Below are positions 1-64,000 of a stretch of 64,000 nucleotides of DNA, one piece after another. The stretch lies in assembly GCF_010730955.1 (NCBI RefSeq), contig NZ_AP022578.1:62001-126000 (forward strand), read 5' to 3'. Made by a program: the position numbers and the translations under genes. The stretch comes from Mycolicibacterium aubagnense. GTDB lineage: Bacteria; Actinomycetota; Actinomycetes; Mycobacteriales; Mycobacteriaceae. The number at the start of each line of letters is the position of its first letter. Within the stretch, counting starts at the first letter, position 1. Under the pieces are notes generated by a model, which had not been told where the DNA came from, did not search any database, and saw only the letters and a list, made by a program, of their open reading frames with translations.

Positions 1-2
1 AG

Positions 3-962
3 TACGAAACCGGGGTCCCGCAGTTCACCGAGACCCTCTACCTGCCGATCATGCTGGCCGCCGGCCTGCTGGCCGCCCACGTGATCGGGCGCGCGGTCCC
101 GGGCGGCGCCCCGGTCACGCTCGCGGTCGCCGGCTACGCCGCGCTGCGGCTGCTGATCATCGCGGCGCTGGCGACACTGGGGCGCAGCACCCCGGACCTG
201 CCGCTCGCGGTGCTCGGCTTGGCGGTCTACGACCTGCCACTGCCCGGACGGCTGGCACGCCCTGCGGCCGCCGCACTGGCCACCGCCACCCTCGCATGGG
301 GTGCCAGCGCGCTCAGGCTGGCCAGCGCCCATCCCGACGCGGTGGCGATCACCGCCGTGCCGGTGATCGTGATCAGCACCCTTGTCCTGGCCCTCGGGTC
401 GTCGCGCCGGTCGCGGGCCGCGCTGCCCGCCGCCGTGGCGGTGCTGATCAGCGGTAGCGCCTTGGCCACCGGCGCGGGGCGTGCGCACGCCCACGACCCG
501 GGGCAGGGCCCGGCGGTAGCCACCGTCGACCTCACCGCCGACACCGACGGGCGCGGCCAGATCACCATGACCGCCCGCTTGACCGACACCGGCGACTGTG
601 AACACACCACGCCGATCCGTCTAGCCGCCCGGCGCGCCGGCCAGACGTTCACCGGTGACCTGCGTCAAACCGGCCTGTGCCGCTACGCCGGGACAGTGAC
701 GGTGCCCGGGTCCGGCCGCTGGTTCACCTACGTCGAACTGCGCGAGGGCGATGACAACACCGAGGCCTGGCTGCCGGTCGACGCGGGCACCGCCGGACAG
801 CTCACTCAGACCCGGGTGCTGTACCGGCCCGCGGGCACCGGGGCCGGGCACCGCAGCGCCGAAATCGCCGCCGGCACACCCATTTATCTGGTCGGCATCG
901 CCCTGCTCGGGCTCGGCGCCGCCGCGGTCCGTCGCAGTCCACACCGTCACCACGGCGCGTAA
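3..962 (+). CDS. Multi-pass membrane protein with C-terminal extracytoplasmic domain (5' partial)
   Basis: The frame is open from the first complete codon of the window, so the true start lies upstream. Several hydrophobic segments fill the first half. A segment ending in an Ala/His-rich stretch (AGRAHAHDPG) is followed by a soluble domain of about 120 residues with two cysteines (DCEHTT and LCRYAG) that looks beta-rich. A last membrane segment and a basic His-rich tail close the protein. This layout resembles membrane anchors with a CopC/FixH-like outer domain, but I do not recognise the family. A role near copper or the envelope is inferred only from the neighbourhood. Confidence 0.6.
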   Translation, partial: YETGVPQFTETLYLPIMLAAGLLAAHVIGRAVPGGAPVTLAVAGYAALRLLIIAALATLGRSTPDLPLAVLGLAVYDLPLPGRLARPAAAALATATLAWGASALRLASAHPDAVAITAVPVIVISTLVLALGSSRRSRAALPAAVAVLISGSALATGAGRAHAHDPGQGPAVATVDLTADTDGRGQITMTARLTDTGDCEHTTPIRLAARRAGQTFTGDLRQTGLCRYAGTVTVPGSGRWFTYVELREGDDNTEAWLPVDAGTAGQLTQTRVLYRPAGTGAGHRSAEIAAGTPIYLVGIALLGLGAAAVRRSPHRHHGA

Positions 963-1132
963 AGTCCGCTGCCGCAACAAATTACATCAATGAAATTTGG
1001 TGCGAGAGTTAACCAGTGTGACGAAAGTGATGTACCGTGGCTCACAGTACGGCGCAACTACGTACTTGGACTGGCCGTAGATCACTCATGTGATGGCGGG
1101 CAGCACACCCGGGCATAAGGAGAACTGAGCCG

Positions 1133-1897
1133 ATGGCCTCACTATCGCGCACGGATCGTTCCCGACGCCGAACCGCGGCCCCTGCGCGCCTTCGGGCACG
1201 AGGATGGCTGCGGCGGATCGGTTATGTGGCAGCGACGGTGTCGACGGTGGTCGCGATGGCCACGCCGGCTCAGGCCGAACCTTTGGCCGCGGGAGGATGG
1301 GACCCGTCATTGCCGAGCGTGCTCAGCGCCGGGGCGCCGGGCGACCCGCTGGCGATCGCCAATGCGTCGCTGCAAGCGACGGCGATGGCGGCCCAGACCA
1401 CCATGGACCTCGGCCACAAATTTCTGAGCACCCTGGGCATCGGCAGTCCCACGGCGGCGCCCGCCGCGACGGTGCGGGGCAACCGGGTCTACGGCAAGCA
1501 AGCGATCGAGTATGTGATCCGCCGGGCCGGTTCACAGATTGGTGTCCCCTACTCCTGGGGTGGCGGCAGCCTGACCGGCCCGAGCCGCGGCATCGACTCC
1601 GGTGCGGACACGGTCGGATTCGACTGTTCCGGGCTGACCCGGTATGCCTACGCCGGCGTGGGTATCAACCTGCCGCGCTTCTCTGGCGATCAGTACAACG
1701 CGGGACGCAAAGTGCCGCCGTCGGAAGCCAAACGCGGCGATCTGCTGTTCTGGGGCCCCGGAGGGGGGCAGCACGAAGCCATCTACCTGGGCGGCGGCCA
1801 GATGCTCGAAGCCCAACAAACCGGTGTGCCCGTGAAGATTTCGCCGGTGCGCCGCGGCGGCATGACCCCGTACGTCACCCGCATCATCGAAACGTAG
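1133..1897 (+). CDS. Secreted NlpC/P60 peptidoglycan endopeptidase, RipA/RipB-like
   Basis: The predicted enzyme cleaves within peptidoglycan stem peptides outside the membrane. A basic N-terminus and hydrophobic core end at ATPAQA (residues 43-48), a signal-peptidase site. The C-terminal domain from about residue 120 carries the NlpC/P60 triad: Cys165 in FDCSGLT, His214 in GGQHEAIYL and a polar third residue near Glu226. It is about half the length of RipA, with no long coiled-coil region, closer to RipB/RipD. The ATG lies 9-10 bases after AAGGAG. It is convergent with the M56 gene. With the L,D-transpeptidase and PAP2 gene nearby it forms an unusual plasmid-borne envelope set. Confidence 0.85.
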   Translation: MASLSRTDRSRRRTAAPARLRARGWLRRIGYVAATVSTVVAMATPAQAEPLAAGGWDPSLPSVLSAGAPGDPLAIANASLQATAMAAQTTMDLGHKFLSTLGIGSPTAAPAATVRGNRVYGKQAIEYVIRRAGSQIGVPYSWGGGSLTGPSRGIDSGADTVGFDCSGLTRYAYAGVGINLPRFSGDQYNAGRKVPPSEAKRGDLLFWGPGGGQHEAIYLGGGQMLEAQQTGVPVKISPVRRGGMTPYVTRIIET

Positions 1898-1950
1898 CGC
1901 CAGCGCCGGCCCCCTGGGGCCGCGGCCTTGTGCGTCGGTAGCGCGCTGCG

Positions 1951-2895
1951 TTAGAGGGCGCACATCCACACGCCCGAGGCGCACAAGGCCGCGACGGCCA
2001 GTGGACCCACAGCGATCAGGGTGGAGGCACTGCCCAGGGCTGCTTGGGTGCCGATCCGCACCCGCTGGGTGGCCGGGCAGGCCAGGCGCTCGGCGCGGTG
2101 CAAGACGGCGACGTCGGCGGCCCCCAGCGCCGAGGCAGGAGCCGCACCGACCAGGGCCATCAAGCCGTCCAGCAGGGCCCGCCTGCCGTAGCGGGCCGCG
2201 GCGGCGTCGTCGGCGCACATCTCCAGCAGCCGCGCGACTTCGGTGGCGCCGCGGGTGATCAGACGCACCCGCGGCAGGATCAACGCCACGCCGCGCATCG
2301 CCGTGACGATGGCCAGGTGCCGGCCCGCGACATGGGCGCGTTCGTGGGCGATCACGGCGGCCAGTTCACGTTCCCCGAGGGCCGCCACCGCCGCACTGGT
2401 GACCACGATGGTCGCCGGGCGGCCCGACACGCAATATGCGGCCCGCTCGGGGGTCTGCATCACATACACGTCCGCGTCAGCGGTTGGTTGGCCCACCAAG
2501 CGGATGGCCTCGGAATGCCGATGTGCCTTGGCCCGCAGTCGCACGATGGTGCGGGTCAGGCGCGCACCCGAGAACACGACACCCGCGGCCGCGGCCGCTA
2601 CCGCGGCCAGCACCGTTACCTGCGCGATGCCCCCGGCCCGGCCCGCCGCCAGGTCGCACAGCAATTCCACGCACGAGGCGACCAGCGACCGGGTCTGGTG
2701 CCAGTGCCGCAGCACGTCACCGGCGACCAGCACGCCGACGGCGAGCCAGCTGACCAGAAACGCCACGATCGCGACCAGCCATGCCGCGATGCCGCTGCGC
2801 GGCGCGTGGCCGCCATGGGTCAGTCGCGCCAGCACCGGCGGACCGGCCACGCCCAGCACGATGCCGTGGGCAACCAGCAGGCCGGCGGCGTTCAT
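1951..2895 (-). CDS. M56-family membrane zinc metalloprotease (BlaR1/MecR1-type), copy 1
   Basis: This 314-residue integral membrane protein has hydrophobic segments near residues 5-25, 38-60 and 90-112 and close to the C-terminus. The zinc-protease motif HERAH is at residues 184-188. It lacks the extracellular penicillin-binding sensor domain of BlaR1, as is usual for short actinobacterial M56 proteins. Its ATG overlaps the stop of the BlaI-type gene by 4 bases, so the two are co-transcribed. By analogy with BlaR1/BlaI it would relieve BlaI repression by proteolysis. The inducing signal cannot be read from the sequence. A second copy is at 20017-20958. Confidence 0.82.
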   Translation of the reverse strand: MNAAGLLVAHGIVLGVAGPPVLARLTHGGHAPRSGIAAWLVAIVAFLVSWLAVGVLVAGDVLRHWHQTRSLVASCVELLCDLAAGRAGGIAQVTVLAAVAAAAAGVVFSGARLTRTIVRLRAKAHRHSEAIRLVGQPTADADVYVMQTPERAAYCVSGRPATIVVTSAAVAALGERELAAVIAHERAHVAGRHLAIVTAMRGVALILPRVRLITRGATEVARLLEMCADDAAAARYGRRALLDGLMALVGAAPASALGAADVAVLHRAERLACPATQRVRIGTQAALGSASTLIAVGPLAVAALCASGVWMCAL

Positions 2896-3281
2896 GATGT
2901 TTTCGGCTTGCCGGACCGTCGCGCGATGCGGCGCAGCGCTGTGCGCAGATGCTCGGAGTCATCGGGCTCGATCTGCTCGATGAAATAGCTCAACACCAGA
3001 TCCGACCGTCCGCCGCCGTCGAGCGCATCGCGCATCAACTGCGCGGTGTGCTCTTCACGACTCATCACCGGCAAGTAGCGGTAGGCCCGGCCGTCGCGTT
3101 CGCGTTCCAGCCAGCCCTTGGTGTGCAGATTGTCCATCGTCGACATCACCGTGGTGTATGCGATGCGCCGCTGCTCGCTGAGCTCGTCGAAAATCTCGCG
3201 TACCGTGACCGCATCCGGCAGGTGATTCCACACCCGCTCCATGACAACCGCTTCCAGTTCCCCGAACCCTCGTACTCGCAC
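2892..3281 (-). CDS. BlaI/MecI/CopY-family winged-helix repressor, copy 1
   Basis: The protein is a 129-residue winged-helix repressor containing FGELEAVVMERVW and the recognition region YTTVMSTMDNLHTKGW, both typical of BlaI/MecI/CopY. I chose GTG at 3281 because GTGAAGG lies 9 bases upstream and the product then begins MRVRGFGELEAV, exactly as in copy 2. The GTG at 3290 would sit directly against that ribosome site. It precedes and overlaps the M56 protease, the standard repressor/protease operon. Copy 2 at 20955-21338 is clearly homologous but not identical. Confidence 0.85.
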   Translation of the reverse strand: MRVRGFGELEAVVMERVWNHLPDAVTVREIFDELSEQRRIAYTTVMSTMDNLHTKGWLERERDGRAYRYLPVMSREEHTAQLMRDALDGGGRSDLVLSYFIEQIEPDDSEHLRTALRRIARRSGKPKTS

Positions 3282-3313
3282 CCGGTACACCCTTCACACG
3301 CCTTGTCGGCGAG

Positions 3314-3336
3314 CCTACCGCGGCACCCCCGGTAGG
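3314..3336. promoter_or_regulatory. Inverted repeat upstream of BlaI copy 1, candidate autoregulatory operator
   Basis: A perfect 7-base inverted repeat, CCTACCG then CGGTAGG separated by 9 bases, lies about 35 bases before the repressor start. Position and symmetry fit an autoregulatory site. The core differs from the ACTATCTA-type operator of copy 2, so this is an inference. Confidence 0.4.
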
Positions 3337-3461
3337 GCGGGCAGCCGCGCCCTCGTCCACCACATCCACACAGCGACAGCGCGGTGTATGCCGGTCGCCT
3401 GTGGGACCCCCGGCCCGGCTTTGGTGAAAGCGGGGCTACTCGGCGTGATGGATGCACCGCG

Positions 3462-4199
3462 TCATCCGGTACCCATCCGGTAACCAGCGCCACGCACATT
3501 CACCACAAAGCGAGGTACTGCGGGGTCGTCCTCGAGCTTGCGGCGCAGATGCCCGATATGCACGTCGATCACGTTCTTTTCACCCGCCCACGACCGGCCC
3601 CACACGGTTGCCAGCAATTCGTGCCGACTCACCACTGCCGCTGGCCGCGCCGACAATGCGGCCAGGATGTCGAACTCGGTGCGGGTCAGCGCCACCGGTT
3701 CATCGCCGACAACGACCCGGCGCGCCTCGACGTCGATCGATAATGTGCCAAAGACCCGAACCTCGCCGCGGCCCGCCCCGGTGTCGGCTTCGGCGTGACC
3801 GTCGTGCCGTCGGGGCCGACGCAGCATTGCCCGTATCCGCGCAAGCAGCTCTTCGGCATGCCAGGGCAGCCTGACGACATCGTCGGCGCCGGCCGTGAGG
3901 CCGGCAATCACACTCGACGCGGAATCGCACATACTGCCCAGCACCACATAGGCATCGGAGAACGAGCGCAACTCGCGGCATACCCACAGCCCGTCAATGT
4001 CCGGCAGCACGACGTCGAGAACCACAACGTCGGGCGCGGTGCTCCGGGCCAACCGCAGCGCCCCCGTACCGTCGGGAGTGATGGCGACCTCGAAGCCTGC
4101 TCGCTGCAGACAGTCAGTCACCTCGGAGCTCGGCGCCGCCGCGTCATTGACAATCAGCACCCGACATCTCGCGTGGCTGCGTACGGTCTCGATCGTCAC
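3462..4199 (-). CDS. OmpR/PhoB-type response regulator with atypical receiver
   Basis: The 245-residue regulator has an N-terminal receiver (about 12-125) and a C-terminal winged-helix DNA-binding domain (about 145-242) containing LTRTEFDILAALS, VSRHELL and NVRGAGYRM. The phospho-acceptor Asp lies in VVVLDVVLPDIDG. The receiver is unusual: the acidic pair after beta-1 reads VND, and the conserved Lys-Pro near its end is replaced by RLPW. Phosphorylation may therefore be altered. No kinase gene is adjacent. The nearest is at 6454-7950 on the same strand, with the L,D-transpeptidase and a divergent gene between. The pairing is a guess. Confidence 0.8.
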   Translation of the reverse strand: MTIETVRSHARCRVLIVNDAAAPSSEVTDCLQRAGFEVAITPDGTGALRLARSTAPDVVVLDVVLPDIDGLWVCRELRSFSDAYVVLGSMCDSASSVIAGLTAGADDVVRLPWHAEELLARIRAMLRRPRRHDGHAEADTGAGRGEVRVFGTLSIDVEARRVVVGDEPVALTRTEFDILAALSARPAAVVSRHELLATVWGRSWAGEKNVIDVHIGHLRRKLEDDPAVPRFVVNVRGAGYRMGTG

Positions 4200-4254
4200 C
4201 GCTTCCCTTCTCGTTCGCGGGGGGTGACCGGCTGCCGGTCCAGCCCCAGCGATT

Positions 4255-4286
4255 TACTATTTGCATTAGTACTATGCAGCTTAGTA
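4255..4286. promoter_or_regulatory. Two tandem TACTA-N7-TAGTA palindromes
   Basis: TACTA at 4255-4259 pairs with TAGTA at 4267-4271, and TACTA at 4270-4274 pairs with TAGTA at 4282-4286, both with a 7-base spacer. They lie just upstream of the small membrane-protein gene at 4310. The same half-sites occur before the L,D-transpeptidase (6105-6121), and related but wider-spaced ones occur at 9814-9843 and 21405-21426. BlaI-type repressors bind dyads rich in TACTA/TAGTA-like half-sites, so these are candidate operators for one of the two BlaI copies. Confidence 0.5.
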
Positions 4287-4309
4287 GTTATCGGGAGCGG
4301 GAGGCGGCC

Positions 4310-4750
4310 GTGACACGGTGGACGTCGGTTCATTGGCTGGTGGCCGCGGCGGGAGCGGCGGTGGTGTGGCTGGCGATCGGTATCCCCACCGGTCTGCTCG
4401 CCACCCCCTGGTACACCCGCATGACACCGCCCACCTGGTGGAGCTACCTCGTGTGGGTGGCCACCGCCGTCATGAGCGGCTTGTTCATCGCCACCTACGT
4501 GCGGCGACCGGGTGCCGGTCCTGTGCAGCGCCGCACCGGCGCCGGCGCGGTCGCCAACATTGGGTCACTGCTGGCCGTGGGTTGTCCGGTGTGCAACAAA
4601 CTGGTCGTGGCCGCGGTCGGGATCAGTGGGGCGCTGAGCATGTGGGCCCCGCTGCAGCCGCTGATCGCGATCGCGTCCCTGCTCGCGCTGGGATGGGCGT
4701 TGCGGCGGCGCCTGACCGCCCGCGACGTGTGCCCGCTGCCCGCGCCGTGA
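4310..4750 (+). CDS. Small multi-pass membrane protein with conserved GCPVCN motif
   Basis: The start is GTG at 4310, 5 bases after GGGAGG. An in-frame ATG at 4274 lies inside the operator repeats and has no ribosome site. The 146-residue product has about four hydrophobic segments. The third begins GSLLAVGCPVCNKLVV, a CxxC pair at the membrane boundary, and the protein ends DVCPLPAP. The family is not recognised with certainty. Small membrane proteins with this cysteine pair are common in actinobacterial metal-resistance islands. Control by a BlaI-type repressor is suggested by the tandem palindromes immediately upstream. Confidence 0.65.
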   Translation: MTRWTSVHWLVAAAGAAVVWLAIGIPTGLLATPWYTRMTPPTWWSYLVWVATAVMSGLFIATYVRRPGAGPVQRRTGAGAVANIGSLLAVGCPVCNKLVVAAVGISGALSMWAPLQPLIAIASLLALGWALRRRLTARDVCPLPAP

Positions 4751-4785
4751 GTGTTGTTGCGCAGCAGCACCATTGACGGGATATA

Positions 4786-6051
4786 TCAGGGCAGCGCGCT
4801 GCCGCGGCGCCACTGCTCCCAGGGCATGCTCCAATCGCCGTTCTGCCAGATCTGTAGCGGCTCACCGCCGGTGTTGCGTACCTCCACGACGTCGCCGGGC
4901 ACCGAAAAGTCGTAGAACCATTGGGCGTTTTCGGCATTGAGGTTCAAGCAACCATGCGAGACATCGGTGTTGCCCTGCGCCCACACCGTGCTGTCGAGCT
5001 GGTGCAGGTAGATCCCGTCAATGCTGATCCGCGTGGCCCAGGAAATCTTTTCGCGGTAACCCAGGCGAGAGTTGATCGGTAGCCCGTAGGTCGAGGAATC
5101 CATGATGACCGGGTTGGCCTTGTCCAGCACGGTGTAGATGCCGCGCTGGGTCCAGAACGAGATCGTCTGTCCGTTGATCGTCTGGCTGCCGCCCATACCC
5201 ATTGATGTCGGCATGGTGCGCACCAGCGCTCCGTTGTCGAACACCGTGACCTGTTTGGTGTTGTCGTCGGCGATCGCCACGTGGGCGTCCCCGATCTGGA
5301 AGCTGACCCGGGCGTCCTCCTGCCCGTAGAGCCCGTCGCCGACCGCCACGCCGTAGATGTTCGCTTCGACGGTGACCGTAGTGCCCGGGGAAAAGTACTG
5401 CGGCGGACGCCAATGCGCGGTCTGGTCATCGAGCCAGTACCAGGAGCCCTGCACCGGCGGACTCGTGGTCACCACCAGTCGGCGTTCCGCAGCGGCCTTG
5501 TCGGTAATCGGTTCATCGAACCGTGCCACGACGACCGTGCCGATGCCGTAACGCTGTCCATCGCGCAGCGGTGCGCCGCCGGTGGTCCGCAGCGACACGG
5601 CCGTCTGGTTGCCGGGTACGAGGGTGGAAAACGTCGACGTCTGTTGAATCGGGGTGCCCGCGGCACCGACGGCCGTCGCTGTGACGGTATAGGTGCGCCC
5701 GTACCCCAGCGCGGCGACCGGTTTCCAGACCGTCGCATCGGGTGTCAGCACGCCATCGATTCGTCGGCCTTGGTCGTTGACCATGACCACCTCGGTCACG
5801 GTGCCCGATGCCGCCGTCACGGTGACCGGCGCCAACGGGTCGACCTGCTCAGCCCCAGATGGCGGAGCCAGGACAAGCGTGACAGGCACGGTGGGCGGCC
5901 GGGCCGTCGACTGCGCGGCGCTGCCACGGTCACCGGCACAACCGAACCCGCAGCGCTGCGTGAAGATGATGACCCCGCCGCCGATCAGCGCCACCGCCAA
6001 CAACACCGAGGCCACCGCCCGCGCCCAGGTTTTCCCGCTGATGCCCAACAC
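4786..6051 (-). CDS. L,D-transpeptidase with Ig-like domains and YkuD catalytic domain
   Basis: The enzyme forms 3-3 peptidoglycan cross-links outside the membrane. Residues about 10-33 are a membrane anchor or signal segment followed by two cysteines, with no clean lipobox. One or two Ig-like domains (about 50-255) precede the YkuD domain, whose catalytic motif SHGCLNLN places His366 and Cys368. Length (421) and order match mycobacterial LdtMt2/LdtMt5-type enzymes. The start used is GTG 6051; a TTG follows directly. Its promoter contains a TACTg-N7-TAGTA dyad overlapping a TATATT -10 element, suggesting control by a BlaI-type repressor. Resistance to beta-lactams or metal stress is possible but not shown. 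Confidence 0.88.
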   Translation of the reverse strand: MLGISGKTWARAVASVLLAVALIGGGVIIFTQRCGFGCAGDRGSAAQSTARPPTVPVTLVLAPPSGAEQVDPLAPVTVTAASGTVTEVVMVNDQGRRIDGVLTPDATVWKPVAALGYGRTYTVTATAVGAAGTPIQQTSTFSTLVPGNQTAVSLRTTGGAPLRDGQRYGIGTVVVARFDEPITDKAAAERRLVVTTSPPVQGSWYWLDDQTAHWRPPQYFSPGTTVTVEANIYGVAVGDGLYGQEDARVSFQIGDAHVAIADDNTKQVTVFDNGALVRTMPTSMGMGGSQTINGQTISFWTQRGIYTVLDKANPVIMDSSTYGLPINSRLGYREKISWATRISIDGIYLHQLDSTVWAQGNTDVSHGCLNLNAENAQWFYDFSVPGDVVEVRNTGGEPLQIWQNGDWSMPWEQWRRGSALP

Positions 6052-6104
6052 CGCCCCCTGTCTTCGACATTCGGACCGCGGCTGCGCACGACCATGCCAT
6101 GAAC

Positions 6105-6121
6105 TACTGACAAATATAGTA
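6105..6121 (-). promoter_or_regulatory. Candidate BlaI-type operator over the L,D-transpeptidase promoter
   Basis: TACTG and TAGTA flank a 7-base spacer. On the minus strand the spacer and half-site contain TATATT, a plausible -10 element about 55 bases before the GTG start. Half-sites and spacing match the two palindromes at 4255-4286 except for one base. The remainder of 6122-6453 shows no gene or clear site. Confidence 0.45.
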
Positions 6122-6453
6122 GACGCTGTGTGGCGTACCGGACGATGGGACGGTAGCCGATCATCGGTCGAAATGAGTTGGTGCCCTGTGGATTAGCCGC
6201 GACTTCGGCACGGCTAGATCGCGGCGTTTTCGCTGCCTGGGACACGCGAGCTCCCGCCCAGGCAATCACTGATCCGCTCGTGCGGGCGCGTCAGCGTTGC
6301 AGCCCGATGTGCAGTGGTATGCGCCGAGGGTGCAGGGCGCCGTGTGCGCCGGGAACATTGACGTGACCGAGCTTCTCCTTTGATCGTCGCCCGCCCCTCG
6401 CGCATGCCACCGAGCGCCGACCCGGCGTGTATCTGACGACTCGGCAGCGGCCG

Positions 6454-7950
6454 CTACCGGTGCACCTCCACCTCCGACATCGATGGATCGCCCAGGGGAA
6501 GGCGCACGCGGAAGGTGGTCTGCCCCGGACTTGCGTCGACGCCGATGCTGCCGTCGTGGGCCTCGGTGATGGCTTTGGCGATCGCCAGCCCCAGCCCGGT
6601 GCTGGGACTTCCCTCGGGTCCCGGTGTTCGGGCCCGGACAAATCTGCCGAAGATGTCGCCCACCATCGTGTGGTCAATGCCGGGGCCATCATCAGAGACG
6701 GAAAGTTCAGCGATGTTCTCACCGCTCAAAACCCGCAGCGAGACAACGGCTGTGGAGCCCGGCGGCGTATGTGCCCGCACATTCGCGAGCAGATTCATCA
6801 CCACTTGGTGCAGGGCGGCAGCGTCCCCCCGCACCCACACCGGGGTTTCCGGTAGCTCGGATGTGTACCGATGGTCCGGCGCGGCAACGGCGGCATCGCT
6901 CACGGCGTCGCTGACCAATGCACTCAATTCCACGCTTGAGAAATCGAGGGCGCGTCCCTCATCCAGGCGCGAGAGCAGCAACATGTCGTCGACTAGCGCG
7001 GTCATCCTGCAGGATTCGGCTTCGATGCGTGCCAGCGCATACTCGGTAGTCTGAGGAAGCGCTGCGCTATCCTGCCTGGTCAGTTCGGCGTAGCCGCGGA
7101 TGGAAGCCAGCGGAGTGCGCAGTTCATGGCTCGCATCACTGAGAAAGCGCCGCATACGCCGCTCCTCCCGCCCGCGCGCCACCAGTCCGGCATCGACACT
7201 GGACAACAGCCGATTCAATGCGTCCCCGACAATGCCCACCTCGTTGTCAGGGGCCGCGTCATCGCGCCGGACACGCATCGTGATGCGGTGACCGGCTTCG
7301 CCCAGCGGCGCTTGAGACGCCTGAGCAGCAACGGCCGCGACCCGATGCAAGGGGCGCAATGCGCGTCGGACCAAGATGACGGTGCACGCGGCGGCAGTCA
7401 GCGCGGCGATGATCGTAATAACAACTACAGCAACCGTTTTCGTTGCGATCATCTGGTTCGCCGCGTGCATCGAGACGGCGGAGATCAGACGCACGCCGGG
7501 GCCGACATCGGCGCCTGCCAGTCGATAAGTTCCCAGCTCCCCGAGGCTGACGGTGTGCGGCGAGGCCGTCGCAAGTGAACTTAACGACTCAAGCGAGTTC
7601 ACCGCAGTCATCGGGGGCAGGCCGGGGCCAGTATCGGTAAACATCGCCGCCTCAGCGACATGGCCGCCGCGCATGACGGCGATGACCGTGCCAGGCGCCT
7701 GGCCTGTCAACCCAGCCAGGCCGGCATGGCGCGCTGCGCTGGCGAGCGACCCGTCGTACATATGCTGGAACACTGCGAGCGAAGAACGAACCGCGTTGTC
7801 GCCCATGGCTGTTACATATGCGTGAAGCGTGTAGATCGATAGCGCGCCAAGAGCCAATACCAGCGCGGACACGAGTGCCGACACGCCCAGAACCAGCTGA
7901 GTACTCAACTTGCGCAGGCCCCAGCGGGACCGATGATGGGCCAATCTCAC
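6454..7950 (-). CDS. Membrane sensor histidine kinase with HAMP domain
   Basis: The start is set at GTG 7950 (MRLAHHRSRWGLRKL), because the longer frame to 8025 adds a Cys-rich, unlikely N-terminus. The protein has a membrane segment near residue 20, a periplasmic sensor of about 130 residues, a second membrane segment, a HAMP domain, the H-box SDASHELRTPLAS, an N-box (NLLANVRAH) and G-boxes (DDGPGID, STGLGLAIAK). It resembles TcrY/TrcS-type mycobacterial kinases. No regulator gene adjoins it. The OmpR-like regulator at 3462-4199 is the only candidate partner in the window. The signal is unknown. Confidence 0.85.
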   Translation of the reverse strand: MRLAHHRSRWGLRKLSTQLVLGVSALVSALVLALGALSIYTLHAYVTAMGDNAVRSSLAVFQHMYDGSLASAARHAGLAGLTGQAPGTVIAVMRGGHVAEAAMFTDTGPGLPPMTAVNSLESLSSLATASPHTVSLGELGTYRLAGADVGPGVRLISAVSMHAANQMIATKTVAVVVITIIAALTAAACTVILVRRALRPLHRVAAVAAQASQAPLGEAGHRITMRVRRDDAAPDNEVGIVGDALNRLLSSVDAGLVARGREERRMRRFLSDASHELRTPLASIRGYAELTRQDSAALPQTTEYALARIEAESCRMTALVDDMLLLSRLDEGRALDFSSVELSALVSDAVSDAAVAAPDHRYTSELPETPVWVRGDAAALHQVVMNLLANVRAHTPPGSTAVVSLRVLSGENIAELSVSDDGPGIDHTMVGDIFGRFVRARTPGPEGSPSTGLGLAIAKAITEAHDGSIGVDASPGQTTFRVRLPLGDPSMSEVEVHR

Positions 7951-8332
7951 CCCAACTCTTGCCGCTGGCCACGTGAATGTGCACCCGTATGCGGTGCAGC
8001 ACAGAGGTTCTGGGCATCCGGCCATCCTGCCCAGCTGCGACTGCCTATCGACGGCACCTCCGATTGCGGGACTGCGTTTGCTTCCACGGTCCAGATCATG
8101 GGTTGAGTATCGGGCCGAAGTACGTAGTTGTCACGTAGTTCATATCCAATTCTCATGATGGCGGCCATTGCGTGGGCGCATTAGAGTCAGGGATCCCTCA
8201 ACCCGATACCGCGCCGGGGGCGCCGGCTTGTCCGAATAGCCGATCGTGGCACCGGCCGCCGCGATGCGGTGTACTCGACTATTCGCGCGAGCTCCACTTC
8301 ACCGATGCTCCGCTTTTGATTGAAAGACCATA
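7951..8332. other. Intergenic region between kinase and PAP2 genes
   Basis: Divergent promoters are expected here. I see no convincing gene, RNA or palindrome. The PAP2 start has only a weak ribosome site (GAAAG). Confidence 0.4.
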
Positions 8333-8959
8333 ATGAACCTCGACACGCGAATCTTCTACGTCATCAACGGTTTTGCCCGGAACACTCCGTGGCTGCAGCC
8401 GGTTGTCGCCGGATACGCCAACAACGGGATTCTGGTGTTCGCCGCGCTGATGATCGCCGGTTGGTGGGTCGCTCGCAAGAGCAGCGGTCCGGCGGCGATG
8501 GCCGCGGCGCTGTGGACGCCACTGGGCGTCCTTGCCGCGCTGGTGGTCTACGATCCGATCGCTTTGGCGGTGAACGAGACCCGTCCATGCAATGCGCTGC
8601 ACGACATCGTGGTCCTGCACTGCAACACCGATGGCGGTTTCCCCAGCGTCCACACCGTTATCGCCGCGGCGGTCGCAGCGGGAATGTGGCTGGTGAACCG
8701 ATACCTGGGCATCATCACCGTGCTGGCGGCCGCGTTCATGGCGTTCGCTCGCGTGTACGTCGGCGCACACTATCCCGGCGATGTGCTTGCCGGGCTCACG
8801 CTGGGGTTCGCGATCAGTCTGGCCGGGTACGCCCTGGCGCGACCACTGCTGCGCCGGCTCATCGGCCACGCTCGCAGGACATGGCTACGCGTCCTGCTCA
8901 CCGCACAGGCCGCCGAGTCTGGCACCACTGATCCGAACCCGCCACGAGCCCATTGGTAG
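8333..8959 (+). CDS. PAP2-family membrane phosphatase (lipid phosphatase, BcrC/UppP-like)
   Basis: This 208-residue membrane phosphatase has five to six hydrophobic segments. The PAP2 signature is visible as NETRPC (motif 1, without the usual upstream Lys), PSVHT (motif 2, catalytic-acid His) and ARVYVGAHYPGDVLAG (motif 3, nucleophile His with Asp). Family members dephosphorylate undecaprenyl- or decaprenyl-diphosphate or phosphatidate at the outer membrane face. BcrC-type members recycle the cell-wall lipid carrier and give bacitracin resistance. With NlpC/P60 and L,D-transpeptidase genes nearby, a cell-wall role is the best inference. The substrate cannot be decided. Confidence 0.83.
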   Translation: MNLDTRIFYVINGFARNTPWLQPVVAGYANNGILVFAALMIAGWWVARKSSGPAAMAAALWTPLGVLAALVVYDPIALAVNETRPCNALHDIVVLHCNTDGGFPSVHTVIAAAVAAGMWLVNRYLGIITVLAAAFMAFARVYVGAHYPGDVLAGLTLGFAISLAGYALARPLLRRLIGHARRTWLRVLLTAQAAESGTTDPNPPRAHW

Positions 8960-9186
8960 CCAGACCGTGGCAGGGCTGTATCGGCGCGGCCGATGACCGT
9001 GTATGCGGCCGGGTTCGGGTACGTCTATTCCCGTGGAGCCAGGCGCTGTGGAATTCGGTTGTGGTCATCAGAGGGGCACGCATCGAACCTCTGGTTCGGG
9101 TTTGAGTCGCGCCTGAAGGCGTTGGCGGGATCGGATCGTTTGGCCAGCGCCGGTGTGGTCATGCAGGACCGCTAATGCGACGCCCC

Positions 9187-9780
9187 TCAGGACTCCGCGG
9201 CGATCCGTTCGACGACCGGCTGCAGATCCGTGGCGAGCAGTTCTTTGAGGAACACCGCAGCGACGCGTCGGTGGCGATCGAGAATCAGTGTGGTGGGTAC
9301 CACGCTCGTCGGATAGCCCTTGCCCAACGCGATGACGCTACGCATCGCGGGGTCGAAGATCGATGGATGCATCACGTGGCGGTCCGTAACGAAATCCTGT
9401 GCCGTGGCACGGTTGTCGCGTACGTCTACACCCAGAAATGCGACGCCGAGCGGTTCGGTGGCAGTGAACACTTTCTCCAGTTCCGGGGTTTCGGTGCGGC
9501 ACGGTGCGCACCACGCTCCCCAGACGTTGACGACGACGACCTTGCCCGCAAAGTCAGACACCGCAATGGGCCGGTAGTCCATCAGGGCGATGCCACCGAG
9601 GTCCCCGATGACGCGGCGCGATGGTGGCGGGTCGTAAAAGATGTCAGTCTTGCCGCCGGGGGAGACGAATTCGAAGGTGCCACCTTGCGCGACAGCGTCC
9701 GTGCCGATGCTGCAGCCGGCCAGGATCGGCACACCGGCCAGCACGACAGCCAGTGCCCTCACGCGCAACCGGTTCAGCAT
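9187..9780 (-). CDS. TlpA/ResA-like thioredoxin-fold lipoprotein
   Basis: The lipobox LAGC places the lipidated Cys at residue 23. The mature part is a redoxin/thioredoxin fold with the active site WCAPC (Cys91, Cys94) and a downstream cis-proline region (TSVVPTTLILD). It should act on the outer membrane face as a thiol-disulfide reductase, as TlpA/CcmG/DsbE relatives do. It is transcribed divergently from the copper operon across the palindrome at 9814-9843, suggesting shared control and a role in keeping cysteines reduced during copper stress. Ribosome site GAAGGGACC precedes the ATG. The 8960-9186 interval holds no clear feature. Confidence 0.85.
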   Translation of the reverse strand: MLNRLRVRALAVVLAGVPILAGCSIGTDAVAQGGTFEFVSPGGKTDIFYDPPPSRRVIGDLGGIALMDYRPIAVSDFAGKVVVVNVWGAWCAPCRTETPELEKVFTATEPLGVAFLGVDVRDNRATAQDFVTDRHVMHPSIFDPAMRSVIALGKGYPTSVVPTTLILDRHRRVAAVFLKELLATDLQPVVERIAAES

Positions 9781-9813
9781 GAGGTCCCTTCGATGGCGGT
9801 GACACTAGACAAC

Positions 9814-9843
9814 GTCTACTATCTAGGTACGGAGATAGTAGAC
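9814..9843. promoter_or_regulatory. Perfect 11-bp inverted repeat between the TlpA gene and the copper operon
   Basis: GTCTACTATCT (9814-9824) and AGATAGTAGAC (9833-9843) are perfect inverted arms around 8 bases. The central part, ACTATCTA then GGTAC then AGATAGT, is nearly the same as the palindrome upstream of BlaI copy 2 at 21405-21426. It would cover -10 elements for both divergent genes. The natural reading is that BlaI copy 2 (or its relative) represses the TlpA gene and the copper ATPase operon. Confidence 0.7.
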
Positions 9844-9897
9844 GGTGTTGATCCGGTGCACCAAAAGTACGGGTCGGAACGCGAGAGGGATGCCACG

Positions 9898-10071
9898 ATG
9901 ACTCAGTTTCTGCTAGCGGCGGCGCCTTTGGCCTGCCCGATTGGGATGGGTGTGATGATGTGGATGATGATGCGCGGCAATCACAGCCCCGCCGACGCAG
10001 AACAGCGTGAGGTGGCCCAGCTGCGGGCCGACATCGCCGAACTGAAGTCCTCACGGGCGCACCAGCTCTGA
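9898..10071 (+). CDS. 57-residue membrane protein heading the copper operon
   Basis: ATG at 9898 follows GAGAGGGA by 7-8 bases. The product starts MTQFLLAAAPLACPIG, has one membrane segment with six methionines (GMGVMMWMMMRG) and ends in a charged helical tail (EVAQLRADIAELKSS) that could form a coiled coil. The Met and Cys content in and near the membrane suggests Cu(I) contact. Its stop overlaps the next start by one base (TGATG), so it begins a three-gene transcription unit with the ATPase. It is not a recognised family; small proteins of this kind occur before CtpV-like ATPases. Confidence 0.7.
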   Translation: MTQFLLAAAPLACPIGMGVMMWMMMRGNHSPADAEQREVAQLRADIAELKSSRAHQL

Positions 10072-10256
10072 TGTCAAGCTGGGGCGCGGTGCTGATCGTC
10101 ACCGCGGCGGTGGTGCTGACCTATGTCTTTTGCGTGCGGCCGATGCGGCGAGGCAAAAGCTCGAGTTGTGCCGGTACGTCCACGACGAGCGCCGAGGTGG
10201 CCGAGTTACGTAAGGAGTTGGCGCAGTTGCGTGAACAGAGAGATCAGGGCGCGTGA
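10071..10256 (+). CDS. 61-residue membrane protein with helical tail
   Basis: A single membrane helix ([17 protein letters not shown]) is followed by a basic stretch and a charged helical tail ([15 protein letters not shown]). The tail strongly resembles that of the preceding 57-residue protein, which suggests the two arose by duplication or form a coiled-coil pair. It overlaps its upstream neighbour by one base and the ATPase start by four (GTGA). A role as an accessory subunit of the Cu ATPase is inferred from operon position only. Confidence 0.65.
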
Positions 10257-12775
10257 CCGATCGCACCGACCAGACAACTGAAACCCACCCCTTTCCCCAA
10301 GCGCCGATGGCACCCGCCGTCGAGCGGGTGGAGTTGATGATCGGCGGGATGACGTGCGCGTCCTGTGCCGCGCGGATCGAGCGCCGGCTCAACAAGATCG
10401 ACGGCGTGACCGCCGCGGTGAACTTCGCCACCGAGAAAGCGATCGTGGCCTTCCCGGCCGGGATGTCGGTCGCTGACCTCACCGGTGCCATTGCCGACGC
10501 CGGCTACACCGCCACCCCTCCCACGCCGACCACGACGCCCGCCGTCGAGGCCGGTGATGGCGCCGGCGAGCACGATGAGCATCTGCGCTCGCTACGCCAA
10601 CGCATGCAGGTGTCGGTGGCGCTGGCGATCCCGGTGATCGCGATGGCGATGATTCCGCCGCTGCAGATCGCCAACTGGCAGTGGCTGTCCCTGACCTTGG
10701 CCGCGCCGGTCGTGGTGTGGGGCGCGTGGCCGTTCCACCGGGCCGCCGCCCTCAACGCCCGGCACGGCACCGCTACGATGGACACCCTCATCTCCGTCGG
10801 TGTCGGCGCGGCGTTCCTATGGTCGCTGTTCGCGCTGTTTTTCGGCACCGCCGGCCAACCGGGGATGCACCACGAGTTCAGCCTGACCGCCGGCCGCGGG
10901 GATGCCACCGGCAACGTCTACTTCGAAGTGGCCACCGCCGTCACCGCGGCGATCCTGCTGGGCCGATTCTTCGAGGCCCGCGCCAAACGCCGCGCGGGCG
11001 CGGCCCTGCGATCACTGTTGGAGTTGGGCGCCAAAGACGTCGCAGTGCTGCGCGGTGGTGGTGAAATCCGCATCCCGACAGAACAATTGGCTGTCGGCGA
11101 CCGGTTCGTGGTGCGCCCGGGTGAGAAGGTCGCCACCGACGGGGTGATCGTCGAGGGCGGCTCGGCGGTCGATGAGTCCATGCTCACCGGCGAATCGGTA
11201 CCGATCGAGGTCGGCCCGGGCGATGCGGTCACCGGGGCCACGGTCAACGTCGGCGGGCGGCTGGTGGTTCGGGCGACCCGCGTCGGCGCCGACACCCAAC
11301 TCGCCCAGATCGCCCGCCTGGTGACCGAAGCCCAACAGGGCAAAGCCCAGGTTCAGCGGCTCGCTGACCGGGTGTCGGCGGTGTTCGTGCCCGTCGTCAT
11401 CGCGATAGCGCTGCTGACGTTGGGGGTCTGGATCGGCACCGGTCACGGCGTGGCGGCCGGGTTCGCCGCGGCGGTGGCGGTGCTGATCATCGCGTGCCCC
11501 TGCGGGCTCGGATTGGCCACGCCCACAGCACTTTTGGTTGGGACGGGGCGCGGCGCGCAGCTGGGTATCGTGATCAAAGGACCCGAGGTCCTCGAATCCA
11601 CCCGCCGCGTCGACACGGTCGTGCTGGACAAGACCGGCACAGTCACCACCGGCAAGATGAGCCTGATCGGCGTGCACACCGCCGCCGGGGTGTCCGAGGC
11701 GCAGGTGCTGCAGGTGGCCGGGGCGTTGGAGGATGCTTCGGAGCATCCGATCGCCAAGGCGATCGCCGCCGGGGCCCGCGAACGGGTCGGCGACCTGCCC
11801 ACGGTTGCGGGATTTGTCAACCATGAGGGTCTCGGTGTCACCGGCGAGGTCGACGGGCTGCCCGCGCTGGTGGGCCGCGACGGTCTCATGGACAGTTACG
11901 AGATCACCGTGCCGGCGGAGCTGGTCGCCGCCAAACAGGACGCTGAAACCCGCGGCCGCACCTCAGTTGTGGTTGCCTGGGGCGGGCAGGCCCAAGCCGT
12001 GCTGATGGTCGCCGACACCGTCAAACCGACCTCCGCTGAAGCGATCGGCGGCCTGCGGGCGCTCGGCCTGACCCCGGTGCTGCTCACCGGGGACAACGAG
12101 GCCGTCGCTCGCGCAGTGGCCGCCGAGGTCGGCATCGACCAGGTGATCGCCGAAGTCATGCCCAAAGACAAAGTCGACACGGTCGCCCGGCTACAACAGG
12201 GCGGCGCGGTCGTGGCGATGGTCGGCGACGGCGTCAACGACGCCGCCGCTCTGGCCCAGGCCGATCTGGGACTGTCGATGGGCACCGGTACCGACGCCGC
12301 GATCGAGGCCAGCGACCTCACGTTGGTGCGTGGGGATCTGCGCTCGGCGGTCGACGCCATCCGGTTGTCGCGGCGCACCCTGCGCACCATCAAAGGCAAC
12401 CTGTTCTGGGCGTTCGCCTACAACGTGGCCGCGATCCCGCTGGCCGCGCTCGGCCTGCTCAACCCGATGCTCGCCGGCGGCGCAATGGCCTTCTCCAGCG
12501 TCTTCGTCGTGACCAACAGCCTGCGACTACGCACGTTCACCAGCACCGCCACCCCCGAATCCGGTTCTGCGGCAACACCGCCCGCCCGGCGGCCACGGTG
12601 GGTGCCGGCCGCTGCCGCGATCATGCTGGCCGGTGTTGTGGCGGCAGTGGTGGTCGGCGTGCAGCATTGGGCACCGGCCAGCGCGGCCACCACGCTCACC
12701 CTGCTGGCCGCGGGAGGGGTGATCGGCATCGCCGGCACCGTCACCGGCTTCCTGGCCGCCCGCAACCGCAACTGA
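10253..12775 (+). CDS. Cu(I)-exporting P1B-type ATPase
   Basis: An 840-residue metal pump. An N-terminal heavy-metal-binding domain carries GGMTCASC (Cys35, Cys38). The actuator has TGES, the sixth membrane helix has the Cu(I) motif CPCGLG (near residue 416), the phosphorylated Asp is in DKTGT (near 459), and the hinge shows [10 protein letters not shown]. The C-terminus adds two extra hydrophobic segments after the usual core, longer than standard CopA/CtpV. The start is GTG 10253, overlapping the preceding stop. It exports cytosolic copper. Control is probably through the palindrome at 9814-9843. Confidence 0.93.
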
Positions 12776-12829
12776 CACCGCCTCCACCCCAACCGAATTC
12801 TGATCGACTCAAGCGAACAAGGACCACGA

Positions 12830-13891
12830 ATGAATCTGACCGCCGTATTGATCACCGGGCTGCTCGCCGGAGGCGTGTCGTGCGCGGCCGTGCAGGGCGG
12901 GCTGCTGACCGGACTGATCACCCGCCAACGGGCCACCGAGGTCGCCGCGGCCGAGGCGGCCACCGGGACCCGCCCCGGCGGGTCGACGCTGGAGGCGATC
13001 CGTGACGACCTAACCCCGGTGGGCGGATTCCTGGCCGGGAAACTGTTGTCCCACACCGTCTTAGGTGCCCTGTTGGGGGCGGCCGGGGCAGCGGTGCAAC
13101 TGTCGATCGGGGCCCGCACCGGGATCCAGATCGTCGCCGGCCTGCTCATCATCAGCTTCGGCCTGGCCCAATTGGGTGTCCCGGGTTTTCGGCGCATCGT
13201 GATCGAACCGCCCGCCTCCTGGATGCGGTTCGTGCGAGGCCGTGCCCGCTCGCAGACCGCGGTCGCGCCGGCCCTACTCGGGATGGCCACGATCCTCATC
13301 CCGTGCGGGGTGACACTGTCGGTGGAGGCGCTGGCCCTGGCGTCCGGGTCGCCGCTGCAGGGCGCGCTGATCATGGCGGTGTTCATCGCCGGCACCAGCC
13401 CGCTGTTCGCGCTGATCGGTTACGCGGCCCGCAAATTGGCCACGGTGTGGAGTGGGCGCCTGGCCGCGGCGACCGGTGTCGCGGTCGTGGCGATGGGCCT
13501 GTTCACCCTCAACGGCGGTCTGGAATTGGCAGGGTCACCGCTGGCCGCGAGCCACCTCGGCCGGACCCTGGGCCTGACCGGGTCGGCCGCCGTCGCCGAC
13601 GCGGCCACCGTGACCATCACCGCCGGACACCAGAACGCGGTCATCACCGCCGGCCCCGGCGGCTACAGCCCCGAGAACATCCAACTGAAATCCGGCATAC
13701 CCACCACCCTGACCGTGCACTCCGATAACGCCGAAGGCTGCATCCGGTCTTTCCTGATCGACCGGACCGGGGACGAACGCATCCTGCCGGTCACCGGGGA
13801 CACCCGCATCGACCTCGGGGTTCTGCAGCCCGGGCAGCTGACCTATCACTGCGGCATGGGCATGTACGGCGGCTACCTCACCGTCACCTAA
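12830..13891 (+). CDS. UreH/SafE-like membrane transporter domain fused to a cupredoxin-like domain
   Basis: The N-terminal 230 residues form six to seven membrane segments of the sulfite-exporter/UreH-like family, with cysteines at VSCAAVQGG and IPCGVT of the type found in DsbD/CcdA relatives. The C-terminal 100 residues form a cupredoxin-like domain: a Cys in GCIRSFLI and the metal loop YHCGMGMYGG provide Cys, His and Met ligands. Such fusions accompany Cu ATPases and CopZ chaperones and are thought to handle copper at the outer membrane face. It follows the ATPase by 54 bases with its own ribosome site (AAGGA). Confidence 0.82.
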   Translation: MNLTAVLITGLLAGGVSCAAVQGGLLTGLITRQRATEVAAAEAATGTRPGGSTLEAIRDDLTPVGGFLAGKLLSHTVLGALLGAAGAAVQLSIGARTGIQIVAGLLIISFGLAQLGVPGFRRIVIEPPASWMRFVRGRARSQTAVAPALLGMATILIPCGVTLSVEALALASGSPLQGALIMAVFIAGTSPLFALIGYAARKLATVWSGRLAAATGVAVVAMGLFTLNGGLELAGSPLAASHLGRTLGLTGSAAVADAATVTITAGHQNAVITAGPGGYSPENIQLKSGIPTTLTVHSDNAEGCIRSFLIDRTGDERILPVTGDTRIDLGVLQPGQLTYHCGMGMYGGYLTVT

Positions 13892-13939
13892 CAACCAACC
13901 AACCTCGACACCATCTGCGAAACCCCAGGAGCACACCAC

Positions 13940-14161
13940 ATGCCGACCACCCACACCTTCCGCGTCGACGGAATGCACTGCGCCAGCTGCTCAATGCTGA
14001 TCGACGAAACACTCGAAGACCTGCCCGGTGTCGCCACGTCGCACACCTCGGTCAAAAACGCGCGCACCACCGTCGAACTCGACACCACCGCCACCACCAC
14101 CGAACAGGTCACCGCAGCGATCACCGAACTCGGCTACCAGGCCGAACTGCTTGCCCCCTAG
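13940..14161 (+). CDS. CopZ-like heavy-metal-associated chaperone
   Basis: A 73-residue HMA domain with the metal loop GMHCASC (Cys14 and Cys17 region) and the expected beta-alpha-beta-beta-alpha-beta pattern ending ELGYQAELL. It should bind Cu(I) in the cytosol and pass it to the ATPase upstream. AGGAG sits 7 bases before the ATG. It lies 48 bases after the cupredoxin fusion gene and is part of the same copper operon. Confidence 0.88.
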   Translation: MPTTHTFRVDGMHCASCSMLIDETLEDLPGVATSHTSVKNARTTVELDTTATTTEQVTAAITELGYQAELLAP

Positions 14162-14224
14162 CCGAATTCACGGACCGCCGCGGCACGTTGGCCGACGGAC
14201 AACCACAAGAAAGAAGGCGTATCG

Positions 14225-15181
14225 GTGACCGCGACGCGATGGCTGCGGCCGCAAATAGCAGCGCTGACCATTGGGGCACTCGGCTTGTTCGCCTCTGCCA
14301 CGGTCCTGGCACCGCACGCCACCACCACACCGCTGACACCGGTTGCCCAGAGCCCGGCCGCCGACACCGTCGGCGGTGGGACCACCACTCGCGGCGATGC
14401 GTCGCACAGCCAGATGTCCAGCGGCGAAACGAGCACCAGCGGCAGCGCGACCACCACCGGAACCGGCCACACCCAAACCAGTGGAATCACCGCAGGCGGG
14501 ACCACAACAGGCGGGACCACCACTGGCGGCACCAGCAGCGGGACGCACACCGATGGCGGTGCTGCCACGACCGGTAGCAGCGGATCGACCACCACCGGCC
14601 CCACGACCACCACCGGCCCCACGACCACGACCGGCCACGGCGCGGACGGGTCGACTACTGACCCAACGGTCGGCGGCACCACTGGGGCAACGGGCACCAA
14701 CGGCACGACCGGCCCGGCGAACAGCGGCATGCCCACCGGGACCGCCGGCGGCATGAAAAGCGGTGGCATGAAAGGCGGCATGCCCACCGGCGGCGCCATG
14801 GGAAGCGGCGCGATGAAACCCAGCGGCGCACCCATGCCCAGCAGCGCCATGGGCAGCGGCGCCATGGGTGATCGTGTGATGAGCAGCCACCCGATGCCCG
14901 GCGGCATGCACGAGCGCACCGCCGTCGCCGCGATGCCTGCTGGCAAAGTCACCGCAGCCGCTACCGGGCGCCCCGATCCAACGGTCGCGGCCATCGACAC
15001 GCCAAGCCCACCGAAGGCCGCGGCCCCTGCCGACGGCCCGCAGTTGACGGCCGCCAGCACCCCTACACGCGCGCCGTGGGCGATCGTGGCCGCGGGAGTC
15101 GCGATCGCCGCTGCGGGAGGGGGCATCGGCGCTGTGTTCGGCGCCCTCACGCGACGCCGGCCCCGTGTCGGCCTGACGTGA
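14225..15181 (+). CDS. Low-complexity secreted Thr/Gly- then Met/Gly-rich protein, membrane-anchored
   Basis: GTG start 9 bases after AGAAGG. The 318-residue product has an N-terminal hydrophobic segment (about 14-32), then about 130 residues of Thr/Gly/Ser repeats (TTTGPTTTTGP type), then a stretch of roughly 70 residues rich in GGM, GAM and KSGGM units containing about 20 methionines, and a C-terminal membrane helix followed by RRRPR. Methionine-rich exported sequences bind Cu(I) in CopC/PcoE/CusF-like proteins. With its position directly after CopZ, a periplasmic copper-sequestering role is a fair inference. I know no named family. Confidence 0.7.
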   Translation: MTATRWLRPQIAALTIGALGLFASATVLAPHATTTPLTPVAQSPAADTVGGGTTTRGDASHSQMSSGETSTSGSATTTGTGHTQTSGITAGGTTTGGTTTGGTSSGTHTDGGAATTGSSGSTTTGPTTTTGPTTTTGHGADGSTTDPTVGGTTGATGTNGTTGPANSGMPTGTAGGMKSGGMKGGMPTGGAMGSGAMKPSGAPMPSSAMGSGAMGDRVMSSHPMPGGMHERTAVAAMPAGKVTAAATGRPDPTVAAIDTPSPPKAAAPADGPQLTAASTPTRAPWAIVAAGVAIAAAGGGIGAVFGALTRRRPRVGLT

Positions 15182-15207
15182 GCGGCAAGGACGGGAGAGG
15201 GCATCGC

Positions 15208-15927
15208 ATGGGTACCGCACGCACACCACGCAATATGGCGAAAGCCGAACGCGCACAACGCAAAACGCTCGCCCAGCTAGGATCGGGTGGGCAGCGCAGC
15301 AGACTCGTGTGGATCGCAGCATTCGCGGTCACCGCGGCGGCGCTGCTGGCCGCGACGATCATCTGGCTGCCCGCCAGAAACGGCAACCACGCGGCAACGA
15401 CATCGACCGGCCTCGATCACTCCCCAGCGACGGTCGCCGCCGGCGCCGACAGCATGCCGCCGTGGCCCGCGCCCACCGATGCTGCGGCCGCCGTCGCCGC
15501 AGCAGGCCTGCCGATGCTCGGTGAGGAGGGCATGGTCGAACACGTTCATACCCACCTGGACGTGTTGGTCAATGGCCGGGCGGTGCCGGTGCCGGCCCGC
15601 ATCGGCATCGACGGCACACACCGCACGATCAGCCCGCTACACACCCATGACAGCACCGGCGTAATCCACGTCGAATCTCCGGCACACCGACAATTCAGCC
15701 TCGGCGAATTCTTCTCCGAATGGCAGGTTAGCTTGTCGGCCAACAACATTGGCGCACTGCGCGCGGCCGACGGCAAGAGCCTGCGGGTCTTCGTCAACGG
15801 CGCACCGCAGACCGGCAATCCGGCCGCCATCCTGTTGAAACCGCATGATGAGATCGCCGTCGTCTACGGCACGCCGGAGCTTGGTGAGAGCATTCCGAGC
15901 ACATACAATTTCCCCCGCGACGCGTAA
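15208..15927 (+). CDS. Single-pass anchored protein with HVHTHLD motif
   Basis: The start ATG 15208 follows GGGAGAGGG and gives an N-terminal cytoplasmic tail (about 35 residues), one membrane helix (WIAAFAVTAAALLAATII) and an outer domain of about 180 residues. The domain contains EHVHTHLDVLVNG, SPLHTHDSTGVIH and a later LKPHDEIAVVYG. The clustered His residues suggest metal binding. Homologues are conserved hypothetical proteins of actinobacteria; no reaction is known to me. It shares the strand and spacing of the copper operon and probably ends it. Confidence 0.7.
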   Translation: MGTARTPRNMAKAERAQRKTLAQLGSGGQRSRLVWIAAFAVTAAALLAATIIWLPARNGNHAATTSTGLDHSPATVAAGADSMPPWPAPTDAAAAVAAAGLPMLGEEGMVEHVHTHLDVLVNGRAVPVPARIGIDGTHRTISPLHTHDSTGVIHVESPAHRQFSLGEFFSEWQVSLSANNIGALRAADGKSLRVFVNGAPQTGNPAAILLKPHDEIAVVYGTPELGESIPSTYNFPRDA

Positions 15928-15966
15928 TTCGGGTCCCGGGAAGCAGACGCTGGTCACCGCGTCACA

Positions 15967-16677
15967 TCAGCAGGCGCATTCTTCGCCGCGCCAGGCCTCA
16001 ATTCCTTCACGCACGGCCAGGGCCGCCACGAGCAGCCCGACGGCGGGATCGAGCCACCACAGTCCGAATGCGGTGTTGGCCACCAGTCCGATCAACACCG
16101 CGCCAGCAAGGTAGGCGCACAACAGATTCTGGGTTCCTTCCCCGGAGGTGGCCGCCGATCCCAATTGCGCGCCCAGCCGGCGTTTAGCGCGGCCCAGGAT
16201 CGGCATGACGATCAGCGACGTGATCGACAACGCGATCCCGAGCCAGCTGGTTCGAGGGTGTTCGCCCGCGATCAGGGTGGTGATGGCGTCATACGCGATG
16301 TATGGGGCGAGCAGGAAAAACGTCCCGGCGACCGCCTTCTGCGCACGAGCCTCCGCGTCCGGGGACACGGTGCGCGAGCCGGTAAAGCGCCAGACGATGA
16401 TGACCGACGCCAGGCCCTCGATCAGAGAGTCCAGGCCGAAGCCGAGCAGGGCCACAGAATTGGCTAGCCACGAGGCCACTACCGCAACGATGCCTTCGGC
16501 GGCCATGTAGCCCAGCGAAATCCAGGACAGCAGTTTGGCTTTGCGTGCGGCGGCATGCCAGGCCGCGTCATGGCCGGGGACCGTGACCGGGACGCAGCAG
16601 TCATCGGCGCAAGCAGGCCCGCGCTGGCAGTGTGAGGCCCGCTCGGCCGCTGTTTCGTCGATGCTTTTGTCGGTCAC
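15967..16677 (-). CDS. Cation transporter, CDF-like, with Cys-rich N-terminus
   Basis: GTG 16677 overlaps the stop of the ArsR gene (GTGA), fixing the start. The 236-residue membrane protein has a Cys/His-rich head (HCQRGPACADDCC), six hydrophobic segments, the aspartate-containing helix GFGLDSLIEGLASV and the tail GEECAC. The helix with a metal-ligand Asp and the following SxxE resembles cation diffusion facilitators, but the cytosolic domain is missing. Paired with a CmtR-like sensor it most likely exports Cd, Pb or Zn. A homologous pair lies at 40904-41975. Confidence 0.8.
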   Translation of the reverse strand: MTDKSIDETAAERASHCQRGPACADDCCVPVTVPGHDAAWHAAARKAKLLSWISLGYMAAEGIVAVVASWLANSVALLGFGLDSLIEGLASVIIVWRFTGSRTVSPDAEARAQKAVAGTFFLLAPYIAYDAITTLIAGEHPRTSWLGIALSITSLIVMPILGRAKRRLGAQLGSAATSGEGTQNLLCAYLAGAVLIGLVANTAFGLWWLDPAVGLLVAALAVREGIEAWRGEECAC

Positions 16678-17033
16678 GGTTGTCCTCCGGTGCCGTAGGT
16701 GGGGCAGAGTTCGACGGCGTTGCCGGTGGCCGCCAGGACCGTCTCGGCGGCGGCGAGCACGTCGATCAGGGCGGGCTGGGCGAGCTGAAACACCGAGGAT
16801 CGGCCTACCGGATCGGAGGTCACCAGGCCGCAATCCCGAAGACAGACAAGATGTTTAGAGACCGTCGACTGCGCCAGCCCGACCGCGTCGACGAGGTCGG
16901 CGACCCGCGCGGGCCCGGCAGACAGCCGTCGCACAATCGCCAGCCGCGTGGGATCGCCCAGCGACCGAAACAGCGCCGCCGCCGGAGCCAGCTCGATGCG
17001 CTGCATCTCAGCAGGAACAGTATTCATCGCCAC
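16674..17033 (-). CDS. cmtR: CmtR-like ArsR/SmtB Cd/Pb-sensing repressor, copy 1
   Basis: A 119-residue winged-helix repressor. It has the CmtR ligand set: Cys64 and Cys68 in the recognition helix (HLVCLRDCGL) and Cys110 near the C-terminus (LCPTYG), matching Cys57/Cys61/Cys102 of M. tuberculosis CmtR in type and spacing. It should release DNA on binding Cd(II) or Pb(II). A TATAAT -10 element lies 6 bases before GTG 17033, so the mRNA is probably leaderless; ATG 17027 is the alternative. Operon with the transporter that follows. Confidence 0.87.
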   Translation of the reverse strand: MAMNTVPAEMQRIELAPAAALFRSLGDPTRLAIVRRLSAGPARVADLVDAVGLAQSTVSKHLVCLRDCGLVTSDPVGRSSVFQLAQPALIDVLAAAETVLAATGNAVELCPTYGTGGQP

Positions 17034-17037
17034 AGAG

Positions 17038-17048
17038 CGATTATATCG
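17038..17048 (-). promoter_or_regulatory. Promoter/operator core of the CmtR-like gene
   Basis: The short palindrome CGAT-TAT-ATCG contains TATAAT on the minus strand. The next six bases lead directly to GTG, the layout of a leaderless mycobacterial promoter. A repressor bound here would block its own gene. Confidence 0.5.
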
Positions 17049-17616
17049 TCCGTGGCCTAATGGTCTGAATACCCGCGGGTTGTCAGTTTTTCCGGGCGGT
17101 GACGCGTTCGACCAGCCCGAGGTGGAAGCGTTGCACCTGGGTGACGGTCAGTGCCGCGCTGCGGCGAATCAGGGTGAGCGGGCGGCGCATAAAGTGTTCC
17201 CCACCAAGGGGGACAGTGACGCCCTCGAGTAGTCGTTGGACGATTCGCACTGGAGCAGAGCTGCTTTCGATGTGATCGACGAGGATCAGGTTGCCGCCGG
17301 AGCGCAGGACTCGAGTCATCTCGGCGAGAGCTTGCGCGTGGTCGGGGATCGCACAGAGCCCGAACGTGCACACCACAGTGTCGAATGATGCGTCGGTAAA
17401 CGGGAGATGGTGAGCGTCGGCCTGGCGTAGATCGACCGTGCGGCCGAGGTTGGCGGCGCGCTGTCGAGCCAGGTCCAGCATTCCCTGACTCCAGTCGATT
17501 CCGGTCACGGTGACGTCATCGGGATAGAAGGTCAGGTTGAGCCCGGTGCCGACCGCGACCTCCAGGACAGCGCCGCTGGCCTGGCTGCAGGCCCATTGCC
17601 GGGAGTTGCCGAACAG

Positions 17617-17624
17617 GTGTCGAT
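17617..17624 (+). repeat. Target-site duplication of the IS256 element, left copy
   Basis: GTGTCGAT, identical to 19096-19103. Confidence 0.9.
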
Positions 17625-19095
17625 GGGCGTGTCAAATGGTCTGTGTAAGTCCTGTTAACGGAAGGATCGCAGGACGTGACAACAGGCAAGGACATGGATG
17701 GGGTGCTGGTTGAGGCGGTCTCCACGGTGGAGATGGCCGAGGCGCTTCGGGCGTCGGGCGCGGTCGATGATCTGCTGGCGCAGATCGATACCGGCGAGGT
17801 GGCGCTGACCGGCGAAGGCGGGCTGCTGCCCGGGCTGATCAAGCTCGCTCTCGAACGCGGCCTGGCCGCCGAGCTGACCGATCATCTGGGGTATGAGAAG
17901 GGCGACCCGGCCGGCCGGGTGCTGCCCAACGCCCGCAACGGCAGCTCACCCAAGACTGTGCTCACCGAGGCCGGCCCGGTGCCCCTGGATGTGCCGCGGG
18001 ACCGCGATGGCTCGTTCACCCCGACGCTGGTGCCCAAAGGCACCCGCCGTATCGGTGGTCTCGATGACATGATCGTTTCACTGTATGCGGGTGGAATGAC
18101 GTTGCGGGACATACAATTTCATCTTCAATCGACGATCGGGACCGAGGTGTCGCACGAGACGATCTCCAAGATCGTCGACGAGATCTCCGATGAGGTGCTG
18201 GCTTGGCAGCGCCGGCCGTTGGAGCCGCTGTATCCGGTGATCTACCTCGACGCGATGATCGTGAAGGTCAAAGACGGCGGCCACACCCGCAACAAGGCCG
18301 CGCACATCGCTGTGGGCGTCGACATGGCCGGGGTCAAGCACGTCCTGGGCATCTGGGTCCAGCCCAACGAAGGCGCATCGTTCTGGGCGTCGGTGTGCGC
18401 GGACCTGGCCAACCGGGGTGTCAAGGACGTGCTGATCGTGTGCTGCGACGGGCTCACGGGCTTCCCGGAGGCGATCGCCGCGACCTGGTCGCAGGCCGCG
18501 GTGCAGACCTGCGTGGTGCATCTGATCCGCAACGCGCTGCGGTTCGTGTCCTATGCCGACCGCAAGGCCGTGGCCGCGGCGCTCAAGCCGATCTACACCG
18601 CACCCGATGCCGACGCTGCCCGCGTCGAGTTGGACGCGTTCGCCGCCTCGGAGCTGGGGAAGAAAAATCCCACGGTGACAATGGTTTTCGAACGCGCGTG
18701 GGAGCAGTTCATCCCGTTTTTGGCGTTCCCGCCTGAGCTGCGCCGGGTGATCTACACGACCAACTCGATCGAGTCGTTGAACTATCAGCTGCGCAAGATC
18801 ATCAAGAACCGCGGACAGTTTCCCAACGATGCCTCGGCGGTGAAATTGCTGTGGCTGGCGATCTGCAACATCGAAGACAAACGCGCTGCACAGCGGGCCA
18901 AGGAACGCGGCCAGAAACAGGGCCGCACAGCCCCCGGACGCCTCGTGGAAGGACAGGTGGTCACCAACTGGAAGAAGGCACTCGAGCAACTCGCACTGGT
19001 CTACCCAGAGCGCATCGAACGTTATCTGTAAGCACCACAACAACTCACATACGGACAATCAGACAGGCGATTTACACAGAAAACTTGACAGGCTC
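17625..19095 (+). mobile_element. IS256-family insertion sequence, 1471 bp
   Basis: Imperfect terminal inverted repeats of about 27 bp contain TGTCAA and TCTGTGTAA in both ends. A single transposase gene fills the element. The 8-bp sequence GTGTCGAT directly flanks both ends, the duplication length typical of IS256. The ends are set by the duplication. Confidence 0.92.
17676..19031 (+). CDS. IS256-family DDE transposase (Mutator type)
   Basis: A 451-residue transposase starting at GTG 17676. It shows the IS256 catalytic blocks: first Asp in VIYLDAMIVKVKD, second Asp in IVCCDGLTGFPEAI followed by the C..H pair TCVVHLIRNAL, and Glu in YTTNSIESLNYQL. The length is usual for the family and no frameshift is seen. 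It is related in type to IS1081 of M. tuberculosis but longer. Together with intact ends and target duplication this suggests a recent and possibly active copy. Confidence 0.95.
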   Translation: MTTGKDMDGVLVEAVSTVEMAEALRASGAVDDLLAQIDTGEVALTGEGGLLPGLIKLALERGLAAELTDHLGYEKGDPAGRVLPNARNGSSPKTVLTEAGPVPLDVPRDRDGSFTPTLVPKGTRRIGGLDDMIVSLYAGGMTLRDIQFHLQSTIGTEVSHETISKIVDEISDEVLAWQRRPLEPLYPVIYLDAMIVKVKDGGHTRNKAAHIAVGVDMAGVKHVLGIWVQPNEGASFWASVCADLANRGVKDVLIVCCDGLTGFPEAIAATWSQAAVQTCVVHLIRNALRFVSYADRKAVAAALKPIYTAPDADAARVELDAFAASELGKKNPTVTMVFERAWEQFIPFLAFPPELRRVIYTTNSIESLNYQLRKIIKNRGQFPNDASAVKLLWLAICNIEDKRAAQRAKERGQKQGRTAPGRLVEGQVVTNWKKALEQLALVYPERIERYL

Positions 19096-19103
19096 GTGTC
19101 GAT
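19096..19103 (+). repeat. Target-site duplication of the IS256 element, right copy
   Basis: GTGTCGAT, identical to 17617-17624. Collapsing the two copies restores the methyltransferase frame. Confidence 0.9.
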
Positions 19104-19320
19104 CGAAGAAACCCATTTCCCGGTCGTAATTGCGGGACTTCTTATCCCAGTACCGGTTCCACCTACTCAAGCGATCATCAGAAGCGGTCATGTGCCGTCG
19201 CCTTCGGTCTCATTTATGCACTCCATGTTCCGGCGTCTGCAGGCTGTACCAACACCGTCGCGACGCGTCGGCGCATCCCGGGGCGGCGTTAGCGCGGGCC
19301 CATCATTGAGCCTGGCCCCA

Positions 19321-19863
19321 TCATCCCCCCGAACCACCCATCATGGCCGGCATGCCGTCGCGCACGAACCCGCTAACCTCGCGGGCATGGGCCCGGATCG
19401 CCTCGGCGAGCTGGGGATCATCAGAGGTTTCCTCGGCCACCACCCCGGCCGCGGTGAACGTCAGCTGGCGGCGGTACCCGCGTGCGTTCTGGAACAAGGT
19501 CGGCAGGCTCTCGCTCATGCACATCACTTCCGAGCCCTGCGCCAGGTGGCCGTACATGCTCGACACGTGGGCCTTGAGCTGGGCGGCCAATTCCGGGGCG
19601 TCCGATTCGGTGGTGGTGCGGACCCCGCCGGGAATGTCGTCAACGGTGCGGCGTAGCTCGGTGTGCCGGTTAAACATCTCCATGTACCGAGCCATGTCGG
19701 TGCCGCGGACCCCCATCATCGAGCCGCCGTCGGCCAGGCGCACCGCCGACCGTGGTGATTCAACCAACCCGCGCAGCACGTACGCCGCCGCTGCGACCAC
19801 GCCAGCACCCATCGTGGCCAGCGCCGCCCGCCGGCTCAGGTGACCAAAATACATGGGACTCAC
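19321..19863 (-). CDS. Exported hypothetical protein with twin-Arg-like signal
   Basis: A 180-residue protein starting near GTG 19863 (ATG 19854 also possible). The N-terminus has HLSRRAALATMGAGVVAAAAYV, hydrophobic with a twin Arg that could be a Tat signal or anchor. The remainder is helical, with Met-rich pieces (GGSMMGVRGTDMARYMEMFNRH, SEVMCMSES) and ends GMPAMMGGSGG. Histidines at HVSSMYGH and methionines suggest copper contact, but I do not recognise the family. It lies downstream of the M56/BlaI copy 2 operon on the same strand, 150 bases away. Confidence 0.6.
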   Translation of the reverse strand: MSPMYFGHLSRRAALATMGAGVVAAAAYVLRGLVESPRSAVRLADGGSMMGVRGTDMARYMEMFNRHTELRRTVDDIPGGVRTTTESDAPELAAQLKAHVSSMYGHLAQGSEVMCMSESLPTLFQNARGYRRQLTFTAAGVVAEETSDDPQLAEAIRAHAREVSGFVRDGMPAMMGGSGG

Positions 19864-20016
19864 CGCCCCAGGTTCGGGATCGGGTTGCGGAGACGCGCAT
19901 CATCTGCGCACTGCGTGTCACTGATGGCCATGCCCGGTACCGCCTGTCCTTGGGTTGTGGTGGTTCCTCGGTCGAACGGGGGTGGATGTCTACATGTACA
20001 TCGGTGGTTGGGGTGG

Positions 20017-20958
20017 TTACCCCATGCACAAGCTCACGCCGGTAGCCGCCAGGGCACCAATCATCACGGGCCCGAGGCCCGCCAGCACGATCGCCGATAC
20101 CAGCGCAATCTGGGTGGCGACGCCAAATGGTGCGCGCGGCCCAGCGAGACGCTCTGCGCGATCGAGCACCGCGACATCGGCAGCACCGAGCGCCTCGGCG
20201 GGCGCCGCTCCGCACAATGCGATCAGCCCGGACAACAGTGCCGCACCGCCATGGCGCCGGGCCGCTGCATCGTCGGCGCACATCTCCAGCAACCGCGAAA
20301 CCTGCTGTGCGCCTTCAGCCATCAGCGCGACACCCGGAAACACCCGGGCCACGGCACGCAGAAATGTCATCACCGCGAGGTGGTGCCCGGCCAGGTGGGC
20401 GCGCTCGTGAGCCAACACCGCCGCCCGCGCCCGCTCATCGAGCACATCGAGCGCCCCGCTGGTGAACACGATCGCCGGCGGGCTACCGGACACACAGTAG
20501 GCCGCCGGCCGCGGCACATCGATCACCACGACGCCGTCGTCAGAGGTACCGCGCCCCACCAGCCGCACGTCCTCGGCGTGCTGACGGGCACGCCGACGCA
20601 GCACACCCACGGCGCGGACCAGCCGTATCGTGGCGACGACCGCAGCCACCGCTGCCGCGGCCAGCACACCGCCTACGACCGCCTGCCCCACCCCGCTCAC
20701 GCCACCGCTAACCGCACGGCACAGCCACGTCAGACACATCACGATGAGCCGATCCAGATGGCCCCAATGGCCGATCAGTTGGGCTGCAATAATCGCCGTC
20801 GTGGCCGCCCACGTCGCGAGCACACTGACGATCGCGCTCAGCCAAGCCGCTACCCCGAGCCGGGGAGCCGGTCCGCTTGCGGTCAGCCGCCGCAACACCG
20901 GAGGTCCGAGAACGAGGACCACGAGGCTATACCCGAGCAGACACACCACCGTGCTCAC
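20017..20958 (-). CDS. M56-family membrane zinc metalloprotease, copy 2
   Basis: A 313-residue membrane protein homologous to copy 1, with the same segment order and the motif HERAH (in VLAHERAHLAGHHL) plus the downstream CADDAAARRHG also found in copy 1. The GTG start overlaps the stop of the BlaI-type gene by four bases. Expected role: signal-dependent proteolysis that inactivates the partner repressor. The palindrome shared between its operon promoter and the copper operon suggests that its signal is copper or redox stress rather than a beta-lactam. Confidence 0.82.
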   Translation of the reverse strand: MSTVVCLLGYSLVVLVLGPPVLRRLTASGPAPRLGVAAWLSAIVSVLATWAATTAIIAAQLIGHWGHLDRLIVMCLTWLCRAVSGGVSGVGQAVVGGVLAAAAVAAVVATIRLVRAVGVLRRRARQHAEDVRLVGRGTSDDGVVVIDVPRPAAYCVSGSPPAIVFTSGALDVLDERARAAVLAHERAHLAGHHLAVMTFLRAVARVFPGVALMAEGAQQVSRLLEMCADDAAARRHGGAALLSGLIALCGAAPAEALGAADVAVLDRAERLAGPRAPFGVATQIALVSAIVLAGLGPVMIGALAATGVSLCMG

Positions 20959-21338
20959 TGCGTGGCCGCCCGATTGGCCAGACGCCGCAATGCCGCGCGT
21001 AGTCCTGCAGATTCCTCAGGACTCATCTGTTCCACGAAATGCGTGAGCACCAATTCGCTGCTACCGCCGCCGTCGAGCGCGTTGTGCATCATGCGCGCCG
21101 TGTACTCCTCACGCGTAAGCGCCACCCAATAGTCATAGGCCTTGCCCTGACGCTTACGGGTCAGCCAGCCCTTAGTGTGCAGGTTGTCCATCGTCGACAT
21201 GACCGTCGTGTAGGCGATGTCCCGCTCGCTGGCCAGCTCGTCGAACACCTCACGCACCGTCGTTGGCGCGCCCGGGTCCCGATTCCACATACGGTCCATG
21301 ATGACCGCCTCAAGTTCACCGAATCCTCGCACCCGCAC
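20955..21338 (-). CDS. BlaI/MecI/CopY-family winged-helix repressor, copy 2
   Basis: A 127-residue repressor starting MRVRGFGELEAVIMDRMW, with the recognition region YTTVMSTMDNLHTKGWL. It is clearly paralogous to copy 1 (same N-terminus and recognition helix, different middle). No CopY-type CxC metal site is present, so it should depend on the M56 partner for induction. The palindrome at 21405-21426, about 67 bases upstream, is its probable autoregulatory operator and is nearly the same as the one controlling the copper operon. Confidence 0.86.
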   Translation of the reverse strand: MRVRGFGELEAVIMDRMWNRDPGAPTTVREVFDELASERDIAYTTVMSTMDNLHTKGWLTRKRQGKAYDYWVALTREEYTARMMHNALDGGGSSELVLTHFVEQMSPEESAGLRAALRRLANRAATQ

Positions 21339-21404
21339 GCTCGCCCCTCATCTCCGCTCGCGGTGTCAGCGATCAGCGTTGCACCTCAGCCTGTTTCCGC
21401 TGCC

Positions 21405-21426
21405 ACTATCTACGTACCTAGATAGT
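21405..21426. promoter_or_regulatory. Near-perfect 22-bp palindrome upstream of BlaI copy 2
   Basis: ACTATCTA (21405-21412) and TAGATAGT (21419-21426) flank CGTACC. Only one base pair of the whole 22-bp site breaks the symmetry. It overlaps a likely -10 element (TAGATAGT on the minus strand). The core matches 9818-9839 in the copper promoter. Confidence 0.72.
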
Positions 21427-21569
21427 AATCGTACCCGTGTGCGGACAGTACGCCTGGGACTTGCACTTGAGCGGCGGCATTGAACACTGTCTGGCGTTCG
21501 TCGATATCGTGACCAGCTCGGTGGCCCACCCGGGACCCGAATAGCTGTTGCACCGCTCGATGATCACTG

Positions 21570-21935
21570 TTGGTACGACAAAGTCGTCGTTCTCTGCGCT
21601 CATTGGGACGCACTGCAACAATCCAAACTGGCGATAGAATACTCAGAGACGGGATACGCGAAGACCTCGACCTCGACTACCTGGACTTGCCGTGGACGGC
21701 CGAACTCGTTGCCCCGGGCTTCACACTGGGTCCCTTCGCGCGGGGGTATCGCACCCTCAGCCGCACCAACGGCCGGCCCGTCGCCGCTGCTCGCGACGAA
21801 ACCTTGAGTCTGGTGAAGCTGGTGCCGTTGTCCCACTTCATTCTGGTCGAGGACCTCGAGGCACTGAAACGGGCTTTCCTTAGCTCGACGGGGGCGCCCC
21901 TGCTAACAGCTGATGGGCGTTATCGAGCGCTCTGA
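21570..21935 (+). pseudogene. Remnant of an unidentified gene (C-terminal part)
   Basis: From about 21639 to the stop the codons have the strong G/C third-position bias of real genes here (product ending SSTGAPLLTADGRYRAL). Before 21639 the bias vanishes and there is no ribosome site. I read this as the 3' part of a gene whose start was lost. The function is not recognised. The stretch 21427-21570 shows nothing else. Confidence 0.35.
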
Positions 21936-22025
21936 TGCCTAACTCTGACTGGGGCGAAGGCACGGAGGGGTGTGCATATGGAAAATGGTGTCCTGCAACG
22001 CTATCGGACTGAAATGCGCGAGCGA

Positions 22026-22253
22026 TCAGGTTGATGCGCTCCGACGCTTGACAGCGGCAATGAACTGACGCTCTACCTGCAGGACGCGGCCGAACAGATA
22101 GCGTGCTTTGAATCCTGGGTATATGGGCTGCTTTTCGAGTGCGTCGAGTTGCGCCGTTAGGTTGACATAGTCGGCCGCGGCGAGTTTGTCGCCGAGCGCC
22201 TGAAGGTTGCACCGGGCGTAGTTGATCCGGCTGTGTATGCGATTGGCGTCCAT
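22026..22253 (-). CDS. Small hypothetical protein, 75 residues
   Basis: ATG 22253 gives MDANRIHSRINYARCNLQ and a largely helical basic protein ending in VKRRSAST. The frame extends upstream to 22445, but that part looks non-coding. No ribosome site and no recognised family. It is transcribed in the same direction as the relaxase, downstream of it. Confidence 0.45.
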   Translation of the reverse strand: MDANRIHSRINYARCNLQALGDKLAAADYVNLTAQLDALEKQPIYPGFKARYLFGRVLQVERQFIAAVKRRSAST

Positions 22254-22583
22254 GGCTCGGGACGGTATTGCTGTCGAGAAATCACCGCAACTCACCTTTG
22301 AAACGGCCGACGATACATCTTGGCGCTTGGCGTTAGGCTGCTCGCGAGTGCGAATTTCGCCTAGGAAACCTACGTTTTCGCTCGGTGGCTCGCGACCATC
22401 GGATACTGGGTTTCTTTCAGGAATGCCCGTACTATTTGGAAGCACACAGACCGGTACAACGCCTTGCGTGACCCGGTTAAAGACGTTGAAGAGCCCGGTA
22501 TTCGACCCCTGCGGTCGACCCGGGTTCTTTGCTTTCTGCCAGCAGTGGGCTACTAGCGCCGGTGGCAGTAGCTGGCTTCGCCG
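22254..22583. other. Intergenic stretch with no identified feature
   Basis: Coding bias is absent on both strands. I see no tRNA fold, terminator or strong repeat between the small gene and the relaxase stop. Confidence 0.4.
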
Positions 22584-25500
22584 CTAGTCGTCGGTGAGGT
22601 CGACGGTGTTGGCTTGGGTGCGCTGCAGACCTTGATTATGGCTGCGTGTGCGCAGCCAGTTGGCGTCCTGGTGGCGCCGGTAGGCGGCCAGATTCTCGGC
22701 GCGAACCCGGTCGGCGTGCTCGAGCGCGTCGCGCAGCTGGTCGGTGAGGACGTCGGGGGTGACGCGGCGCAGCTGGGCCACGACGGGATCGAGGTCGGGT
22801 GCGCCGGCGTGGCTGGTGGCCACCGACGGGGCCGTGGTCAGGGCGCGGTTCCACGGCAACTCAGCCGAGAGCAGTTTCATCATGCGGTCCGCCGGTTCGG
22901 GCGGCCACGTGCCGGAGCTCGTGTCGATGAGGATCAGACCGGCATTGGCTTGTGCCGCGTGTTCGGCGAGGTCGGCGATCTGCTCTGGTTGGGCGGCCTG
23001 CGCGTGGTCGACGATGATGAGGCCACCGGCGGGCATTGCACTGGCGCTGTCACTGGTGAATTCGGCGTGGGCCGCGTCGATGGTGGTGGCGCCGTCGGCG
23101 AGGTTGTCGCGCTGGGCGGCGGCGGCTTGTTCCTCGGTCGGGCCGCACCACAACACTTTTCGGCCAGCATCGGTCGCGGCGCTGTGCAGGATGTGCAGCG
23201 CGGTCGTGCGTTCGGTGTCGGGGTGCGCGTGCACGACGCTCACCGTGAACGGTAGTTCGGCGATGCTGCGCAGCGCCGCGGCGGTGTTGTCCGTCAGGCC
23301 GGCGGTCGCGGTGGGGGCGATGCGCAGCGCCCGGGCGCTTTGATGTTGTCCGGCGACGTCGAGCACGCGTAGTTCTGTGTCCAGGTCATCGATTTGGGCG
23401 GCGACATGCTCGGCGGTGCGGGTTTCGGCGTCGGCGAAGGCGGCTGCGACGGTGCGTTCAGCGGCGTCAAGGTGCTTGCGTACCAGCTGGTTGTCGTAGC
23501 GGGCCTGGTCGACCATTTCGAGATCACGCGCATGAAGTTCGGCGAGGAAGTTGTCGATGTCGTGGTTGCTGATGATGTTCTGCGCGCCGCCGGCAGCTTC
23601 GGCGCGGGCGGCGTGCGCGGCGGCCAGTTGGGGCTGGTATCGCTCGGCGGGGGTGGTGCCCAAGCGCATCGCCGCGAGCTCGACCATGCCGCGCGCGGAG
23701 GTGATGTCGAGTTCGTCGGCGTCGGGGTCGGCGTGCAGGGCAGCGAGCTGGTCACGGGTCCAGGCGTGGAACGTGAGGGCTTCGTCGTAGTCGTGGTCGG
23801 CGTCGGCCCATGCTGCGATGACTTCGTGGACGGCCATCAGGTAGGGGCGGTCCGCGTCGGCGCGTTCGCGCATGGCGCTGATCTGCTCGGCGGCGGCGCG
23901 CATCGCCGGGCCGTTGAAGATCGCGACGTCGCGTTCGAGAGCGGCCAAATGAGCTGTGGTGGCGGCGTATTGGTCGCGCAGCAGATAGACGTTGGACACC
24001 GCGACGGGCACGGCCGGGACTGCCGGTCGGGTGCGCGATAGGTCGTTGAAGTCGATGACCGAGGCATCGTTGGCGGGGTGGTCTGCTTGGTCAGGCCAGG
24101 GCTCGACGTCGTGGTAGGGGTGCGGTTCTGCGGACATGTCGATCCATGGGGCCTCGGGGTCGTGGGGGAGAAGTTCCTCTTCTTCGAGGGACAGCGGCGG
24201 GTGCTCGGGCAGGTCGGCGCTAGCTTGGTGCGGGGTGCACAGCAGGTCCACGGTGTAGGTGATCAGCCGGGCGTAGTGGTACGTCGGGATGGTTCGGTCG
24301 GGGTCGGCGTCGGCGAGCTGTTCGGCGGCGACGTGCAGCAGATCTGTGGCGGTCCAGCGGCGGGGATCGGCGGCAGCAATGGCGGCAACCAATGCCGGCC
24401 AGGCTTCGTCGGCTGTGATCGCCTGTGCGGCAGCGGAACCGAAGCTGTTGTGCAGCTCGCGTGTCCAGGGCGGGCGCAGGTGAGCGTGGGTGGTGTCCAG
24501 GGTGGCGATGGGGGAAAGTTCCCCGTCGAGCCGGTACCACAGCGCCGCGGCGGGCAGTTCGTCGGGCAGGGGGCCGGCTTCGGCCGCCGTGGTGATCAGC
24601 GTGGCCAGGTCGGGGCGGCTGGGGGCGACTTGGGCCAGGCGTACGGCCAGTTGCGGCCAGTAGGCGTCGGTGCGGATGCGCGGGTCGATGTGGTCGATGA
24701 GCCGTTCCCAGCGGCGCGTGTCGGGGTTGTGTTGCGCGATCGCTTCGACAGCGTGCTTTTCCAGCAGCAGTTGAATCTTGCGGGGCCGCGCCGCGTATTG
24801 GGGTGCGCCGAGCAGTCGGGTGTCTTCGGTTTCGACGTTGTGTGCGGCGCGGAACACCGCGATTTCGGCGGCCAGTTGAGGGTTGGCGGACAGGATCGGT
24901 TTGGACCAGGCGGGCGCGGTCGAGGGTGTCCAGCTGGCCACTTGGGCGCGAATGTCGTTCGCCAGTTCGGTGATCAGGGCGTCACGGTTGGCTAGGTAGG
25001 GGCCCCACTGGTTGATCGCGGCCATCTGCTCGGGAATGGAGGGCAGCCACCGCAGCGGCCCGATGCCCAAGGAGTGCTCACCGGCGGTGTCCAGGCGCCA
25101 GTCCAGGACCGCAGCCATGTCGGCGGCGGTGCCCAGTTCGCGGCGGCCGGCGGCCTCCTGCAAGGCCGCGACGGCGTCGCGGCCCTTGACCGCGACGGTG
25201 GCCAGGTGCTTGCGCAACGTGGGCCAGGCGGGCATGCCGGTCAGTCCGGCGTGGAGCTCGTCGGCGGCGGCGTCGATCGCGGCCATCGTGTCGGCGCCGG
25301 CGAGGTTTTCGGCGAAGGTGCCGAGCGCGTCGTCGTACATTTCGGCTGCTGGGCCAAGTCGTTTGAACGGATCGAGGGCGTCGCGTGCGGCCGTGGTGGC
25401 CGAGATTTGGGCGCCGTCGCGGGCGAGTGCTTTGGACAGCACGTCCACGGCGGTCTCGGGGTGCGTGGCCTTGGGGGCGAGCACCCGGTGCGGGTCGGAC

Positions 25501-28406
25501 TCGGCGGTGGACAGGTAAATGTGGTTCTCGACGCGGCCGCGGGTCATGGCCACGTACAGCAACTGACGGAACAGCGACCCCGCCCCGACAACGTGGCAGG
25601 CGTGCCCGGCAGTGAGGCCTTGGGCGGAGTCGATGGTGGACGCATAGCCCAGGGTGACTTGCGTTTTGACGTATTTTGCGGGCAGATGCACCATCCGGCC
25701 GGTGCCCAGATGCTTGGCGTCGATGGCGCCGTCTTCGTGGGTTTCGATGATCTGGAAGCGGTAGCCGTTGCGCACGAAGTCGGTGCGGCTCAACCGCAGA
25801 TGCCGCGCGTTCTTGCGGGTCCGGATGATGTCACCGGGGGAGGCGTGCAGCAGGTCCGCGAGCACGATTTCGTGCCCGTGCAGCGTGCCGGGCTCGGCGG
25901 CGGCGAGCCGATCCCGGCGGGCCCGCTCGTTGAGCGCATCGACGATGTCGTTGGTCGGGGCGAGCAGAACACTGTCGCGGCCGGCGTCCAGATCGGCGGC
26001 CCACGAGCGGTATGCCATGTCCGCGGCGGTCTCTTCGGCGCCGACGTGGACGCGCCCGTTGTCGACGTAAAAGCCCAGTCCCATCGGGTCGCCGCGCCGA
26101 AGCGCCAGTGTCGCAGCGCCTTCGGCGGGCGAGACGAACCGCACCAATTCGGTGAGGGTCAGCGCGTCGGTCTCGGCCGCGATGTCGCGCAGGACACCGC
26201 CGGCCGACACCGACGCGAGCTGTGCGTCGTCGCCGACCAGGCGCACCGTCGCACCGCGCGCGATCGCGTGGGAAATGACCGCGTCCAGCGCGAGGGTGTC
26301 GGCTTTTCCGGCCTCGTCGATGATCAGCAGCGTCTCGGGGGTGATCTGATCGAACCATTCCGGCGCGGTCCACAACGTTCGTCCGGCGGCGAGGTCGGCG
26401 TACTTGGCGAGGGTGTCAGTGGGCGCGGACAAGTCGGTGGACAGCTCGATCGCGGCGGCGGCGGTGGGAGCCAGACCGATCACCTGACCACCGGAGGTAC
26501 GCCAGGCGTGCGACAGGGCCGCCGTCGCCGTGGTCTTGCCGGTGCCGGCCGGGGCGAGCGCCAGCGCGAGACTTCGGCCGCTGGTGGCCATCTCTTCAAC
26601 GAGGGCAACCTGCCCAGGATTGAGCGTTTTGCCACGCGCTGCCGAATCCGCCAGTGCCAGTTCAACATCGGCGTCGCTGATCGCCCGGCCGCTCTGCTGG
26701 TGCGCCGCGGCGATGATCCGCCGCTCCGCAGAGAGCACTTCGGCCGAGGTGAACATGGCCGCCCCGTGGCGGGTGTAGACGCTGGCACCGTCGCGGCGCC
26801 GCAACAGTTCGGGCTCGGACAGATCCCCGTCGCTGATCCGCGCATGCGCCACCGACAACGGCTCCGAGAGCGCGGCGTCACTGATCTTCTCGGCCAAGTC
26901 GGTATCGGCAGCGTGCCCGGTGGCCCGGATGATCCGCTGCGCCTCGGCGAGCACATGGTGGCGCTGCCAGGTCGCGCGGGCCGCCGACACGGTGGCGATG
27001 ACCTCGCGTGCCCGGTCGCTGATCCACGCGTCGGTGGCAACCTCGACCTGCTGGGCCGGCGTGGACAACGTCGCGCCGAGCATGCGGGTAACGGCGCGCA
27101 CATCGCCGAGAACCTCGACGGCCTGGGTGTACCAGGCTTGCCGCTGCTCGACCAGCGAGCGCGGCTCGTGCTTGGCTTCGCGGGTCTCCAACGTGGCCTG
27201 CTGATCGAGGGCGATCGACTCGGCCATCGTTGGCTCGCGGCCGTGTGCGGCGTGAAACTGCTTGGCCAGATCGGCCTTGCGGGCGGTGATCGCGGCGCGC
27301 CGCGAGGACATCGCGTCGTTGAGTTCGGCCGGGACGCCGACGATTTCGCGGACTGGGCGCTTGCCGCGACGGTTCGAGTTGACCTCGTTGAATCGGACCC
27401 CGACGCGGCGCACCATGTGCGCCTCTAGGCGGGTGTTGTAGAACTCCGAGGCCGCCACCCCGAACCGGTGCAGGGGCTGTCCGTCCAGCGCCAGCCAGCG
27501 CACCACGCCGTGCTGATCGACGGTGGCGACCTTGTTGGAGATGGCCACGTGCGTATGCAGATCAGGGTCGCCGGCGCGCGAATCGCGGTGCGTGAACGCC
27601 GCGCCGATGAAGCCGGTGGTGTCCAGTTGCGCGATGCCGTTGGTGCCCGAGCGCGTCAGCGCCGCCTGACCTTCGAGCCAAGCCAGGGACTCGGCAACCG
27701 CCGCATCGTGGGCGCCTTCGATCTCGCGCGCGGTATCCATCGGGGCGACCGCCCACAGCACCGAGACGGACTTCACCGGCGAAAATGTGAGGTCGTATCC
27801 GGCGACGGCGGTTGTGCGCGTACGGGTTTCGCGGGCGAGGAAGCCTGACAATTCGCGGTCGTCGGCGGGCGCGCGGCCGTATTGTTCGGCGAACTTTTCG
27901 CGCGCGATGGTGGTGCGAATCGTGGCGCGTACGGGCGCGGCGATCGGGGTGTCGCCGGGCAGTCCGGCTGCGTTGTTGTGTTCGCGGTAGGCCTTGGCCA
28001 GGGCGCGAAGAAATTCGTTGTCGTCGTCGCCGATGTAGAACTCGCGACCGAGTTTGGCCGCGTTTTGGGCCGCGCGGCCGTGCATGCCTCGTCCGGTGAC
28101 GTACAGCGAAATCGCTTCTGCGTTGGGGTGGTAGCCCTCCCCGAACAGGGCCTCCATCTGTGCTTCGGTGACCTCTGAGCCGGCGTCAACCGTCCAGAGT
28201 TTGGTGAGGGTTTCGGTCGGTACCCAGCGGGCTCCGGTGTCGGTCAACGAGCCCAGCCCGGAGCCGACCCAGCGGCCGGGCGTTTCGCCTTTGGCGGTGT
28301 AGTAGTCCGACAGGCTGGTGCGGCCGCGTTCGGTGGCGTCGACAGCAGCGACCTGCCGGATCAGGTACTTGTACCCGTCTCCGGCGGTCAGCTTGTGCAA
28401 GGACAT
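22584..28406 (-). CDS. TrwC/MobF-type conjugative relaxase-helicase
   Basis: A 1940-residue protein (ATG 28406 after GGGAG; GTG 28409 also in frame). The N-terminal relaxase domain (about 1-330) has the three-His metal site: His in FTHRDS near 274 and His-x-His in DPDLHTHVAISNK near 285-287. Candidate nicking tyrosines are in DYY near 36-37. The central helicase has Walker A GTGKTT near 622 and Walker B LLIIDEAGKAD near 696, with later RecD-like motifs (VTLGYASTIDSAQG, YVAMTRGRVENHIY). A long helical C-terminal region follows. It nicks oriT and unwinds the strand for transfer. It is large compared with TrwC (about 970), like actinobacterial TraA proteins. Confidence 0.92.
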   Translation of the reverse strand: MSLHKLTAGDGYKYLIRQVAAVDATERGRTSLSDYYTAKGETPGRWVGSGLGSLTDTGARWVPTETLTKLWTVDAGSEVTEAQMEALFGEGYHPNAEAISLYVTGRGMHGRAAQNAAKLGREFYIGDDDNEFLRALAKAYREHNNAAGLPGDTPIAAPVRATIRTTIAREKFAEQYGRAPADDRELSGFLARETRTRTTAVAGYDLTFSPVKSVSVLWAVAPMDTAREIEGAHDAAVAESLAWLEGQAALTRSGTNGIAQLDTTGFIGAAFTHRDSRAGDPDLHTHVAISNKVATVDQHGVVRWLALDGQPLHRFGVAASEFYNTRLEAHMVRRVGVRFNEVNSNRRGKRPVREIVGVPAELNDAMSSRRAAITARKADLAKQFHAAHGREPTMAESIALDQQATLETREAKHEPRSLVEQRQAWYTQAVEVLGDVRAVTRMLGATLSTPAQQVEVATDAWISDRAREVIATVSAARATWQRHHVLAEAQRIIRATGHAADTDLAEKISDAALSEPLSVAHARISDGDLSEPELLRRRDGASVYTRHGAAMFTSAEVLSAERRIIAAAHQQSGRAISDADVELALADSAARGKTLNPGQVALVEEMATSGRSLALALAPAGTGKTTATAALSHAWRTSGGQVIGLAPTAAAAIELSTDLSAPTDTLAKYADLAAGRTLWTAPEWFDQITPETLLIIDEAGKADTLALDAVISHAIARGATVRLVGDDAQLASVSAGGVLRDIAAETDALTLTELVRFVSPAEGAATLALRRGDPMGLGFYVDNGRVHVGAEETAADMAYRSWAADLDAGRDSVLLAPTNDIVDALNERARRDRLAAAEPGTLHGHEIVLADLLHASPGDIIRTRKNARHLRLSRTDFVRNGYRFQIIETHEDGAIDAKHLGTGRMVHLPAKYVKTQVTLGYASTIDSAQGLTAGHACHVVGAGSLFRQLLYVAMTRGRVENHIYLSTAESDPHRVLAPKATHPETAVDVLSKALARDGAQISATTAARDALDPFKRLGPAAEMYDDALGTFAENLAGADTMAAIDAAADELHAGLTGMPAWPTLRKHLATVAVKGRDAVAALQEAAGRRELGTAADMAAVLDWRLDTAGEHSLGIGPLRWLPSIPEQMAAINQWGPYLANRDALITELANDIRAQVASWTPSTAPAWSKPILSANPQLAAEIAVFRAAHNVETEDTRLLGAPQYAARPRKIQLLLEKHAVEAIAQHNPDTRRWERLIDHIDPRIRTDAYWPQLAVRLAQVAPSRPDLATLITTAAEAGPLPDELPAAALWYRLDGELSPIATLDTTHAHLRPPWTRELHNSFGSAAAQAITADEAWPALVAAIAAADPRRWTATDLLHVAAEQLADADPDRTIPTYHYARLITYTVDLLCTPHQASADLPEHPPLSLEEEELLPHDPEAPWIDMSAEPHPYHDVEPWPDQADHPANDASVIDFNDLSRTRPAVPAVPVAVSNVYLLRDQYAATTAHLAALERDVAIFNGPAMRAAAEQISAMRERADADRPYLMAVHEVIAAWADADHDYDEALTFHAWTRDQLAALHADPDADELDITSARGMVELAAMRLGTTPAERYQPQLAAAHAARAEAAGGAQNIISNHDIDNFLAELHARDLEMVDQARYDNQLVRKHLDAAERTVAAAFADAETRTAEHVAAQIDDLDTELRVLDVAGQHQSARALRIAPTATAGLTDNTAAALRSIAELPFTVSVVHAHPDTERTTALHILHSAATDAGRKVLWCGPTEEQAAAAQRDNLADGATTIDAAHAEFTSDSASAMPAGGLIIVDHAQAAQPEQIADLAEHAAQANAGLILIDTSSGTWPPEPADRMMKLLSAELPWNRALTTAPSVATSHAGAPDLDPVVAQLRRVTPDVLTDQLRDALEHADRVRAENLAAYRRHQDANWLRTRSHNQGLQRTQANTVDLTDD

Positions 28407-28699
28407 CACGGCCGTTGGTCTCCCATCAGGCCGGACGTTATGAACTGGGGCGCACCGGTTTCCATCAACACCCCGGTGGTTGTTACCAAAACGTGACCTT
28501 AATGCAAGAGGTGTGTCGTTTCTGGTGGGGCTGTGAGGTTCCTGGAAATGGAAACCGGTAATCGGTTTCTGTGGGTTGACTGTGAACGGGGCGGCGAGTT
28601 GGGATTCACGAAAAGGCGCGGGGACGACAACAACTGACGGACGGCGAAGTTGGTTGCGTTGCTGGAGATGGATTGCGCGGCGGTTCTAGGGTGCGGGAC
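28407..28699. other. Candidate oriT region between relaxase and divergent accessory gene
   Basis: This 293-bp gene-free interval has lower GC than its neighbours and several repeats. A hairpin, GAAACCG / CGGTTTC around GTAAT, lies at 28551-28569. The inverse ACCGGTTTCC occurs near 28455, so GAAACCGGT is present in both orientations about 95 bases apart. Plasmids of this type usually carry oriT beside the relaxase gene. The nic site cannot be placed from sequence alone. Confidence 0.5.
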
Positions 28700-29227
28700 A
28701 TGGAAGTTAAGTCGATGGCGCAAGCGCGCCGGAAAATCAAAGAAGCGCAAGCCCAGGCCAACGCCGAGCGGGTGAAGCGCGAACGCGACAACGTTGAAGA
28801 TGCGGCCGTGGTGATGGTCGAGCTCGGAAAGGTCGGGGCGGTCGATACCTGGGAAGCGGAGCAGCTGCGCGAAGTGCGGGTCGAAGCTGAGCGGCGTCGG
28901 GATGAACGTCGCAGCGAGGCGGCGACGGCATTGCGACGGATGCAGGATCGGGGCGAAACACTCACCGCGATCAGCGAATTGGTGGGCGTGCCGGTCGCGG
29001 AACTGCGTGTGCTGACCAAGGTCGCCGCGTCAGGGGCGACCTTGGTCAGCGACGATGTGGGCGCGGGTTCCGACGGGGTCGGCGCGGCGCCGGACGCACT
29101 AGGTGGCGGCGCGGGCCAGGAGGTTGGCGGAGAGGCCGGCACGCGAGCTGGCGGCGCCAACGGCTCGGGCGCGGAAGCACTAGGTGAGGTCCTGGCGGGC
29201 GCGTCGACCGCTGGGCCTACGGCATGA
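28700..29227 (+). CDS. Helical charged protein divergent from the relaxase, possible relaxosome accessory
   Basis: ATG 28700 is chosen after the low-bias leader (the frame extends to 28673). The 175-residue product has a strongly charged coiled-coil-like N-terminal half (MAQARRKIKEAQAQANAERV), a short helix-turn-helix-like segment (GETLTAISELVGVPVAEL) that may bind DNA, and a Gly/Ala-rich, disordered tail. Small plasmid proteins encoded opposite TraA/TrwC relaxases often help oriT recognition. That role is inferred from position and from the possible HTH only. Confidence 0.55.
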   Translation: MEVKSMAQARRKIKEAQAQANAERVKRERDNVEDAAVVMVELGKVGAVDTWEAEQLREVRVEAERRRDERRSEAATALRRMQDRGETLTAISELVGVPVAELRVLTKVAASGATLVSDDVGAGSDGVGAAPDALGGGAGQEVGGEAGTRAGGANGSGAEALGEVLAGASTAGPTA

Positions 29228-29482
29228 ATGGCCGGGCGCGGCACGCGACCGGCCATTCAACGACTGGTCGCTACGCAATCGACGTAGTGGATGGCCGCTT
29301 TCACAGGGGGCAGACGTCCGGCGGCCGCGACGTCATCGCTGAGCTGACCGGGCGCCGGCGGCTCGTGGACATCCAGTCACGATTGTCGTGTCCAGCGGGG
29401 GCGCTGCGACCAACGGTCGGGACCTGTGTCCAAATGTGTTGGGACAGTCCGGCTTGTCGGTGCCGATGCCTATTGTGCGGGA

Positions 29483-29992
29483 ATGCGGGTTGCCATGGCT
29501 TCTGCCTTGTGGGTCGCTACGTTCATTCACCGGGCGGAGTGCGCGCGTTTCGACAGTTTCATCGTGCGGGGGCCGACGGAGGCTGACTGTGACATTTTCG
29601 CGGGCGCGATCGGCAAGGACGGCTATGGGCGGTTGTGCATCTACCGCGATGGTGTCGAATTGTGCGTGCGGCCCAACAGATACGCGTTGGCTCGCTCGCT
29701 GGGGCGTCCGCTGGAGGGCACCGTGCTGGCGCTGCACGAGTGCGATATCCCGCTGTGCGTGAAGATCAGCAGCCCGGGGAGTCTGCGCCAGCACGTGGTG
29801 GCAGGCAGTCAGCGCGACAACATGACCAGGATGGCTCGGATGCGGCGCGGCGGGGGTCGGGCGGTCGTGCCCAGTAATGGATTACAGGAGCGGCGGGAGC
29901 GCTCGGTGGCGCTGCGCGCTGCGGTGCGCCATGGATGGGACGCGGTCGCTGTTGAGGCAGCACTGTTGGGCACTGAGCTCAAACTGTGGTGA
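29483..29992 (+). CDS. HNH-endonuclease-like protein
   Basis: About 169 residues from ATG 29483 (GTG/ATG alternatives lie on both sides). The pattern ALHECDIPLCVKISSPGSLRQ followed by HVVAGSQRDNMTRM matches the His/Cys HNH core found in small phage and plasmid homing-type nucleases (H-CDxPxCV ... H ... G-xxxDN). The earlier DGYGRLCI fits the first strands of that fold. No partner gene adjoins. It may be a selfish nuclease, a recombination protein or a degenerate copy. The interval 29228-29482 holds no other feature. Confidence 0.6.
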   Translation: MRVAMASALWVATFIHRAECARFDSFIVRGPTEADCDIFAGAIGKDGYGRLCIYRDGVELCVRPNRYALARSLGRPLEGTVLALHECDIPLCVKISSPGSLRQHVVAGSQRDNMTRMARMRRGGGRAVVPSNGLQERRERSVALRAAVRHGWDAVAVEAALLGTELKLW

Positions 29993-30051
29993 TATCGCCA
30001 GCCCTGGCGGTCAATGACTCGATCCGCCGGACAGCAGCAGATACGACCGCT

Positions 30052-30675
30052 TCAGGCGATGTCGGCTAGGTCGAGGAGTGCGAGCTGGGGCTGTAGGCCG
30101 CGTGCCTCGGCGATGATGTCGGCCATCGACAGGTCGGCACGGAAGCGGTGACCGGCGGCTTCCTCGACCGCGGCGTACCGGTCGGCCAGGATCGGGTTGA
30201 GGCGCGCGGAGCACACCAGATCGGCGCGGGATGCGAGGACGCAGAATCGGCACGACAGGCGGGTCATGCCTGCGGCGTAGGCGGGGTGTGCCCGGGTGCC
30301 GGCGGCGGCGATGCGCTCCCAGACTTCGGTCACGGTGAGGTGGTGGATGGGGTACCACTCGTCGACGCGGCGGCGGCCATTGGATGCCGACGGGTTGGCC
30401 GTGTAGACGGCGCGTCGGGCGCGGGCGCTGCTTTCCTCGGCGCGCAACCCCATGACTTTGAGTAGGCGCACTGGGCGGCCGGTGACGCGGCCGCTGTCGC
30501 GCAGTTCGGCGACCAGCTTGGTCATCACGGTGCGGATCGGGCCGCGCTTGTGGTCGGAGGTGCACCACCGGCGCGCGGCGTCGGGCCACATGCCGCGCTG
30601 GGCGACGCGCTCAAGGATGGTCTCGGTGTGGCCGTCGGCCGCGGCGGCGGCGACGATGAGGGCAGTCAGGCGCAA
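30052..30675 (-). pseudogene. 5'-truncated PAPS-reductase/DndC-like gene
   Basis: The product holds the C-terminal two thirds of the family: WCTSDHKRGPIRTVMTKLV, MGLRAEESSARA and CRFCVLASRADLV. The N-terminal PP-loop (SGGKDS-like) that binds ATP is missing, and an in-frame TGA lies five codons before the first possible start (TTG 30675). It therefore looks like a remnant. Full-length relatives are phosphoadenosine-phosphosulfate-reductase-like proteins on phages and plasmids, some in DNA phosphorothioation. The CPBP gene begins just beyond the break. Confidence 0.6.
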
Positions 30676-30752
30676 CCCATTTGGTCAGTGATCCATCTGA
30701 TCCGGCAGCACTCAGCGAAGTTCGGGCCGGGTTTCAAGGTCTGGATCGACAA

Positions 30753-31790
30753 GTGACACCAGTCGTTTCGGGTGTCAATGCGCTCATGGCAGCAGCGATC
30801 GCGCTGATCGGCGTCGACGGAGTGATCGGTCTGGTCGACGCCCGACCGCCGCACCGGGCGGCTGCAGCGGCGATCGTCCTCGTGCAACTAGTGGCTGCTC
30901 TCACCGTTGCGGCACTACTGACCCGCAGAGCAGTCAGTCGTTCAACGGTCGCCCTGTCGGTGTACGCCTTGAGCCTGGTGGCGGTGTTTGGTTCCCGTGC
31001 CGCAGGTGGTCTCGTGGGCTGGGTTTCTCATCGGTGCAGCGGTGGCGGCGCGGCGTTCCCGGACGTGTTCAGCCGGCTTCTCGAAGGGTCGGCGGGGGCC
31101 TTCGTTCTGGCCGCCGTCCTGGCTGCCACATATCCTAGTGCCGCACGGCTGCAACCTTTTTGGCGGGAATCGGCGCTGCTTCGCCTGTCTGGGTGCGCCT
31201 TCCTGGCGATGCTGGCGACACAGGTGGCAGGTAACGCTTACGTCAAGAGTGGTTTCGGAGCTGAGCCGTGGTGTCACATCGCAACAATGCAGGCGCTCCC
31301 GCCGGGGCCGGCGATCATGGACTCCATCCTCGCGGGCTTCCAAGAGGAGTTTGCGTTCACTGGCGTGGCCTGGGCACTGTTTGCCCGCGCCCGAATGCGG
31401 ACTCAATTGGGCGCTCTCGCAATCAATATCGTTGCGCGTCTGCTTCCGCACCTGTACTACGCGCAGATGGACAACGTCGGCCGGTGGGCGCTGTGGATTG
31501 CGATTTGGTCGGGCGGGATACTGGTCCTTGGCTTTGTCGTCATGCGGATTGACCTGCGCAAGAGAGCCAGTAACACGCCTATCCCAGCGATGGTGTGGGC
31601 GGCTATGACAGGAGTCGTTGTGGCGCACAGCTTCTGGGACCTGTGCGGTTCGGAAGCGGGGAGGCTGTTTGTCGTCTCCGCCATCGACGTGGCGGGCCTG
31701 GCCGCGATCGCGGTAACCATCGTTGTGATGCTCGTGCGGACTCTGAGATGGGTGGTTCGACGACGTCGGGCGAACAGCGCGGTCGAATGA
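30753..31790 (+). CDS. CPBP-family intramembrane metalloprotease
   Basis: GTG 30753 is preferred; the frame is open to 30681. The 345-residue product is a multi-pass membrane protein with the CPBP/Abi signature: GFQEEFAFTGVAW (paired Glu plus Phe near residue 198), LLPHLYYAQM (His) and VVAHSFWDL (His with Asp). CPBP proteins are intramembrane proteases related to CAAX prenyl proteases, often linked to bacteriocin immunity or membrane regulation. The substrate is unknown. It is adjacent to a broken PAPS-reductase gene with no clear operon. Confidence 0.72.
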   Translation: MTPVVSGVNALMAAAIALIGVDGVIGLVDARPPHRAAAAAIVLVQLVAALTVAALLTRRAVSRSTVALSVYALSLVAVFGSRAAGGLVGWVSHRCSGGGAAFPDVFSRLLEGSAGAFVLAAVLAATYPSAARLQPFWRESALLRLSGCAFLAMLATQVAGNAYVKSGFGAEPWCHIATMQALPPGPAIMDSILAGFQEEFAFTGVAWALFARARMRTQLGALAINIVARLLPHLYYAQMDNVGRWALWIAIWSGGILVLGFVVMRIDLRKRASNTPIPAMVWAAMTGVVVAHSFWDLCGSEAGRLFVVSAIDVAGLAAIAVTIVVMLVRTLRWVVRRRRANSAVE

Positions 31791-31925
31791 GCCCAGGCGG
31801 CGGGCATGCCCTGGTGCGGGGTGCGAGCTGGCGGTGGTGCGCCGGAAAAAGTCGTCCGCGCAGCGCCCCGTAAGCGGCTAGCGTGATCCCTAAGGGACGA
31901 AACCGATTCTCCGAAGGGAACTGCC

Positions 31926-32237
31926 ATGCCATACCTGGCCCAGCGGGATGCAACACAGCTGCTGCCCCAGATCGCTCCTCTCGGCGATCTGCTCGACCAT
32001 TACCGGGACGCCACCGAGCAGTTCGCTGCGAGTATCTACGAGACCACCGCCGTGAGGGGAGCCACGCGCGATGCTCTCGTGCGCAACGCCGAGGAGATCG
32101 AGGGTGCCGGCGCGAGGATGCATGGTGCAGCATCCCGGCGTATCAATGGTCTTCGCGAGAGCCTTGAGTTGGGCGTCCGTGTCACAGCTGAGGGTGCCGC
32201 GCATATCCGTTCGGTGGAAATCCCGGCTATTCTCTGA
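31926..32237 (+). CDS. Small helical hypothetical protein, 103 residues
   Basis: ATG 31926 follows GAAGGGA by 6 bases. The protein is largely helical (ATEQFAASIYETTAVRGATRDALVRNAEEIEG), with length and character like ESX-associated or EspC-like small proteins, but no WxG is present and I do not assign a family. The next reading frame, split by the Tn7-like element, begins directly after its stop. Before insertion the two were probably one operon. Confidence 0.6.
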   Translation: MPYLAQRDATQLLPQIAPLGDLLDHYRDATEQFAASIYETTAVRGATRDALVRNAEEIEGAGARMHGAASRRINGLRESLELGVRVTAEGAAHIRSVEIPAIL

Positions 32238-32264
32238 GTGCGGCGGAGCCCGCCGGAGACCGTT

Positions 32265-32388
32265 ATGTCAGGGCCTGCGCAATTCCGTCACAGTGACGAA
32301 TATTTTGAAGCTGCCATAGGTACGCGAATGGCGGTCCAGGGTTCGCGCAGCACGCTGTGGTCCACGGGCGCGAACCTCCTGCCGTTGA
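32265..32388 (+). pseudogene. 5' part of a small gene split by the Tn7-like transposon
   Basis: ATG 32265 (or GTG 32238) opens a frame beginning MSGPAQFRHSDEYFEAAIG. At the target duplication it meets the transposon. Removing the element and one copy of GTTGA joins it in frame with 58592-58812, giving about 114 residues. The joined product is unrecognised. The exact frame agreement supports a real gene. Confidence 0.6.
32384..32388 (+). repeat. Target-site duplication of the Tn7-like element, left copy
   Basis: GTTGA, identical to 58587-58591. Five bases is the duplication length of Tn7 and Tn5053 relatives. Confidence 0.9.
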
Positions 32389-32465
32389 TGTCCGTTCTCA
32401 TTGATTCTGGGGCATTCTCATTGAATCTGGGGTAAGTGCGTGTCTTTCTCATTGAATCTGGGGCA
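32389..32465. repeat. Left end of the Tn7-like element with three TnsB-type sites
   Basis: The motif TTCTCATTGAATCTGGGGCA occurs at 32395-32414 (T for the second A of GAAT), 32415-32434 (ending GGTA) and 32446-32465, all in the same orientation. The first two abut. The terminal TGTCCG precedes the first. Confidence 0.9.
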
Positions 32466-32484
32466 CGAGGCTTAGCGTTTATGT

Positions 32485-33225
32485 GTGCTGACGTCGGCTG
32501 TTTCGGCTGGGCCAGGTGTAGCGAGTGCAGTGGACTTGGAGTTCAACACCCGCGAGGGATGCACGCGGCAATCGCTGGACCGATGTGCTGCAACCCGGTT
32601 TGAGTTGGACTGTTCACCAGTGCGGAATTTCCCCTCGTTTCGAGGTCAGCGTAACTTTCCCGGGCTGTGGTGGTTCGCCACAACCGGCGCACATGTAGGT
32701 CACGAGTCCTGGGTAGAACGTGACCAGTTGATGGCGTTGGATGCCGATCCGGATGTTGTTGGTGTTCTGTCGCAACCATTTTGGATTCATTGGCGTGACG
32801 GCACGCGGCATGCTCCTGACTACTTCGTGCGGCGCCGCGATGGATCTGTCGTCGTAGTCGACGTTCGTGAGGACGACCGGATCTCTGACGCTGATCGGGA
32901 CGTGTTCGATCGGTCTGCCGCCACGTGCGCGATGGTCGGTTGGGATTACCTGCGTGTCGGTTCCCTCGATCCAGTGCTGCGGGCGAATCTACGTTGGTTG
33001 TCGGGTTATCGGCATCCGCGAGTATTGAAGATCGGTTTGGCTGATCAACTGGCGGAGGTCTTCGCTCGGGTCCGTCCGTTGATGGCTGGTGTGCACGCGG
33101 TCGGGACTCCTTTGGTGGTGCTGCCCGTACTGTTTCATCTGCTCTGGCACGGCCGTTTAGTTGCCGATCTGCAAGGAGCGGCACTTGGCGACGACACGGC
33201 GATTGGCCTCGGGACCGGGTGGTGA
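32485..33225 (+). CDS. tnsA: TnsA-like endonuclease
   Basis: A 246-residue protein with the TnsA N-terminal fold: GHESWVERDQLMALDADPDVVGV (catalytic Glu), HAPDYFVRRRDGSVVVVDVRED (catalytic Asp, with Arg where Tn7 TnsA has Lys) and a C-terminal region that in Tn7 contacts TnsC. It would cut the 5' strands and permit cut-and-paste movement. GTG 32485 is used; GTG 32530 is possible. It lies 20 bases inside the left end and 6 bases before the transposase gene. Confidence 0.82.
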   Translation: MLTSAVSAGPGVASAVDLEFNTREGCTRQSLDRCAATRFELDCSPVRNFPSFRGQRNFPGLWWFATTGAHVGHESWVERDQLMALDADPDVVGVLSQPFWIHWRDGTRHAPDYFVRRRDGSVVVVDVREDDRISDADRDVFDRSAATCAMVGWDYLRVGSLDPVLRANLRWLSGYRHPRVLKIGLADQLAEVFARVRPLMAGVHAVGTPLVVLPVLFHLLWHGRLVADLQGAALGDDTAIGLGTGW

Positions 33226-33231
33226 CCTGAC

Positions 33232-35313
33232 GTGCGAACGGGTGTCGTCCGAGAGGGAGACGAAATCCGTTTATCAGCAGGTGTTTTCACCGTCGTAACC
33301 CTGTCGGGCGGATCAGCTCGACTGGTTGACGCTGTCGGCGAGCAGATTGTGGTGCCGCTCTCGCAGCTGATGGTTGATCCGGCATTGGAATTGGTGTCGG
33401 GGTCGCGACCGCCACTGTGTTCTGAGGAAATGCTGGCTGGCATTCCCGAGGCAGCCGTCGAGCAAGCACGGTGGTGGGAGCGCCACATCGTGGAGATCCT
33501 CAGCGGCCGCCCGCCTGGGACGGCCGCGGGCATTCGTCCCCGCCCAGAGTTCGACACGGCGAAACGATCTCTGCGGCAGCGTGAGCTGGCCAAGTTGGAC
33601 GAGCTGCGTGCCGCCGGCCACGACGTGAGTCGGAATGCGTTGCAGCGTCGCCGATTTGCCTACGAACGGGACGGGCTCCTGGGAGTGGTTGACGGGCGCC
33701 ATAATCGGCGGCGCGCGGTATTCGGCCGTGTGGACGACCGTGTCGTCGCCGCGGTGCGGGATGCGATCGAGGGCGAGACCGACCTGTCAACGGGAACGGT
33801 GCAGCGTCTGCAACGGCGGGTCGCCAAGACGCTGGTGGCCACCTATGGTGCCGACGACGCGCCCGCGATGCCGTCGCAGCCCACCTTCTACCGGCTGGTC
33901 AAGCGCCTCGCGGAAGGACGGCACACGTTCGGGTCAGCACGGACGCGGCGATCGCTGTCCAAGCAGCCCGATGGCCCATTCGGGTCGATCACCGTGGTGC
34001 GCCCCGGCGAGATGGTGGAAATCGATTCAACCCTTCTGGATGTACGGGTAGTGCTCGATGACGGCATGGTAGACCGAGTCGAGCTGACTGCGATGGTCGA
34101 CAACGCTACGCGGTCCATCCCGGCCGCGGTGCTGCGACCGACGACCAAAGCAGTGGACGCGTCACTGCTCTTGGCGCGGGCATTGACGCCCGAACCGATG
34201 CGCCCGGGATGGGCCGATGCGCTGCGGATGTCCCGGTCGGTACTTCCGCACCACAGCCTGACCAGTGTCGATCAGCGCCTGGCCGATGCTGCGGCCAGGC
34301 CGGTGATCGCTCCCGAGACGATCGTCTGCGATCACGGGAAAGCGTATCTGTCCCAAACATTTCGGCAAGCGTGCTGCACATTGGGGATCAATCTGCAGCC
34401 GGCTCATCCCGACTGCCCGACCGATAAGCCGAAGATCGAGCGGACATTGCAGTCGGTGGGCACCCTGTTCGCACAGTACGTGGCCGGTTACGTCGGTTCA
34501 TCGGTGGAGCGGCGTGGGAAAAACGCCGAGGACGACGCGGTGTGGTCGATGATTGAGCTGCAGGCGCTGCTGGACGAGTGGATCATCGCGGTGTGGCAGA
34601 ACCGCCCCCACGATGGCCTGCGGGATCCGGTGACGCCGGGGAAAGCGTTGTCTCCCAACGAGAAATACACTGCCCTCGTTGAGGTGGCTGGCTATGTACC
34701 GGTCCCACTGGACGCCGACGACTATATCGAATTGCTTCCCGTGCAGTGGCGCACAATCAACAGTTACGGGGTCCGGATCAACCATCGCACCTATGACGCC
34801 AAGGCGCTCAACCCATACCGGCGCCAGCATTCCGGGGTCGATGCCCGTAACGGACAGTGGGAAGTGCACTACGACCCGTATGACGTGTCGAGGATTTGGG
34901 TGCGCAATCACCACGAAGACGGATGGCTGGCCGCGACGTGGACGCACCTTCGGTCCTCGCCGGTGCCGTTCGGCGAGACACTGTGGCGCCACGCCCGCTC
35001 CGTAGCCGACCGCAGAGGGGCCCAGAAGACCCAGGAAGCGGAGATTGCGGCCATCGCGGAGGACTTGCTGGACCGCGCCGCCGCTGGGCCGCAGCAGCAG
35101 ACGAAAGCCGAGCGCCGAGTGACTGGACGGACCAGCGCCGCGAGCGCCGGCCGGGACTGGCCGGACCCGACGGAATCATCCGAACATCATGGCCCGTCAC
35201 CGTCGGAACGGGCCGCCGACAACGAGACTTTCGACGATGACGGCGAGATGGCGGAGGTCATACCCCTGCCGGTGTTTGATGCACGCAAGGAGGCCCAAAC
35301 GTGGCGACTGTGA
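33232..35313 (+). CDS. tniA: TniA/TnsB-like DDE transposase
   Basis: A 693-residue integrase-like transposase. After N-terminal DNA-binding domains, the catalytic core shows Asp near 265 (MVEIDSTLLDVRVV), Asp near 367 (IVCDHGKAYLSQ) and Glu near 403 (DKPKIERTLQS), followed by a Mu-type C-terminal beta domain (HRTYDAKALNPYR) and an acidic disordered tail that in relatives contacts the ATPase. It binds the repeated end motifs and joins 3' ends to the target. Its end overlaps the next gene by 13 bases. Confidence 0.93.
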   Translation: MRTGVVREGDEIRLSAGVFTVVTLSGGSARLVDAVGEQIVVPLSQLMVDPALELVSGSRPPLCSEEMLAGIPEAAVEQARWWERHIVEILSGRPPGTAAGIRPRPEFDTAKRSLRQRELAKLDELRAAGHDVSRNALQRRRFAYERDGLLGVVDGRHNRRRAVFGRVDDRVVAAVRDAIEGETDLSTGTVQRLQRRVAKTLVATYGADDAPAMPSQPTFYRLVKRLAEGRHTFGSARTRRSLSKQPDGPFGSITVVRPGEMVEIDSTLLDVRVVLDDGMVDRVELTAMVDNATRSIPAAVLRPTTKAVDASLLLARALTPEPMRPGWADALRMSRSVLPHHSLTSVDQRLADAAARPVIAPETIVCDHGKAYLSQTFRQACCTLGINLQPAHPDCPTDKPKIERTLQSVGTLFAQYVAGYVGSSVERRGKNAEDDAVWSMIELQALLDEWIIAVWQNRPHDGLRDPVTPGKALSPNEKYTALVEVAGYVPVPLDADDYIELLPVQWRTINSYGVRINHRTYDAKALNPYRRQHSGVDARNGQWEVHYDPYDVSRIWVRNHHEDGWLAATWTHLRSSPVPFGETLWRHARSVADRRGAQKTQEAEIAAIAEDLLDRAAAGPQQQTKAERRVTGRTSAASAGRDWPDPTESSEHHGPSPSERAADNETFDDDGEMAEVIPLPVFDARKEAQTWRL

Positions 35314-36329
35314 CCGAGATTGCGGCGGTGGGTCAGTTAGAGGATCGCCGCCAGCCGACCACGACGCTGGAGGGCTGGCGGCGTTTTGTTGATGCCGATC
35401 CGCCGGAGTTCACGTTGCTCGCCGACGACGAGTGGGCCAGCCTCGGTGAGGACGAGCGGACGGCCTACAACGAGGCCCGGGTTGCGCATCATTCGGAGCT
35501 GGTGGTGGTCACCACGTCGGCGATCGAAGCGATCACCCATCAGGGCCGGCTGTTGACATTGCTCAACCAGCGCGAGATCGGGGCCCGGCGCGGGCTGATC
35601 ATCTCCGGCGGGGCAGCGACGGGGAAAACTACGGCGATCAAGCAACTGGGTCGGTTTCACGAATTGCGCACCCGTGCACGGTTTCCCGGCGATGAGAGCC
35701 GGATTCCGGTGGTGTATGTGACGGCCCCGCCGAAAGGGTCGCCCCGCAAGTTGGCGATGGAGTTCGCACGGTTTCTGGGGCTTCCCACGCTCAATCAGCG
35801 GATGAACGTGACCGATATTTCCGATGCCGTGTGCCAGGTGCTCATCGATGCCCGTACCGACATCGTGGTGGTCGATGAAATCCACAACCTCAACCTCGAC
35901 ACCCGCGCCGGCGAAGAACTGTCCGACCACCTCAAATACTTCACCGAGCATCTGCCTGCGACATTCGTTTACGCCGGGATCGAAGTGGAACGCTCGGGGC
36001 TGTTCACCGGCACGCGGGGACGGCAGTTGGCCGGCCGTTGCGGGGTGATCCACACCAGCGCATTCCCCGACGCCAAGGAGTGGCGACAACTCGTCGCCGC
36101 CATGGAAGGTACCTTGCGTCTGCATCGACACGAACCGGGAAGCCTTGTCGCCCAGGCCCGTTACCTGCACCGCCGCACCGGCGGGATGATCGGCAGCCTG
36201 GCCCACTTGATCCGGGCTTCAGCAATCCAAGCGATGCTCGACGGCACCGAGCACATCACCCGCGAGGCCATGGACGATATTTTGATCGACTACGCCGCCC
36301 ACACGGCCGCGGCCCGCACGGCCAGCTGA
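35301..36329 (+). CDS. tniB: TniB/TnsC-like AAA+ transposition regulator
   Basis: A 342-residue AAA+ ATPase with Walker A GGAATGKTT (about 105-112), Walker B IVVVDEIHNL and sensor regions downstream. Family members form ATP-dependent filaments on target DNA, linking the TniQ-selected site to the transposase and giving target immunity. The start GTG 35301 lies within the transposase gene end, showing translational coupling. Length and order are usual for Tn5053/Tn7-like cores. Confidence 0.93.
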   Translation: MATVTEIAAVGQLEDRRQPTTTLEGWRRFVDADPPEFTLLADDEWASLGEDERTAYNEARVAHHSELVVVTTSAIEAITHQGRLLTLLNQREIGARRGLIISGGAATGKTTAIKQLGRFHELRTRARFPGDESRIPVVYVTAPPKGSPRKLAMEFARFLGLPTLNQRMNVTDISDAVCQVLIDARTDIVVVDEIHNLNLDTRAGEELSDHLKYFTEHLPATFVYAGIEVERSGLFTGTRGRQLAGRCGVIHTSAFPDAKEWRQLVAAMEGTLRLHRHEPGSLVAQARYLHRRTGGMIGSLAHLIRASAIQAMLDGTEHITREAMDDILIDYAAHTAAARTAS

Positions 36330-36330
36330 C

Positions 36331-37173
36331 GTGGCAACTGTCAGGCCGTGGCCGCGCGGACCACGCCAGCGGCTCCCGCGAACGATCGCACCGTTCCGTT
36401 GGGAAGCCGTATCGTCCTACATCGACAGGCTGGCCCGCGCCAACCATATCGGCGTCTCCACACTGCGCGGCCATGTCGCCGAATCATGCGCAGCCCGGCC
36501 GCGACCGGACTGGTTGGCCGTCGTCAGCGGCCAACCTGAGCAGGTAATCCGGTCCCGTCTCTGCGGGCTTGCTGGCGACCCCACCGCGCTCAAGCAATAT
36601 CTCCGCCGCCCTTTGTGTCAAAGATGTATGGCACGCAAGGGAATACACGAACCCGTCTACTGCTACCTGCCTGCACATGTCTCCGTATGCCACCGTCACC
36701 GACGCTGGATCGGTTCACCAACGCGCGTTCTTGACGACCAGGTGGATCTTCGTGACCGGCCCACGGTGCTCAGTGCCGGGCGCACGCATCGGCGCTTGGC
36801 CCGTCAGTATTCAGAGGTCGACCTTCATGACGCCTTGGGCGACGCCCGCCACATCCTGGTCTTCTGGGCTCACGCAGAGCGTCACGTGGCGGCGGGGATT
36901 CTGCAGAATGGCCTAGAAGCGCACGTGGTGGCCTACCCCGATGTGATCGCCGTAGCCGCAACATTGCTCACAGCTCGCCCTCGGGTTGAACAGCCCAGGA
37001 CGCCAACGGAACCCGCCTGGCCGACGCTACTGCTCGACCGCATCAACGAACGCACCGGCGCCCACCATGCCGACGCCACCCCCGTCGAGCAATGGGCGCA
37101 GTACCGACGCCTATTCGCCACTGCCGTATTGACGACACGCTCAGACGGCGCAGAACTGGCGTGTCGCGCTTAG
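36331..37173 (+). CDS. tniQ: TniQ/TnsD-like target-selection protein
   Basis: A 280-residue TniQ-family protein with an N-terminal domain (FRWEAVSSYIDRLARANHI) and the zinc-finger block PLCQRCMARKG, CYLPAHVSVCHRHRRWIG. TniQ/TnsD proteins choose the target site. At this length it lacks the long C-terminal sequence-recognition region of Tn7 TnsD, so it may not use a fixed chromosomal site. The actual target, an ORF on plasmid-like DNA, agrees with this. One base separates it from the ATPase stop. Confidence 0.87.
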   Translation: MATVRPWPRGPRQRLPRTIAPFRWEAVSSYIDRLARANHIGVSTLRGHVAESCAARPRPDWLAVVSGQPEQVIRSRLCGLAGDPTALKQYLRRPLCQRCMARKGIHEPVYCYLPAHVSVCHRHRRWIGSPTRVLDDQVDLRDRPTVLSAGRTHRRLARQYSEVDLHDALGDARHILVFWAHAERHVAAGILQNGLEAHVVAYPDVIAVAATLLTARPRVEQPRTPTEPAWPTLLLDRINERTGAHHADATPVEQWAQYRRLFATAVLTTRSDGAELACRA

Positions 37174-37191
37174 GGGTCGGCAGTCTTGAAT

Positions 37192-37211
37192 GTGCCTTAT
37201 CAGTAAGGCAC
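37192..37211. promoter_or_regulatory. Perfect 8-bp stem inverted repeat after TniQ
   Basis: GTGCCTTA (37192-37199) and TAAGGCAC (37204-37211) flank TCAG. No U-run follows, so it may be an operator or recombination site rather than an intrinsic terminator. It separates the transposition core from the cargo. Confidence 0.45.
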
Positions 37212-37309
37212 TTGTGGTGTGCATCTGACTGTGTCCGACGGTTGTATCTATCGGCTTTCTAATCGTTAGGGACAGTGGTATCTGGCTGGGTGTATCGGCC
37301 GGTGAATCA

Positions 37310-38158
37310 TCACCGGCGGCGCTGCTTGCCGGTGATTGGCCGGCGGTGGGTGGTCCAGCACGCGGCCACCGCGCTGACCACCACAGCGAAGGCGGCAATG
37401 ACGCTGGCCGGGAGGGCGTGGTCCTGCAGCCATCCGGTCGCGGTGGCCGACCAGCCGGTGAGCAGGTTGCCGCCGCTGGCGGTGTGCCCGGTGGCCGCGG
37501 GCAGCCAGTACCACGCGAGGTAGGCGCCGGTGGCGATGAGGACAACGGCGGTGACGCGGGTCCCGTGGCGGGCGAGGATACCCAGATGCCGGGTCAGGGC
37601 CGTGCCGGCGATGGCGGTGCCGACGCTGACCAGCATCAAGATGGTGGCGGCACCGGCTGTGTATGCGGTGAACACTGCCAGCAGACCGCCCCATCCGCTG
37701 GTGGCCTGGGCCTGGGCGATCACCGCGAGCAGTACCCCGAAGGTGCAGGACAGTGACGCCAGGGCGTAGCCGATTCCGGCCGCGAGCACACCACCGGCTG
37801 TTGGGGAGTCCGGCCGATGACGCGTCCGGGCAGGCATACGCAGACCGATGGTGCGGCCGGTGAGCATGAAGCCGCCCAAGATGGCCAGGGTGAGCCCGAT
37901 CGTGATCCCGAGCCAGGGAGCAGCCGTCACCAGGGTCCGGGCACCGGCACTGATCGCGATACCGGCGAGGGTGAGGGTGCCGGTGAACCCGATGGTCAGG
38001 ACGGCCCCGGTGCGCAGTGCCCGGGCCAGCCGCACGAGCACCGCATCGGTGCCGCCGGTGGCGATGGTGCCGGTGATCCACGCCGGTAGCAGCGCGAACC
38101 CGCAGGGGTTGACCGGGGCGAGCATGCCAGCGGTAAACGCGAGCGCGAGCAGGTTCAC
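37310..38158 (-). CDS. ccdA: CcdA/DsbD-like membrane thiol-transfer protein
   Basis: A 282-residue membrane protein of the CcdA family with the two conserved Cys regions NPCGFALLPAW in the first helix and SLSCTFGVLLAV in the fourth. It passes electrons from cytosolic thioredoxin to an outer thioredoxin-like protein. GTG 38158 overlaps the upstream thioredoxin-like gene by four bases, so the two form the usual pair. The C-terminal 80 residues add an extra membrane segment and basic tail. In this cargo it likely supports the cupredoxin or mercury proteins. Confidence 0.85.
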   Translation of the reverse strand: MNLLALAFTAGMLAPVNPCGFALLPAWITGTIATGGTDAVLVRLARALRTGAVLTIGFTGTLTLAGIAISAGARTLVTAAPWLGITIGLTLAILGGFMLTGRTIGLRMPARTRHRPDSPTAGGVLAAGIGYALASLSCTFGVLLAVIAQAQATSGWGGLLAVFTAYTAGAATILMLVSVGTAIAGTALTRHLGILARHGTRVTAVVLIATGAYLAWYWLPAATGHTASGGNLLTGWSATATGWLQDHALPASVIAAFAVVVSAVAACWTTHRRPITGKQRRR

Positions 38159-38541
38159 CGTGCGGCGCTGCTGCCGAGGGCGGCCAGGATCTGATCCTGG
38201 GACGGGGCGTGGCCGCGGTAGCTGATCTGCCCGGACGGGTCGATGACGAGGGCGGTGGTCGGCGCGGTCACCTGGTAGCGGCTGGTCAGGGCCCCGTTAG
38301 TATCGACGACCGCGGGCAGGCTGGTGCCGCCGATCTGGTCCAGGAAGTGGCGAACATCGGCGGGTTTCTCGGTGGGGACGATGTCGACGGCTAGGAACTT
38401 GGCGCTGCCTCCGGCTTTCTCCACGGCCGCCCGAGCAGCGGCCAGGGATTTACCGCCGCCGACGCATTCGCCGCACCCGTAGGAGAAGAACAGGATCGCG
38501 GTCGGGGCGGCAGCGGGCAGTTCGACGGTTTTGCCGTCCAC
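38155..38541 (-). CDS. Thioredoxin-like protein paired with CcdA (N-terminus uncertain)
   Basis: A thioredoxin-fold domain with FFSYGCGECVGGGKSL (CxxC), the cis-Pro region TSLPAVVDTNG and a C-terminal helix. GTG 38541 is the only start seen. The frame continues 60 bases upstream with a Thr/Ser/Pro-rich linker typical after a lipoprotein signal (TTSNPTSPPHANATTQ) but then hits TAA and has no signal peptide. The export signal has probably been lost or the 5' end altered. Outer-face thiol reductase is the expected role. Confidence 0.68.
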   Translation of the reverse strand: MDGKTVELPAAAPTAILFFSYGCGECVGGGKSLAAARAAVEKAGGSAKFLAVDIVPTEKPADVRHFLDQIGGTSLPAVVDTNGALTSRYQVTAPTTALVIDPSGQISYRGHAPSQDQILAALGSSAAR

Positions 38542-38846
38542 CGTGGTCAGTGTCGCCGCCGTCGCCTGGGTTGTGGCGTTGGCGTGTGGCGGTGAGGTCG
38601 GATTGCTGGTTGTTTATCTGGGGTTGTATTCGGGTGTGTTCTGTTGTTCCCCCTTAGGTTATGGGACTGGTCTGGGCGTAAGCGGATACGATTGCGTTGC
38701 AGGGTGTTTCCGTTTAGGTGGCGATTCGGCGGCTCTTGTGGCTGAAGTGGTGGCGCGCCGGATTGGTTTGGCGGTGCCTGGAATTCCGCGCCTGCGCACT
38801 CTGTTCGCGATTCGGGCAGGTCGGCGCTGCGGTTTCGGGTTGGGTT
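38542..38846. other. Low-GC interval, no complete gene
   Basis: Besides the linker described for the thioredoxin-like gene, I see no start with ribosome site on the minus strand. Reading frames on the plus strand lack coding bias. It may be decayed sequence. Confidence 0.4.
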
Positions 38847-39245
38847 TTATGCGGTGAGGGCGTCGATTGCGGCTTGCAGTTTTGTCGTGGCTTGGTCGGC
38901 GATGTCTTTGAGTGCGGGTTCGTCGGTGACGTCGACCATCAGCATGGGGTTCATTGCTTCGATGATCACCGTGCCCGTGTCGGTGGGGTGGGCGCGCACG
39001 ACGACGTTGCAGGGCAGCAGTAACCCGATCTGGCGGTCAATGGTGACGGCCTGGTGGGCGAGCGGGGGGTTGCAGGCGCCCAGGATGAGGTAGTCCTCCA
39101 TGTCGGTGCCGAGTTTGGCTTTGATGGTCGCTTTCATGTCGATCTCGGTGAGCACGCCAAAGCCTTGTTGTTGCAGGGCGTTTCGTGTGCGGGTGACGGC
39201 GTCATCGAAGTCGGTGTGCAGCGTGGTGGAGATCGCGATGTTCAT
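38847..39245 (-). CDS. DUF302-family protein
   Basis: A 132-residue protein with the DUF302 fold signature: FDDAVTRTRNALQQQGFGVLTEIDM, LGACNPPLAHQAV and IGLLLPCNVVVRAH. Members are small alpha/beta proteins often encoded with metal-resistance or redox genes. Their reaction is unknown. The two conserved cysteines (in GACNP and LPCNV) could bind a soft metal. It follows the Met-rich gene in the cupredoxin operon. Confidence 0.85.
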   Translation of the reverse strand: MNIAISTTLHTDFDDAVTRTRNALQQQGFGVLTEIDMKATIKAKLGTDMEDYLILGACNPPLAHQAVTIDRQIGLLLPCNVVVRAHPTDTGTVIIEAMNPMLMVDVTDEPALKDIADQATTKLQAAIDALTA

Positions 39246-39390
39246 CGGTGGATTCCTCTGGGTGCTGATCGTTCACGACGGCAGATACGTCGATGAGATG
39301 GGTGTGGCGGCGTGCGCGGGCTGCCCGGGTGAGACCGGTGCGCCTCGTTGGTATGTGTTGTGCCCCTGCGTGATTGGTGGGTTAGTGGTG

Positions 39391-39726
39391 TCACCAGGGG
39401 TCCATCATCGGTCCCCAAGGGCCGGGGCCCATCATCGGTCCCCAGGAGCCGGGTCCCATCATGGGGCCGGGCCCCATCATGCCTGGGCCCCAGGAACCGG
39501 GCCCCATCATGCCTGGGCCCCAATAGCATCCGGGGTCCCAGCCGTTGGGGGTCCAGCAGCCCGGCGGGCCTTGCGTCGGAAGGTCCGAGCCGATCGGCGC
39601 CCACACTCCGGTTCGCGGTTGCGGGGTAGCGGTGTCAGCGCTGCTGACGGCGGTGAATGTAGGGACCAGCGCGCTGACCAGCGCGGCGGCGGCCAGTGCC
39701 GTGATCGTGGTGCGTGCGGTGAACAT
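39391..39726 (-). CDS. Secreted protein with Gly-Pro-Met-Met/Trp repeat tail
   Basis: ATG 39726 gives a signal peptide (about residues 5-30, cleaved near SSADT) and a 75-residue mature protein. The first part holds two Cys (GCWTPNGWDPGCYWG); the tail is a run of GPGMM, GPGSW and GPMM units with about 14 methionines and several tryptophans. Met/Trp/Cys composition suggests an exported Cu(I) or Hg(II) binder. No named family. It is encoded just after the cupredoxin gene, which has a similar MMGP-rich head. Confidence 0.68.
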   Translation of the reverse strand: MFTARTTITALAAAALVSALVPTFTAVSSADTATPQPRTGVWAPIGSDLPTQGPPGCWTPNGWDPGCYWGPGMMGPGSWGPGMMGPGPMMGPGSWGPMMGPGPWGPMMDPW

Positions 39727-39748
39727 GGCGGCGGTCCTTTCCTGGTGC

Positions 39749-40474
39749 TTATCGGGGCGGCCCGGTGACGTCGAGTTCGGCGGACATACCCGAGACGTAG
39801 TGACCGGCGATGTTGCAGACCAGCTCGTAGCGGCCCGGCGGCAGGGTGATGGTGGTCCAGCCCAGGGCGCCGGGGGCGATGCCGTAGTCCGGTGATTGTT
39901 CGTCGCCACGGTCGGCGGCGCAGCTGCGGGAGGCTTCACCGAGGCTGCCGGTCTCATCGACGGTGCCGTCGGGGCCGCTGGGGCGCCGGCCCGCGAATTG
40001 TCCTGCGGGCAGCGGCAGTACCACCAGCTCGTGCACCATCGCACCGGTGTTCAGGACGCGGAATGACACCGGTCCGGCGGGCACCGTGGCCGGGGACAGG
40101 TAGATCCGCATCATGCCCATGCCGGGCATCATCCGCGGCCCCATCATCATGTGCCTGCCGGGGCCCATCATCGAGCCCATGTCGGTGACGTTGACATCGA
40201 CAACCGTCCCCGGCAGCGCCGGCGCCGCGCAGGACGTCGGGCCGCCCGGGTATTGGCGCCACGGGCCCATCATCGCCGGGCCCCACGACCCCCACATTCC
40301 CGTGCCGCCCGGATACCCGCGGTAGGCGGGCCAGGCCGGGTAGGGGCCGGCGCTGGCCGGTGGGATCGGGCGGGCACCGGGGCCGGTGCGGTACGCGATC
40401 GCGGTGGCGCCCAGCCCGAGCACCAGCGAGCTGGCCGCGATGGCCACGACCAGCCACAAACGGTGAGTTTTCAT
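39749..40474 (-). CDS. Exported cupredoxin with Met-rich N-terminal region
   Basis: ATG 40474 gives a signal/anchor (LVVAIAASSLVLGLGATAIA), a Pro/Gly/Met-rich head of about 110 residues (GSWGPAMMGPW, MGPGRHMMMGPRMMPGMGMM) and a C-terminal cupredoxin domain. Copper ligands are visible as His in MVHELVVLPL and Cys-x4-His-x4-Met in LVCNIAGHYVSGM, the type-1 copper pattern of sulfocyanin/plastocyanin-like proteins. It probably binds copper outside the membrane, as an electron carrier or sink. It is co-transcribed with the SHOCT gene upstream. Confidence 0.83.
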   Translation of the reverse strand: MKTHRLWLVVAIAASSLVLGLGATAIAYRTGPGARPIPPASAGPYPAWPAYRGYPGGTGMWGSWGPAMMGPWRQYPGGPTSCAAPALPGTVVDVNVTDMGSMMGPGRHMMMGPRMMPGMGMMRIYLSPATVPAGPVSFRVLNTGAMVHELVVLPLPAGQFAGRRPSGPDGTVDETGSLGEASRSCAADRGDEQSPDYGIAPGALGWTTITLPPGRYELVCNIAGHYVSGMSAELDVTGPPR

Positions 40475-40479
40475 GGCGT

Positions 40480-40767
40480 TCAACGGTGTTCGCGCAGTGC
40501 CGTCATGCGCTGGCGGTATTCGGTGTCATCGATCTCCCCCCGCGCCAGGCGTTCGGCCAGCATGTCCTCGGCGGTGCGGGCCCCGGGTGCGGCGCCCGCG
40601 GCCCCGTGATGGGTGCCGCTCAGGTAGCGCACCGCCGCCACGATCGCGGTGATCAGCACCGCGAAAAACAGCACCGCGACCACGGCAGTCAGAATCCAGC
40701 CGCCCCAACCCCATCCGCCGCCGTAGCCGCCGTTCCACATCCAGCCATTACCACCCCAACCGCACAT
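40480..40767 (-). CDS. Membrane protein with C-terminal SHOCT domain
   Basis: ATG 40767 follows AGGAGG by 5 bases. The 95-residue product has a Trp/Gly-rich head (MCGWGGNGWMWNGG), one membrane helix and a SHOCT motif at the end (AEDMLAERLARGEIDDTEYRQRMTAL). SHOCT proteins are small, oligomerising and often sit in metal or stress operons. Five bases separate it from the cupredoxin ATG, and a TTG there overlaps its stop, so they share an mRNA. Confidence 0.82.
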   Translation of the reverse strand: MCGWGGNGWMWNGGYGGGWGWGGWILTAVVAVLFFAVLITAIVAAVRYLSGTHHGAAGAAPGARTAEDMLAERLARGEIDDTEYRQRMTALREHR

Positions 40768-40894
40768 GACGCCTCCTGGGCCGTGTCGTAGGAACAAGTC
40801 GATCGCTTGACCACGTGATCGCTGCCGCCAGCATGCATCCGGTGGGTGCCGGGCCTCCAGAGGCGAAGGTCCCCACTTCGCCGTCCTGCTATAG

Positions 40895-40912
40895 CATCGT
40901 CAAATGACGATG
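40895..40912. promoter_or_regulatory. CmtR-type operator over a leaderless start
   Basis: CATCGTCA and TGACGATG are perfect 8-base arms around AA, and the ATG start at 40904 lies inside. TATAGC at 40890-40895 is a -10 element 8 bases before the ATG. The repressor would cover its own transcription start and start codon. Confidence 0.6.
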
Positions 40913-41275
40913 ACAACGCCCAATGTTGTGGTTGATCGTGTCGAGTTGGCGCCGGCCGCGGCGCTGTTTCGGTCGTTGGGCGATCCCACCCGGCTGGCGA
41001 TCGTGCGCCGGCTGGCCACCGGCCCGGCGCGGGTCACCGACTTGGCGACCGCGGTGGGATTGGCACAGTCCACGGTGTCCAGACACCTTGGCTGCCTGCG
41101 TGAGTGCGGCCTGGTGGACTCCGAGCCGGCGGGCCGGGCTTCGGTGTTTCGGCTCACCCAGCCGGCGCTGACCGAGGTGCTGGCCGCCGCCGAGGCCGTA
41201 TTGCAGGCCACCGGCAACCTGGTGGCGCTATGCCCCACCTACGGCGCAGACCCGGCCGCCGGGCAGCCGCAATGA
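40904..41275 (+). CDS. cmtR: CmtR-like ArsR/SmtB Cd/Pb-sensing repressor, copy 2
   Basis: A 123-residue repressor close to copy 1 at 16674-17033, with ligands at the same positions: Cys64 and Cys68 (HLGCLRECGL) and Cys110 (LCPTYG). ATG 40904 is probably leaderless. Its stop overlaps the start of the transporter gene (ATGA). It is expected to respond to Cd(II)/Pb(II). The transposon thus carries a second version of a pair already present outside it. Confidence 0.88.
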   Translation: MTMTTPNVVVDRVELAPAAALFRSLGDPTRLAIVRRLATGPARVTDLATAVGLAQSTVSRHLGCLRECGLVDSEPAGRASVFRLTQPALTEVLAAAEAVLQATGNLVALCPTYGADPAAGQPQ

Positions 41276-41975
41276 CCACCCACGGCGGCCCGGCCGCCCG
41301 TCCCACCAGCGTGCCCCCCGACGGTGCGTGCGACGACGGGTGCGGGTCCGTGCCGGCGGGGCCGGTGCGCGATGCGCGGTGGCATCGGGCTGCACGGTGG
41401 GCACGGTTGCTGGCCTGGGTCAGCCTGGCCTGGATGCTCACCGAGGGGCTCGTCGGGCTCTGGCAGGGCCTGATGGCCGGGTCGATCGCGTTAACCGGAT
41501 GGGCGCTGGGCAGCGCGGTGGAGGGGCTCGCGAGCCTGATTGTGGTGTGGCGGTTCACCGGGGCGCGCACCCTGTCATCGACCGCCGAGCGGCGCGCCCA
41601 ATACGCGGTGGCGGTGTCGTTTTGGCTGATCGCCCCCTACATCGCCGCGGAATCCATCCATCACCTGCTGGCGGGCAGCACAGCGAGACCAGCGCCATCG
41701 GCATCGCGCTGACCGCCCTGGCGCTGGTGATCATGCCGCTGCTGGGCTATGCCAAACACCGGCTGGCAGTGATCCTGGGCTCGGGGGCCACCGCCGGTGA
41801 AGGCACCCAGAACTACCTGTGCGCCGCCCAAGCCGCCGCGGTACTGATCGGTTTGGCGGTCACCGCGATCTGGCCCGGGGGTTGGTGGCTCGATCCGGCC
41901 ATCGGTCTGCTCATCGCTGCTGCGGCGGTGCGGGAGGGCATCGAATCCTGGCGCGGTGAGGGCTGCGGCTGCTGA
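41272..41975 (+). pseudogene. CDF-like cation transporter with a -1 frameshift, copy 2
   Basis: The first frame reads to HHLLAG near 41672. The homologous continuation QHSETSAIGIALTALALVIM is in the next frame, showing loss of one base in GCGGGCAGC at about 41673. Downstream it matches copy 1 (KHRLAVILGSGATAGEGTQN, WWLDPAIGLLIAAAAVREGIESWRGE) and ends GEGCGC. If the base loss is real the pump is inactive; if it is a sequence error it is a full Cd/Pb exporter. The Cys head is reduced to CDDGCG. Confidence 0.75.
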
Positions 41976-42019
41976 CCTATCGGTAGCCCGGCCGGTCCGC
42001 GGCCCCCGCGGTGGGCGGC

Positions 42020-42097
42020 ATGAACGTCTTTCACATCGCCCACCGCGACGCCCTGGTCGCCCTCTGCGTCGTGCTGGACCCCAACTGCTGCACCTAA
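42020..42097 (+). CDS. Possible 25-residue peptide ending in CC
   Basis: ATG 42020 opens MNVFHIAHRDALVALC and ends DPNCCT just before the convergent gene. GGTGGGCGG lies upstream. It could be a metal-binding peptide or a remnant. The evidence is weak. Confidence 0.2.
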   Translation: MNVFHIAHRDALVALCVVLDPNCCT

Positions 42098-42519
42098 CCA
42101 GCGGGGTCGCCGTAGTGCCGGTCCTCCAGTTGACCGTAGAGCAGTTCGATGGTGGCTTGCTGTTGTGCCACCGTGGTTTTGAGGTTGTTGATTTCGGCTT
42201 CTTGAGCGGCGATCTTGCGGCGCAACGCGGCCATGATGCTGCTTTCGCGGCTCGTGGCCGGCGGGTGGTCGCCGCCGGCGGCGGGCCGGTTGCGGTACTG
42301 GTTGATGATCACCATCAGGTCGTCATGTTTGAGGACCGTTTTGCGGGTTACCTTGGCGCGGCGGGCCACCGCGGAGACGTTGATGGTGGCCTTGGTTTTG
42401 CGCAGGTAGGCGATGGCCTTTTCGATGTCGCGGCGCTTGTCGGCGCTGACACCGTCACGGTATTTGGCCAGCGCCGCTTTGGCTTTGGCGGTCGGCGGCG
42501 GCGGGGGTGTGCGGGTCAC
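42094..42519 (-). CDS. DUF6262/TnpC-like accessory protein of a Tn554-type recombinase
   Basis: A 141-residue basic protein with a helix-turn-helix-like segment (INVSAVARRAKVTRKTVLKH) and a coiled-coil C-terminus (LRRKIAAQEAEINNLKTTVAQ). This matches the small TnpC/DUF6262 protein encoded behind the TnpB recombinase of Tn554-like elements. Its start overlaps the recombinase stop by four bases. In Tn554, TnpC affects orientation and efficiency of insertion. Confidence 0.75.
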   Translation of the reverse strand: MTRTPPPPPTAKAKAALAKYRDGVSADKRRDIEKAIAYLRKTKATINVSAVARRAKVTRKTVLKHDDLMVIINQYRNRPAAGGDHPPATSRESSIMAALRRKIAAQEAEINNLKTTVAQQQATIELLYGQLEDRHYGDPAG

Positions 42520-44732
42520 CGGGGCGTTCCCGGGTCAGCTTTGCGCAGCACCGATTCGTGACTGCCCCGGGTGCTGACCTGTAAGCCGGGTTGACGACCC
42601 GCGGTGCCCGCGCCACCGACCCCGGCGGCCTCGTCGGTGTCGGTGGCTTCGATGCGCCCGATGATGGCGTCCAACGAAGCCACCTCGCGGCGCCGTTGGT
42701 GAATCCAGACATTGTCGTCGGTCAGCTCGCGGCCGGTGCGGGCGTGGAATTGGTCGCGGCGCACGTCGATGAGGGTGAGGGTTTTGGTGCGCTGGTCGAT
42801 CAGTTCGTCCAGGTGGGTGGCGTCGGTGGCGAAATGCCCGCAGGACAGGCAGGCGTTGCCTTTGTCGCAGGTGGTCACCGGGGGCAGCAGGCACACCCCG
42901 TTGGGCAACACCCGGTCGGTGCGCGCCGCGAGTTGGGTCATGTCGTAGATGTCCGATGGGCTGATCGTGATGTCGGTGCCGTGGGCACCGATCTTCTTGT
43001 GTTTCAAGAATTCTGCTTCGGCGGTGGCCTGCAGGGTCGCCGCGTAGCGCAGCGTCATCTCCGGGGAGGCATGTCCGAGGTAGCGCTGCACCACATGGAT
43101 GGGTACCCCGTCGTTGAGCAGTTCGGTGGCCCGGGTGTGCCGCAGCCGGTGGGTTTGGCTGAACTTGAGCGGTCGCCCGGCGCTGTCGGTGAGGCCGTGG
43201 ATGCCATCGAGCTTGTCGAGGATTAGGCGGTAGGAGTTGTAGCTACGGGCCCGCTGCCCCTGGTGCTGGAACCGCACCCCCAAGAACAGGTACTTCGGGG
43301 CCAGGCCCGGGTGGTGCCGGCGCACCCAGTCTTGTTGCTCGACAATGACGTTGACGATGGCCTGCTCGACCAGGATGGTCGGGCACACCCCGTCGACCTT
43401 GGTCTGCTGGTAGCGCAGCTTGGCCACAAAACCTTCCGGGTCCGCGGCGGCAGCGCGGTCACGGCCGGGGATCGCCTCCAGCGGATCGGCATCGAGCATC
43501 AAGATTTCCGAGGCCCGCCGCCCGGTCAGCGCTTGCAGCAGCCACGCCCGGGCCGCTTGGGGGTCTCCCAGGCCTGCGACCACCGAAATGGTCGAATCAG
43601 GGTGGGTGATGACCACGGGGATGTCCTTGTCGGCGGCCAAAACATCCAGATAGCACAGCATCTGCTGCAGCTCGGCGGTCGAATACCAGGTCAGCTCCGT
43701 CGGGTGCGGCTGCGGCGGGCGGAACGCCGCACCCCACAGCCGCGTGTGCGTGTCGGTCAAGCCGGCCCACCGCGGCTCACCGGTCGCGACCGCGGCTTCC
43801 TCGGCATGATCGACCATGAACGTGTAGAACGTCTGGATACGCGACTGGATCCCGGCGATCGCGGTCGAGGACAACGGCCGGTCCGGTTTCGCCTGCGCCG
43901 CCGGTGATTTCAGGTAGTCGGTGAAATCGGTGAACAGCAACCGCACCGCCGCCCGGTCGGCGTGCAGGGCCGGGTCGTCGATCCGGCGTGCGGCCAGGAA
44001 CGGGCCCAGATGACGGCTCATGTCGCGGACCCGTGAGGTGAGCGAGGACCACCGCAACAGTTCCGCGGTCAGCGCGGTGCGCAGCCAGAACCGCACACCG
44101 TCGCGCAACCACGCCGGTTCGACCCCGCCCAGGCGCACCACCTGGTCGTGCTGGGGTTCATGTTCGCGCCGCGGAATCCTCGGGTCGGCGTACAAGTTCC
44201 AGATGTCGTGGTCCCACCAGGGCCGCCCGGTGCAGCGCACCGCCACATACAGGTGCAGGTGTTCGACGAAATTGGTGACGTTGGTGCGAAAACCCGCCGA
44301 GGGCAGCCGCCCGTTGCGGCGTTCGAAATCGAGTACCCCGTGGCGCACCATCGATTCCGGCGTCAGATCGGCGATGGAGGCCAGCGGCCGGCGATGCTGC
44401 TGGCGGTAGTCGGCCGCCGCGATCCCCAGCGCGCGGCTGGTCCATCTCAACAGTGACGGCTCGACCTTGCGGGTGTCCTCCTCACCGCACAGCCACACCC
44501 ACCAGGCCAGCTCGTCGCAGATCCGTTGCGGCACATCGGCAGGAGTGAAGTCGTGCCCCTCGCTGACCGGCCGATACCGGGGGTTGGGCGCAAACAGCGC
44601 GTTGGCTGGGGCCTGATCGAGGTGATACACCAGAGTCCGCCACGGCGCCGGGACCCGATCCCACTGCGCGGTCCAGTGTTCCTCGGCGCCGCCCTGCTGC
44701 CCGCTGTGTGTAAGTCGGTCATTGCCCGCCAC
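42516..44732 (-). CDS. Tyrosine recombinase, Tn554 TnpB-like
   Basis: GTG 44732 follows GGAAGGTG and gives 738 residues. The catalytic region shows Arg in LTGRRASEILML, His-x-x-Arg in THRLRHTRATELL, a late His in RYLGHASPEM and Tyr in TLRYAATL. A zinc-finger-like Cys block follows (TCDKGNACLSCGHFATDATHL), as in TnpB proteins. Tn554 needs TnpA, TnpB and TnpC; here no TnpA lies upstream, so the unit is incomplete or uses another recombinase in the element, such as the one at 51075-52297. Confidence 0.8.
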   Translation of the reverse strand: MAGNDRLTHSGQQGGAEEHWTAQWDRVPAPWRTLVYHLDQAPANALFAPNPRYRPVSEGHDFTPADVPQRICDELAWWVWLCGEEDTRKVEPSLLRWTSRALGIAAADYRQQHRRPLASIADLTPESMVRHGVLDFERRNGRLPSAGFRTNVTNFVEHLHLYVAVRCTGRPWWDHDIWNLYADPRIPRREHEPQHDQVVRLGGVEPAWLRDGVRFWLRTALTAELLRWSSLTSRVRDMSRHLGPFLAARRIDDPALHADRAAVRLLFTDFTDYLKSPAAQAKPDRPLSSTAIAGIQSRIQTFYTFMVDHAEEAAVATGEPRWAGLTDTHTRLWGAAFRPPQPHPTELTWYSTAELQQMLCYLDVLAADKDIPVVITHPDSTISVVAGLGDPQAARAWLLQALTGRRASEILMLDADPLEAIPGRDRAAAADPEGFVAKLRYQQTKVDGVCPTILVEQAIVNVIVEQQDWVRRHHPGLAPKYLFLGVRFQHQGQRARSYNSYRLILDKLDGIHGLTDSAGRPLKFSQTHRLRHTRATELLNDGVPIHVVQRYLGHASPEMTLRYAATLQATAEAEFLKHKKIGAHGTDITISPSDIYDMTQLAARTDRVLPNGVCLLPPVTTCDKGNACLSCGHFATDATHLDELIDQRTKTLTLIDVRRDQFHARTGRELTDDNVWIHQRRREVASLDAIIGRIEATDTDEAAGVGGAGTAGRQPGLQVSTRGSHESVLRKADPGTPR

Positions 44733-44849
44733 TGTGCACCTTCCACCCCGCCACATAGTTCGTCCATTCGGCCACCGTGCGCATCGCCGCATCGGCGGTC
44801 ACCCATAATGGTGACGTCGGATATCAGAACTGTCCGAATGCCCGTGGCA

Positions 44850-44888
44850 TTGATCGCGAATTCTGACGCTAGTTGATCGCGAATTCTG
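44850..44888 (+). repeat. Two direct repeats of 16 bp upstream of the recombinase
   Basis: TTGATCGCGAATTCTG occurs at 44850-44865 and 44873-44888, a 23-bp period (about two helix turns). The interval 44733-45006 is otherwise free of genes. It may be recombinase-arm or end-site sequence for the Tn554-like unit. Confidence 0.5.
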
Positions 44889-45006
44889 GCGGTGTTGGTG
44901 GAGTTTCAAGATCGCTTATCGCCATATTGACGTCATCTTGATTGCCGCAGTGTCGGCTGGATGGGAACCGCCCCACGGTCAGTGGGATCGGTCGGGGAAC
45001 CTGTGG

Positions 45007-45429
45007 TCAGCTTTCGGTGGTGTGCTCGACGATGGGGCATATTGTGGCCGGCACGGTCGCGGTGGCACCGTCGACTGGATGGGCATTTCGAGTGTTGACG
45101 AGACTGCGGCGTAGGGCGCGCAGGTCGGCGATCGCGGCATCGATCTCGTCAACGCGCGTGTCGATGAACGCGCGAACCGCGGTGCATGGCGCCGAGCCGT
45201 GACGGCGGATGTCCAGGATGGCGGCGATGTCATCCAGGCGTAGGCCCAGTGTGCGGGCCTGACGGATGAAGGTGAGCACGGCGACGTCGTCGGCGCCGTA
45301 GAGGCGGTAGCCGGCCGGGGTGCGCGGGGGTTCGTCCACGAGGCCTTTCGCCACGTATAAGCGCAGCGCCTTGCGCGTGATGCCGGCGCGGGAGGCGGCC
45401 TGCCCGGCGGTGAGAGTGTCCGAGGCCAT
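45007..45429 (-). CDS. MerR-family soft-metal-responsive activator, copy 1
   Basis: ATG 45429 follows AGGAGG and gives 140 residues with a MerR winged helix (TAGQAASRAGITRKALRLYVAKGL), dimerisation helix and metal-site residues Cys82 (SAPCTAV), Cys131 and His136 (TICPIVEH). The layout is nearest to ZntR/CadR/PbrR-type sensors rather than classic Hg MerR. It is divergent from a small Cys-rich gene and an MFS pump across a 19-base-spacer promoter, so these are its likely targets. Confidence 0.85.
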   Translation of the reverse strand: MASDTLTAGQAASRAGITRKALRLYVAKGLVDEPPRTPAGYRLYGADDVAVLTFIRQARTLGLRLDDIAAILDIRRHGSAPCTAVRAFIDTRVDEIDAAIADLRALRRSLVNTRNAHPVDGATATVPATICPIVEHTTES

Positions 45430-45447
45430 GATTTCCTCCTGATCAAC

Positions 45448-45478
45448 TTGACCTGGCCCCGAGGGCCAGCTCTTACTG
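45448..45478 (+). promoter_or_regulatory. MerR-type promoter with 19-bp spacer and palindromic operator
   Basis: TTGACC (45448-45453) and TTACTG (45473-45478) are 19 bases apart. The spacer holds CTGGCCC and GGGCCAG around CGA. A long spacer with a central dyad is diagnostic of MerR-activated promoters. It drives the genes at 45515 and 45754. Confidence 0.75.
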
Positions 45479-45514
45479 TCGTCTAGCTGGAACAACACGA
45501 CAAGGAGGTAGATC

Positions 45515-45661
45515 ATGCCATTTCGTGAGGGTGAGGTGTATCGCTGCCCGGTGCCCGAATGCGGATGCGAGGTGACGGTGACTAAGAGTGCCCCGCCGGA
45601 CTGTCAGGGACAGCAGAATCCGACCTGCTGCTGCGGACAGACGATGGAGAAAGTCAGCTAG
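45515..45661 (+). CDS. 48-residue Cys-rich protein, metallothionein-like
   Basis: ATG 45515 follows AAGGAGG by 7 bases, a strong ribosome site. The product has seven cysteines, at 11, 16, 18, 30, 38, 39 and 40, including CGC and the triple NPTCCCGQ. It lacks a signal peptide, so it should be cytosolic. Placement right after a MerR-type promoter and before an MFS pump suggests metal buffering or a small zinc-ribbon protein. It is unrelated to MymT or SmtA as far as I can tell. Confidence 0.72.
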   Translation: MPFREGEVYRCPVPECGCEVTVTKSAPPDCQGQQNPTCCCGQTMEKVS

Positions 45662-45753
45662 GCACCAACGCACCGGGGTGGGGCCTGACAGTGACCTCAC
45701 CCGGTTGCCGCCGGCACGCATTGCCAGCGATCTGAGCAAAGAGGAGGCACGCG

Positions 45754-46965
45754 TTGTCGTCCCCGGCTTCACCGCAGCGGTCACGGGAATGGTTGTTGCG
45801 GACTTTGGCCGCCGCTACGTTCCTGATTTTCTTTCAGGCGTTCATGGTGGCGCCGCTCATTCCGCAACTGGCGCACGAGTTCGGCAGCTCAACCGATCTG
45901 CTTGGGCTCGCTGTTCCCGCCTACCTGGTGCCCTACGGGGCGATGACCTTGTTGTGGGGTCCGCTCTCGGATCGGATCGGCCGGAAACGGGTGATCCTGG
46001 GGTCTGCTGCGGGTTCGTCGTGCTCACCGCGCTGACCGCCCTGGCCGATGGCCCCCGCATGTTTATCGCGTTCCGGCTGCTGACCGCGCTCGGCGCCAGC
46101 GGGGTGGTGCCGATCTCCCTGGCCCTGATCGGTGATGTGTTCCCCTACGAGCGGCGCGGTCATGCGCTGGGCTGGCTTTTCGGCGCGATGGCTGGCGGTA
46201 TGGCCTTCGGTTCCAGTGCCGGGGCGCTGCTGGAACCGCTGATCGGCTGGCAGGGTCTGTTTCTCGGGTGGCCGGGCTCGCCGCGATCGTGCTTGTGGCA
46301 CTTACGCTTCGGCGCTCGCAGCTGCAGGGTGGGTCCGCGCTGCAGCGTCGAAGCGTCGGGCAGATCGCGCGCGGCTACTTCACGCTGCTGCGCCAACAGC
46401 GTGCCCGCCGCACCTACGGCTATGTCCTGATCAACGCGGTGATCCACTCCGGCATCTATACCTGGCTGGGCGTCTATTTCAGCCAGCGATTCGGTCTGAC
46501 GCTGGTCGGTATCGGCCTGGCGTTGCTGCTCTACGGCGTTCCCGGTTTCCTCTTCGGTCCTGCCATCGGCCGGCTCGCCGACCGATACGGGCGCACCCGA
46601 CTCATCCCCCTCGGTCTGGCCGTCGCGTCCACTGCCGCCCTGCTCCTCGCACTCCCTGTTCCGCTGATCCTGGCTGCCCTCGCTGTCGGCATGCTGTCCC
46701 TGGGCTACGACCTGACCCAGCCGCTGCTGGCCGGGATCGTCACCCAGCTGTCCGCCCAACGCGGCCAGGCGATGGGCCTCAACGTCTGCACCCTGTTCAT
46801 CGGCTTCGGCGCCGGAAGCCTCCTGTTCCAAGCGCTGCTCACCACCGGGTTCACCGCAGCACTGGCCACGTTCAGTACCGGGCGGCACTCGCCGCGGTCA
46901 TCGGCCTGTACTTCTTCGCCAGTGAGAGACCACACCCCATGCCGTCCGTCAAAGACCCGCGGTGA
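45754..46965 (+). pseudogene. MFS efflux transporter with three frameshifts
   Basis: TTG 45754 follows GAGGAGG. The protein is a 12-helix MFS pump readable across three frames, each step a one-base loss: near 46013 (after VILGSAAG), near 46267 (after LFLG) and near 46873 (after ALATF). The pieces join into one plausible protein of about 404 residues with the MFS signature SDRIGRKRVILG and, in the second half, GRLADRYGRTRL. Target gene of the MerR-type activator. If the losses are real it is dead; the substrate would be metal or drug, undecided. Confidence 0.75.
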
Positions 46966-47095
46966 CGTAATATTTCACGGACTCGAACTTTCCCCACACC
47001 TACGTATTGTCGAGATTCGCGATGAAACGGCGTCCGATTTCGCGACCAGAACCAGCCCCGGGATGTTCACTGTTGGGGTGTGTCGCATGTAGGCA

Positions 47096-49512
47096 CTATG
47101 CCCGTGTTTCCGTGTTGCGGGCCAGCGATTGTGGTCGGCTGCTGATGACGGCGGCGTAGTTGGTCCAGTCGCCGGCGGAGAGGCGTTGCCAGGAGACGGC
47201 GACGTCGGTATGGATGCCGAGGGTGCGGGCCAGGATTGCTGCCGGGATCTCGGTGGCGAGTTGAAACAGTGCGGTGCTGCGGGCGGCGCCGGGACGGATG
47301 CCGAGTCGGTTCAATCGTTGGGTCAGCTGGCCGGTGCTGATGGGCCGGCCGGGTTGGCCGCCCGGAAAGAGCCAGATCGAGGGGGTCAGCGCGCCAATGG
47401 TTGCGTGGCCCTTGCGATTTGACATATTCAATCGGGCCAGGCCGGCAACCGGCTCGGGTAGGTGTATCGGCGAGCTGCCGAGGTGCAGCCGGACCGGATC
47501 AGCGTCGAGTTCGATATCGACGATGGTCATTCGGCAGATCGCAGCCGGTGTCTGCGCGTAGAGGAGAACGAGCAGGCCGGCCAGCCGGTCATCGGGCTTG
47601 AGGCTGTCGTCGTGCAACAGGCGGCGCGCGATGTTCCAGCGGTTCTGGTCATCGAGCGGTCGGGTGGGGCCCATCCAGCGGTGTGCGCCGATGCGGACGC
47701 TGGTCAGCTTGTTCTTGTGCGCCCATCGGATGAAGTGTCCCGCTGCCCCGCGATGTGTCGCGGCGGCGTCGGTGAGCCAGCGATCCAGGTCGGCCTGCTG
47801 ACAGCTGCCGAGGGTGAGCTGGTGTTCGGTGAGCCAGTCCAGGAAGGCGATGGCCGCGTGGGTGCGTTGGCGCACCGAGTTGAACTGCTGGATGGTGATG
47901 GCGTGCCCGTTGTTGCGTTGCCGCAGTCGACGGATCAGGTGCCAGACCGTGTAGCGGTGCAGCGCCTGCCGCTGCTCGAGGTTCGCGTGCGCAGCCAGGG
48001 TCTGATCGATGAACCGCTCGATGCGGACCATGTGCTCATCGCGTCGCGGCAGGGCGCCCACGCCGATGAGGACATGGCGCAGGTGCGCCAGAGGCTGACT
48101 GTGGGGCAGCTCGTCGAGCGCTTCGTGGGTCAACGCCCTGCGCCCGGCAGCGAGATCGGCCAGCACCGGCGCGACGGACTTCTTCTTCAGCCATCGCATG
48201 GCGGTGATGGGGTGTTCTGCGGTAGCGATGTTGTGCCGCAAAGCCTGCAGCCCCGGATGAAGCGATGCCGACGGCGGACCGATGATCTCGTTGAGACGCT
48301 GATTGATTCGGCATCGAACGCATTGACCAGGGTGCGGATAGGACGGGTCGCTGCAGGTTGGGCAATCGCGCCAGATGGCGCGGGTGGTGCAGTCCTCGCA
48401 GTGCGGCTGGGCGAGGGTGCCCGAGATCACTGCGGCGGTCCGTCCGCACGAGCTGCATCGGGCGGTGCGGCGCTGGCAGGCAGGACACCATGGTCGGCCG
48501 GTGATTCGAGATGTGCCGCAGGGCTTTTCGTCGCCGCAGATCGAGCAGGAAGCGGTCGGCAAGGACGGGCAGGTGCTGCAGATCGGCCCGTCTGGGGTCC
48601 GGAGGCTGACCGGACGGCGGCGACCGCAGTTGAGGCAGTCTTCGAGGTTGTCAGGGTCGGTGACCAAACAGTTTGGACATAGTGGTCGGCCCTGCTGGTC
48701 ACGAGTGGCCGGTTCGCGGCGCGCGCCGCAGCGTGCGCATTCTTCGATGCGGGTGTGGGCGATGCAGGTGCGGCACACGTTGCCCGTCAAGAGGTTTGTC
48801 GATCCGCACGACGCGACCGCAGCGCGGGCATGCCGGCCGCACGATCCCGGCGACTCCTGCTGCGTGCAGGGCATCGATCAGCGGGATGATCGCCCGGATG
48901 GGGCGAGATGCCCGGCGCCGGTGAGTAATTCGGGTGCAGCTTCCAAGGCCCAGGCGACCTTGCGTTGATGCGCGGGCCGGGACGCAAGTCTGCTGACCGC
49001 ACTGGCGACGAGGTCGCGGTCGACGGCCGGATCCAGCCGGGCCACCACGGTGTGGATGACCGAGATCGGATCGCGGTCGTCGCGGTCAGGGCATTGCGCG
49101 CAGCGGCCCCACCGGCGCGATCCCGGGTCGAGACATGCCGAAGCTGCCCGCAGGCCGCACACGGGGCCGGACGCACGCTACAGGCCCCGCAGAACCAGTC
49201 CTGACCACGACGCTGGAGGGTCCGCATCGGCGTGCCGCACTCGGCGCAGACCGGCGGCGAAACCTCTGCGCCGGCCTTTCTCAGGGCGATCAGCAGGTCA
49301 CCGACCGCCCGCGGCGCCGGAGAGCGTCCATCGGTCAGCACCGCTGGGCGCTGGGCAAGAAACGCTGCCAGGCGCCGCGATTTCGCTCGCCCACCCGCGA
49401 CGCGGGTGATGACGGACCTGGCCCGCTCGAGTGTGAGCCGATCATCGACCGCCGCGACCAAGTCCGTGATGAACCCGACCGGGTCTGAAACCGACCGATC
49501 GCTGGTGGTCAC
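47096..49512 (-). pseudogene. Cys-rich zinc-ribbon protein with degenerate tyrosine-recombinase-like C-terminus, frameshifted
   Basis: GTG 49512 overlaps the HTH gene stop. Three reading frames must be joined at about 49109 (one G lost), 48912 (one G lost) and 48776 (two bases, probably one TG). The joined protein of about 805 residues has an N-terminal helical domain, more than ten CxxC knuckles in its middle (CAECGTP, CAACGQ, CRTCIAH, CARCGA, CLNCGR, CSICGD, CSSCGR) and a C-terminal part resembling a recombinase core without a clear catalytic Tyr. It is the last gene of an operon with two true recombinases. Confidence 0.65.
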
Positions 49513-49841
49513 TCGGCGCCGCGAATGCGCGCCCGCTTGGGTCGCAAGCCCCCGAGGCCGGCTTCGGCGCCGACCGCCTTCTTCCCGCGGGCGCCCGCTC
49601 GGGCCGAGACGGCCGGCTCGATCAAGTCGTCCATCGTGCAGTCGAGGATGTCCAGCAGCGCCATCAGGATCTTCAGGCTCAGCCGTTCGGGTCGCTCGAC
49701 CACGAGCCGGTAGACCTGACTGGACGACAAGGTGATGCCGCGCTGCTCCAGCGGCTCGATCAGATCGGTGGTCGCGAACATGCCGCCGGCGGCCATGACC
49801 GTGCGCAGATGCCAGTGGTAGTCGAGCTTGGCGGGCATCAT
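49509..49841 (-). CDS. Small XRE-type HTH regulator in the recombinase operon
   Basis: A 110-residue protein starting MMPAKLDYHWHLRTVMA with an XRE/Cro-like fold (MFATTDLIEPLEQRGITLSSSQVYRLVVERPERLSLKIL, ALLDILDCTMDDLIEP) and a basic tail. Its ATG overlaps the recombinase stop (TGATG) and its stop overlaps the next GTG, so all three are translated together. Recombinase, HTH and Cys-rich protein probably act as one unit. This order recurs in actinobacterial mobile elements, in my recollection. Confidence 0.75.
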   Translation of the reverse strand: MMPAKLDYHWHLRTVMAAGGMFATTDLIEPLEQRGITLSSSQVYRLVVERPERLSLKILMALLDILDCTMDDLIEPAVSARAGARGKKAVGAEAGLGGLRPKRARIRGAE

Positions 49842-50970
49842 CAGTCCTTGTCTGCTGGAGGGGTCCGACCAAGCACGGGCGCGAGCGCCTTGTGCAGCAT
49901 GGTGTTCATGAAATCGGAGCTGACGTGGGTGTAGATGGCCGTGGAACTGTCGCATTCGTGCCCAACCTGGGATTGGATGAACCGCCGGTCAACACCATCT
50001 TCGGTGAGGTGCGTGACAAAGGAGTGACGGATTGAGTGGGGCACAAGGTCTTTCGGCAACTTCAGCGCATCCCGATAGGAGACGAACCGAGCGTTGATCT
50101 CCGCGGCCTTGATCCGCCCGCCCCGCTCGGTCACCCACAGCGCCGGATGATCGGGGCAGCCGAACTTCGGCCGCACATTCTCGACATAATCAGCGACCGC
50201 CTCTACCGCCCAATCCATCACCGACAACACGTTCCGCCGCCGCGGCGGCTGTCCCCGTTTCGCCTTGCCGTAACGCACGTTGAGCGTGCCGAACCTGCCG
50301 AACTGCGGCGCCGCAGGATTGCGGCCGAAATCCACCAGGTCAAGTTTGGCGGTCTCGGTCCGACGCAACCCCCACCCGTAGATCACCTTGAAGACGGTGG
50401 CATCGCGGAAAGCAGCAAGGGCCCCTTTACGTTTCGCCCGCACCGCACGATCGACCTGGTCGTCGGCGTAGTCCAGGAACCGCTGCATCTCCTCACGTGT
50501 GAACGGCCTGGCCTCCGGCCGACCCTCGTAGTCGTTCAAATGCGCGATCGTGTTCCATTCGTGGCAGATCGCCACCGGATGGGTGCCGAACTCTTCCTCG
50601 CATGCCAACGCCCACCCGTAGCGGCCGTCGATCAGAAACTCGCTGAACAGCCGTAACGAGCATTGGTAGCCGCGGATCGTCGACGGTGCCAGGTGCTTCT
50701 CGCTGACCAACCAGAGCGACCACTCGTCGATATGCGTCGGGGTCCACTGCCACGGATAGTCATTGACGAAATCCATGAACCGACGGACCAGCTTCTCCCG
50801 CGCCGTGACTGTCTCCTCACGAAGCCCCGAGCAGCCTGCTGAGCACGCCAGCCACGAAACATCGCCTCCGCCATCGCATCTTGCGGACGCAGGTGTGCGA
50901 TACCGGACACCAGCTCCAGATGTGCTGCCCCAGCCAGATCAACCTGCCGCAACCCGACCCCCAACGCCAC
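49841..50970 (-). pseudogene. Tyrosine recombinase 2 with one frameshift
   Basis: From GTG 50970 the frame reads GAAHLELVSGIAHLRPQDA and then WRAQQAARG. Near 50825 one base is lost and the protein continues LREETVTAREKLVRRFMDF in the next frame. The catalytic domain is intact: Arg in YGWGLRRTETAKL, His-x-x-Arg in HSIRHSFVTHL, His in QVGHECD and Tyr in AIYTHVSS. From 50776 alone (ATG) a 311-residue version would lack the N-terminal domain. Part of the operon from 54294 to 47096. Confidence 0.75.
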
Positions 50971-51074
50971 CGAACAGTGATCGAATCATGCATCAAACGA
51001 GATCACTTTGGCAAATAGACTGGCCAGCAGCCCTTTTCATGCCCTATATCCGCTAGCCTAAAACCCCGACTCCA

Positions 51075-52297
51075 TCAGGCAACCAGGTGATTCTCGCCCA
51101 TCAGATGCAATTCCCGAGCGTTCCCGTAAATCGACAACGTCGTCTGCACATCGGCGTGACCCAGACGGCGCATCACCACATGCGGCTCCACCCCGGCCAA
51201 CAGCAGCGCCGTGGCATGGGTGTGCCGCAACCAGTGCGGTGTCCAGTCCGCCGGCAGCATGTCCGGGCAGCGCGCCGTGATCAGATCGACCTTGTCGTAG
51301 ATGGTGTCCGCGCTCAGCGCCGCGTACTTCACCCGCGCACCAGGTTCACGAACACGAAATGCGTCGACAGGTCCCCGACCGCGATATCGGCGCCGTCGGC
51401 GATCAGCTGCCACACGTACTCGCTGTAGAGGGCGACCAGGTCATCGCCGATGAAGATGCGCCGCGGCCCCGACTTGGCCCGCAGGCCGCGCCGATGATCA
51501 TCACGCCCGGCCACCAGCACCGACGGGGTACCGCCACCGGCGATGTCAAAATCCTGGTGCCGCAACGACAATGCCTCACCGATCCGCATCCCGGTCTCAG
51601 CGAGCAACGCGAAAAAGAACCGGTCCCGCAGCCCCGCCGGGCCCCGCGACCATGCGCCGGTGACCGTTTGCACGCTGCACGCATCCAGGATCGCGTTGAC
51701 CTGCTCGGGCAGCAGCACCGGCGTCTCGGAACGTTGCACCGCCCGCAGCCGATACAACGGCCCGTTGGTCTCGGGATGGGGCCCCACGCCGGCCAGAAAC
51801 GGCGCATAGCGGCCCCGGCGGCTGCTGCGGGCATGCGTCGAATACAACCGGCGGTACGGGCGCTCCAAATCATGCGCATCGGCGAAATACCGGTACATCG
51901 CCAACACCGCGGCGCTGCGCGGCCCCAGCGTGGACTCCGCTCTGATCGTCTCGGGTTCGCCGATGCGCGCCACCCCCGGTAAGTCTCCGCGGCGCATGTA
52001 GGTCAGGAATGTGCCGAACAGGCTGGCCGGGAAGTCATCCCAGGCGGTACCTGTGTGCTCCAGCACCGTCCACCACGCGGCCAGCCCATAGGCGTACGCG
52101 CGCACCGTATTTGGCGACGCACCCTGATCACGAAGAAACGCAAGGTACTCGCGGGCCGGGGCAACGGGCAGCTTGTCGACGCCCACCACCGTGTAGGTGG
52201 GCGGGCGATCGGCAAAGCACATCCGCTGCACCGCAGCCATCGTCAGCAGCGCCCCCGCGCCGGCGCGGTCACCGCGGCCGGCCCTTACGGAAATCAT
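51075..52297 (-). pseudogene. Tyrosine recombinase 1 with one frameshift
   Basis: ATG 52297 overlaps the XRE-ImmA stop (ATGA). The N-terminal core-binding domain (YLAFLRDQGASPNTVRAYAY) and Arg motif (ETGMRIGEALSLRHQD) are in one frame. Near 51341 one base is lost, and the catalytic end (HWLRHTHATALLL, RRLGHADVQTTLSIYG) is in the next. The joined protein is about 407 residues. It is similar in type to Tn554 TnpA. A 104-base gap separates it from recombinase 2. Confidence 0.78.
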
Positions 52298-53523
52298 CGA
52301 GCCGCACCACCCGCGACGGGGCCACGCCCACCGGCGAGGAGTGCGGCCCGCACGACGCTCGCCGCCATCGGCTGGCGCTCGGCGGCCGGCGCCGGCCGCT
52401 GGGTCGCCAGGAACCAGTCCAGTACGTCGGCCGGATAAATCATCGACTCCCGCGCGGCCAGCATCGGCACCGAGGCGCCGCCGTAGCAGCGTTCCACCCA
52501 CTTGCGCAGCAGCCGCGGCCGCTCCGGGGCACGGTCATTAAAGCCGGGCTCGGTCATGCCCCACGTGTGCCCGGTGGCCGGGTTGATCCGCCGATGCAGT
52601 TGCGTGGTCAGCATTTTCGCTCGCTCTGCCGGGATCAACCCCGAATCGCGCAGATGCATGATCAGCGAGCCCAGCGACAACCCCCACTTGTCTTTGAGCG
52701 GCCGCAGATTCAGTAGCGACAACAACCGGGGCAGCTCATCGGCGATCACCGCCGCCGGGGCCAGCAGTTCGGTGGCGAACCGGTTGGCTTCGAGCTCATC
52801 GGCCGAGCTCACCGAGCAGTATGCGTGCGAATGCAACACCAAATGCCCGAGCTCGTGGGCGATCGTGAACCGGGTCCGCTCCCAGGAATCACTGTCCCGC
52901 AACACAATCAGCGGCCGGTCCCGCATCCGGCCCACCCAGCTCGAATAACCCAGATGCTTCTCGTCGCGGGCCGGAGCCGGGGATGCGGCGAACTCGCTTT
53001 CCCATTCCCCGGCCACCCGGCGCCGCACGATCACCGGTGCACCGAGGCGCTCGGCCTCGTACATCAAATCATCAAGGGGCTCATCGTGTTCCACGCCCAT
53101 CGCTGCTCGCAGACGTGCCGCGGCCGCGGCGATCGACCGGTGCGTCAGCTCTTCGGGAGCCATCGTCGGAATCTTCACCGGCGGCAGCTTCGACCGGTCA
53201 TCGAGGTCGGCGAGGAAATCGCCCGCCAGCGACGCGAACGTCGCCAGAAAGTCCTGCTCGCCCATCGTCATCGACTTGGGCGCGCGGAACAACAACTCCT
53301 CCGTCGACACCCGGGTCTGCGGAGCCGATTCGAAAAATGCTTCAGGGAAACGGAACAACCCCGCCAGCAGCTCGACATCGGCGTCATCGAGTCGGATGAT
53401 CTGCGTTTTTTCGATCTGGGACTGCCGGGCAGGGCTCCACCCGGCGGCTTCGGCCACCGTCTTTGCTGTCATTCGTCGCAACAACCGGGCCTGTCGGACC
53501 CGGACACCAAAAACCTCAATCAT
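52294..53523 (-). CDS. XRE-HTH/ImmA-IrrE-type metallopeptidase
   Basis: A 409-residue protein with an N-terminal XRE helix-turn-helix (RQARLLRRMTAKTVAEAAGW) and an IrrE/ImmA (COG2856) peptidase domain whose zinc motif HELGH is at 223-227, followed by ELEANRFATELL with the third ligand. Such proteins sense a signal and cleave a repressor, as ImmA cleaves ImmR in ICEBs1. It overlaps recombinase 1 by four bases. The best inference is control of the recombinase genes of this operon. Confidence 0.85.
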   Translation of the reverse strand: MIEVFGVRVRQARLLRRMTAKTVAEAAGWSPARQSQIEKTQIIRLDDADVELLAGLFRFPEAFFESAPQTRVSTEELLFRAPKSMTMGEQDFLATFASLAGDFLADLDDRSKLPPVKIPTMAPEELTHRSIAAAAARLRAAMGVEHDEPLDDLMYEAERLGAPVIVRRRVAGEWESEFAASPAPARDEKHLGYSSWVGRMRDRPLIVLRDSDSWERTRFTIAHELGHLVLHSHAYCSVSSADELEANRFATELLAPAAVIADELPRLLSLLNLRPLKDKWGLSLGSLIMHLRDSGLIPAERAKMLTTQLHRRINPATGHTWGMTEPGFNDRAPERPRLLRKWVERCYGGASVPMLAARESMIYPADVLDWFLATQRPAPAAERQPMAASVVRAALLAGGRGPVAGGAAR

Positions 53524-53587
53524 CGTGCGCTCAATTCAACGTCACCGGGTTGGGATACCGGCAAGCACCCAACACTGTGCCTGATAG

Positions 53588-54294
53588 CTACGACAACTCC
53601 GGCGGGGTGCCATCCTCCTCGTCGAACGCGGGATTCTCGTCGACCTCGGTGAAATCCTCGTCGCGGCGCCGCTTCGCCAGCCTCGTCGACCCCTGCGAAC
53701 CGCCACTGGGCTGACCCAAGCCCACCGTGGTGCTGCGTTCCTCGAAGATCGCTGCCGGCAGCGGCGTCCTGCCGTACAGCACCTGAATGTTGTCCAGCAA
53801 CAGGCCAGCAGCCAACGCCGCCCGCCGAAGAACCCTCGGCTGTCCGGCCACCACAACAGGTACTCGCGATACCCCTGCGGCTCGGGGATGCCGTCCTCGC
53901 CGCCGATCGGATGGCCAAGTTCCTCTTCCAGGCTCAGCTGCTCCCCGCCGGGTACATACTTCACCGGCTCGATCAAGCTGCCGTCGTACTTGCGGGGATG
54001 CTTGCGCACATAGATCCGCGACCCCTTCCCGTCCAGAAGGAGCACACCCATTCCGTTGCCCGCCTTGACCTTCAACGTCGAATCGGGTCGTTGTCGCCGA
54101 AGTCTCGACATCAAAAAAGTCTCCAGCACAGAGCACGACGTGGTAATCGACCGCACATTGCTGCCCTGATCGCCGAAACGGTCCGGAACCTCCACGTGGC
54201 GAGCAGCCAAATCGCCGTGCGATTCGCCCAACACCAGTGCATGTTGCGCGACAAGCTCCTCGACCAAGGCCTGAGGATCGTCGTGTTGCTTCAT
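53588..54294 (-). pseudogene. Hypothetical protein upstream of XRE-ImmA, with one frameshift
   Basis: ATG 54294 gives MKQHDDPQALVEELVAQHAL and, through PDSRGFFGG, an unrecognised soluble protein of about 155 residues. One base is lost near 53822, and coding continues in the next frame as LAAGLLLDNIQVLYGRTP to an acidic end (DEDFTEVDENPAFDEEDG). The total is about 235 residues. It is the first gene of the XRE-ImmA/recombinase operon and could be the substrate or partner of the peptidase. No family assigned. Confidence 0.6.
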
Positions 54295-54372
54295 GGGGTA
54301 AAGATTTACCCCGGTGCACAACACTCAACTTCGCGCCACGCCGCAAGAAACCATACGATTTTCTGGCCCTCA

Positions 54373-54387
54373 TACCCTAAAAGGGTA
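54373..54387. promoter_or_regulatory. Palindrome TACCCT-AAA-AGGGTA, candidate operator of the XRE-ImmA operon
   Basis: Perfect 6-base arms lie about 80 bases before the first gene of the operon, in an AT-rich interval (54295-54437). A second partly symmetric site, GGGTACATGTCCCC, overlaps its right arm. Likely bound by an HTH protein of this operon. Confidence 0.5.
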
Positions 54388-54437
54388 CATGTCCCCTTGG
54401 ATATTTGCGCAGATCAACACGCATAAATGGCGAATAT

Positions 54438-54560
54438 TTAGAATTTAACCCCAGATAAACGTGGGGCCGATTGGCCGCACGCGGTCAGCGCGCCCGCTGC
54501 CAGCATCACAGCCGTAACGCCCGCCCACCTGTGGGGTGTAAACGAACGCGTTTCAGACAT
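54438..54560 (-). CDS. Truncated 40-residue lipoprotein after the MerT-like gene
   Basis: ATG 54560 lies within the end of the MerT-like gene, indicating translational coupling. The product is essentially a lipoprotein signal: basic start, hydrophobic core AGVTAVMLAAGALTAC with lipobox LTAC, then 13 residues and a stop. Sequence beyond becomes AT-rich. It looks like the head of a MerP-like or other binding lipoprotein whose body was lost at a junction near 54450. Confidence 0.5.
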   Translation of the reverse strand: MSETRSFTPHRWAGVTAVMLAAGALTACGQSAPRLSGVKF

Positions 54561-54843
54561 TGTCGATGCTTCCTTTCGTCAGGTCGTCGAGCGTGTGCGT
54601 CGCGGGTGAATGGCTGTCGGCGGGACAGCAGTGATCGCCGCGTTGACCGCGGCGGGCGAAGGCGACCACAGCCGCCAGCAGCAGCGCGACGGCTGCCCCG
54701 ATGACCCATGGATTCTCGAGCAGTCCACACACGGCGGCGAGCGCGCCGCCGGCGATCAGGACTGGCGCGGCGCAACACAGGGCCGTCACCAGCACCGCTG
54801 CCGCACCCAGCAGCACGGGATTTCTTCGTGGACGTTGATTCAT
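54553..54843 (-). CDS. MerT-like small membrane mercury transporter
   Basis: ATG 54843 follows AGGAG. The 96-residue protein has two to three membrane helices with a Cys pair in the first (LVTALCCAAPVLIAGGA), another Cys in the second (AVCGLL) and a Cys pair after the last (GDHCCPADSHS). The vicinal Cys pairs match the Hg(II) relay of MerT/MerF-type proteins. It lies 32 bases after merB in the mer operon. It imports Hg(II) for reduction by MerA. Confidence 0.75.
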   Translation of the reverse strand: MNQRPRRNPVLLGAAAVLVTALCCAAPVLIAGGALAAVCGLLENPWVIGAAVALLLAAVVAFARRGQRGDHCCPADSHSPATHTLDDLTKGSIDNV

Positions 54844-54875
54844 TGATTTCTCCTCATCAGGTTGGGTGCGGCTGG

Positions 54876-55517
54876 TCAGCTGCAGCAGCCGGGGTGGGCA
54901 GTTGGCGGGGTATGGAGCTGGGTAAGGATTTGTGTGGTCAGGGCTGCGCCGAGTTGGTGGGCCTCAGCGACGCTGACGATCTGACCTTCGGGGTGCTCGG
55001 CGAGCCACGGCGCGGCGTCCTGCGCGCAGGTGAAGTAGTGCACCTGGTTGCAGAATGAGGACCGGATCGAGGTGAGGTCGTCGGGGTTGACCAGCGAGAC
55101 CACCGCGGTCTCGGGCTGCACGCTGGTGACACCGTTTTCGCCGACCGAGACCCTGATCGGGTGCCCGCTGACGGGTGATTCGGATTCGATGCTGGCGGGC
55201 CGGTCCAGGATGGTGGGAAAGATGAGGGTGTCCAGGGCGCACCAGGTGTAGAGCTCTTGGCCGGCCACGGTGAATCGGTGGCGGGTCGGGCGCAGGGTCA
55301 GGCCCTGGCCGACGATGCGGCCCTGCTCGTCGTATTCGGTGTCGGGTACCGCGGCCAGACGCCGGGTCACCTCGTCAACCGGGAGGCCGACGGCCGCGGC
55401 GAGCGCCTCCACGGTGACCGGCTCGCCGGCGGCGAGCAGCCGCAGCAACGGCACCAGCATCGTCGGGTCGAGCCCGGACTCTTCCGGAATGGTCAGGCGG
55501 TCAAGGAAATTGGGCAT
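54876..55517 (-). CDS. merB: Organomercurial lyase MerB
   Basis: A 213-residue MerB that splits carbon-mercury bonds to release Hg(II). The catalytic residues are visible as Cys and Asp in YTWCALDTLIFP and Cys in SSFCNQVHYF, corresponding to Cys96, Asp99 and Cys159 of R831b MerB. An N-terminal winged-helix-like domain precedes (VTVEALAAAVGLPVDEVTRRL). It ends HPGCCS, a Cys pair not part of the usual catalytic set. ATG 55517 lies 27 bases after merA. Confidence 0.93.
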   Translation of the reverse strand: MPNFLDRLTIPEESGLDPTMLVPLLRLLAAGEPVTVEALAAAVGLPVDEVTRRLAAVPDTEYDEQGRIVGQGLTLRPTRHRFTVAGQELYTWCALDTLIFPTILDRPASIESESPVSGHPIRVSVGENGVTSVQPETAVVSLVNPDDLTSIRSSFCNQVHYFTCAQDAAPWLAEHPEGQIVSVAEAHQLGAALTTQILTQLHTPPTAHPGCCS

Positions 55518-55543
55518 CAGGAACCTTTCGAGTGAGCCATGCG

Positions 55544-56947
55544 TCAGGATGCGCAGCAGGACAGTCGGGACATATCGGCGCTGAAGGACTGGGCGGCGAT
55601 TTTGATGCCTTCGGCCATGGTCAGATACGGGGCCCAGGACCCGGCGACCTGGTCGACGGTCATCGCGGCGTCGAGGATGTAGACCGCGGCGGCGGCGATC
55701 TCGCCAGCATCCTTGGCGACGGCGGTGATGCCGTGGATGCGGCCGGTGCCGGCGTCGGCGACGAGTTTGATGAAACCGCGGGTGTCTCGGTTGACCACCG
55801 CACGCGGCACATGTTTTAGCGGCAGCACCCGGCAGTCGCACCGTGTCCCGGCGGCGAGGAGCTCGGCCTCGGTCGTCCCGGCCGCACCGACCGCGGGGCT
55901 GGTGAACGTCACGCGGGGCAGATGGCGGTAGTCGACCCTGCGGCCGGCGTCGGTGAAGATGTTGTCGGCGACCATCGCGCCGTGATGGGCGGCGACGTAG
56001 ACGAACTCGCGGTGCCCGGTCACGTCGCCGGCCGCCCAGATCCGTGGGTTCGACGACTGCAGCCCGTCGCTCACCACGACCTCGTTGTTCTCGCCGGTTT
56101 TGACCTGCACCGCTTCGAGATTCAGGCCGTCGGTGTTCGGACGGCGGCCGGTGGCGACGAGGACTTTCGCGGCACGGAACTGCTGCGTTCCGCCGGTGAT
56201 GGTCGCGGTGACCGTGACCTGATCGTCGGCCTGCTCGACCTCGCTCACCGTGGCGCGGCGCACCACCCGGATGCCGTCGTCGGCGAACACCTCCAGCAGC
56301 GCCATGCCGACTTCCGGCTCTTCCTTCGATGCCAGCGTGGAGCGGACCAGCACCGTCACCGTTGACCCGAGCCGGGCGAACAGTTGCGCCTGCTCCAACG
56401 CGACGTAGCCGCCGCCGATCACCAGCAGCGACTCCGGGACCTCGGTGACTTCCATCGCGGTGGTCGAGGTCAGGTAGGCGACGCCCTCGAATGCGGGCGG
56501 GATGACTGGGTTCGCGCCGGTGGCGATCAGGTAGTGCTCGGCCTCGATGGTGGCATCGCCGACCTCGATGACGGGCGCGTCCGGGGTTCCGGCGAACCGC
56601 GCTTGGCCCTGAATGCGCTGCCAGCCATACGATTCGGCCACGTTGAGGTACTTCTCTGAGCGCAGCGACTCCACCAGATCGTGCGTGCCGGCGATCAGGG
56701 CCGCCATGTCCACCGGGCCGGCCGTGGTGGCGATCCCCGGGAACCGGGCAGTGTCGGCTGCGGTATGCCGGGCCTCGGCCGCTGCGATCAGGGCCTTTGA
56801 CGGCACGCAGCCGGTGTTGACACACGTGCCACCGAAGATGCCGCGCTCGATCATGACGACGGACTTGCCGAGCGCGGTAGCGCGGATCGCCGCGGCCATC
56901 GCCGCGCCGCCGGAACCGATGACCGCGAGGTCCAATCCCTGACTCAT
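55544..56947 (-). CDS. merA: Mercuric reductase MerA
   Basis: A 467-residue flavoprotein disulfide oxidoreductase that reduces Hg(II) to Hg(0) with NADPH. FAD motif AVIGSGGAAMAAA, redox site GGTCVNTGCVPSKAL, NAD motif LLVIGGGYVALEQAQL and the C-terminal mercury-binding Cys pair LSCCAS are all present. It lacks the N-terminal HMA domain seen in many MerA, as in other actinobacterial forms. ATG 56947 is chosen; TTG 56968 lies in the operator. First gene of the mer operon, divergent from merR. Confidence 0.95.
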   Translation of the reverse strand: MSQGLDLAVIGSGGAAMAAAIRATALGKSVVMIERGIFGGTCVNTGCVPSKALIAAAEARHTAADTARFPGIATTAGPVDMAALIAGTHDLVESLRSEKYLNVAESYGWQRIQGQARFAGTPDAPVIEVGDATIEAEHYLIATGANPVIPPAFEGVAYLTSTTAMEVTEVPESLLVIGGGYVALEQAQLFARLGSTVTVLVRSTLASKEEPEVGMALLEVFADDGIRVVRRATVSEVEQADDQVTVTATITGGTQQFRAAKVLVATGRRPNTDGLNLEAVQVKTGENNEVVVSDGLQSSNPRIWAAGDVTGHREFVYVAAHHGAMVADNIFTDAGRRVDYRHLPRVTFTSPAVGAAGTTEAELLAAGTRCDCRVLPLKHVPRAVVNRDTRGFIKLVADAGTGRIHGITAVAKDAGEIAAAAVYILDAAMTVDQVAGSWAPYLTMAEGIKIAAQSFSADMSRLSCCAS

Positions 56948-56956
56948 GCACCCATC

Positions 56957-56986
56957 CTTGACCTTCAAGTAGGCTTGAAGGTCAAG
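56957..56986. promoter_or_regulatory. Perfect 13-bp inverted repeat, MerR operator between merA and merR
   Basis: CTTGACCTTCAAG (56957-56969) and CTTGAAGGTCAAG (56974-56986) flank TAGG. TTGACC in each arm serves as a -35 element for each direction, giving the elongated spacer of MerR promoters. It controls mer genes to the left and merR to the right. Confidence 0.85.
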
Positions 56987-57003
56987 TGTTCTGAGGAGAC
57001 ATC

Positions 57004-57393
57004 GTGAGAATCGGGAAGCTCGCCGAGGCGACCGGGGCCACCACCGCGACGCTGCGCTACTACGAAGACGAAGGCCTGCTCCCGCCCGCCGAACGTTCCC
57101 CGGCGGGGTATCGCGACTATGCCGCCGACACGATCGCCCGGGTCGGCTTCATCCGACGGGGACAGGCCGCCGGGTTCAGCCTCGCCCAGATTCGGCAGAT
57201 CCTCGACATCCGTGACAGCGGCCACGCGCCGTGCACGCACGTGCGCGACCTGCTCGACATCCGACTGACCGACCTCGACGAGCAGATCAGCGCACTGGTG
57301 GCACTGCGCGAGACCATCGCCCGGCTGCGGCAGGGCGCCGAAAGCGTCGACCCGGAATCATGCAGCGCCGATGACGTATGTCGATACCTCTAG
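57004..57393 (+). CDS. merR: MerR-family regulator of the mer operon
   Basis: GTG 57004 follows GAGGAG. The 129-residue protein has the MerR winged helix (KLAEATGATTATLRYYEDEGL) and metal-site cysteines 77, 120 and 126. The last two are 6 apart, closer than the 9 of classic MerR (Cys117/Cys126), so the metal loop resembles ZntR/CadR-type sensors. Its place beside the perfect operator and merA argues for Hg(II) response. Specificity is not certain; the CadD gene downstream could also be its target. Confidence 0.87.
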   Translation: MRIGKLAEATGATTATLRYYEDEGLLPPAERSPAGYRDYAADTIARVGFIRRGQAAGFSLAQIRQILDIRDSGHAPCTHVRDLLDIRLTDLDEQISALVALRETIARLRQGAESVDPESCSADDVCRYL

Positions 57394-57531
57394 GAGCCAC
57401 CTCCGTGGCACCGGAGGCATGTATTTCGTCAAGTCCGTTGACCCCGGCAGTCGTCATGAATTTCCGCCCCACTGGAGGTCGTTGGTGCGCGGGAGCGCGG
57501 GGCCTGCTGAGCAGTAGGCTCACCCGATGCG

Positions 57532-58173
57532 GTGGGATTTCACTCGAAGCTGGTCGCATTGGCCGTGCTGAGCCCAGCCACACTCGTTCAGGCGATCGCC
57601 ACCTTCGCCATCACCAATATCGACGACATCGTGGTCCTCGCGGTGATGTTCGGCCAGGCGCCCGGTCATCGTGGCGCAGCCATCCGAGTGACCGCCGGTC
57701 AGTACCTCGGCTTCACCGCCATCTTGGCAGTTTCGGTCGGCGGCGCACTCCTGGGTGCCACGCTGCTTCCTCCAGCCGCACTGCCGTACTTCGGGCTGCT
57801 GCCCATCGTGTTGGGGCTGCGGGCGGCATGGCTGGCCTGGCGGGATCGCCGCACCCAACCGGCGCCGACCGATGATCCCGCAACACTGTTGACGCCTGGC
57901 ACCTGGCAGGTCGCAGTCATCACCTTCGCCAACGGCGGCGACAACATCGGCGTGTACGTTCCGATCTTCGCCGTCTCAACGATCGCCACCATCGGTGTTT
58001 ACATCATCGTGTTCCTCATCGGTGTGGCCATCTGGTGCGCGGCCGGCCGATATTTCGCCTCCCACCCGATCATCGCCAAAGCACTCTCACGCTGGGGCCA
58101 CATCGTTCTGCCCGTTGCACTGATCACAATCGGGGCCCTCATCCTCATCAAAGGCGGAGCGTTCGCCCTCTAG
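57532..58173 (+). CDS. cadD: CadD-family cadmium resistance transporter
   Basis: A 213-residue membrane protein of the CadD family with six hydrophobic segments. Conserved acidic motifs are in the first helix ([19 protein letters not shown]) and in the fourth ([16 protein letters not shown]). It confers cadmium resistance by efflux or sequestration at the membrane. GTG 57532 is used. It is 138 bases after merR on the same strand, with nothing recognisable between. Confidence 0.85.
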
Positions 58174-58175
58174 CT

Positions 58176-58331
58176 CGGAGCAACTTCACCACTCAGGGCC
58201 AGGAGGCGCTCCTGCATCGGCATGTGTTGGCGTTCAACCACTTTGGTGATGTCCCGGCCCGTATCCGCTATGACAATCTAAAACGGGCGGTGGCCAAGGT
58301 GCTCAAAGGCCGCAGCCGGCACCCGAACTAC
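58176..58331 (+). pseudogene. Fragment of an IS21-family IstA transposase
   Basis: About 52 codons match the IstA region [20 protein letters not shown], with [11 protein letters not shown] after it. Both ends are missing. It lies between CadD and the right end of the Tn7-like element. A residue of an earlier insertion. Confidence 0.7.
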
Positions 58332-58443
58332 CAACACGAGCGAGCGCACCACAGAATCATGATCGTGTGTCACGAGAGACACGATCACAGTAGTTATACC
58401 GAAGACGTACCCGAGCCAACGGAATCGACAGGAGACCATTCCG

Positions 58444-58486
58444 GCTACCCTGCTGCGCTCGCAGCCGGGCGCGGAAGCAGGGTAGC
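58444..58486. repeat. Inverted repeat, 11-bp arms, near the right transposon end
   Basis: GCTACCCTGCT (58444-58454) and AGCAGGGTAGC (58476-58486) are perfect arms around a 21-base GC-rich loop. It abuts the innermost right-end site. It could act as a terminator protecting the end, though no U-run follows. Confidence 0.5.
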
Positions 58487-58586
58487 CCCAGATTCAATGA
58501 GAAACGTCGCGATCGAAATTCTCATCCAATCTGGGGCAATGCAGGTCAGACTAGTAAATGTGCCCCAGATTCAATGAGAACGGACA
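58484..58586. repeat. Right end of the Tn7-like element with three TnsB-type sites, one inverted
   Basis: The end motif is present at 58561-58580 (outermost), at 58519-58538 in the opposite direction and with two changed bases (TCATCCAATC), and at 58484-58503. The terminal six bases CGGACA complete the inverted repeat. Confidence 0.9.
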
Positions 58587-58591
58587 GTTGA
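58587..58591 (+). repeat. Target-site duplication of the Tn7-like element, right copy
   Basis: GTTGA, identical to 32384-32388. Confidence 0.9.
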
Positions 58592-58812
58592 GGGTTAGTC
58601 GCGGCGGTGCGGATGGCTGGGCTGCCATCCGGTCGACGGAACGAATCTCACCACGAGACAGGTGCCCAGAACGACTGTGGGCCCAAAATCTAGATATGCG
58701 GACACGACGCGGTGCTCGGTTCAGGCGCGAGCCAACTCGACAGCAGCTCCCGAGCAGGCACCCGCAAATTGAGAAGGTGCTCGATAAATTGAGAAACGAC
58801 AGTGGCGTCTAG
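58591..58812 (+). pseudogene. 3' part of the small gene split by the Tn7-like transposon
   Basis: Continues the frame of 32265-32388: the join reads NLLPLRVSRGGADGW and the product ends EKVLDKLRNDSGV. It is basic and Arg-rich, and of unknown function. The stretch 58813-58943 contains only the promoter region of the toxin-antitoxin pair. Confidence 0.55.
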
Positions 58813-58943
58813 GTATTACATGCGGCGCCTGCGTTGTCAGTTAACTAGTTAGCTCAGCTACCGATAATAGATATTATGTCGCCTTCCGCTAGCGGCGCTA
58901 GTCCGTCTAGCGTGAATAGCGCGCCCTGTGCTAGCCTGACGGC

Positions 58944-59183
58944 ATGGACAACGCCGTCAGCAGCACGGAAGCCAAGAACAGGTTCAACGCGATCCTCGGT
59001 GATGTCACACGCACCGGCGAGTCGGTGATCATCACCAACCACGGCCGTCCCGTCGCAAAGCTGGTGCCCATCAATCCGGTCGCACGCACCTTCGGCCAAT
59101 TGCCAAATATGCTGATACCGGACGACTTTGACGATGCTCTGCCTGATTCCGAGCTGGACGCATGGGACGGCTCCGCCTCGTGA
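58944..59183 (+). CDS. Phd/YefM-family antitoxin
   Basis: A 79-residue antitoxin with the Phd/YefM N-terminal DNA-binding fold (VSSTEAKNRFNAILGDVTRTGESVIITNHGRPVAKLVP) and an acidic C-terminal tail (DDFDDALPDSELDAWDG) that would neutralise the toxin. Its stop overlaps the toxin start (GTGA). Together they should stabilise the plasmid by post-segregational killing and autoregulate their promoter. Confidence 0.9.
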   Translation: MDNAVSSTEAKNRFNAILGDVTRTGESVIITNHGRPVAKLVPINPVARTFGQLPNMLIPDDFDDALPDSELDAWDGSAS

Positions 59184-59569
59184 ACGTGCTGGTTGACACC
59201 CATACGCTGCTCTGGCTGGTGAGCTCACCCAAGCAGGTCGACCCATCAGCACTGGAAGTACTGTCCGACCCGGACACTACGGTGCACGTGACCGCTGCCT
59301 CAGCCTGGGAAATCGCGATCAAGACCCGGCTCGGCAAGATCGCCGGTGAACCCCTTCTGTCGGCCTGGTCAGAGATCATGACCAACATGAGCATCACCGA
59401 GCTACCGATCGACGCAGCTGACGCTATCTTGGCCGGCAGACTCCCCTGGGCCCACCGGGACCCTTTCGACCGCGTCATCGTCGCCCAGGCGCTGCGCCGC
59501 AATCTCAGTATCGCCACCCGCGACAGCAAGATCATCGCCGCCGCCCTCACCCCCACCTTTCACGCTTGA
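59180..59569 (+). CDS. PIN-domain toxin, VapC-like ribonuclease
   Basis: GTG 59180 overlaps the antitoxin stop. A 129-residue PIN domain with acidic active-site residues: Asp in VDTHTLLWLV, Glu in SAWEIAIKTRLGK, Asp in HRDPFDRVIVAQA and Asp in IATRDSKI. It belongs to the subgroup paired with Phd-type antitoxins. Expected activity is Mg-dependent RNA cleavage. Coupled with the preceding antitoxin. Confidence 0.9.
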   Translation: MNVLVDTHTLLWLVSSPKQVDPSALEVLSDPDTTVHVTAASAWEIAIKTRLGKIAGEPLLSAWSEIMTNMSITELPIDAADAILAGRLPWAHRDPFDRVIVAQALRRNLSIATRDSKIIAAALTPTFHA

Positions 59570-59586
59570 AAAGAAAGTCCACAACC

Positions 59587-59871
59587 ATGAGCGAGCTGCA
59601 CGCAACAGCCGAATCTCTTGCCGCCGAACTCTATTCACGGGGGTGGACGGCCCACGCGAATGACGATGCCGCTGACGAGAACGGCTATGCCGGGGTGTGT
59701 GAGATTGACGAAGACGAGCACGGCCGCGCTGTCGACCTCAACGTGTTCTTCGATACGTTCGAACCCGCCTCGTGGGTCATTGGAGCCACGACCCACCACG
59801 CCGAATCGGGGATGAGCGCGGCAGCCCTTGCCGATCGCATCGTCGCGAGTATTGAGCGCGACGCCCTATGA
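59587..59871 (+). CDS. Small acidic hypothetical protein, 94 residues
   Basis: ATG 59587, 17 bases after the toxin stop. Acidic product with HANDDAADENGYAGVCEIDEDEHG and a helical end (SAAALADRIVASIERDAL). It has good codon bias and no recognised family. It could be co-transcribed with the toxin-antitoxin pair. Confidence 0.55.
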   Translation: MSELHATAESLAAELYSRGWTAHANDDAADENGYAGVCEIDEDEHGRAVDLNVFFDTFEPASWVIGATTHHAESGMSAAALADRIVASIERDAL

Positions 59872-59994
59872 GCGGCCAGTTCAACGACGGGTCAACGTTT
59901 TTCGCGGCGTGGACATCGGCAGTGAAGCGTTCAGTACGGGGATGAAATCTCGAAGGGTTTGGTGCGCCAACGAGTTCGCCAACAAAGCGCGACG

Positions 59995-60011
59995 GTAAAC
60001 TATTAGTTTAC
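59995..60011. promoter_or_regulatory. Perfect palindrome GTAAACT-ATT-AGTTTAC before the XRE-type gene
   Basis: Seven-base perfect arms lie about 54 bases before ATG 60065, in the only AT-rich patch of this interval. It is probably an operator, with AGTAGTG and TTAGTAG following. The HTH protein just downstream is the likely binder. Confidence 0.55.
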
Positions 60012-60064
60012 AGTAGTGGGAACTGTTAGTAGACACAGCTTGAGGTAAGCGCCATACTGGCGGC

Positions 60065-61252
60065 ATGGCCACCACCACAACCCGCCTCGGTGCCCTCATC
60101 GACCGATACAAAGCCGCGCACGGTGTCGCTGATACCGAATTGGCGCGGCGCATCGGCGTCACCCGGCGCGGGTTGAACAACTGGCGCACCGAGACGTTGC
60201 GGAACTTGCCGGACCTCGACAACCTCACTGCCATCGCGAGGGTCACCGGGCAGCCGTACCGGAACGTCCTGTCGGCCGCACTATTCGACAGCGGGTATCT
60301 GACTGAGACCAACATCGGCGATCCGCGACCCTACAGCGAAGTGCTGCAGGATGCCATCGCAGTTTTGACCGAGGCCGCGCATTTGACGAATCAGCCTATG
60401 CGGCAAACGAGTTCGGGCGATTGGGAACCGAACCCGGATCCCCGGGCCGCCCTGGCGATCGACTGGGCGGAGTTCGTCACTCACGCCCTGGCCGGCGCCG
60501 CGGCGAACGTTGGTGGCACGGAACGGATTCTCGCGGGACGCCCCGGCTCATGGGAGGCCGACGTGATCCGGCAGGCACTGACGGCCACGGTGGGCCCGGA
60601 CGAATGGAATCTGTGGCGGCACCGGACCGAGCCGGTCAAGGTGACCCTGAATCCCGAACGCATTCTGTTTGACACGGACTCGTCGTCGTGGTTTGACGAC
60701 CTCGACGCCGCCGAGGCGGAACTTTCGCGGCGAGAAGACGCGATCAATCCGGGACACGTCTACAGCTACCCCGGTCACGAACTGTCCGAGGAGATGCGAC
60801 GCTACTACCTGGACCGGGGTGTCGAGGTCATTGACGGTCCTCCCCCGCCAGAACCGACGGCTGAAGAGATTGAGGCGGCGTTCGCTGCAGCCCGCGACGA
60901 TCCTGACGGGTTCGCGTTCGCGGCGGACCCGGCCGAACAAGAGGCGCTCGATGCGATCGAGGCCCTCAGGGCCCAGCTCGAAGCCCTTCAGCGGCAGGAA
61001 CTTGCCGAATATGGCGAGCGGCTTGCTGTTGCGGTCAGGGAGCAGCTGGAGGCCCTTGCGCTGCCCGTGCCGGTGATCGTGACGGTCGACCTGGACACCC
61101 CATGGGACAAGGCACCCGAGAGCATCTTGCGGGGGTGGGCTGTCGGCGCGATCGACACGGCGATCGCCGAGGGAATCGCCCGGGTCGCCACGCCCGATAC
61201 GCTTCCGAGCACCCCGCTGGAGCGGGCCGAAGCGATGAGGACTCGAGAATGA
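60065..61252 (+). CDS. XRE-type HTH regulator with long acidic C-terminal region
   Basis: A 395-residue protein. Residues 8-70 form a Cro/CI-like helix-turn-helix (VADTELARRIGVTRRGLNNWRT). The rest is acidic and helical with Glu-rich segments (EPTAEEIEAAFAAARDD, QEALDAIEALRAQLEALQRQEL) and no enzyme motif. It is likely a plasmid regulator or partition-related DNA-binding protein controlling its own operon through the upstream palindrome. The stop overlaps the next start by four bases. Confidence 0.7.
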   Translation: MATTTTRLGALIDRYKAAHGVADTELARRIGVTRRGLNNWRTETLRNLPDLDNLTAIARVTGQPYRNVLSAALFDSGYLTETNIGDPRPYSEVLQDAIAVLTEAAHLTNQPMRQTSSGDWEPNPDPRAALAIDWAEFVTHALAGAAANVGGTERILAGRPGSWEADVIRQALTATVGPDEWNLWRHRTEPVKVTLNPERILFDTDSSSWFDDLDAAEAELSRREDAINPGHVYSYPGHELSEEMRRYYLDRGVEVIDGPPPPEPTAEEIEAAFAAARDDPDGFAFAADPAEQEALDAIEALRAQLEALQRQELAEYGERLAVAVREQLEALALPVPVIVTVDLDTPWDKAPESILRGWAVGAIDTAIAEGIARVATPDTLPSTPLERAEAMRTRE

Positions 61253-61824
61253 ATTCCGCGTGGCTGCGCAAATCGGCCGAGGGCTTGGTGGCCCGTGTAC
61301 GAGACCGTGGCATGTCCTTGACGGTCACCGCGGCAGAGGCCTATGTGGCTGAACGTCACCAGGCCGCCGCCAAGCAGATCGGTGTCACCGAGCGCACGGC
61401 GCAGAAGTTTCTCGACAGCGACGCGCTCGACGAGCTCGCCGACCACCTGGTCGCCACCTTCGCCGATGAGGCACCCGGGGAGAACCTATTCGACCTCGCG
61501 CGGACCGCGCGCATCAGCGTTGCAAGTTTCGGTCGTCTGATCGCGGCGCTCGGCGAAGCGATCCAGTTTTTCGGAAGCTACGCACCGATCGACGAGGCCG
61601 ACCGACAGTCACGGATTAGCGAGGTCGCCCAGCTTCTGTCATTGGCCGGCCTCATTCAGGCCGACCACACGGCCGGGCCGATCGCCGCTCCCCCAGCGCT
61701 GCTGTCCCGGATCGCGCGAACGCTGAATACGGTGGCTGATCTGACAGACAGCCCCGGTCTTTCGGCGGCCCTGCGTCGTGATGCGATGCGTGCCCGGGCC
61801 GGGGCCACGGCCGGTCCAAAATAG
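61249..61824 (+). CDS. Hypothetical protein coupled to the XRE-type gene
   Basis: ATG 61249 overlaps the upstream stop (ATGA). A 191-residue helical protein with an HTH-like stretch near residues 35-55 (QAAAKQIGVTERTAQKFLDSDAL) and no further motif. Translational coupling suggests that it works with the XRE protein, perhaps as a second DNA-binding subunit. Family not recognised. Confidence 0.6.
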   Translation: MNSAWLRKSAEGLVARVRDRGMSLTVTAAEAYVAERHQAAAKQIGVTERTAQKFLDSDALDELADHLVATFADEAPGENLFDLARTARISVASFGRLIAALGEAIQFFGSYAPIDEADRQSRISEVAQLLSLAGLIQADHTAGPIAAPPALLSRIARTLNTVADLTDSPGLSAALRRDAMRARAGATAGPK

Positions 61825-61861
61825 TGTTCAGAGCACTCGCGTGTGCCAATACGCTTGAAAC

Positions 61862-62104
61862 ATGGACAGAATCAGTCGAACTGAGCGAGATATAGATCGA
61901 GTCGAGCTCTCCGCGCGGCGATTGCGCGTCGCGCTCCCGGCCGTGCGCATCGACGACGTTTTGCAGCGGATCGCATCCCAGCGTTTGTTCAATCAGGACT
62001 ACGGCCAGCTCGCGACTGCGGAGCTTTCGATCCATAGGGTCTTGCAGGGGGTTGTCGAAGACCTCGTGGGCCGTGCCGGGCTCGCTCAGGGAAAAGCTAA
62101 CTAG
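61862..62104 (+). CDS. Small hypothetical protein, 80 residues
   Basis: ATG 61862 lacks a ribosome site. The product is charged and helical (RTERDIDRVELSARRLRVAL), with moderate codon bias. Unrecognised. Confidence 0.4.
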   Translation: MDRISRTERDIDRVELSARRLRVALPAVRIDDVLQRIASQRLFNQDYGQLATAELSIHRVLQGVVEDLVGRAGLAQGKAN

Positions 62105-62160
62105 GATTGCGCGAATCTGGTTGCGGCGCAATGATGGCCGAACCGGTCTGCGAGTGCTGT

Positions 62161-62454
62161 TCAGAGCCCGGGCAGCTCGTGGCCTTCGGCAAGAGACTGG
62201 TCACGTGAGGGCTTGGGCAGTGACCGTTGCAGGTCTCCGGTGATCGAGCGGGCTTGCCTGATGCACTGCCGTGCCAGCGATTTTTGCTCGGGTGTGCTGT
62301 CCGGGTTGGTCAGGACGGCGAGGGCCTTGTCGCGGGCACTGGCGGCGTAGCGGTCACGGTCCTGCGGCCCAGCGGACAGCGCCCGCGTGATTGCGCCGCG
62401 AGCCGCGTCCAATGAGTCAGAGAACGATTCAGGCGATGTCATAGGCACATGCAT
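62161..62454 (-). CDS. Small hypothetical protein, about 97 residues
   Basis: Start ATG 62454 (MHVPMTSPES) or 62442. Helical, polar sequence with ESFSDSLDAARGAITRALS and SLARQCIRQARSITGDL. Good codon bias; no family. It stands alone on the minus strand between plus-strand genes. Confidence 0.5.
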   Translation of the reverse strand: MHVPMTSPESFSDSLDAARGAITRALSAGPQDRDRYAASARDKALAVLTNPDSTPEQKSLARQCIRQARSITGDLQRSLPKPSRDQSLAEGHELPGL

Positions 62455-62639
62455 AGCGGTCGCCGCATTGAAATATCCATCAACACAGGTGGATTCACCA
62501 CAAGTCAGCACGCGCTGCCGCCGCGGGAACCAACGGTGCCATGGGTGAATGTGGCTGCGTTGATGGACCGCAGGCCTGGCGTGCTTCTAACGTCACACGC
62601 ATCGATTGATCACAAATGATGTTGGGATGGGGGCCGCAG

Positions 62640-62993
62640 ATGACCATGGCATTCGGTGGTGCCGTCGGCTCGGACGACCGGTGCCGAGCGACACTCGAGG
62701 CGTTTATCGGGACGCCTGTCGAGGTCGCCGGTCCAGGGGTTCTGCGCGCGCAGTTGAGTAGCGGCGACATGATCGGCGTCTGCGCACTCGATACCGCGGG
62801 CCGGCCCACCGCGTCGACAGCTGATGCCATCGCAGGCTGGAGGGCGTATCTGCTGGCGCGTGCGGGCAGCCAACTGCGTTTCCGGGCTCAAAGCGAGGTC
62901 TACCGCTCCGACGTCGGAGCAATTCTGGACGCGGTGTCCGGTGTCCTCAATCCGCCCACTCCCCGACCGCATCTGGTGACCGCCGCCGTTTAG
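62640..62993 (+). CDS. Hypothetical protein, about 117 residues
   Basis: ATG 62640 is chosen (frame opens at 62616). Alpha/beta-looking protein with DDRCRATLEAFIGTPVEVAG and SEVYRSDVGAILDAVSGVL. Unrecognised. It begins a short same-strand row of three genes leading off the window. Confidence 0.5.
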   Translation: MTMAFGGAVGSDDRCRATLEAFIGTPVEVAGPGVLRAQLSSGDMIGVCALDTAGRPTASTADAIAGWRAYLLARAGSQLRFRAQSEVYRSDVGAILDAVSGVLNPPTPRPHLVTAAV

Positions 62994-63034
62994 GGCGGTG
63001 TCCAATAAGGCTCGCGGACAGGGGTTTCGAAAGC

Positions 63035-63298
63035 ATGAGTGCCAAGATCGTGCGCGAAGGTGAGCACATCCAGCACACGGACGGTGTGGTGGTGATCGCC
63101 GGTGAGTTCAGCCGCGCTGTGACCGCCCGTTGCGAAACCTGTCCATCGGCCGTGCCGCTTCGGCTGATTGCTGACGAGCCGATCGCCGATAGCGAGTGCG
63201 ACGCACTGCTGACCACCTACCTGGAGTCCCTCGGCTGGGACTGCCCCGCCGCCGGCGACATATGCCCGCTTTGCGCGGCGACTCATACCGCGAGGTAG
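63035..63298 (+). CDS. Small Cys-containing hypothetical protein, 87 residues
   Basis: ATG 63035. Cysteines in two CxxC pairs (RCETCPSA and ICPLCAATH) could form a zinc ribbon. The middle is acidic (DEPIADSECDALLTTYLESLGWDC). No family. It lies 42 bases after the preceding gene and 50 before the next. Confidence 0.55.
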   Translation: MSAKIVREGEHIQHTDGVVVIAGEFSRAVTARCETCPSAVPLRLIADEPIADSECDALLTTYLESLGWDCPAAGDICPLCAATHTAR

Positions 63299-63347
63299 TT
63301 GGGTACGCCGCTTGGCGACCGCGTGAGTTGCGCACTATCGTCGGGTT

Positions 63348-64000
63348 GTGGGGTTCTGGGAAGACCAGGTGGCCGAGTTATCACGCGGCATCGGCGTATT
63401 GCTGGGTGAGGACCGCCCAGGGGGCGGCGCGCCCGGCCCGAGCCCGGCGCCGGTGCCGTCAGATCAGCTTGGCCCTCCCCCGCTGGGTTATGAGCCCCCC
63501 AAGCCGACACCACCACCGAACGCCGACGGTTCATTGAGCCGTGGTGCCCTCGACGACCTGCACGGGACTTCCGACGCCCCGCATCCGATGCCTGAGCTGA
63601 GGCCGCCGGGTGCGCTGGGGCCGTACGGATACGACGAGATCGCTCCCGGCGTGTGGGTCCCACACAACAGCGTGGACGGGCAGCACTACGCCCCTGGAAC
63701 CGTACTTCCTGCGGGCGATCAACGCGGCGCGGCGGCCACGGCCGCAACGGAAGCTGACGCTCGCCTGCGCGCCGCTCACGACAAGCGGGTCAGAGCCGAC
63801 GACGCGGTGCTCAGGACGGTGACGCAGGCTCACACCTCAGCGCAGGAGGCCCATATGAAGCTGCGGACCGTGAGGGCACAGCTTCAGGACGGGGTGCGTG
63901 CGCTGGCGCCCGGCTTGAAGAGCGCGTCGGGCCAGGAGCAGATGGCAGAGTTCGTTCACGGGAAGGCCAGCGAGGTACTGGCCATTGCGCGGCAAGCGCA
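63348..64000 (+). CDS. Pro-rich then helical protein, DUF4226-like (3' partial)
   Basis: GTG 63348 opens a frame that runs off the window after 217 codons with strong codon bias. It begins VGFWEDQVAELSRGIGVLLG, has a Pro-rich linker (PPKPTPPPNADGS), a segment PGVWVPHNSVDGQHYAPGT and a long Ala/Arg-rich helical region (EADARLRAAHDKRVRADDAV onwards). The layout resembles mycobacterial DUF4226/ESX-associated proteins, which often accompany type VII secretion loci on conjugative plasmids. This assignment is tentative. Confidence 0.6.
   Translation, partial: MGFWEDQVAELSRGIGVLLGEDRPGGGAPGPSPAPVPSDQLGPPPLGYEPPKPTPPPNADGSLSRGALDDLHGTSDAPHPMPELRPPGALGPYGYDEIAPGVWVPHNSVDGQHYAPGTVLPAGDQRGAAATAATEADARLRAAHDKRVRADDAVLRTVTQAHTSAQEAHMKLRTVRAQLQDGVRALAPGLKSASGQEQMAEFVHGKASEVLAIARQA

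Follow-up and report, generated by a model that had tools for sequence, protein, structure and literature searches.

Tn7 and Tn7-like transposons combine TnsA, TnsB, TnsC and TniQ with TGT...ACA ends, several transposase sites at each end and a 5-bp target duplication. Tn7 inserts in one orientation, with its tnsA-side end nearest the target site, and the targets used by the group are glmS, tRNA genes, comM or a guide-matched site. The Tn5053/Tn402 transposons, known as res site hunters, have a TniA, TniB and TniQ core, mercury cargo and a preference for plasmid recombination sites; they lack TnsA and carry the resolvase TniR. Telomeric transposons of linear bacterial genomes, relatives of Tn7 that use the telomeres of linear replicons, are said to have been described by Hsieh et al. 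in Science in 2025. The consulted part of PMC12669027 names telomeric transposons of linear bacterial genomes in passing. In the sections consulted of another article (PMC10132070), the IS1202 family has a TnsB-related DDE transposase as its single transposase, without TnsA, TnsC or TniQ, as well as TGT ends and a 5-bp duplication; its "dif site hunters" (ISAjo2 group, Acinetobacter) occur at the dif sites of chromosomes and the pdif sites of plasmids, where they insert 5 bp away from the XerC site.

We compared with these systems a 26,198-bp element at positions 32389-58586 of a mycobacterial plasmid-like contig, the positions being those of the window, the whole 64,000-nucleotide stretch of DNA that was analysed. 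A tnsA-like endonuclease gene (32485-33225, + strand; the start may be internal) matches NF033179 at 289.8 bits (cut-off 110), and a Pfam scan of its product gave no match. It is followed on the same strand by the transposase gene tnsB (tniA, 33232-35313), with a Mu-transpos_C domain (PF09299), similarity to the PDB TnsB structure 9y7b (E 1.2e-11 with a profile) and DDE residues placed by eye at D265, D367 and E403; by the AAA ATPase gene tnsC (tniB, 35301-36329), matching TniB PF05621 (E 9e-17) and ShTnsC 7m99 (E 3.6e-6); and by a tniQ-like gene (36331-37173) encoding a 280-aa protein, the likely target-site adaptor. Pfam and NCBIfam scans of this protein gave no match; its zinc ligands and modelled fold support its assignment as TniQ. 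All four members of the TnsA/TniA/TniB/TniQ core that the preliminary description had placed at one end were recognised, and its single short TniQ was right. With TnsA, a TnsB-type DDE transposase, a TnsC AAA ATPase and TniQ/TnsD, a 5-bp duplication and multi-site TGT...ACA ends, the element is, by its predicted genes, a Tn7-like transposon of the cut-and-paste type, although its TnsA is of the actinobacterial type (NF033179) and its target appears to be a dif-linked palindrome. It shares with Tn5053/Tn402 the TniA/TniB/TniQ core, the mercury cargo and the preference for plasmid recombination sites, but it has TnsA, and no resolvase family was recognised among the 29 ORFs scanned. Unlike IS1202 it carries TnsA, TnsC and TniQ, and insertions lie ∼60 bp from a separate palindrome; a dif-like site is found 275 bp beyond the right end in the window, which is not an IS1202-type placement. 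The telomeric transposons are likewise aimed at a replicon-terminal structure, whereas the sites here are dif-linked and belong to circular chromosomes and plasmids.

The left (TnsA-end) and right terminal inverted repeats occupy 32389-32414 (+) and 58561-58586 (−), and 25 of their 26 first bases agree. The end sequence TGTCCGTTCTCATTGA matches the window exactly twice, at 32389 (+) and 58586 (−), and has no further match in the complete 6.3-Mb assembly. Copies of the GTTGA target duplication flank the element at 32384-32388 and 58587-58591 (both +). Repeat comparison found the three transposase-binding-type repeats of ∼20 bp expected at each end: on the left (32395-32465, +) three direct copies start at 32395, 32415 and 32446, and on the right (58485-58580, −) they start at 58485, 58519 and 58562, the middle one (58519-58538) being inverted. 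Near-identical 10,347-bp copies elsewhere carry other 5-bp duplications (GTGGG in L019, GCATG in L022 and CTGGT in L048), which confirms the element boundaries; ends, repeats, core genes and copies elsewhere all agree with the complete Tn7-like transposon with base-exact ends and GTTGA duplication that had been proposed.

The 26-kb unit is a composite of this 10,347-bp mercury transposon, nearly identical in several mycobacterial species, and a nested 15,848-bp insert (38614-54461) with 20-bp inverted ends (90%) that contains tyrosine recombinases, ArsR and CDF-like pieces, an MFS protein and an XRE/ImmA protein. The 10,347-bp part encodes a membrane protein, CcdA-like by eye with no Pfam match, and a thioredoxin-like protein below cut-off (37310-38541, −). 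The element certainly carries predicted mercury genes: merB for organomercurial lyase (54876-55517, −; NF009710, 298 bits) and merA for mercuric reductase (55544-56947, −; TIGR02053, 538 bits), both above cut-off. A MerR-family regulator (57004-57393, +; PF13411 and PF09278) and a cadD-like cadmium transporter (57532-58173, +) follow; the latter passes in Pfam (PF03596, 89 bits against a cut-off of 26) and fails in NCBIfam (87.5 against 181.65). The cargo had been labelled Hg, Cd/Pb and Cu. Mercury stands and cadmium is fair; copper handling gave weak matches below cut-off, and lead is unsupported, the CadR-PbrR model reaching 99 bits against a cut-off of 151.

Replicated chromosomes are separated at dif, and the window holds a dif-like XerC/XerD site, CCGATAATAGATATTATGTC (58861-58880, +), of a kind found in none of 100 shuffles. 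A palindrome, CGTCACAGTGACG, lies at 32286-32298, 91 bp outside the left (TnsA) end and 361 bp from the dif-like site once the flanks are joined; it is the single exact match to CGTCACNGTGACG on contig C2. In mycobacteria the palindrome is a conserved 13-bp sequence, CGTCACWGTGACG with A/T-rich flanks, that sits ∼300 bp from dif, on its XerC side. Among 50 mycobacterial loci chosen on dif alone (including L133, possibly the second dif-like site in a genome that has another match elsewhere), 47 carry it on the XerC side at a distance of up to 1.5 kb, and none carries it on the XerD side. The arm itself gave 66 matches, and none of 59 other permutations of it gave more than 2. The palindrome was also found beside dif in 2 of 4 loci examined from related genera, and some mycobacterial plasmids carry it too. 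The case for the palindrome is comparative, because the motif with up to two mismatches occurs at 5 places in the window vs 2.8 expected, which is not beyond chance, and CGTCACNGTGACG occurs at 6 places in the element's own genome vs 3 for a reversed control. Symmetry beyond ±6 exceeds the column expectation only at ±11 and ±12 (z 4.0 and 2.4) and falls below it at ±7 and ±9. A hairpin or cruciform reading was dropped since this outer symmetry is mostly not above expectation, and by its sequence the palindrome fits better as a protein-binding site. A parS/ParB site was considered when the first plasmid cases lay near partition genes, and was discarded once mycobacterial chromosomes proved to have the palindrome next to dif. 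A literature search, which included part of PMC3025954, returned no title on point for a mycobacterial dif palindrome.

The palindrome lies within 200 bp outside the TnsA end in 30 of 50 distinct insertions of the family (18/30 in a first set; 12/20 further ones in a second, made up of batches of 10/13 and 2/7), vs 228 of 54,000 control windows (0.4%); the Tn7-like hallmark of oriented insertion at a specific target fits these 30 and not the other 20. When the four insertions that suggested the motif are left out, 26 of 46 are still near it. The distance to the TnsA end ranges from 15 to 165 bp with a median of 62, and the right end was near the palindrome in 1 of 15 mapped insertions of the first set. 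This spacing is looser than in Tn7, other Tn7-like elements or CRISPR-associated transposons (CASTs), a point against steering by the palindrome. Both the order dif-palindrome-element (L017, L021, L031, L037, L038 and L047) and the order palindrome-element-dif (the window, L019, L022 and L048) occur. Insertions occur to both sides of the palindrome, the TnsA end pointing towards it, so it is the palindrome and not dif that seems to determine where and in which direction the element inserts. One palindrome remote from dif was used as well (L212, 47 bp), and two loci were hit at two points each: L026 and L047 lie 15 and 49 bp away, and L015 and L024 lie 76 and 59 bp away, the latter read from the sequence of L015. 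For the insertions at L026 and L024, respectively, L047 and L015 also show the natural locus uninterrupted.

For 20 of the 50 insertions, the 200 bp on the left contain no exact copy of the palindrome; some of these insertions are 0.23-1.6 kb away from a palindrome, and several represent the second copy in their genome. The misses are L016, L018, L024, L025, L027, L030, L035, L036, L043, L069, L072 and L073 in the first set, and L202, L208, L210 (395 bp), L219, L228, L229 (230 bp), L230 and L236 in the second. L024 has just 58 bp of flank, and L025 has the palindrome on the right side instead, at 65 bp. Excluded before counting were non-mycobacterial loci and those whose contig begins at the element end (L014, L028, L033, L034, L183, L196 and L197). 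Loci in which the end pattern gave no left end were also dropped (L020, L032, L205, L206, L214, L217, L220, L227, L232-L235 and L237-L241), as were, from the second set, loci whose last 15 flank bases were those of an insertion already listed. Five further matches stand outside the counts (G305:C51, two in G398:C66, G430:C239 and G445:C40), and L175 (49 bp), having been found through its motif, was not counted. As to the advice to look for other insertions, empty sites and a shared target, 50 insertions were obtained, 30 of them near the palindrome, but no empty counterpart of the window's insertion turned up: in PLSDB the left flank was unmatched and the right flank matched a toxin-antitoxin part only, and 395 other genomes of the genus gave none, three short chance-like matches aside. 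The insertion had also been placed in a small gene; at most, a 123-codon + strand frame runs across the joined flanks and overlaps the palindrome, and a disrupted gene is unproven.

The sequence comparisons point to the palindrome near dif as a landing address for such Tn7-type transposons. The target choice, previously left open, now has a likely answer, with the 20 misfits as its exceptions: we consider it probable that the mercury transposon is steered to a conserved palindrome, which mycobacteria keep near dif, on its XerC side, and which is also present on some of their plasmids. An element in Rhodococcus (L041), 4.9 kb long with a matching duplication and so with scarcely any space for more than a core, also speaks for this reading. 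A dimeric protein, which may be TniQ itself or a host accessory protein of the terminus or of dif, would occupy the palindrome and recruit TniQ and TnsC; TnsC would then position TnsAB, turning the TnsA end towards the palindrome at a distance of ∼60 bp. Palindrome and dif are left intact, so the element may sit safely and could ride between chromosome and plasmid. We somewhat favour the broader proposal that the palindrome is a protein-bound terminus site of Mycobacteriaceae, that some plasmids copied it together with a dif-like site, and that the Tn7-like family homes to the complex as a shared docking address which moves cargo between chromosome and plasmids. This would give the Tn7-like family a target that the literature searched (mostly titles) does not report, and it would add to IS1202 another evolutionary path by which elements come to settle next to dif. 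It further suggests the way in which a near-identical metal-resistance element reached chromosome-size contigs and a 266-kb plasmid-like contig in different mycobacteria, and it exposes a conserved palindrome that can be tested as a chromosome-terminus or dimer-resolution accessory site.

Within steering by the palindrome, TniQ alone might read the site in a TnsD-like manner, with its helical C-terminal domain as the DNA-binding part and no host protein involved. The scan of 29 element ORFs revealed no other selector, the structure model has a 140-residue helical C-terminal part, and a symmetric site suits a TniQ dimer such as that in type I-F CAST structures. We hold this sub-case to be possible but rather doubtful: comparison of the C-terminal part with PDB structures gave weak, mixed matches, none covering it convincingly; a spacing of 15-165 bp is more variable than a rigid TniQ-TnsC ruler would suggest; identity to the window's TniQ can be as low as 34-42% in elements that use the palindrome, which also counts against steering by the palindrome in general; and the palindrome is conserved beside dif in loci without the element.

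Recruitment by XerC/XerD or FtsK at dif, with the palindrome only helping, would parallel the proposal for the IS1202 family, members of which target dif (PMC10132070, in part), and a Kribbella relative that has no palindrome beside it is found 54 bp from dif, which also weighs against steering by the palindrome. It is nonetheless unlikely, as insertions track the palindrome on either side, including the copy far from dif, and in five newer cases with dif on the left, dif is 337-668 bp from the element end. Still less probable is that insertions pile up in the terminus, because they are tolerated or because replication ends there, and that the palindrome is a bystander of dif. Many chromosomal insertions do have dif within the stretch read, the TnsE of Tn7 favours terminating replication, and L035, L036 and L069 are near dif yet 0.34-1.6 kb from the palindrome; this explanation is already strained by the spacing and orientation relative to the palindrome (the median distance and the same end facing it, the other end doing so once in 15), and the use of the L212 palindrome and the plasmid cases also count against it. 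Some Tn7-like elements use RNA guides, but a hidden guide is hardly credible here and was dropped: Rfam gave no match, the three core stretches searched held no spaced repeat array, no Cas domain was recognised among the 29 ORFs, and the longest words that the base element has in common with 14 target flanks measure 10-13 nt, a length also reached in shuffles.

The Tn7-like mercury transposon occupies window positions 32389-58586 (26,198 bp) on a 266,447-bp contig, C2, of a two-contig, 6.3-Mb assembly. The assembly belongs to the same genus group as the mycobacterial relatives with which it is compared. The inverted ends, GTTGA duplication and triple end repeats of the preliminary description were all borne out on the window sequence: the outermost 26 bases are inverted copies of each other that differ at one position, a GTTGA duplication flanks the element, and each end has three repeats of ~20 bp. 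The 16-base terminus does not recur in the whole 6.3-Mb assembly, where a protein search gave a single match to the element TnsB.

A 13-bp palindrome, CGTCAC(A/T)GTGACG, was first spotted by eye outside the left (TnsA) end in the window (32286-32298, 91 bp from the end) and in three Mycobacterium plasmids (L003-L005) whose TnsB is 78% identical to that of the window. In the window alone it is unremarkable (5 places at up to two mismatches vs 2.8 expected). A scan of genome contigs yielded 69 loci, and the first set comprised the 30 mycobacterial insertions for which the left end was mapped and at least some left flank was present; the four behind the motif are among them. In 18/30 of these insertions, GTCACNGTGAC occurs in the first 200 bp beyond the left end; it is present at 1 of 15 mapped right ends and in 228 of 54,000 random 200-bp control windows, drawn from left-flank DNA over 400 bp away from the element. 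For the second set, 396 genomes of the genus were searched with TnsA; 52 matched at 1e-40 and gave 20 further distinct insertions, 12 of them with the palindrome within 200 bp (10/13 in one batch, 2/7 in the other). Both sets joined, 30/50 insertions have it within 200 bp of the left end (26/46 without the four motif-suggesting ones), at 15-165 bp (median 62). A lone TTATGTCA, resembling a XerD arm, was noted 15 bp left of the window palindrome (32263-32270); the XerC arm is absent.

Next, we examined the palindrome in genomes together with dif, the XerC/XerD chromosome-resolution site. Among 148 genomes of the genus, 119 contain WCGTCACWGTGACGW (reversed control: 1) and 130 have a single copy of an actinobacterial dif core, GATAANNNACATTATGTCA (control: 0). 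The latter is called dif because it resembles the Frankia dif given in PMC3025954, which describes actinobacterial dif sites as all lacking experimental confirmation at that time. Among 50 dif loci, the matches listed for two dif patterns, 47 have the palindrome on the XerC side at up to 1.5 kb, 41 of them at 200-400 bp, and none has it on the XerD side over that distance; it is missing from L136, L162 and, at a contig edge, L141. The GTCAC arm gave 66 matches at these loci vs at most 2 for each of 59 other permutations. In a family sample the palindrome was present in 76/121 genomes (7 of the same genus) and 26/31 genera, the control in 6 genomes; of four loci fetched from this sample, two (L166 and L163) have a dif core, in one case with a mismatch, no more than 300 bp away. 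Since no consistent dyad symmetry extends beyond ±6, the palindrome is likelier a protein-binding site than a hairpin. The window's own genome has CGTCACNGTGACG at 6 places vs 3 for the control, and at its dif locus GTCACAGTGAC lies 678 bp from dif.

The window also has a dif-like site, CCGATAATAGATATTATGTC, at 58861-58880, 275 bp beyond the right end (0 in 100 shuffles). With the flanks joined, 361 bp separate it from the palindrome and its polarity matches that seen on chromosomes; this arrangement fits the chromosomal palindrome-dif layout. A less exact dif-like site, with a palindrome on its XerC side at ~0.6 kb, is present on plasmid L005 and on L170, which is part of a 152,685-bp contig and has no element end. 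Palindromes are present in L003, L004, L169, L171 and L172, with no recognisable dif-like site in the stretches read; the exact site is absent from the entire L003 and L004 plasmids.

Insertions occur on either side of the palindrome, with the TnsA end toward it. The order dif-palindrome-element was found at eleven loci (L017, L021, L031, L037, L038, L047, L195, L199, L201, L204 and L207), and palindrome-element-dif in the window, L019, L022 and L048. Genome G087 has a second copy 47 bp away from a palindrome; this palindrome is at 0.14 Mb and dif at 3.57 Mb of a 7.6-Mb contig. G457 (L218) has a pair of distinct elements, each next to a separate palindrome; 5.4 kb lies between the two palindromes, and the elements point their TnsA ends at each other. 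One palindrome received insertions at 15 and 49 bp (L026 and L047), and another locus at 76 and 59 bp (L015 and L024); each pair gives an uninterrupted site. We concluded that position appears to follow the palindrome rather than dif. Exceptions are second copies within a genome with no palindrome nearby (L230, L072, L073, L219) or with one at 230 bp (L229), three insertions near dif yet 0.34-1.6 kb from the palindrome (L035, L036, L069), and L025, with the palindrome at the right end instead. A 3.8-kb stretch with TGTCCGTTCTCA ends (L175:1576-5349), 49 bp from a dif-side palindrome, lacks matching duplications and is perhaps a deletion derivative.

In Tn7, the tnsA-side end is nearest the TnsD site. 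By analogy, a complex on the palindrome would recruit TniQ, next TnsC and next TnsAB. Our preferred recruiter is a host protein bound to the palindrome, at about an even chance, because the spacing is loose and TniQ is divergent among palindrome users (down to 34% identity, L038). That TniQ alone reads the palindrome, against which the same two observations count, is plausible at somewhat below an even chance. In print, the elements known to hunt dif are those of IS1202 (PMC10132070), and the main text of a survey of 6,549 Tn7-like transposons (PMC8649781) does not contain the whole word 'dif'. Literature searches for dif combined with Tn7-like, TnsA or TnsC, and for Tn7-like elements in mycobacteria, gave no report of this dif-linked palindrome as a target, in a literature without subscription papers and with few preprints, and priority is not claimed; passages of PMC12907356 and PMC11472951 report none.

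Target choice varies within the family, and more distant, mobF-side relatives use other places. In the 7,015-bp Kribbella relative (L044:7273-14287; duplication probably ACTGC), 54 bp lie between dif and the left end, and the palindrome is absent. Plasmids of M. avium and M. kubicae (L167, L168) carry a second branch (TnsB ~48% identical, TniQ 366-389 aa); tnsA starts at 11237 in both and mobF, on the opposite strand, at 10952 and 10959, ~280 bp apart. Judged from these gene starts, the branch is possibly an oriT/mobF-targeting Tn7-like group. On a Rhodococcus plasmid (L006:8888-23799) three Tn7-like cores are adjacent, two with facing tnsA starts 0.6 kb apart; the facing cores suggest another shared target, and TGACATACCCCCAG is common to L006 and L041.

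By sequence comparison, the window element is a 10,347-bp unit plus a 15,848-bp insert. The 10,347-bp form, with an identity of 99.9% or more across both shared parts, was found in L016, L019, L022, L033, L034 and L048; in L017 and L039 the match covers somewhat less of the right part, and L014 carries a longer internal variant. The nine loci are from M. rhodesiae, M. chubuense, Mycolicibacterium sp. CH28, Mycolicibacterium sp. GF69, M. nebraskense, M. lehmannii, M. novocastrense, M. llatzerense and M. arenosum. In the base unit lie merA and merB, together with a cadD-like gene and the gene of a MerR regulator. Of the Hg, Cd/Pb and Cu cargo described initially, Hg stands with merA and merB, and Cd has fair support from the cadD-like gene; the copper label traces to weak cupredoxin-type matches within the nested insert. 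This insert (38614-54461) has 20-bp inverted ends, 90% alike (GTTTATCTGGGGTT), and encodes several tyrosine recombinases. A 9.9-kb portion is ~97% identical to an M. aubagnense plasmid from mine sediment (query up to 52000). An XRE + ImmA/IrrE-like protein encoded at 52294-53523 matched PADLOC RmrA models (E 6.5e-49), and a defence or regulatory role is possible.
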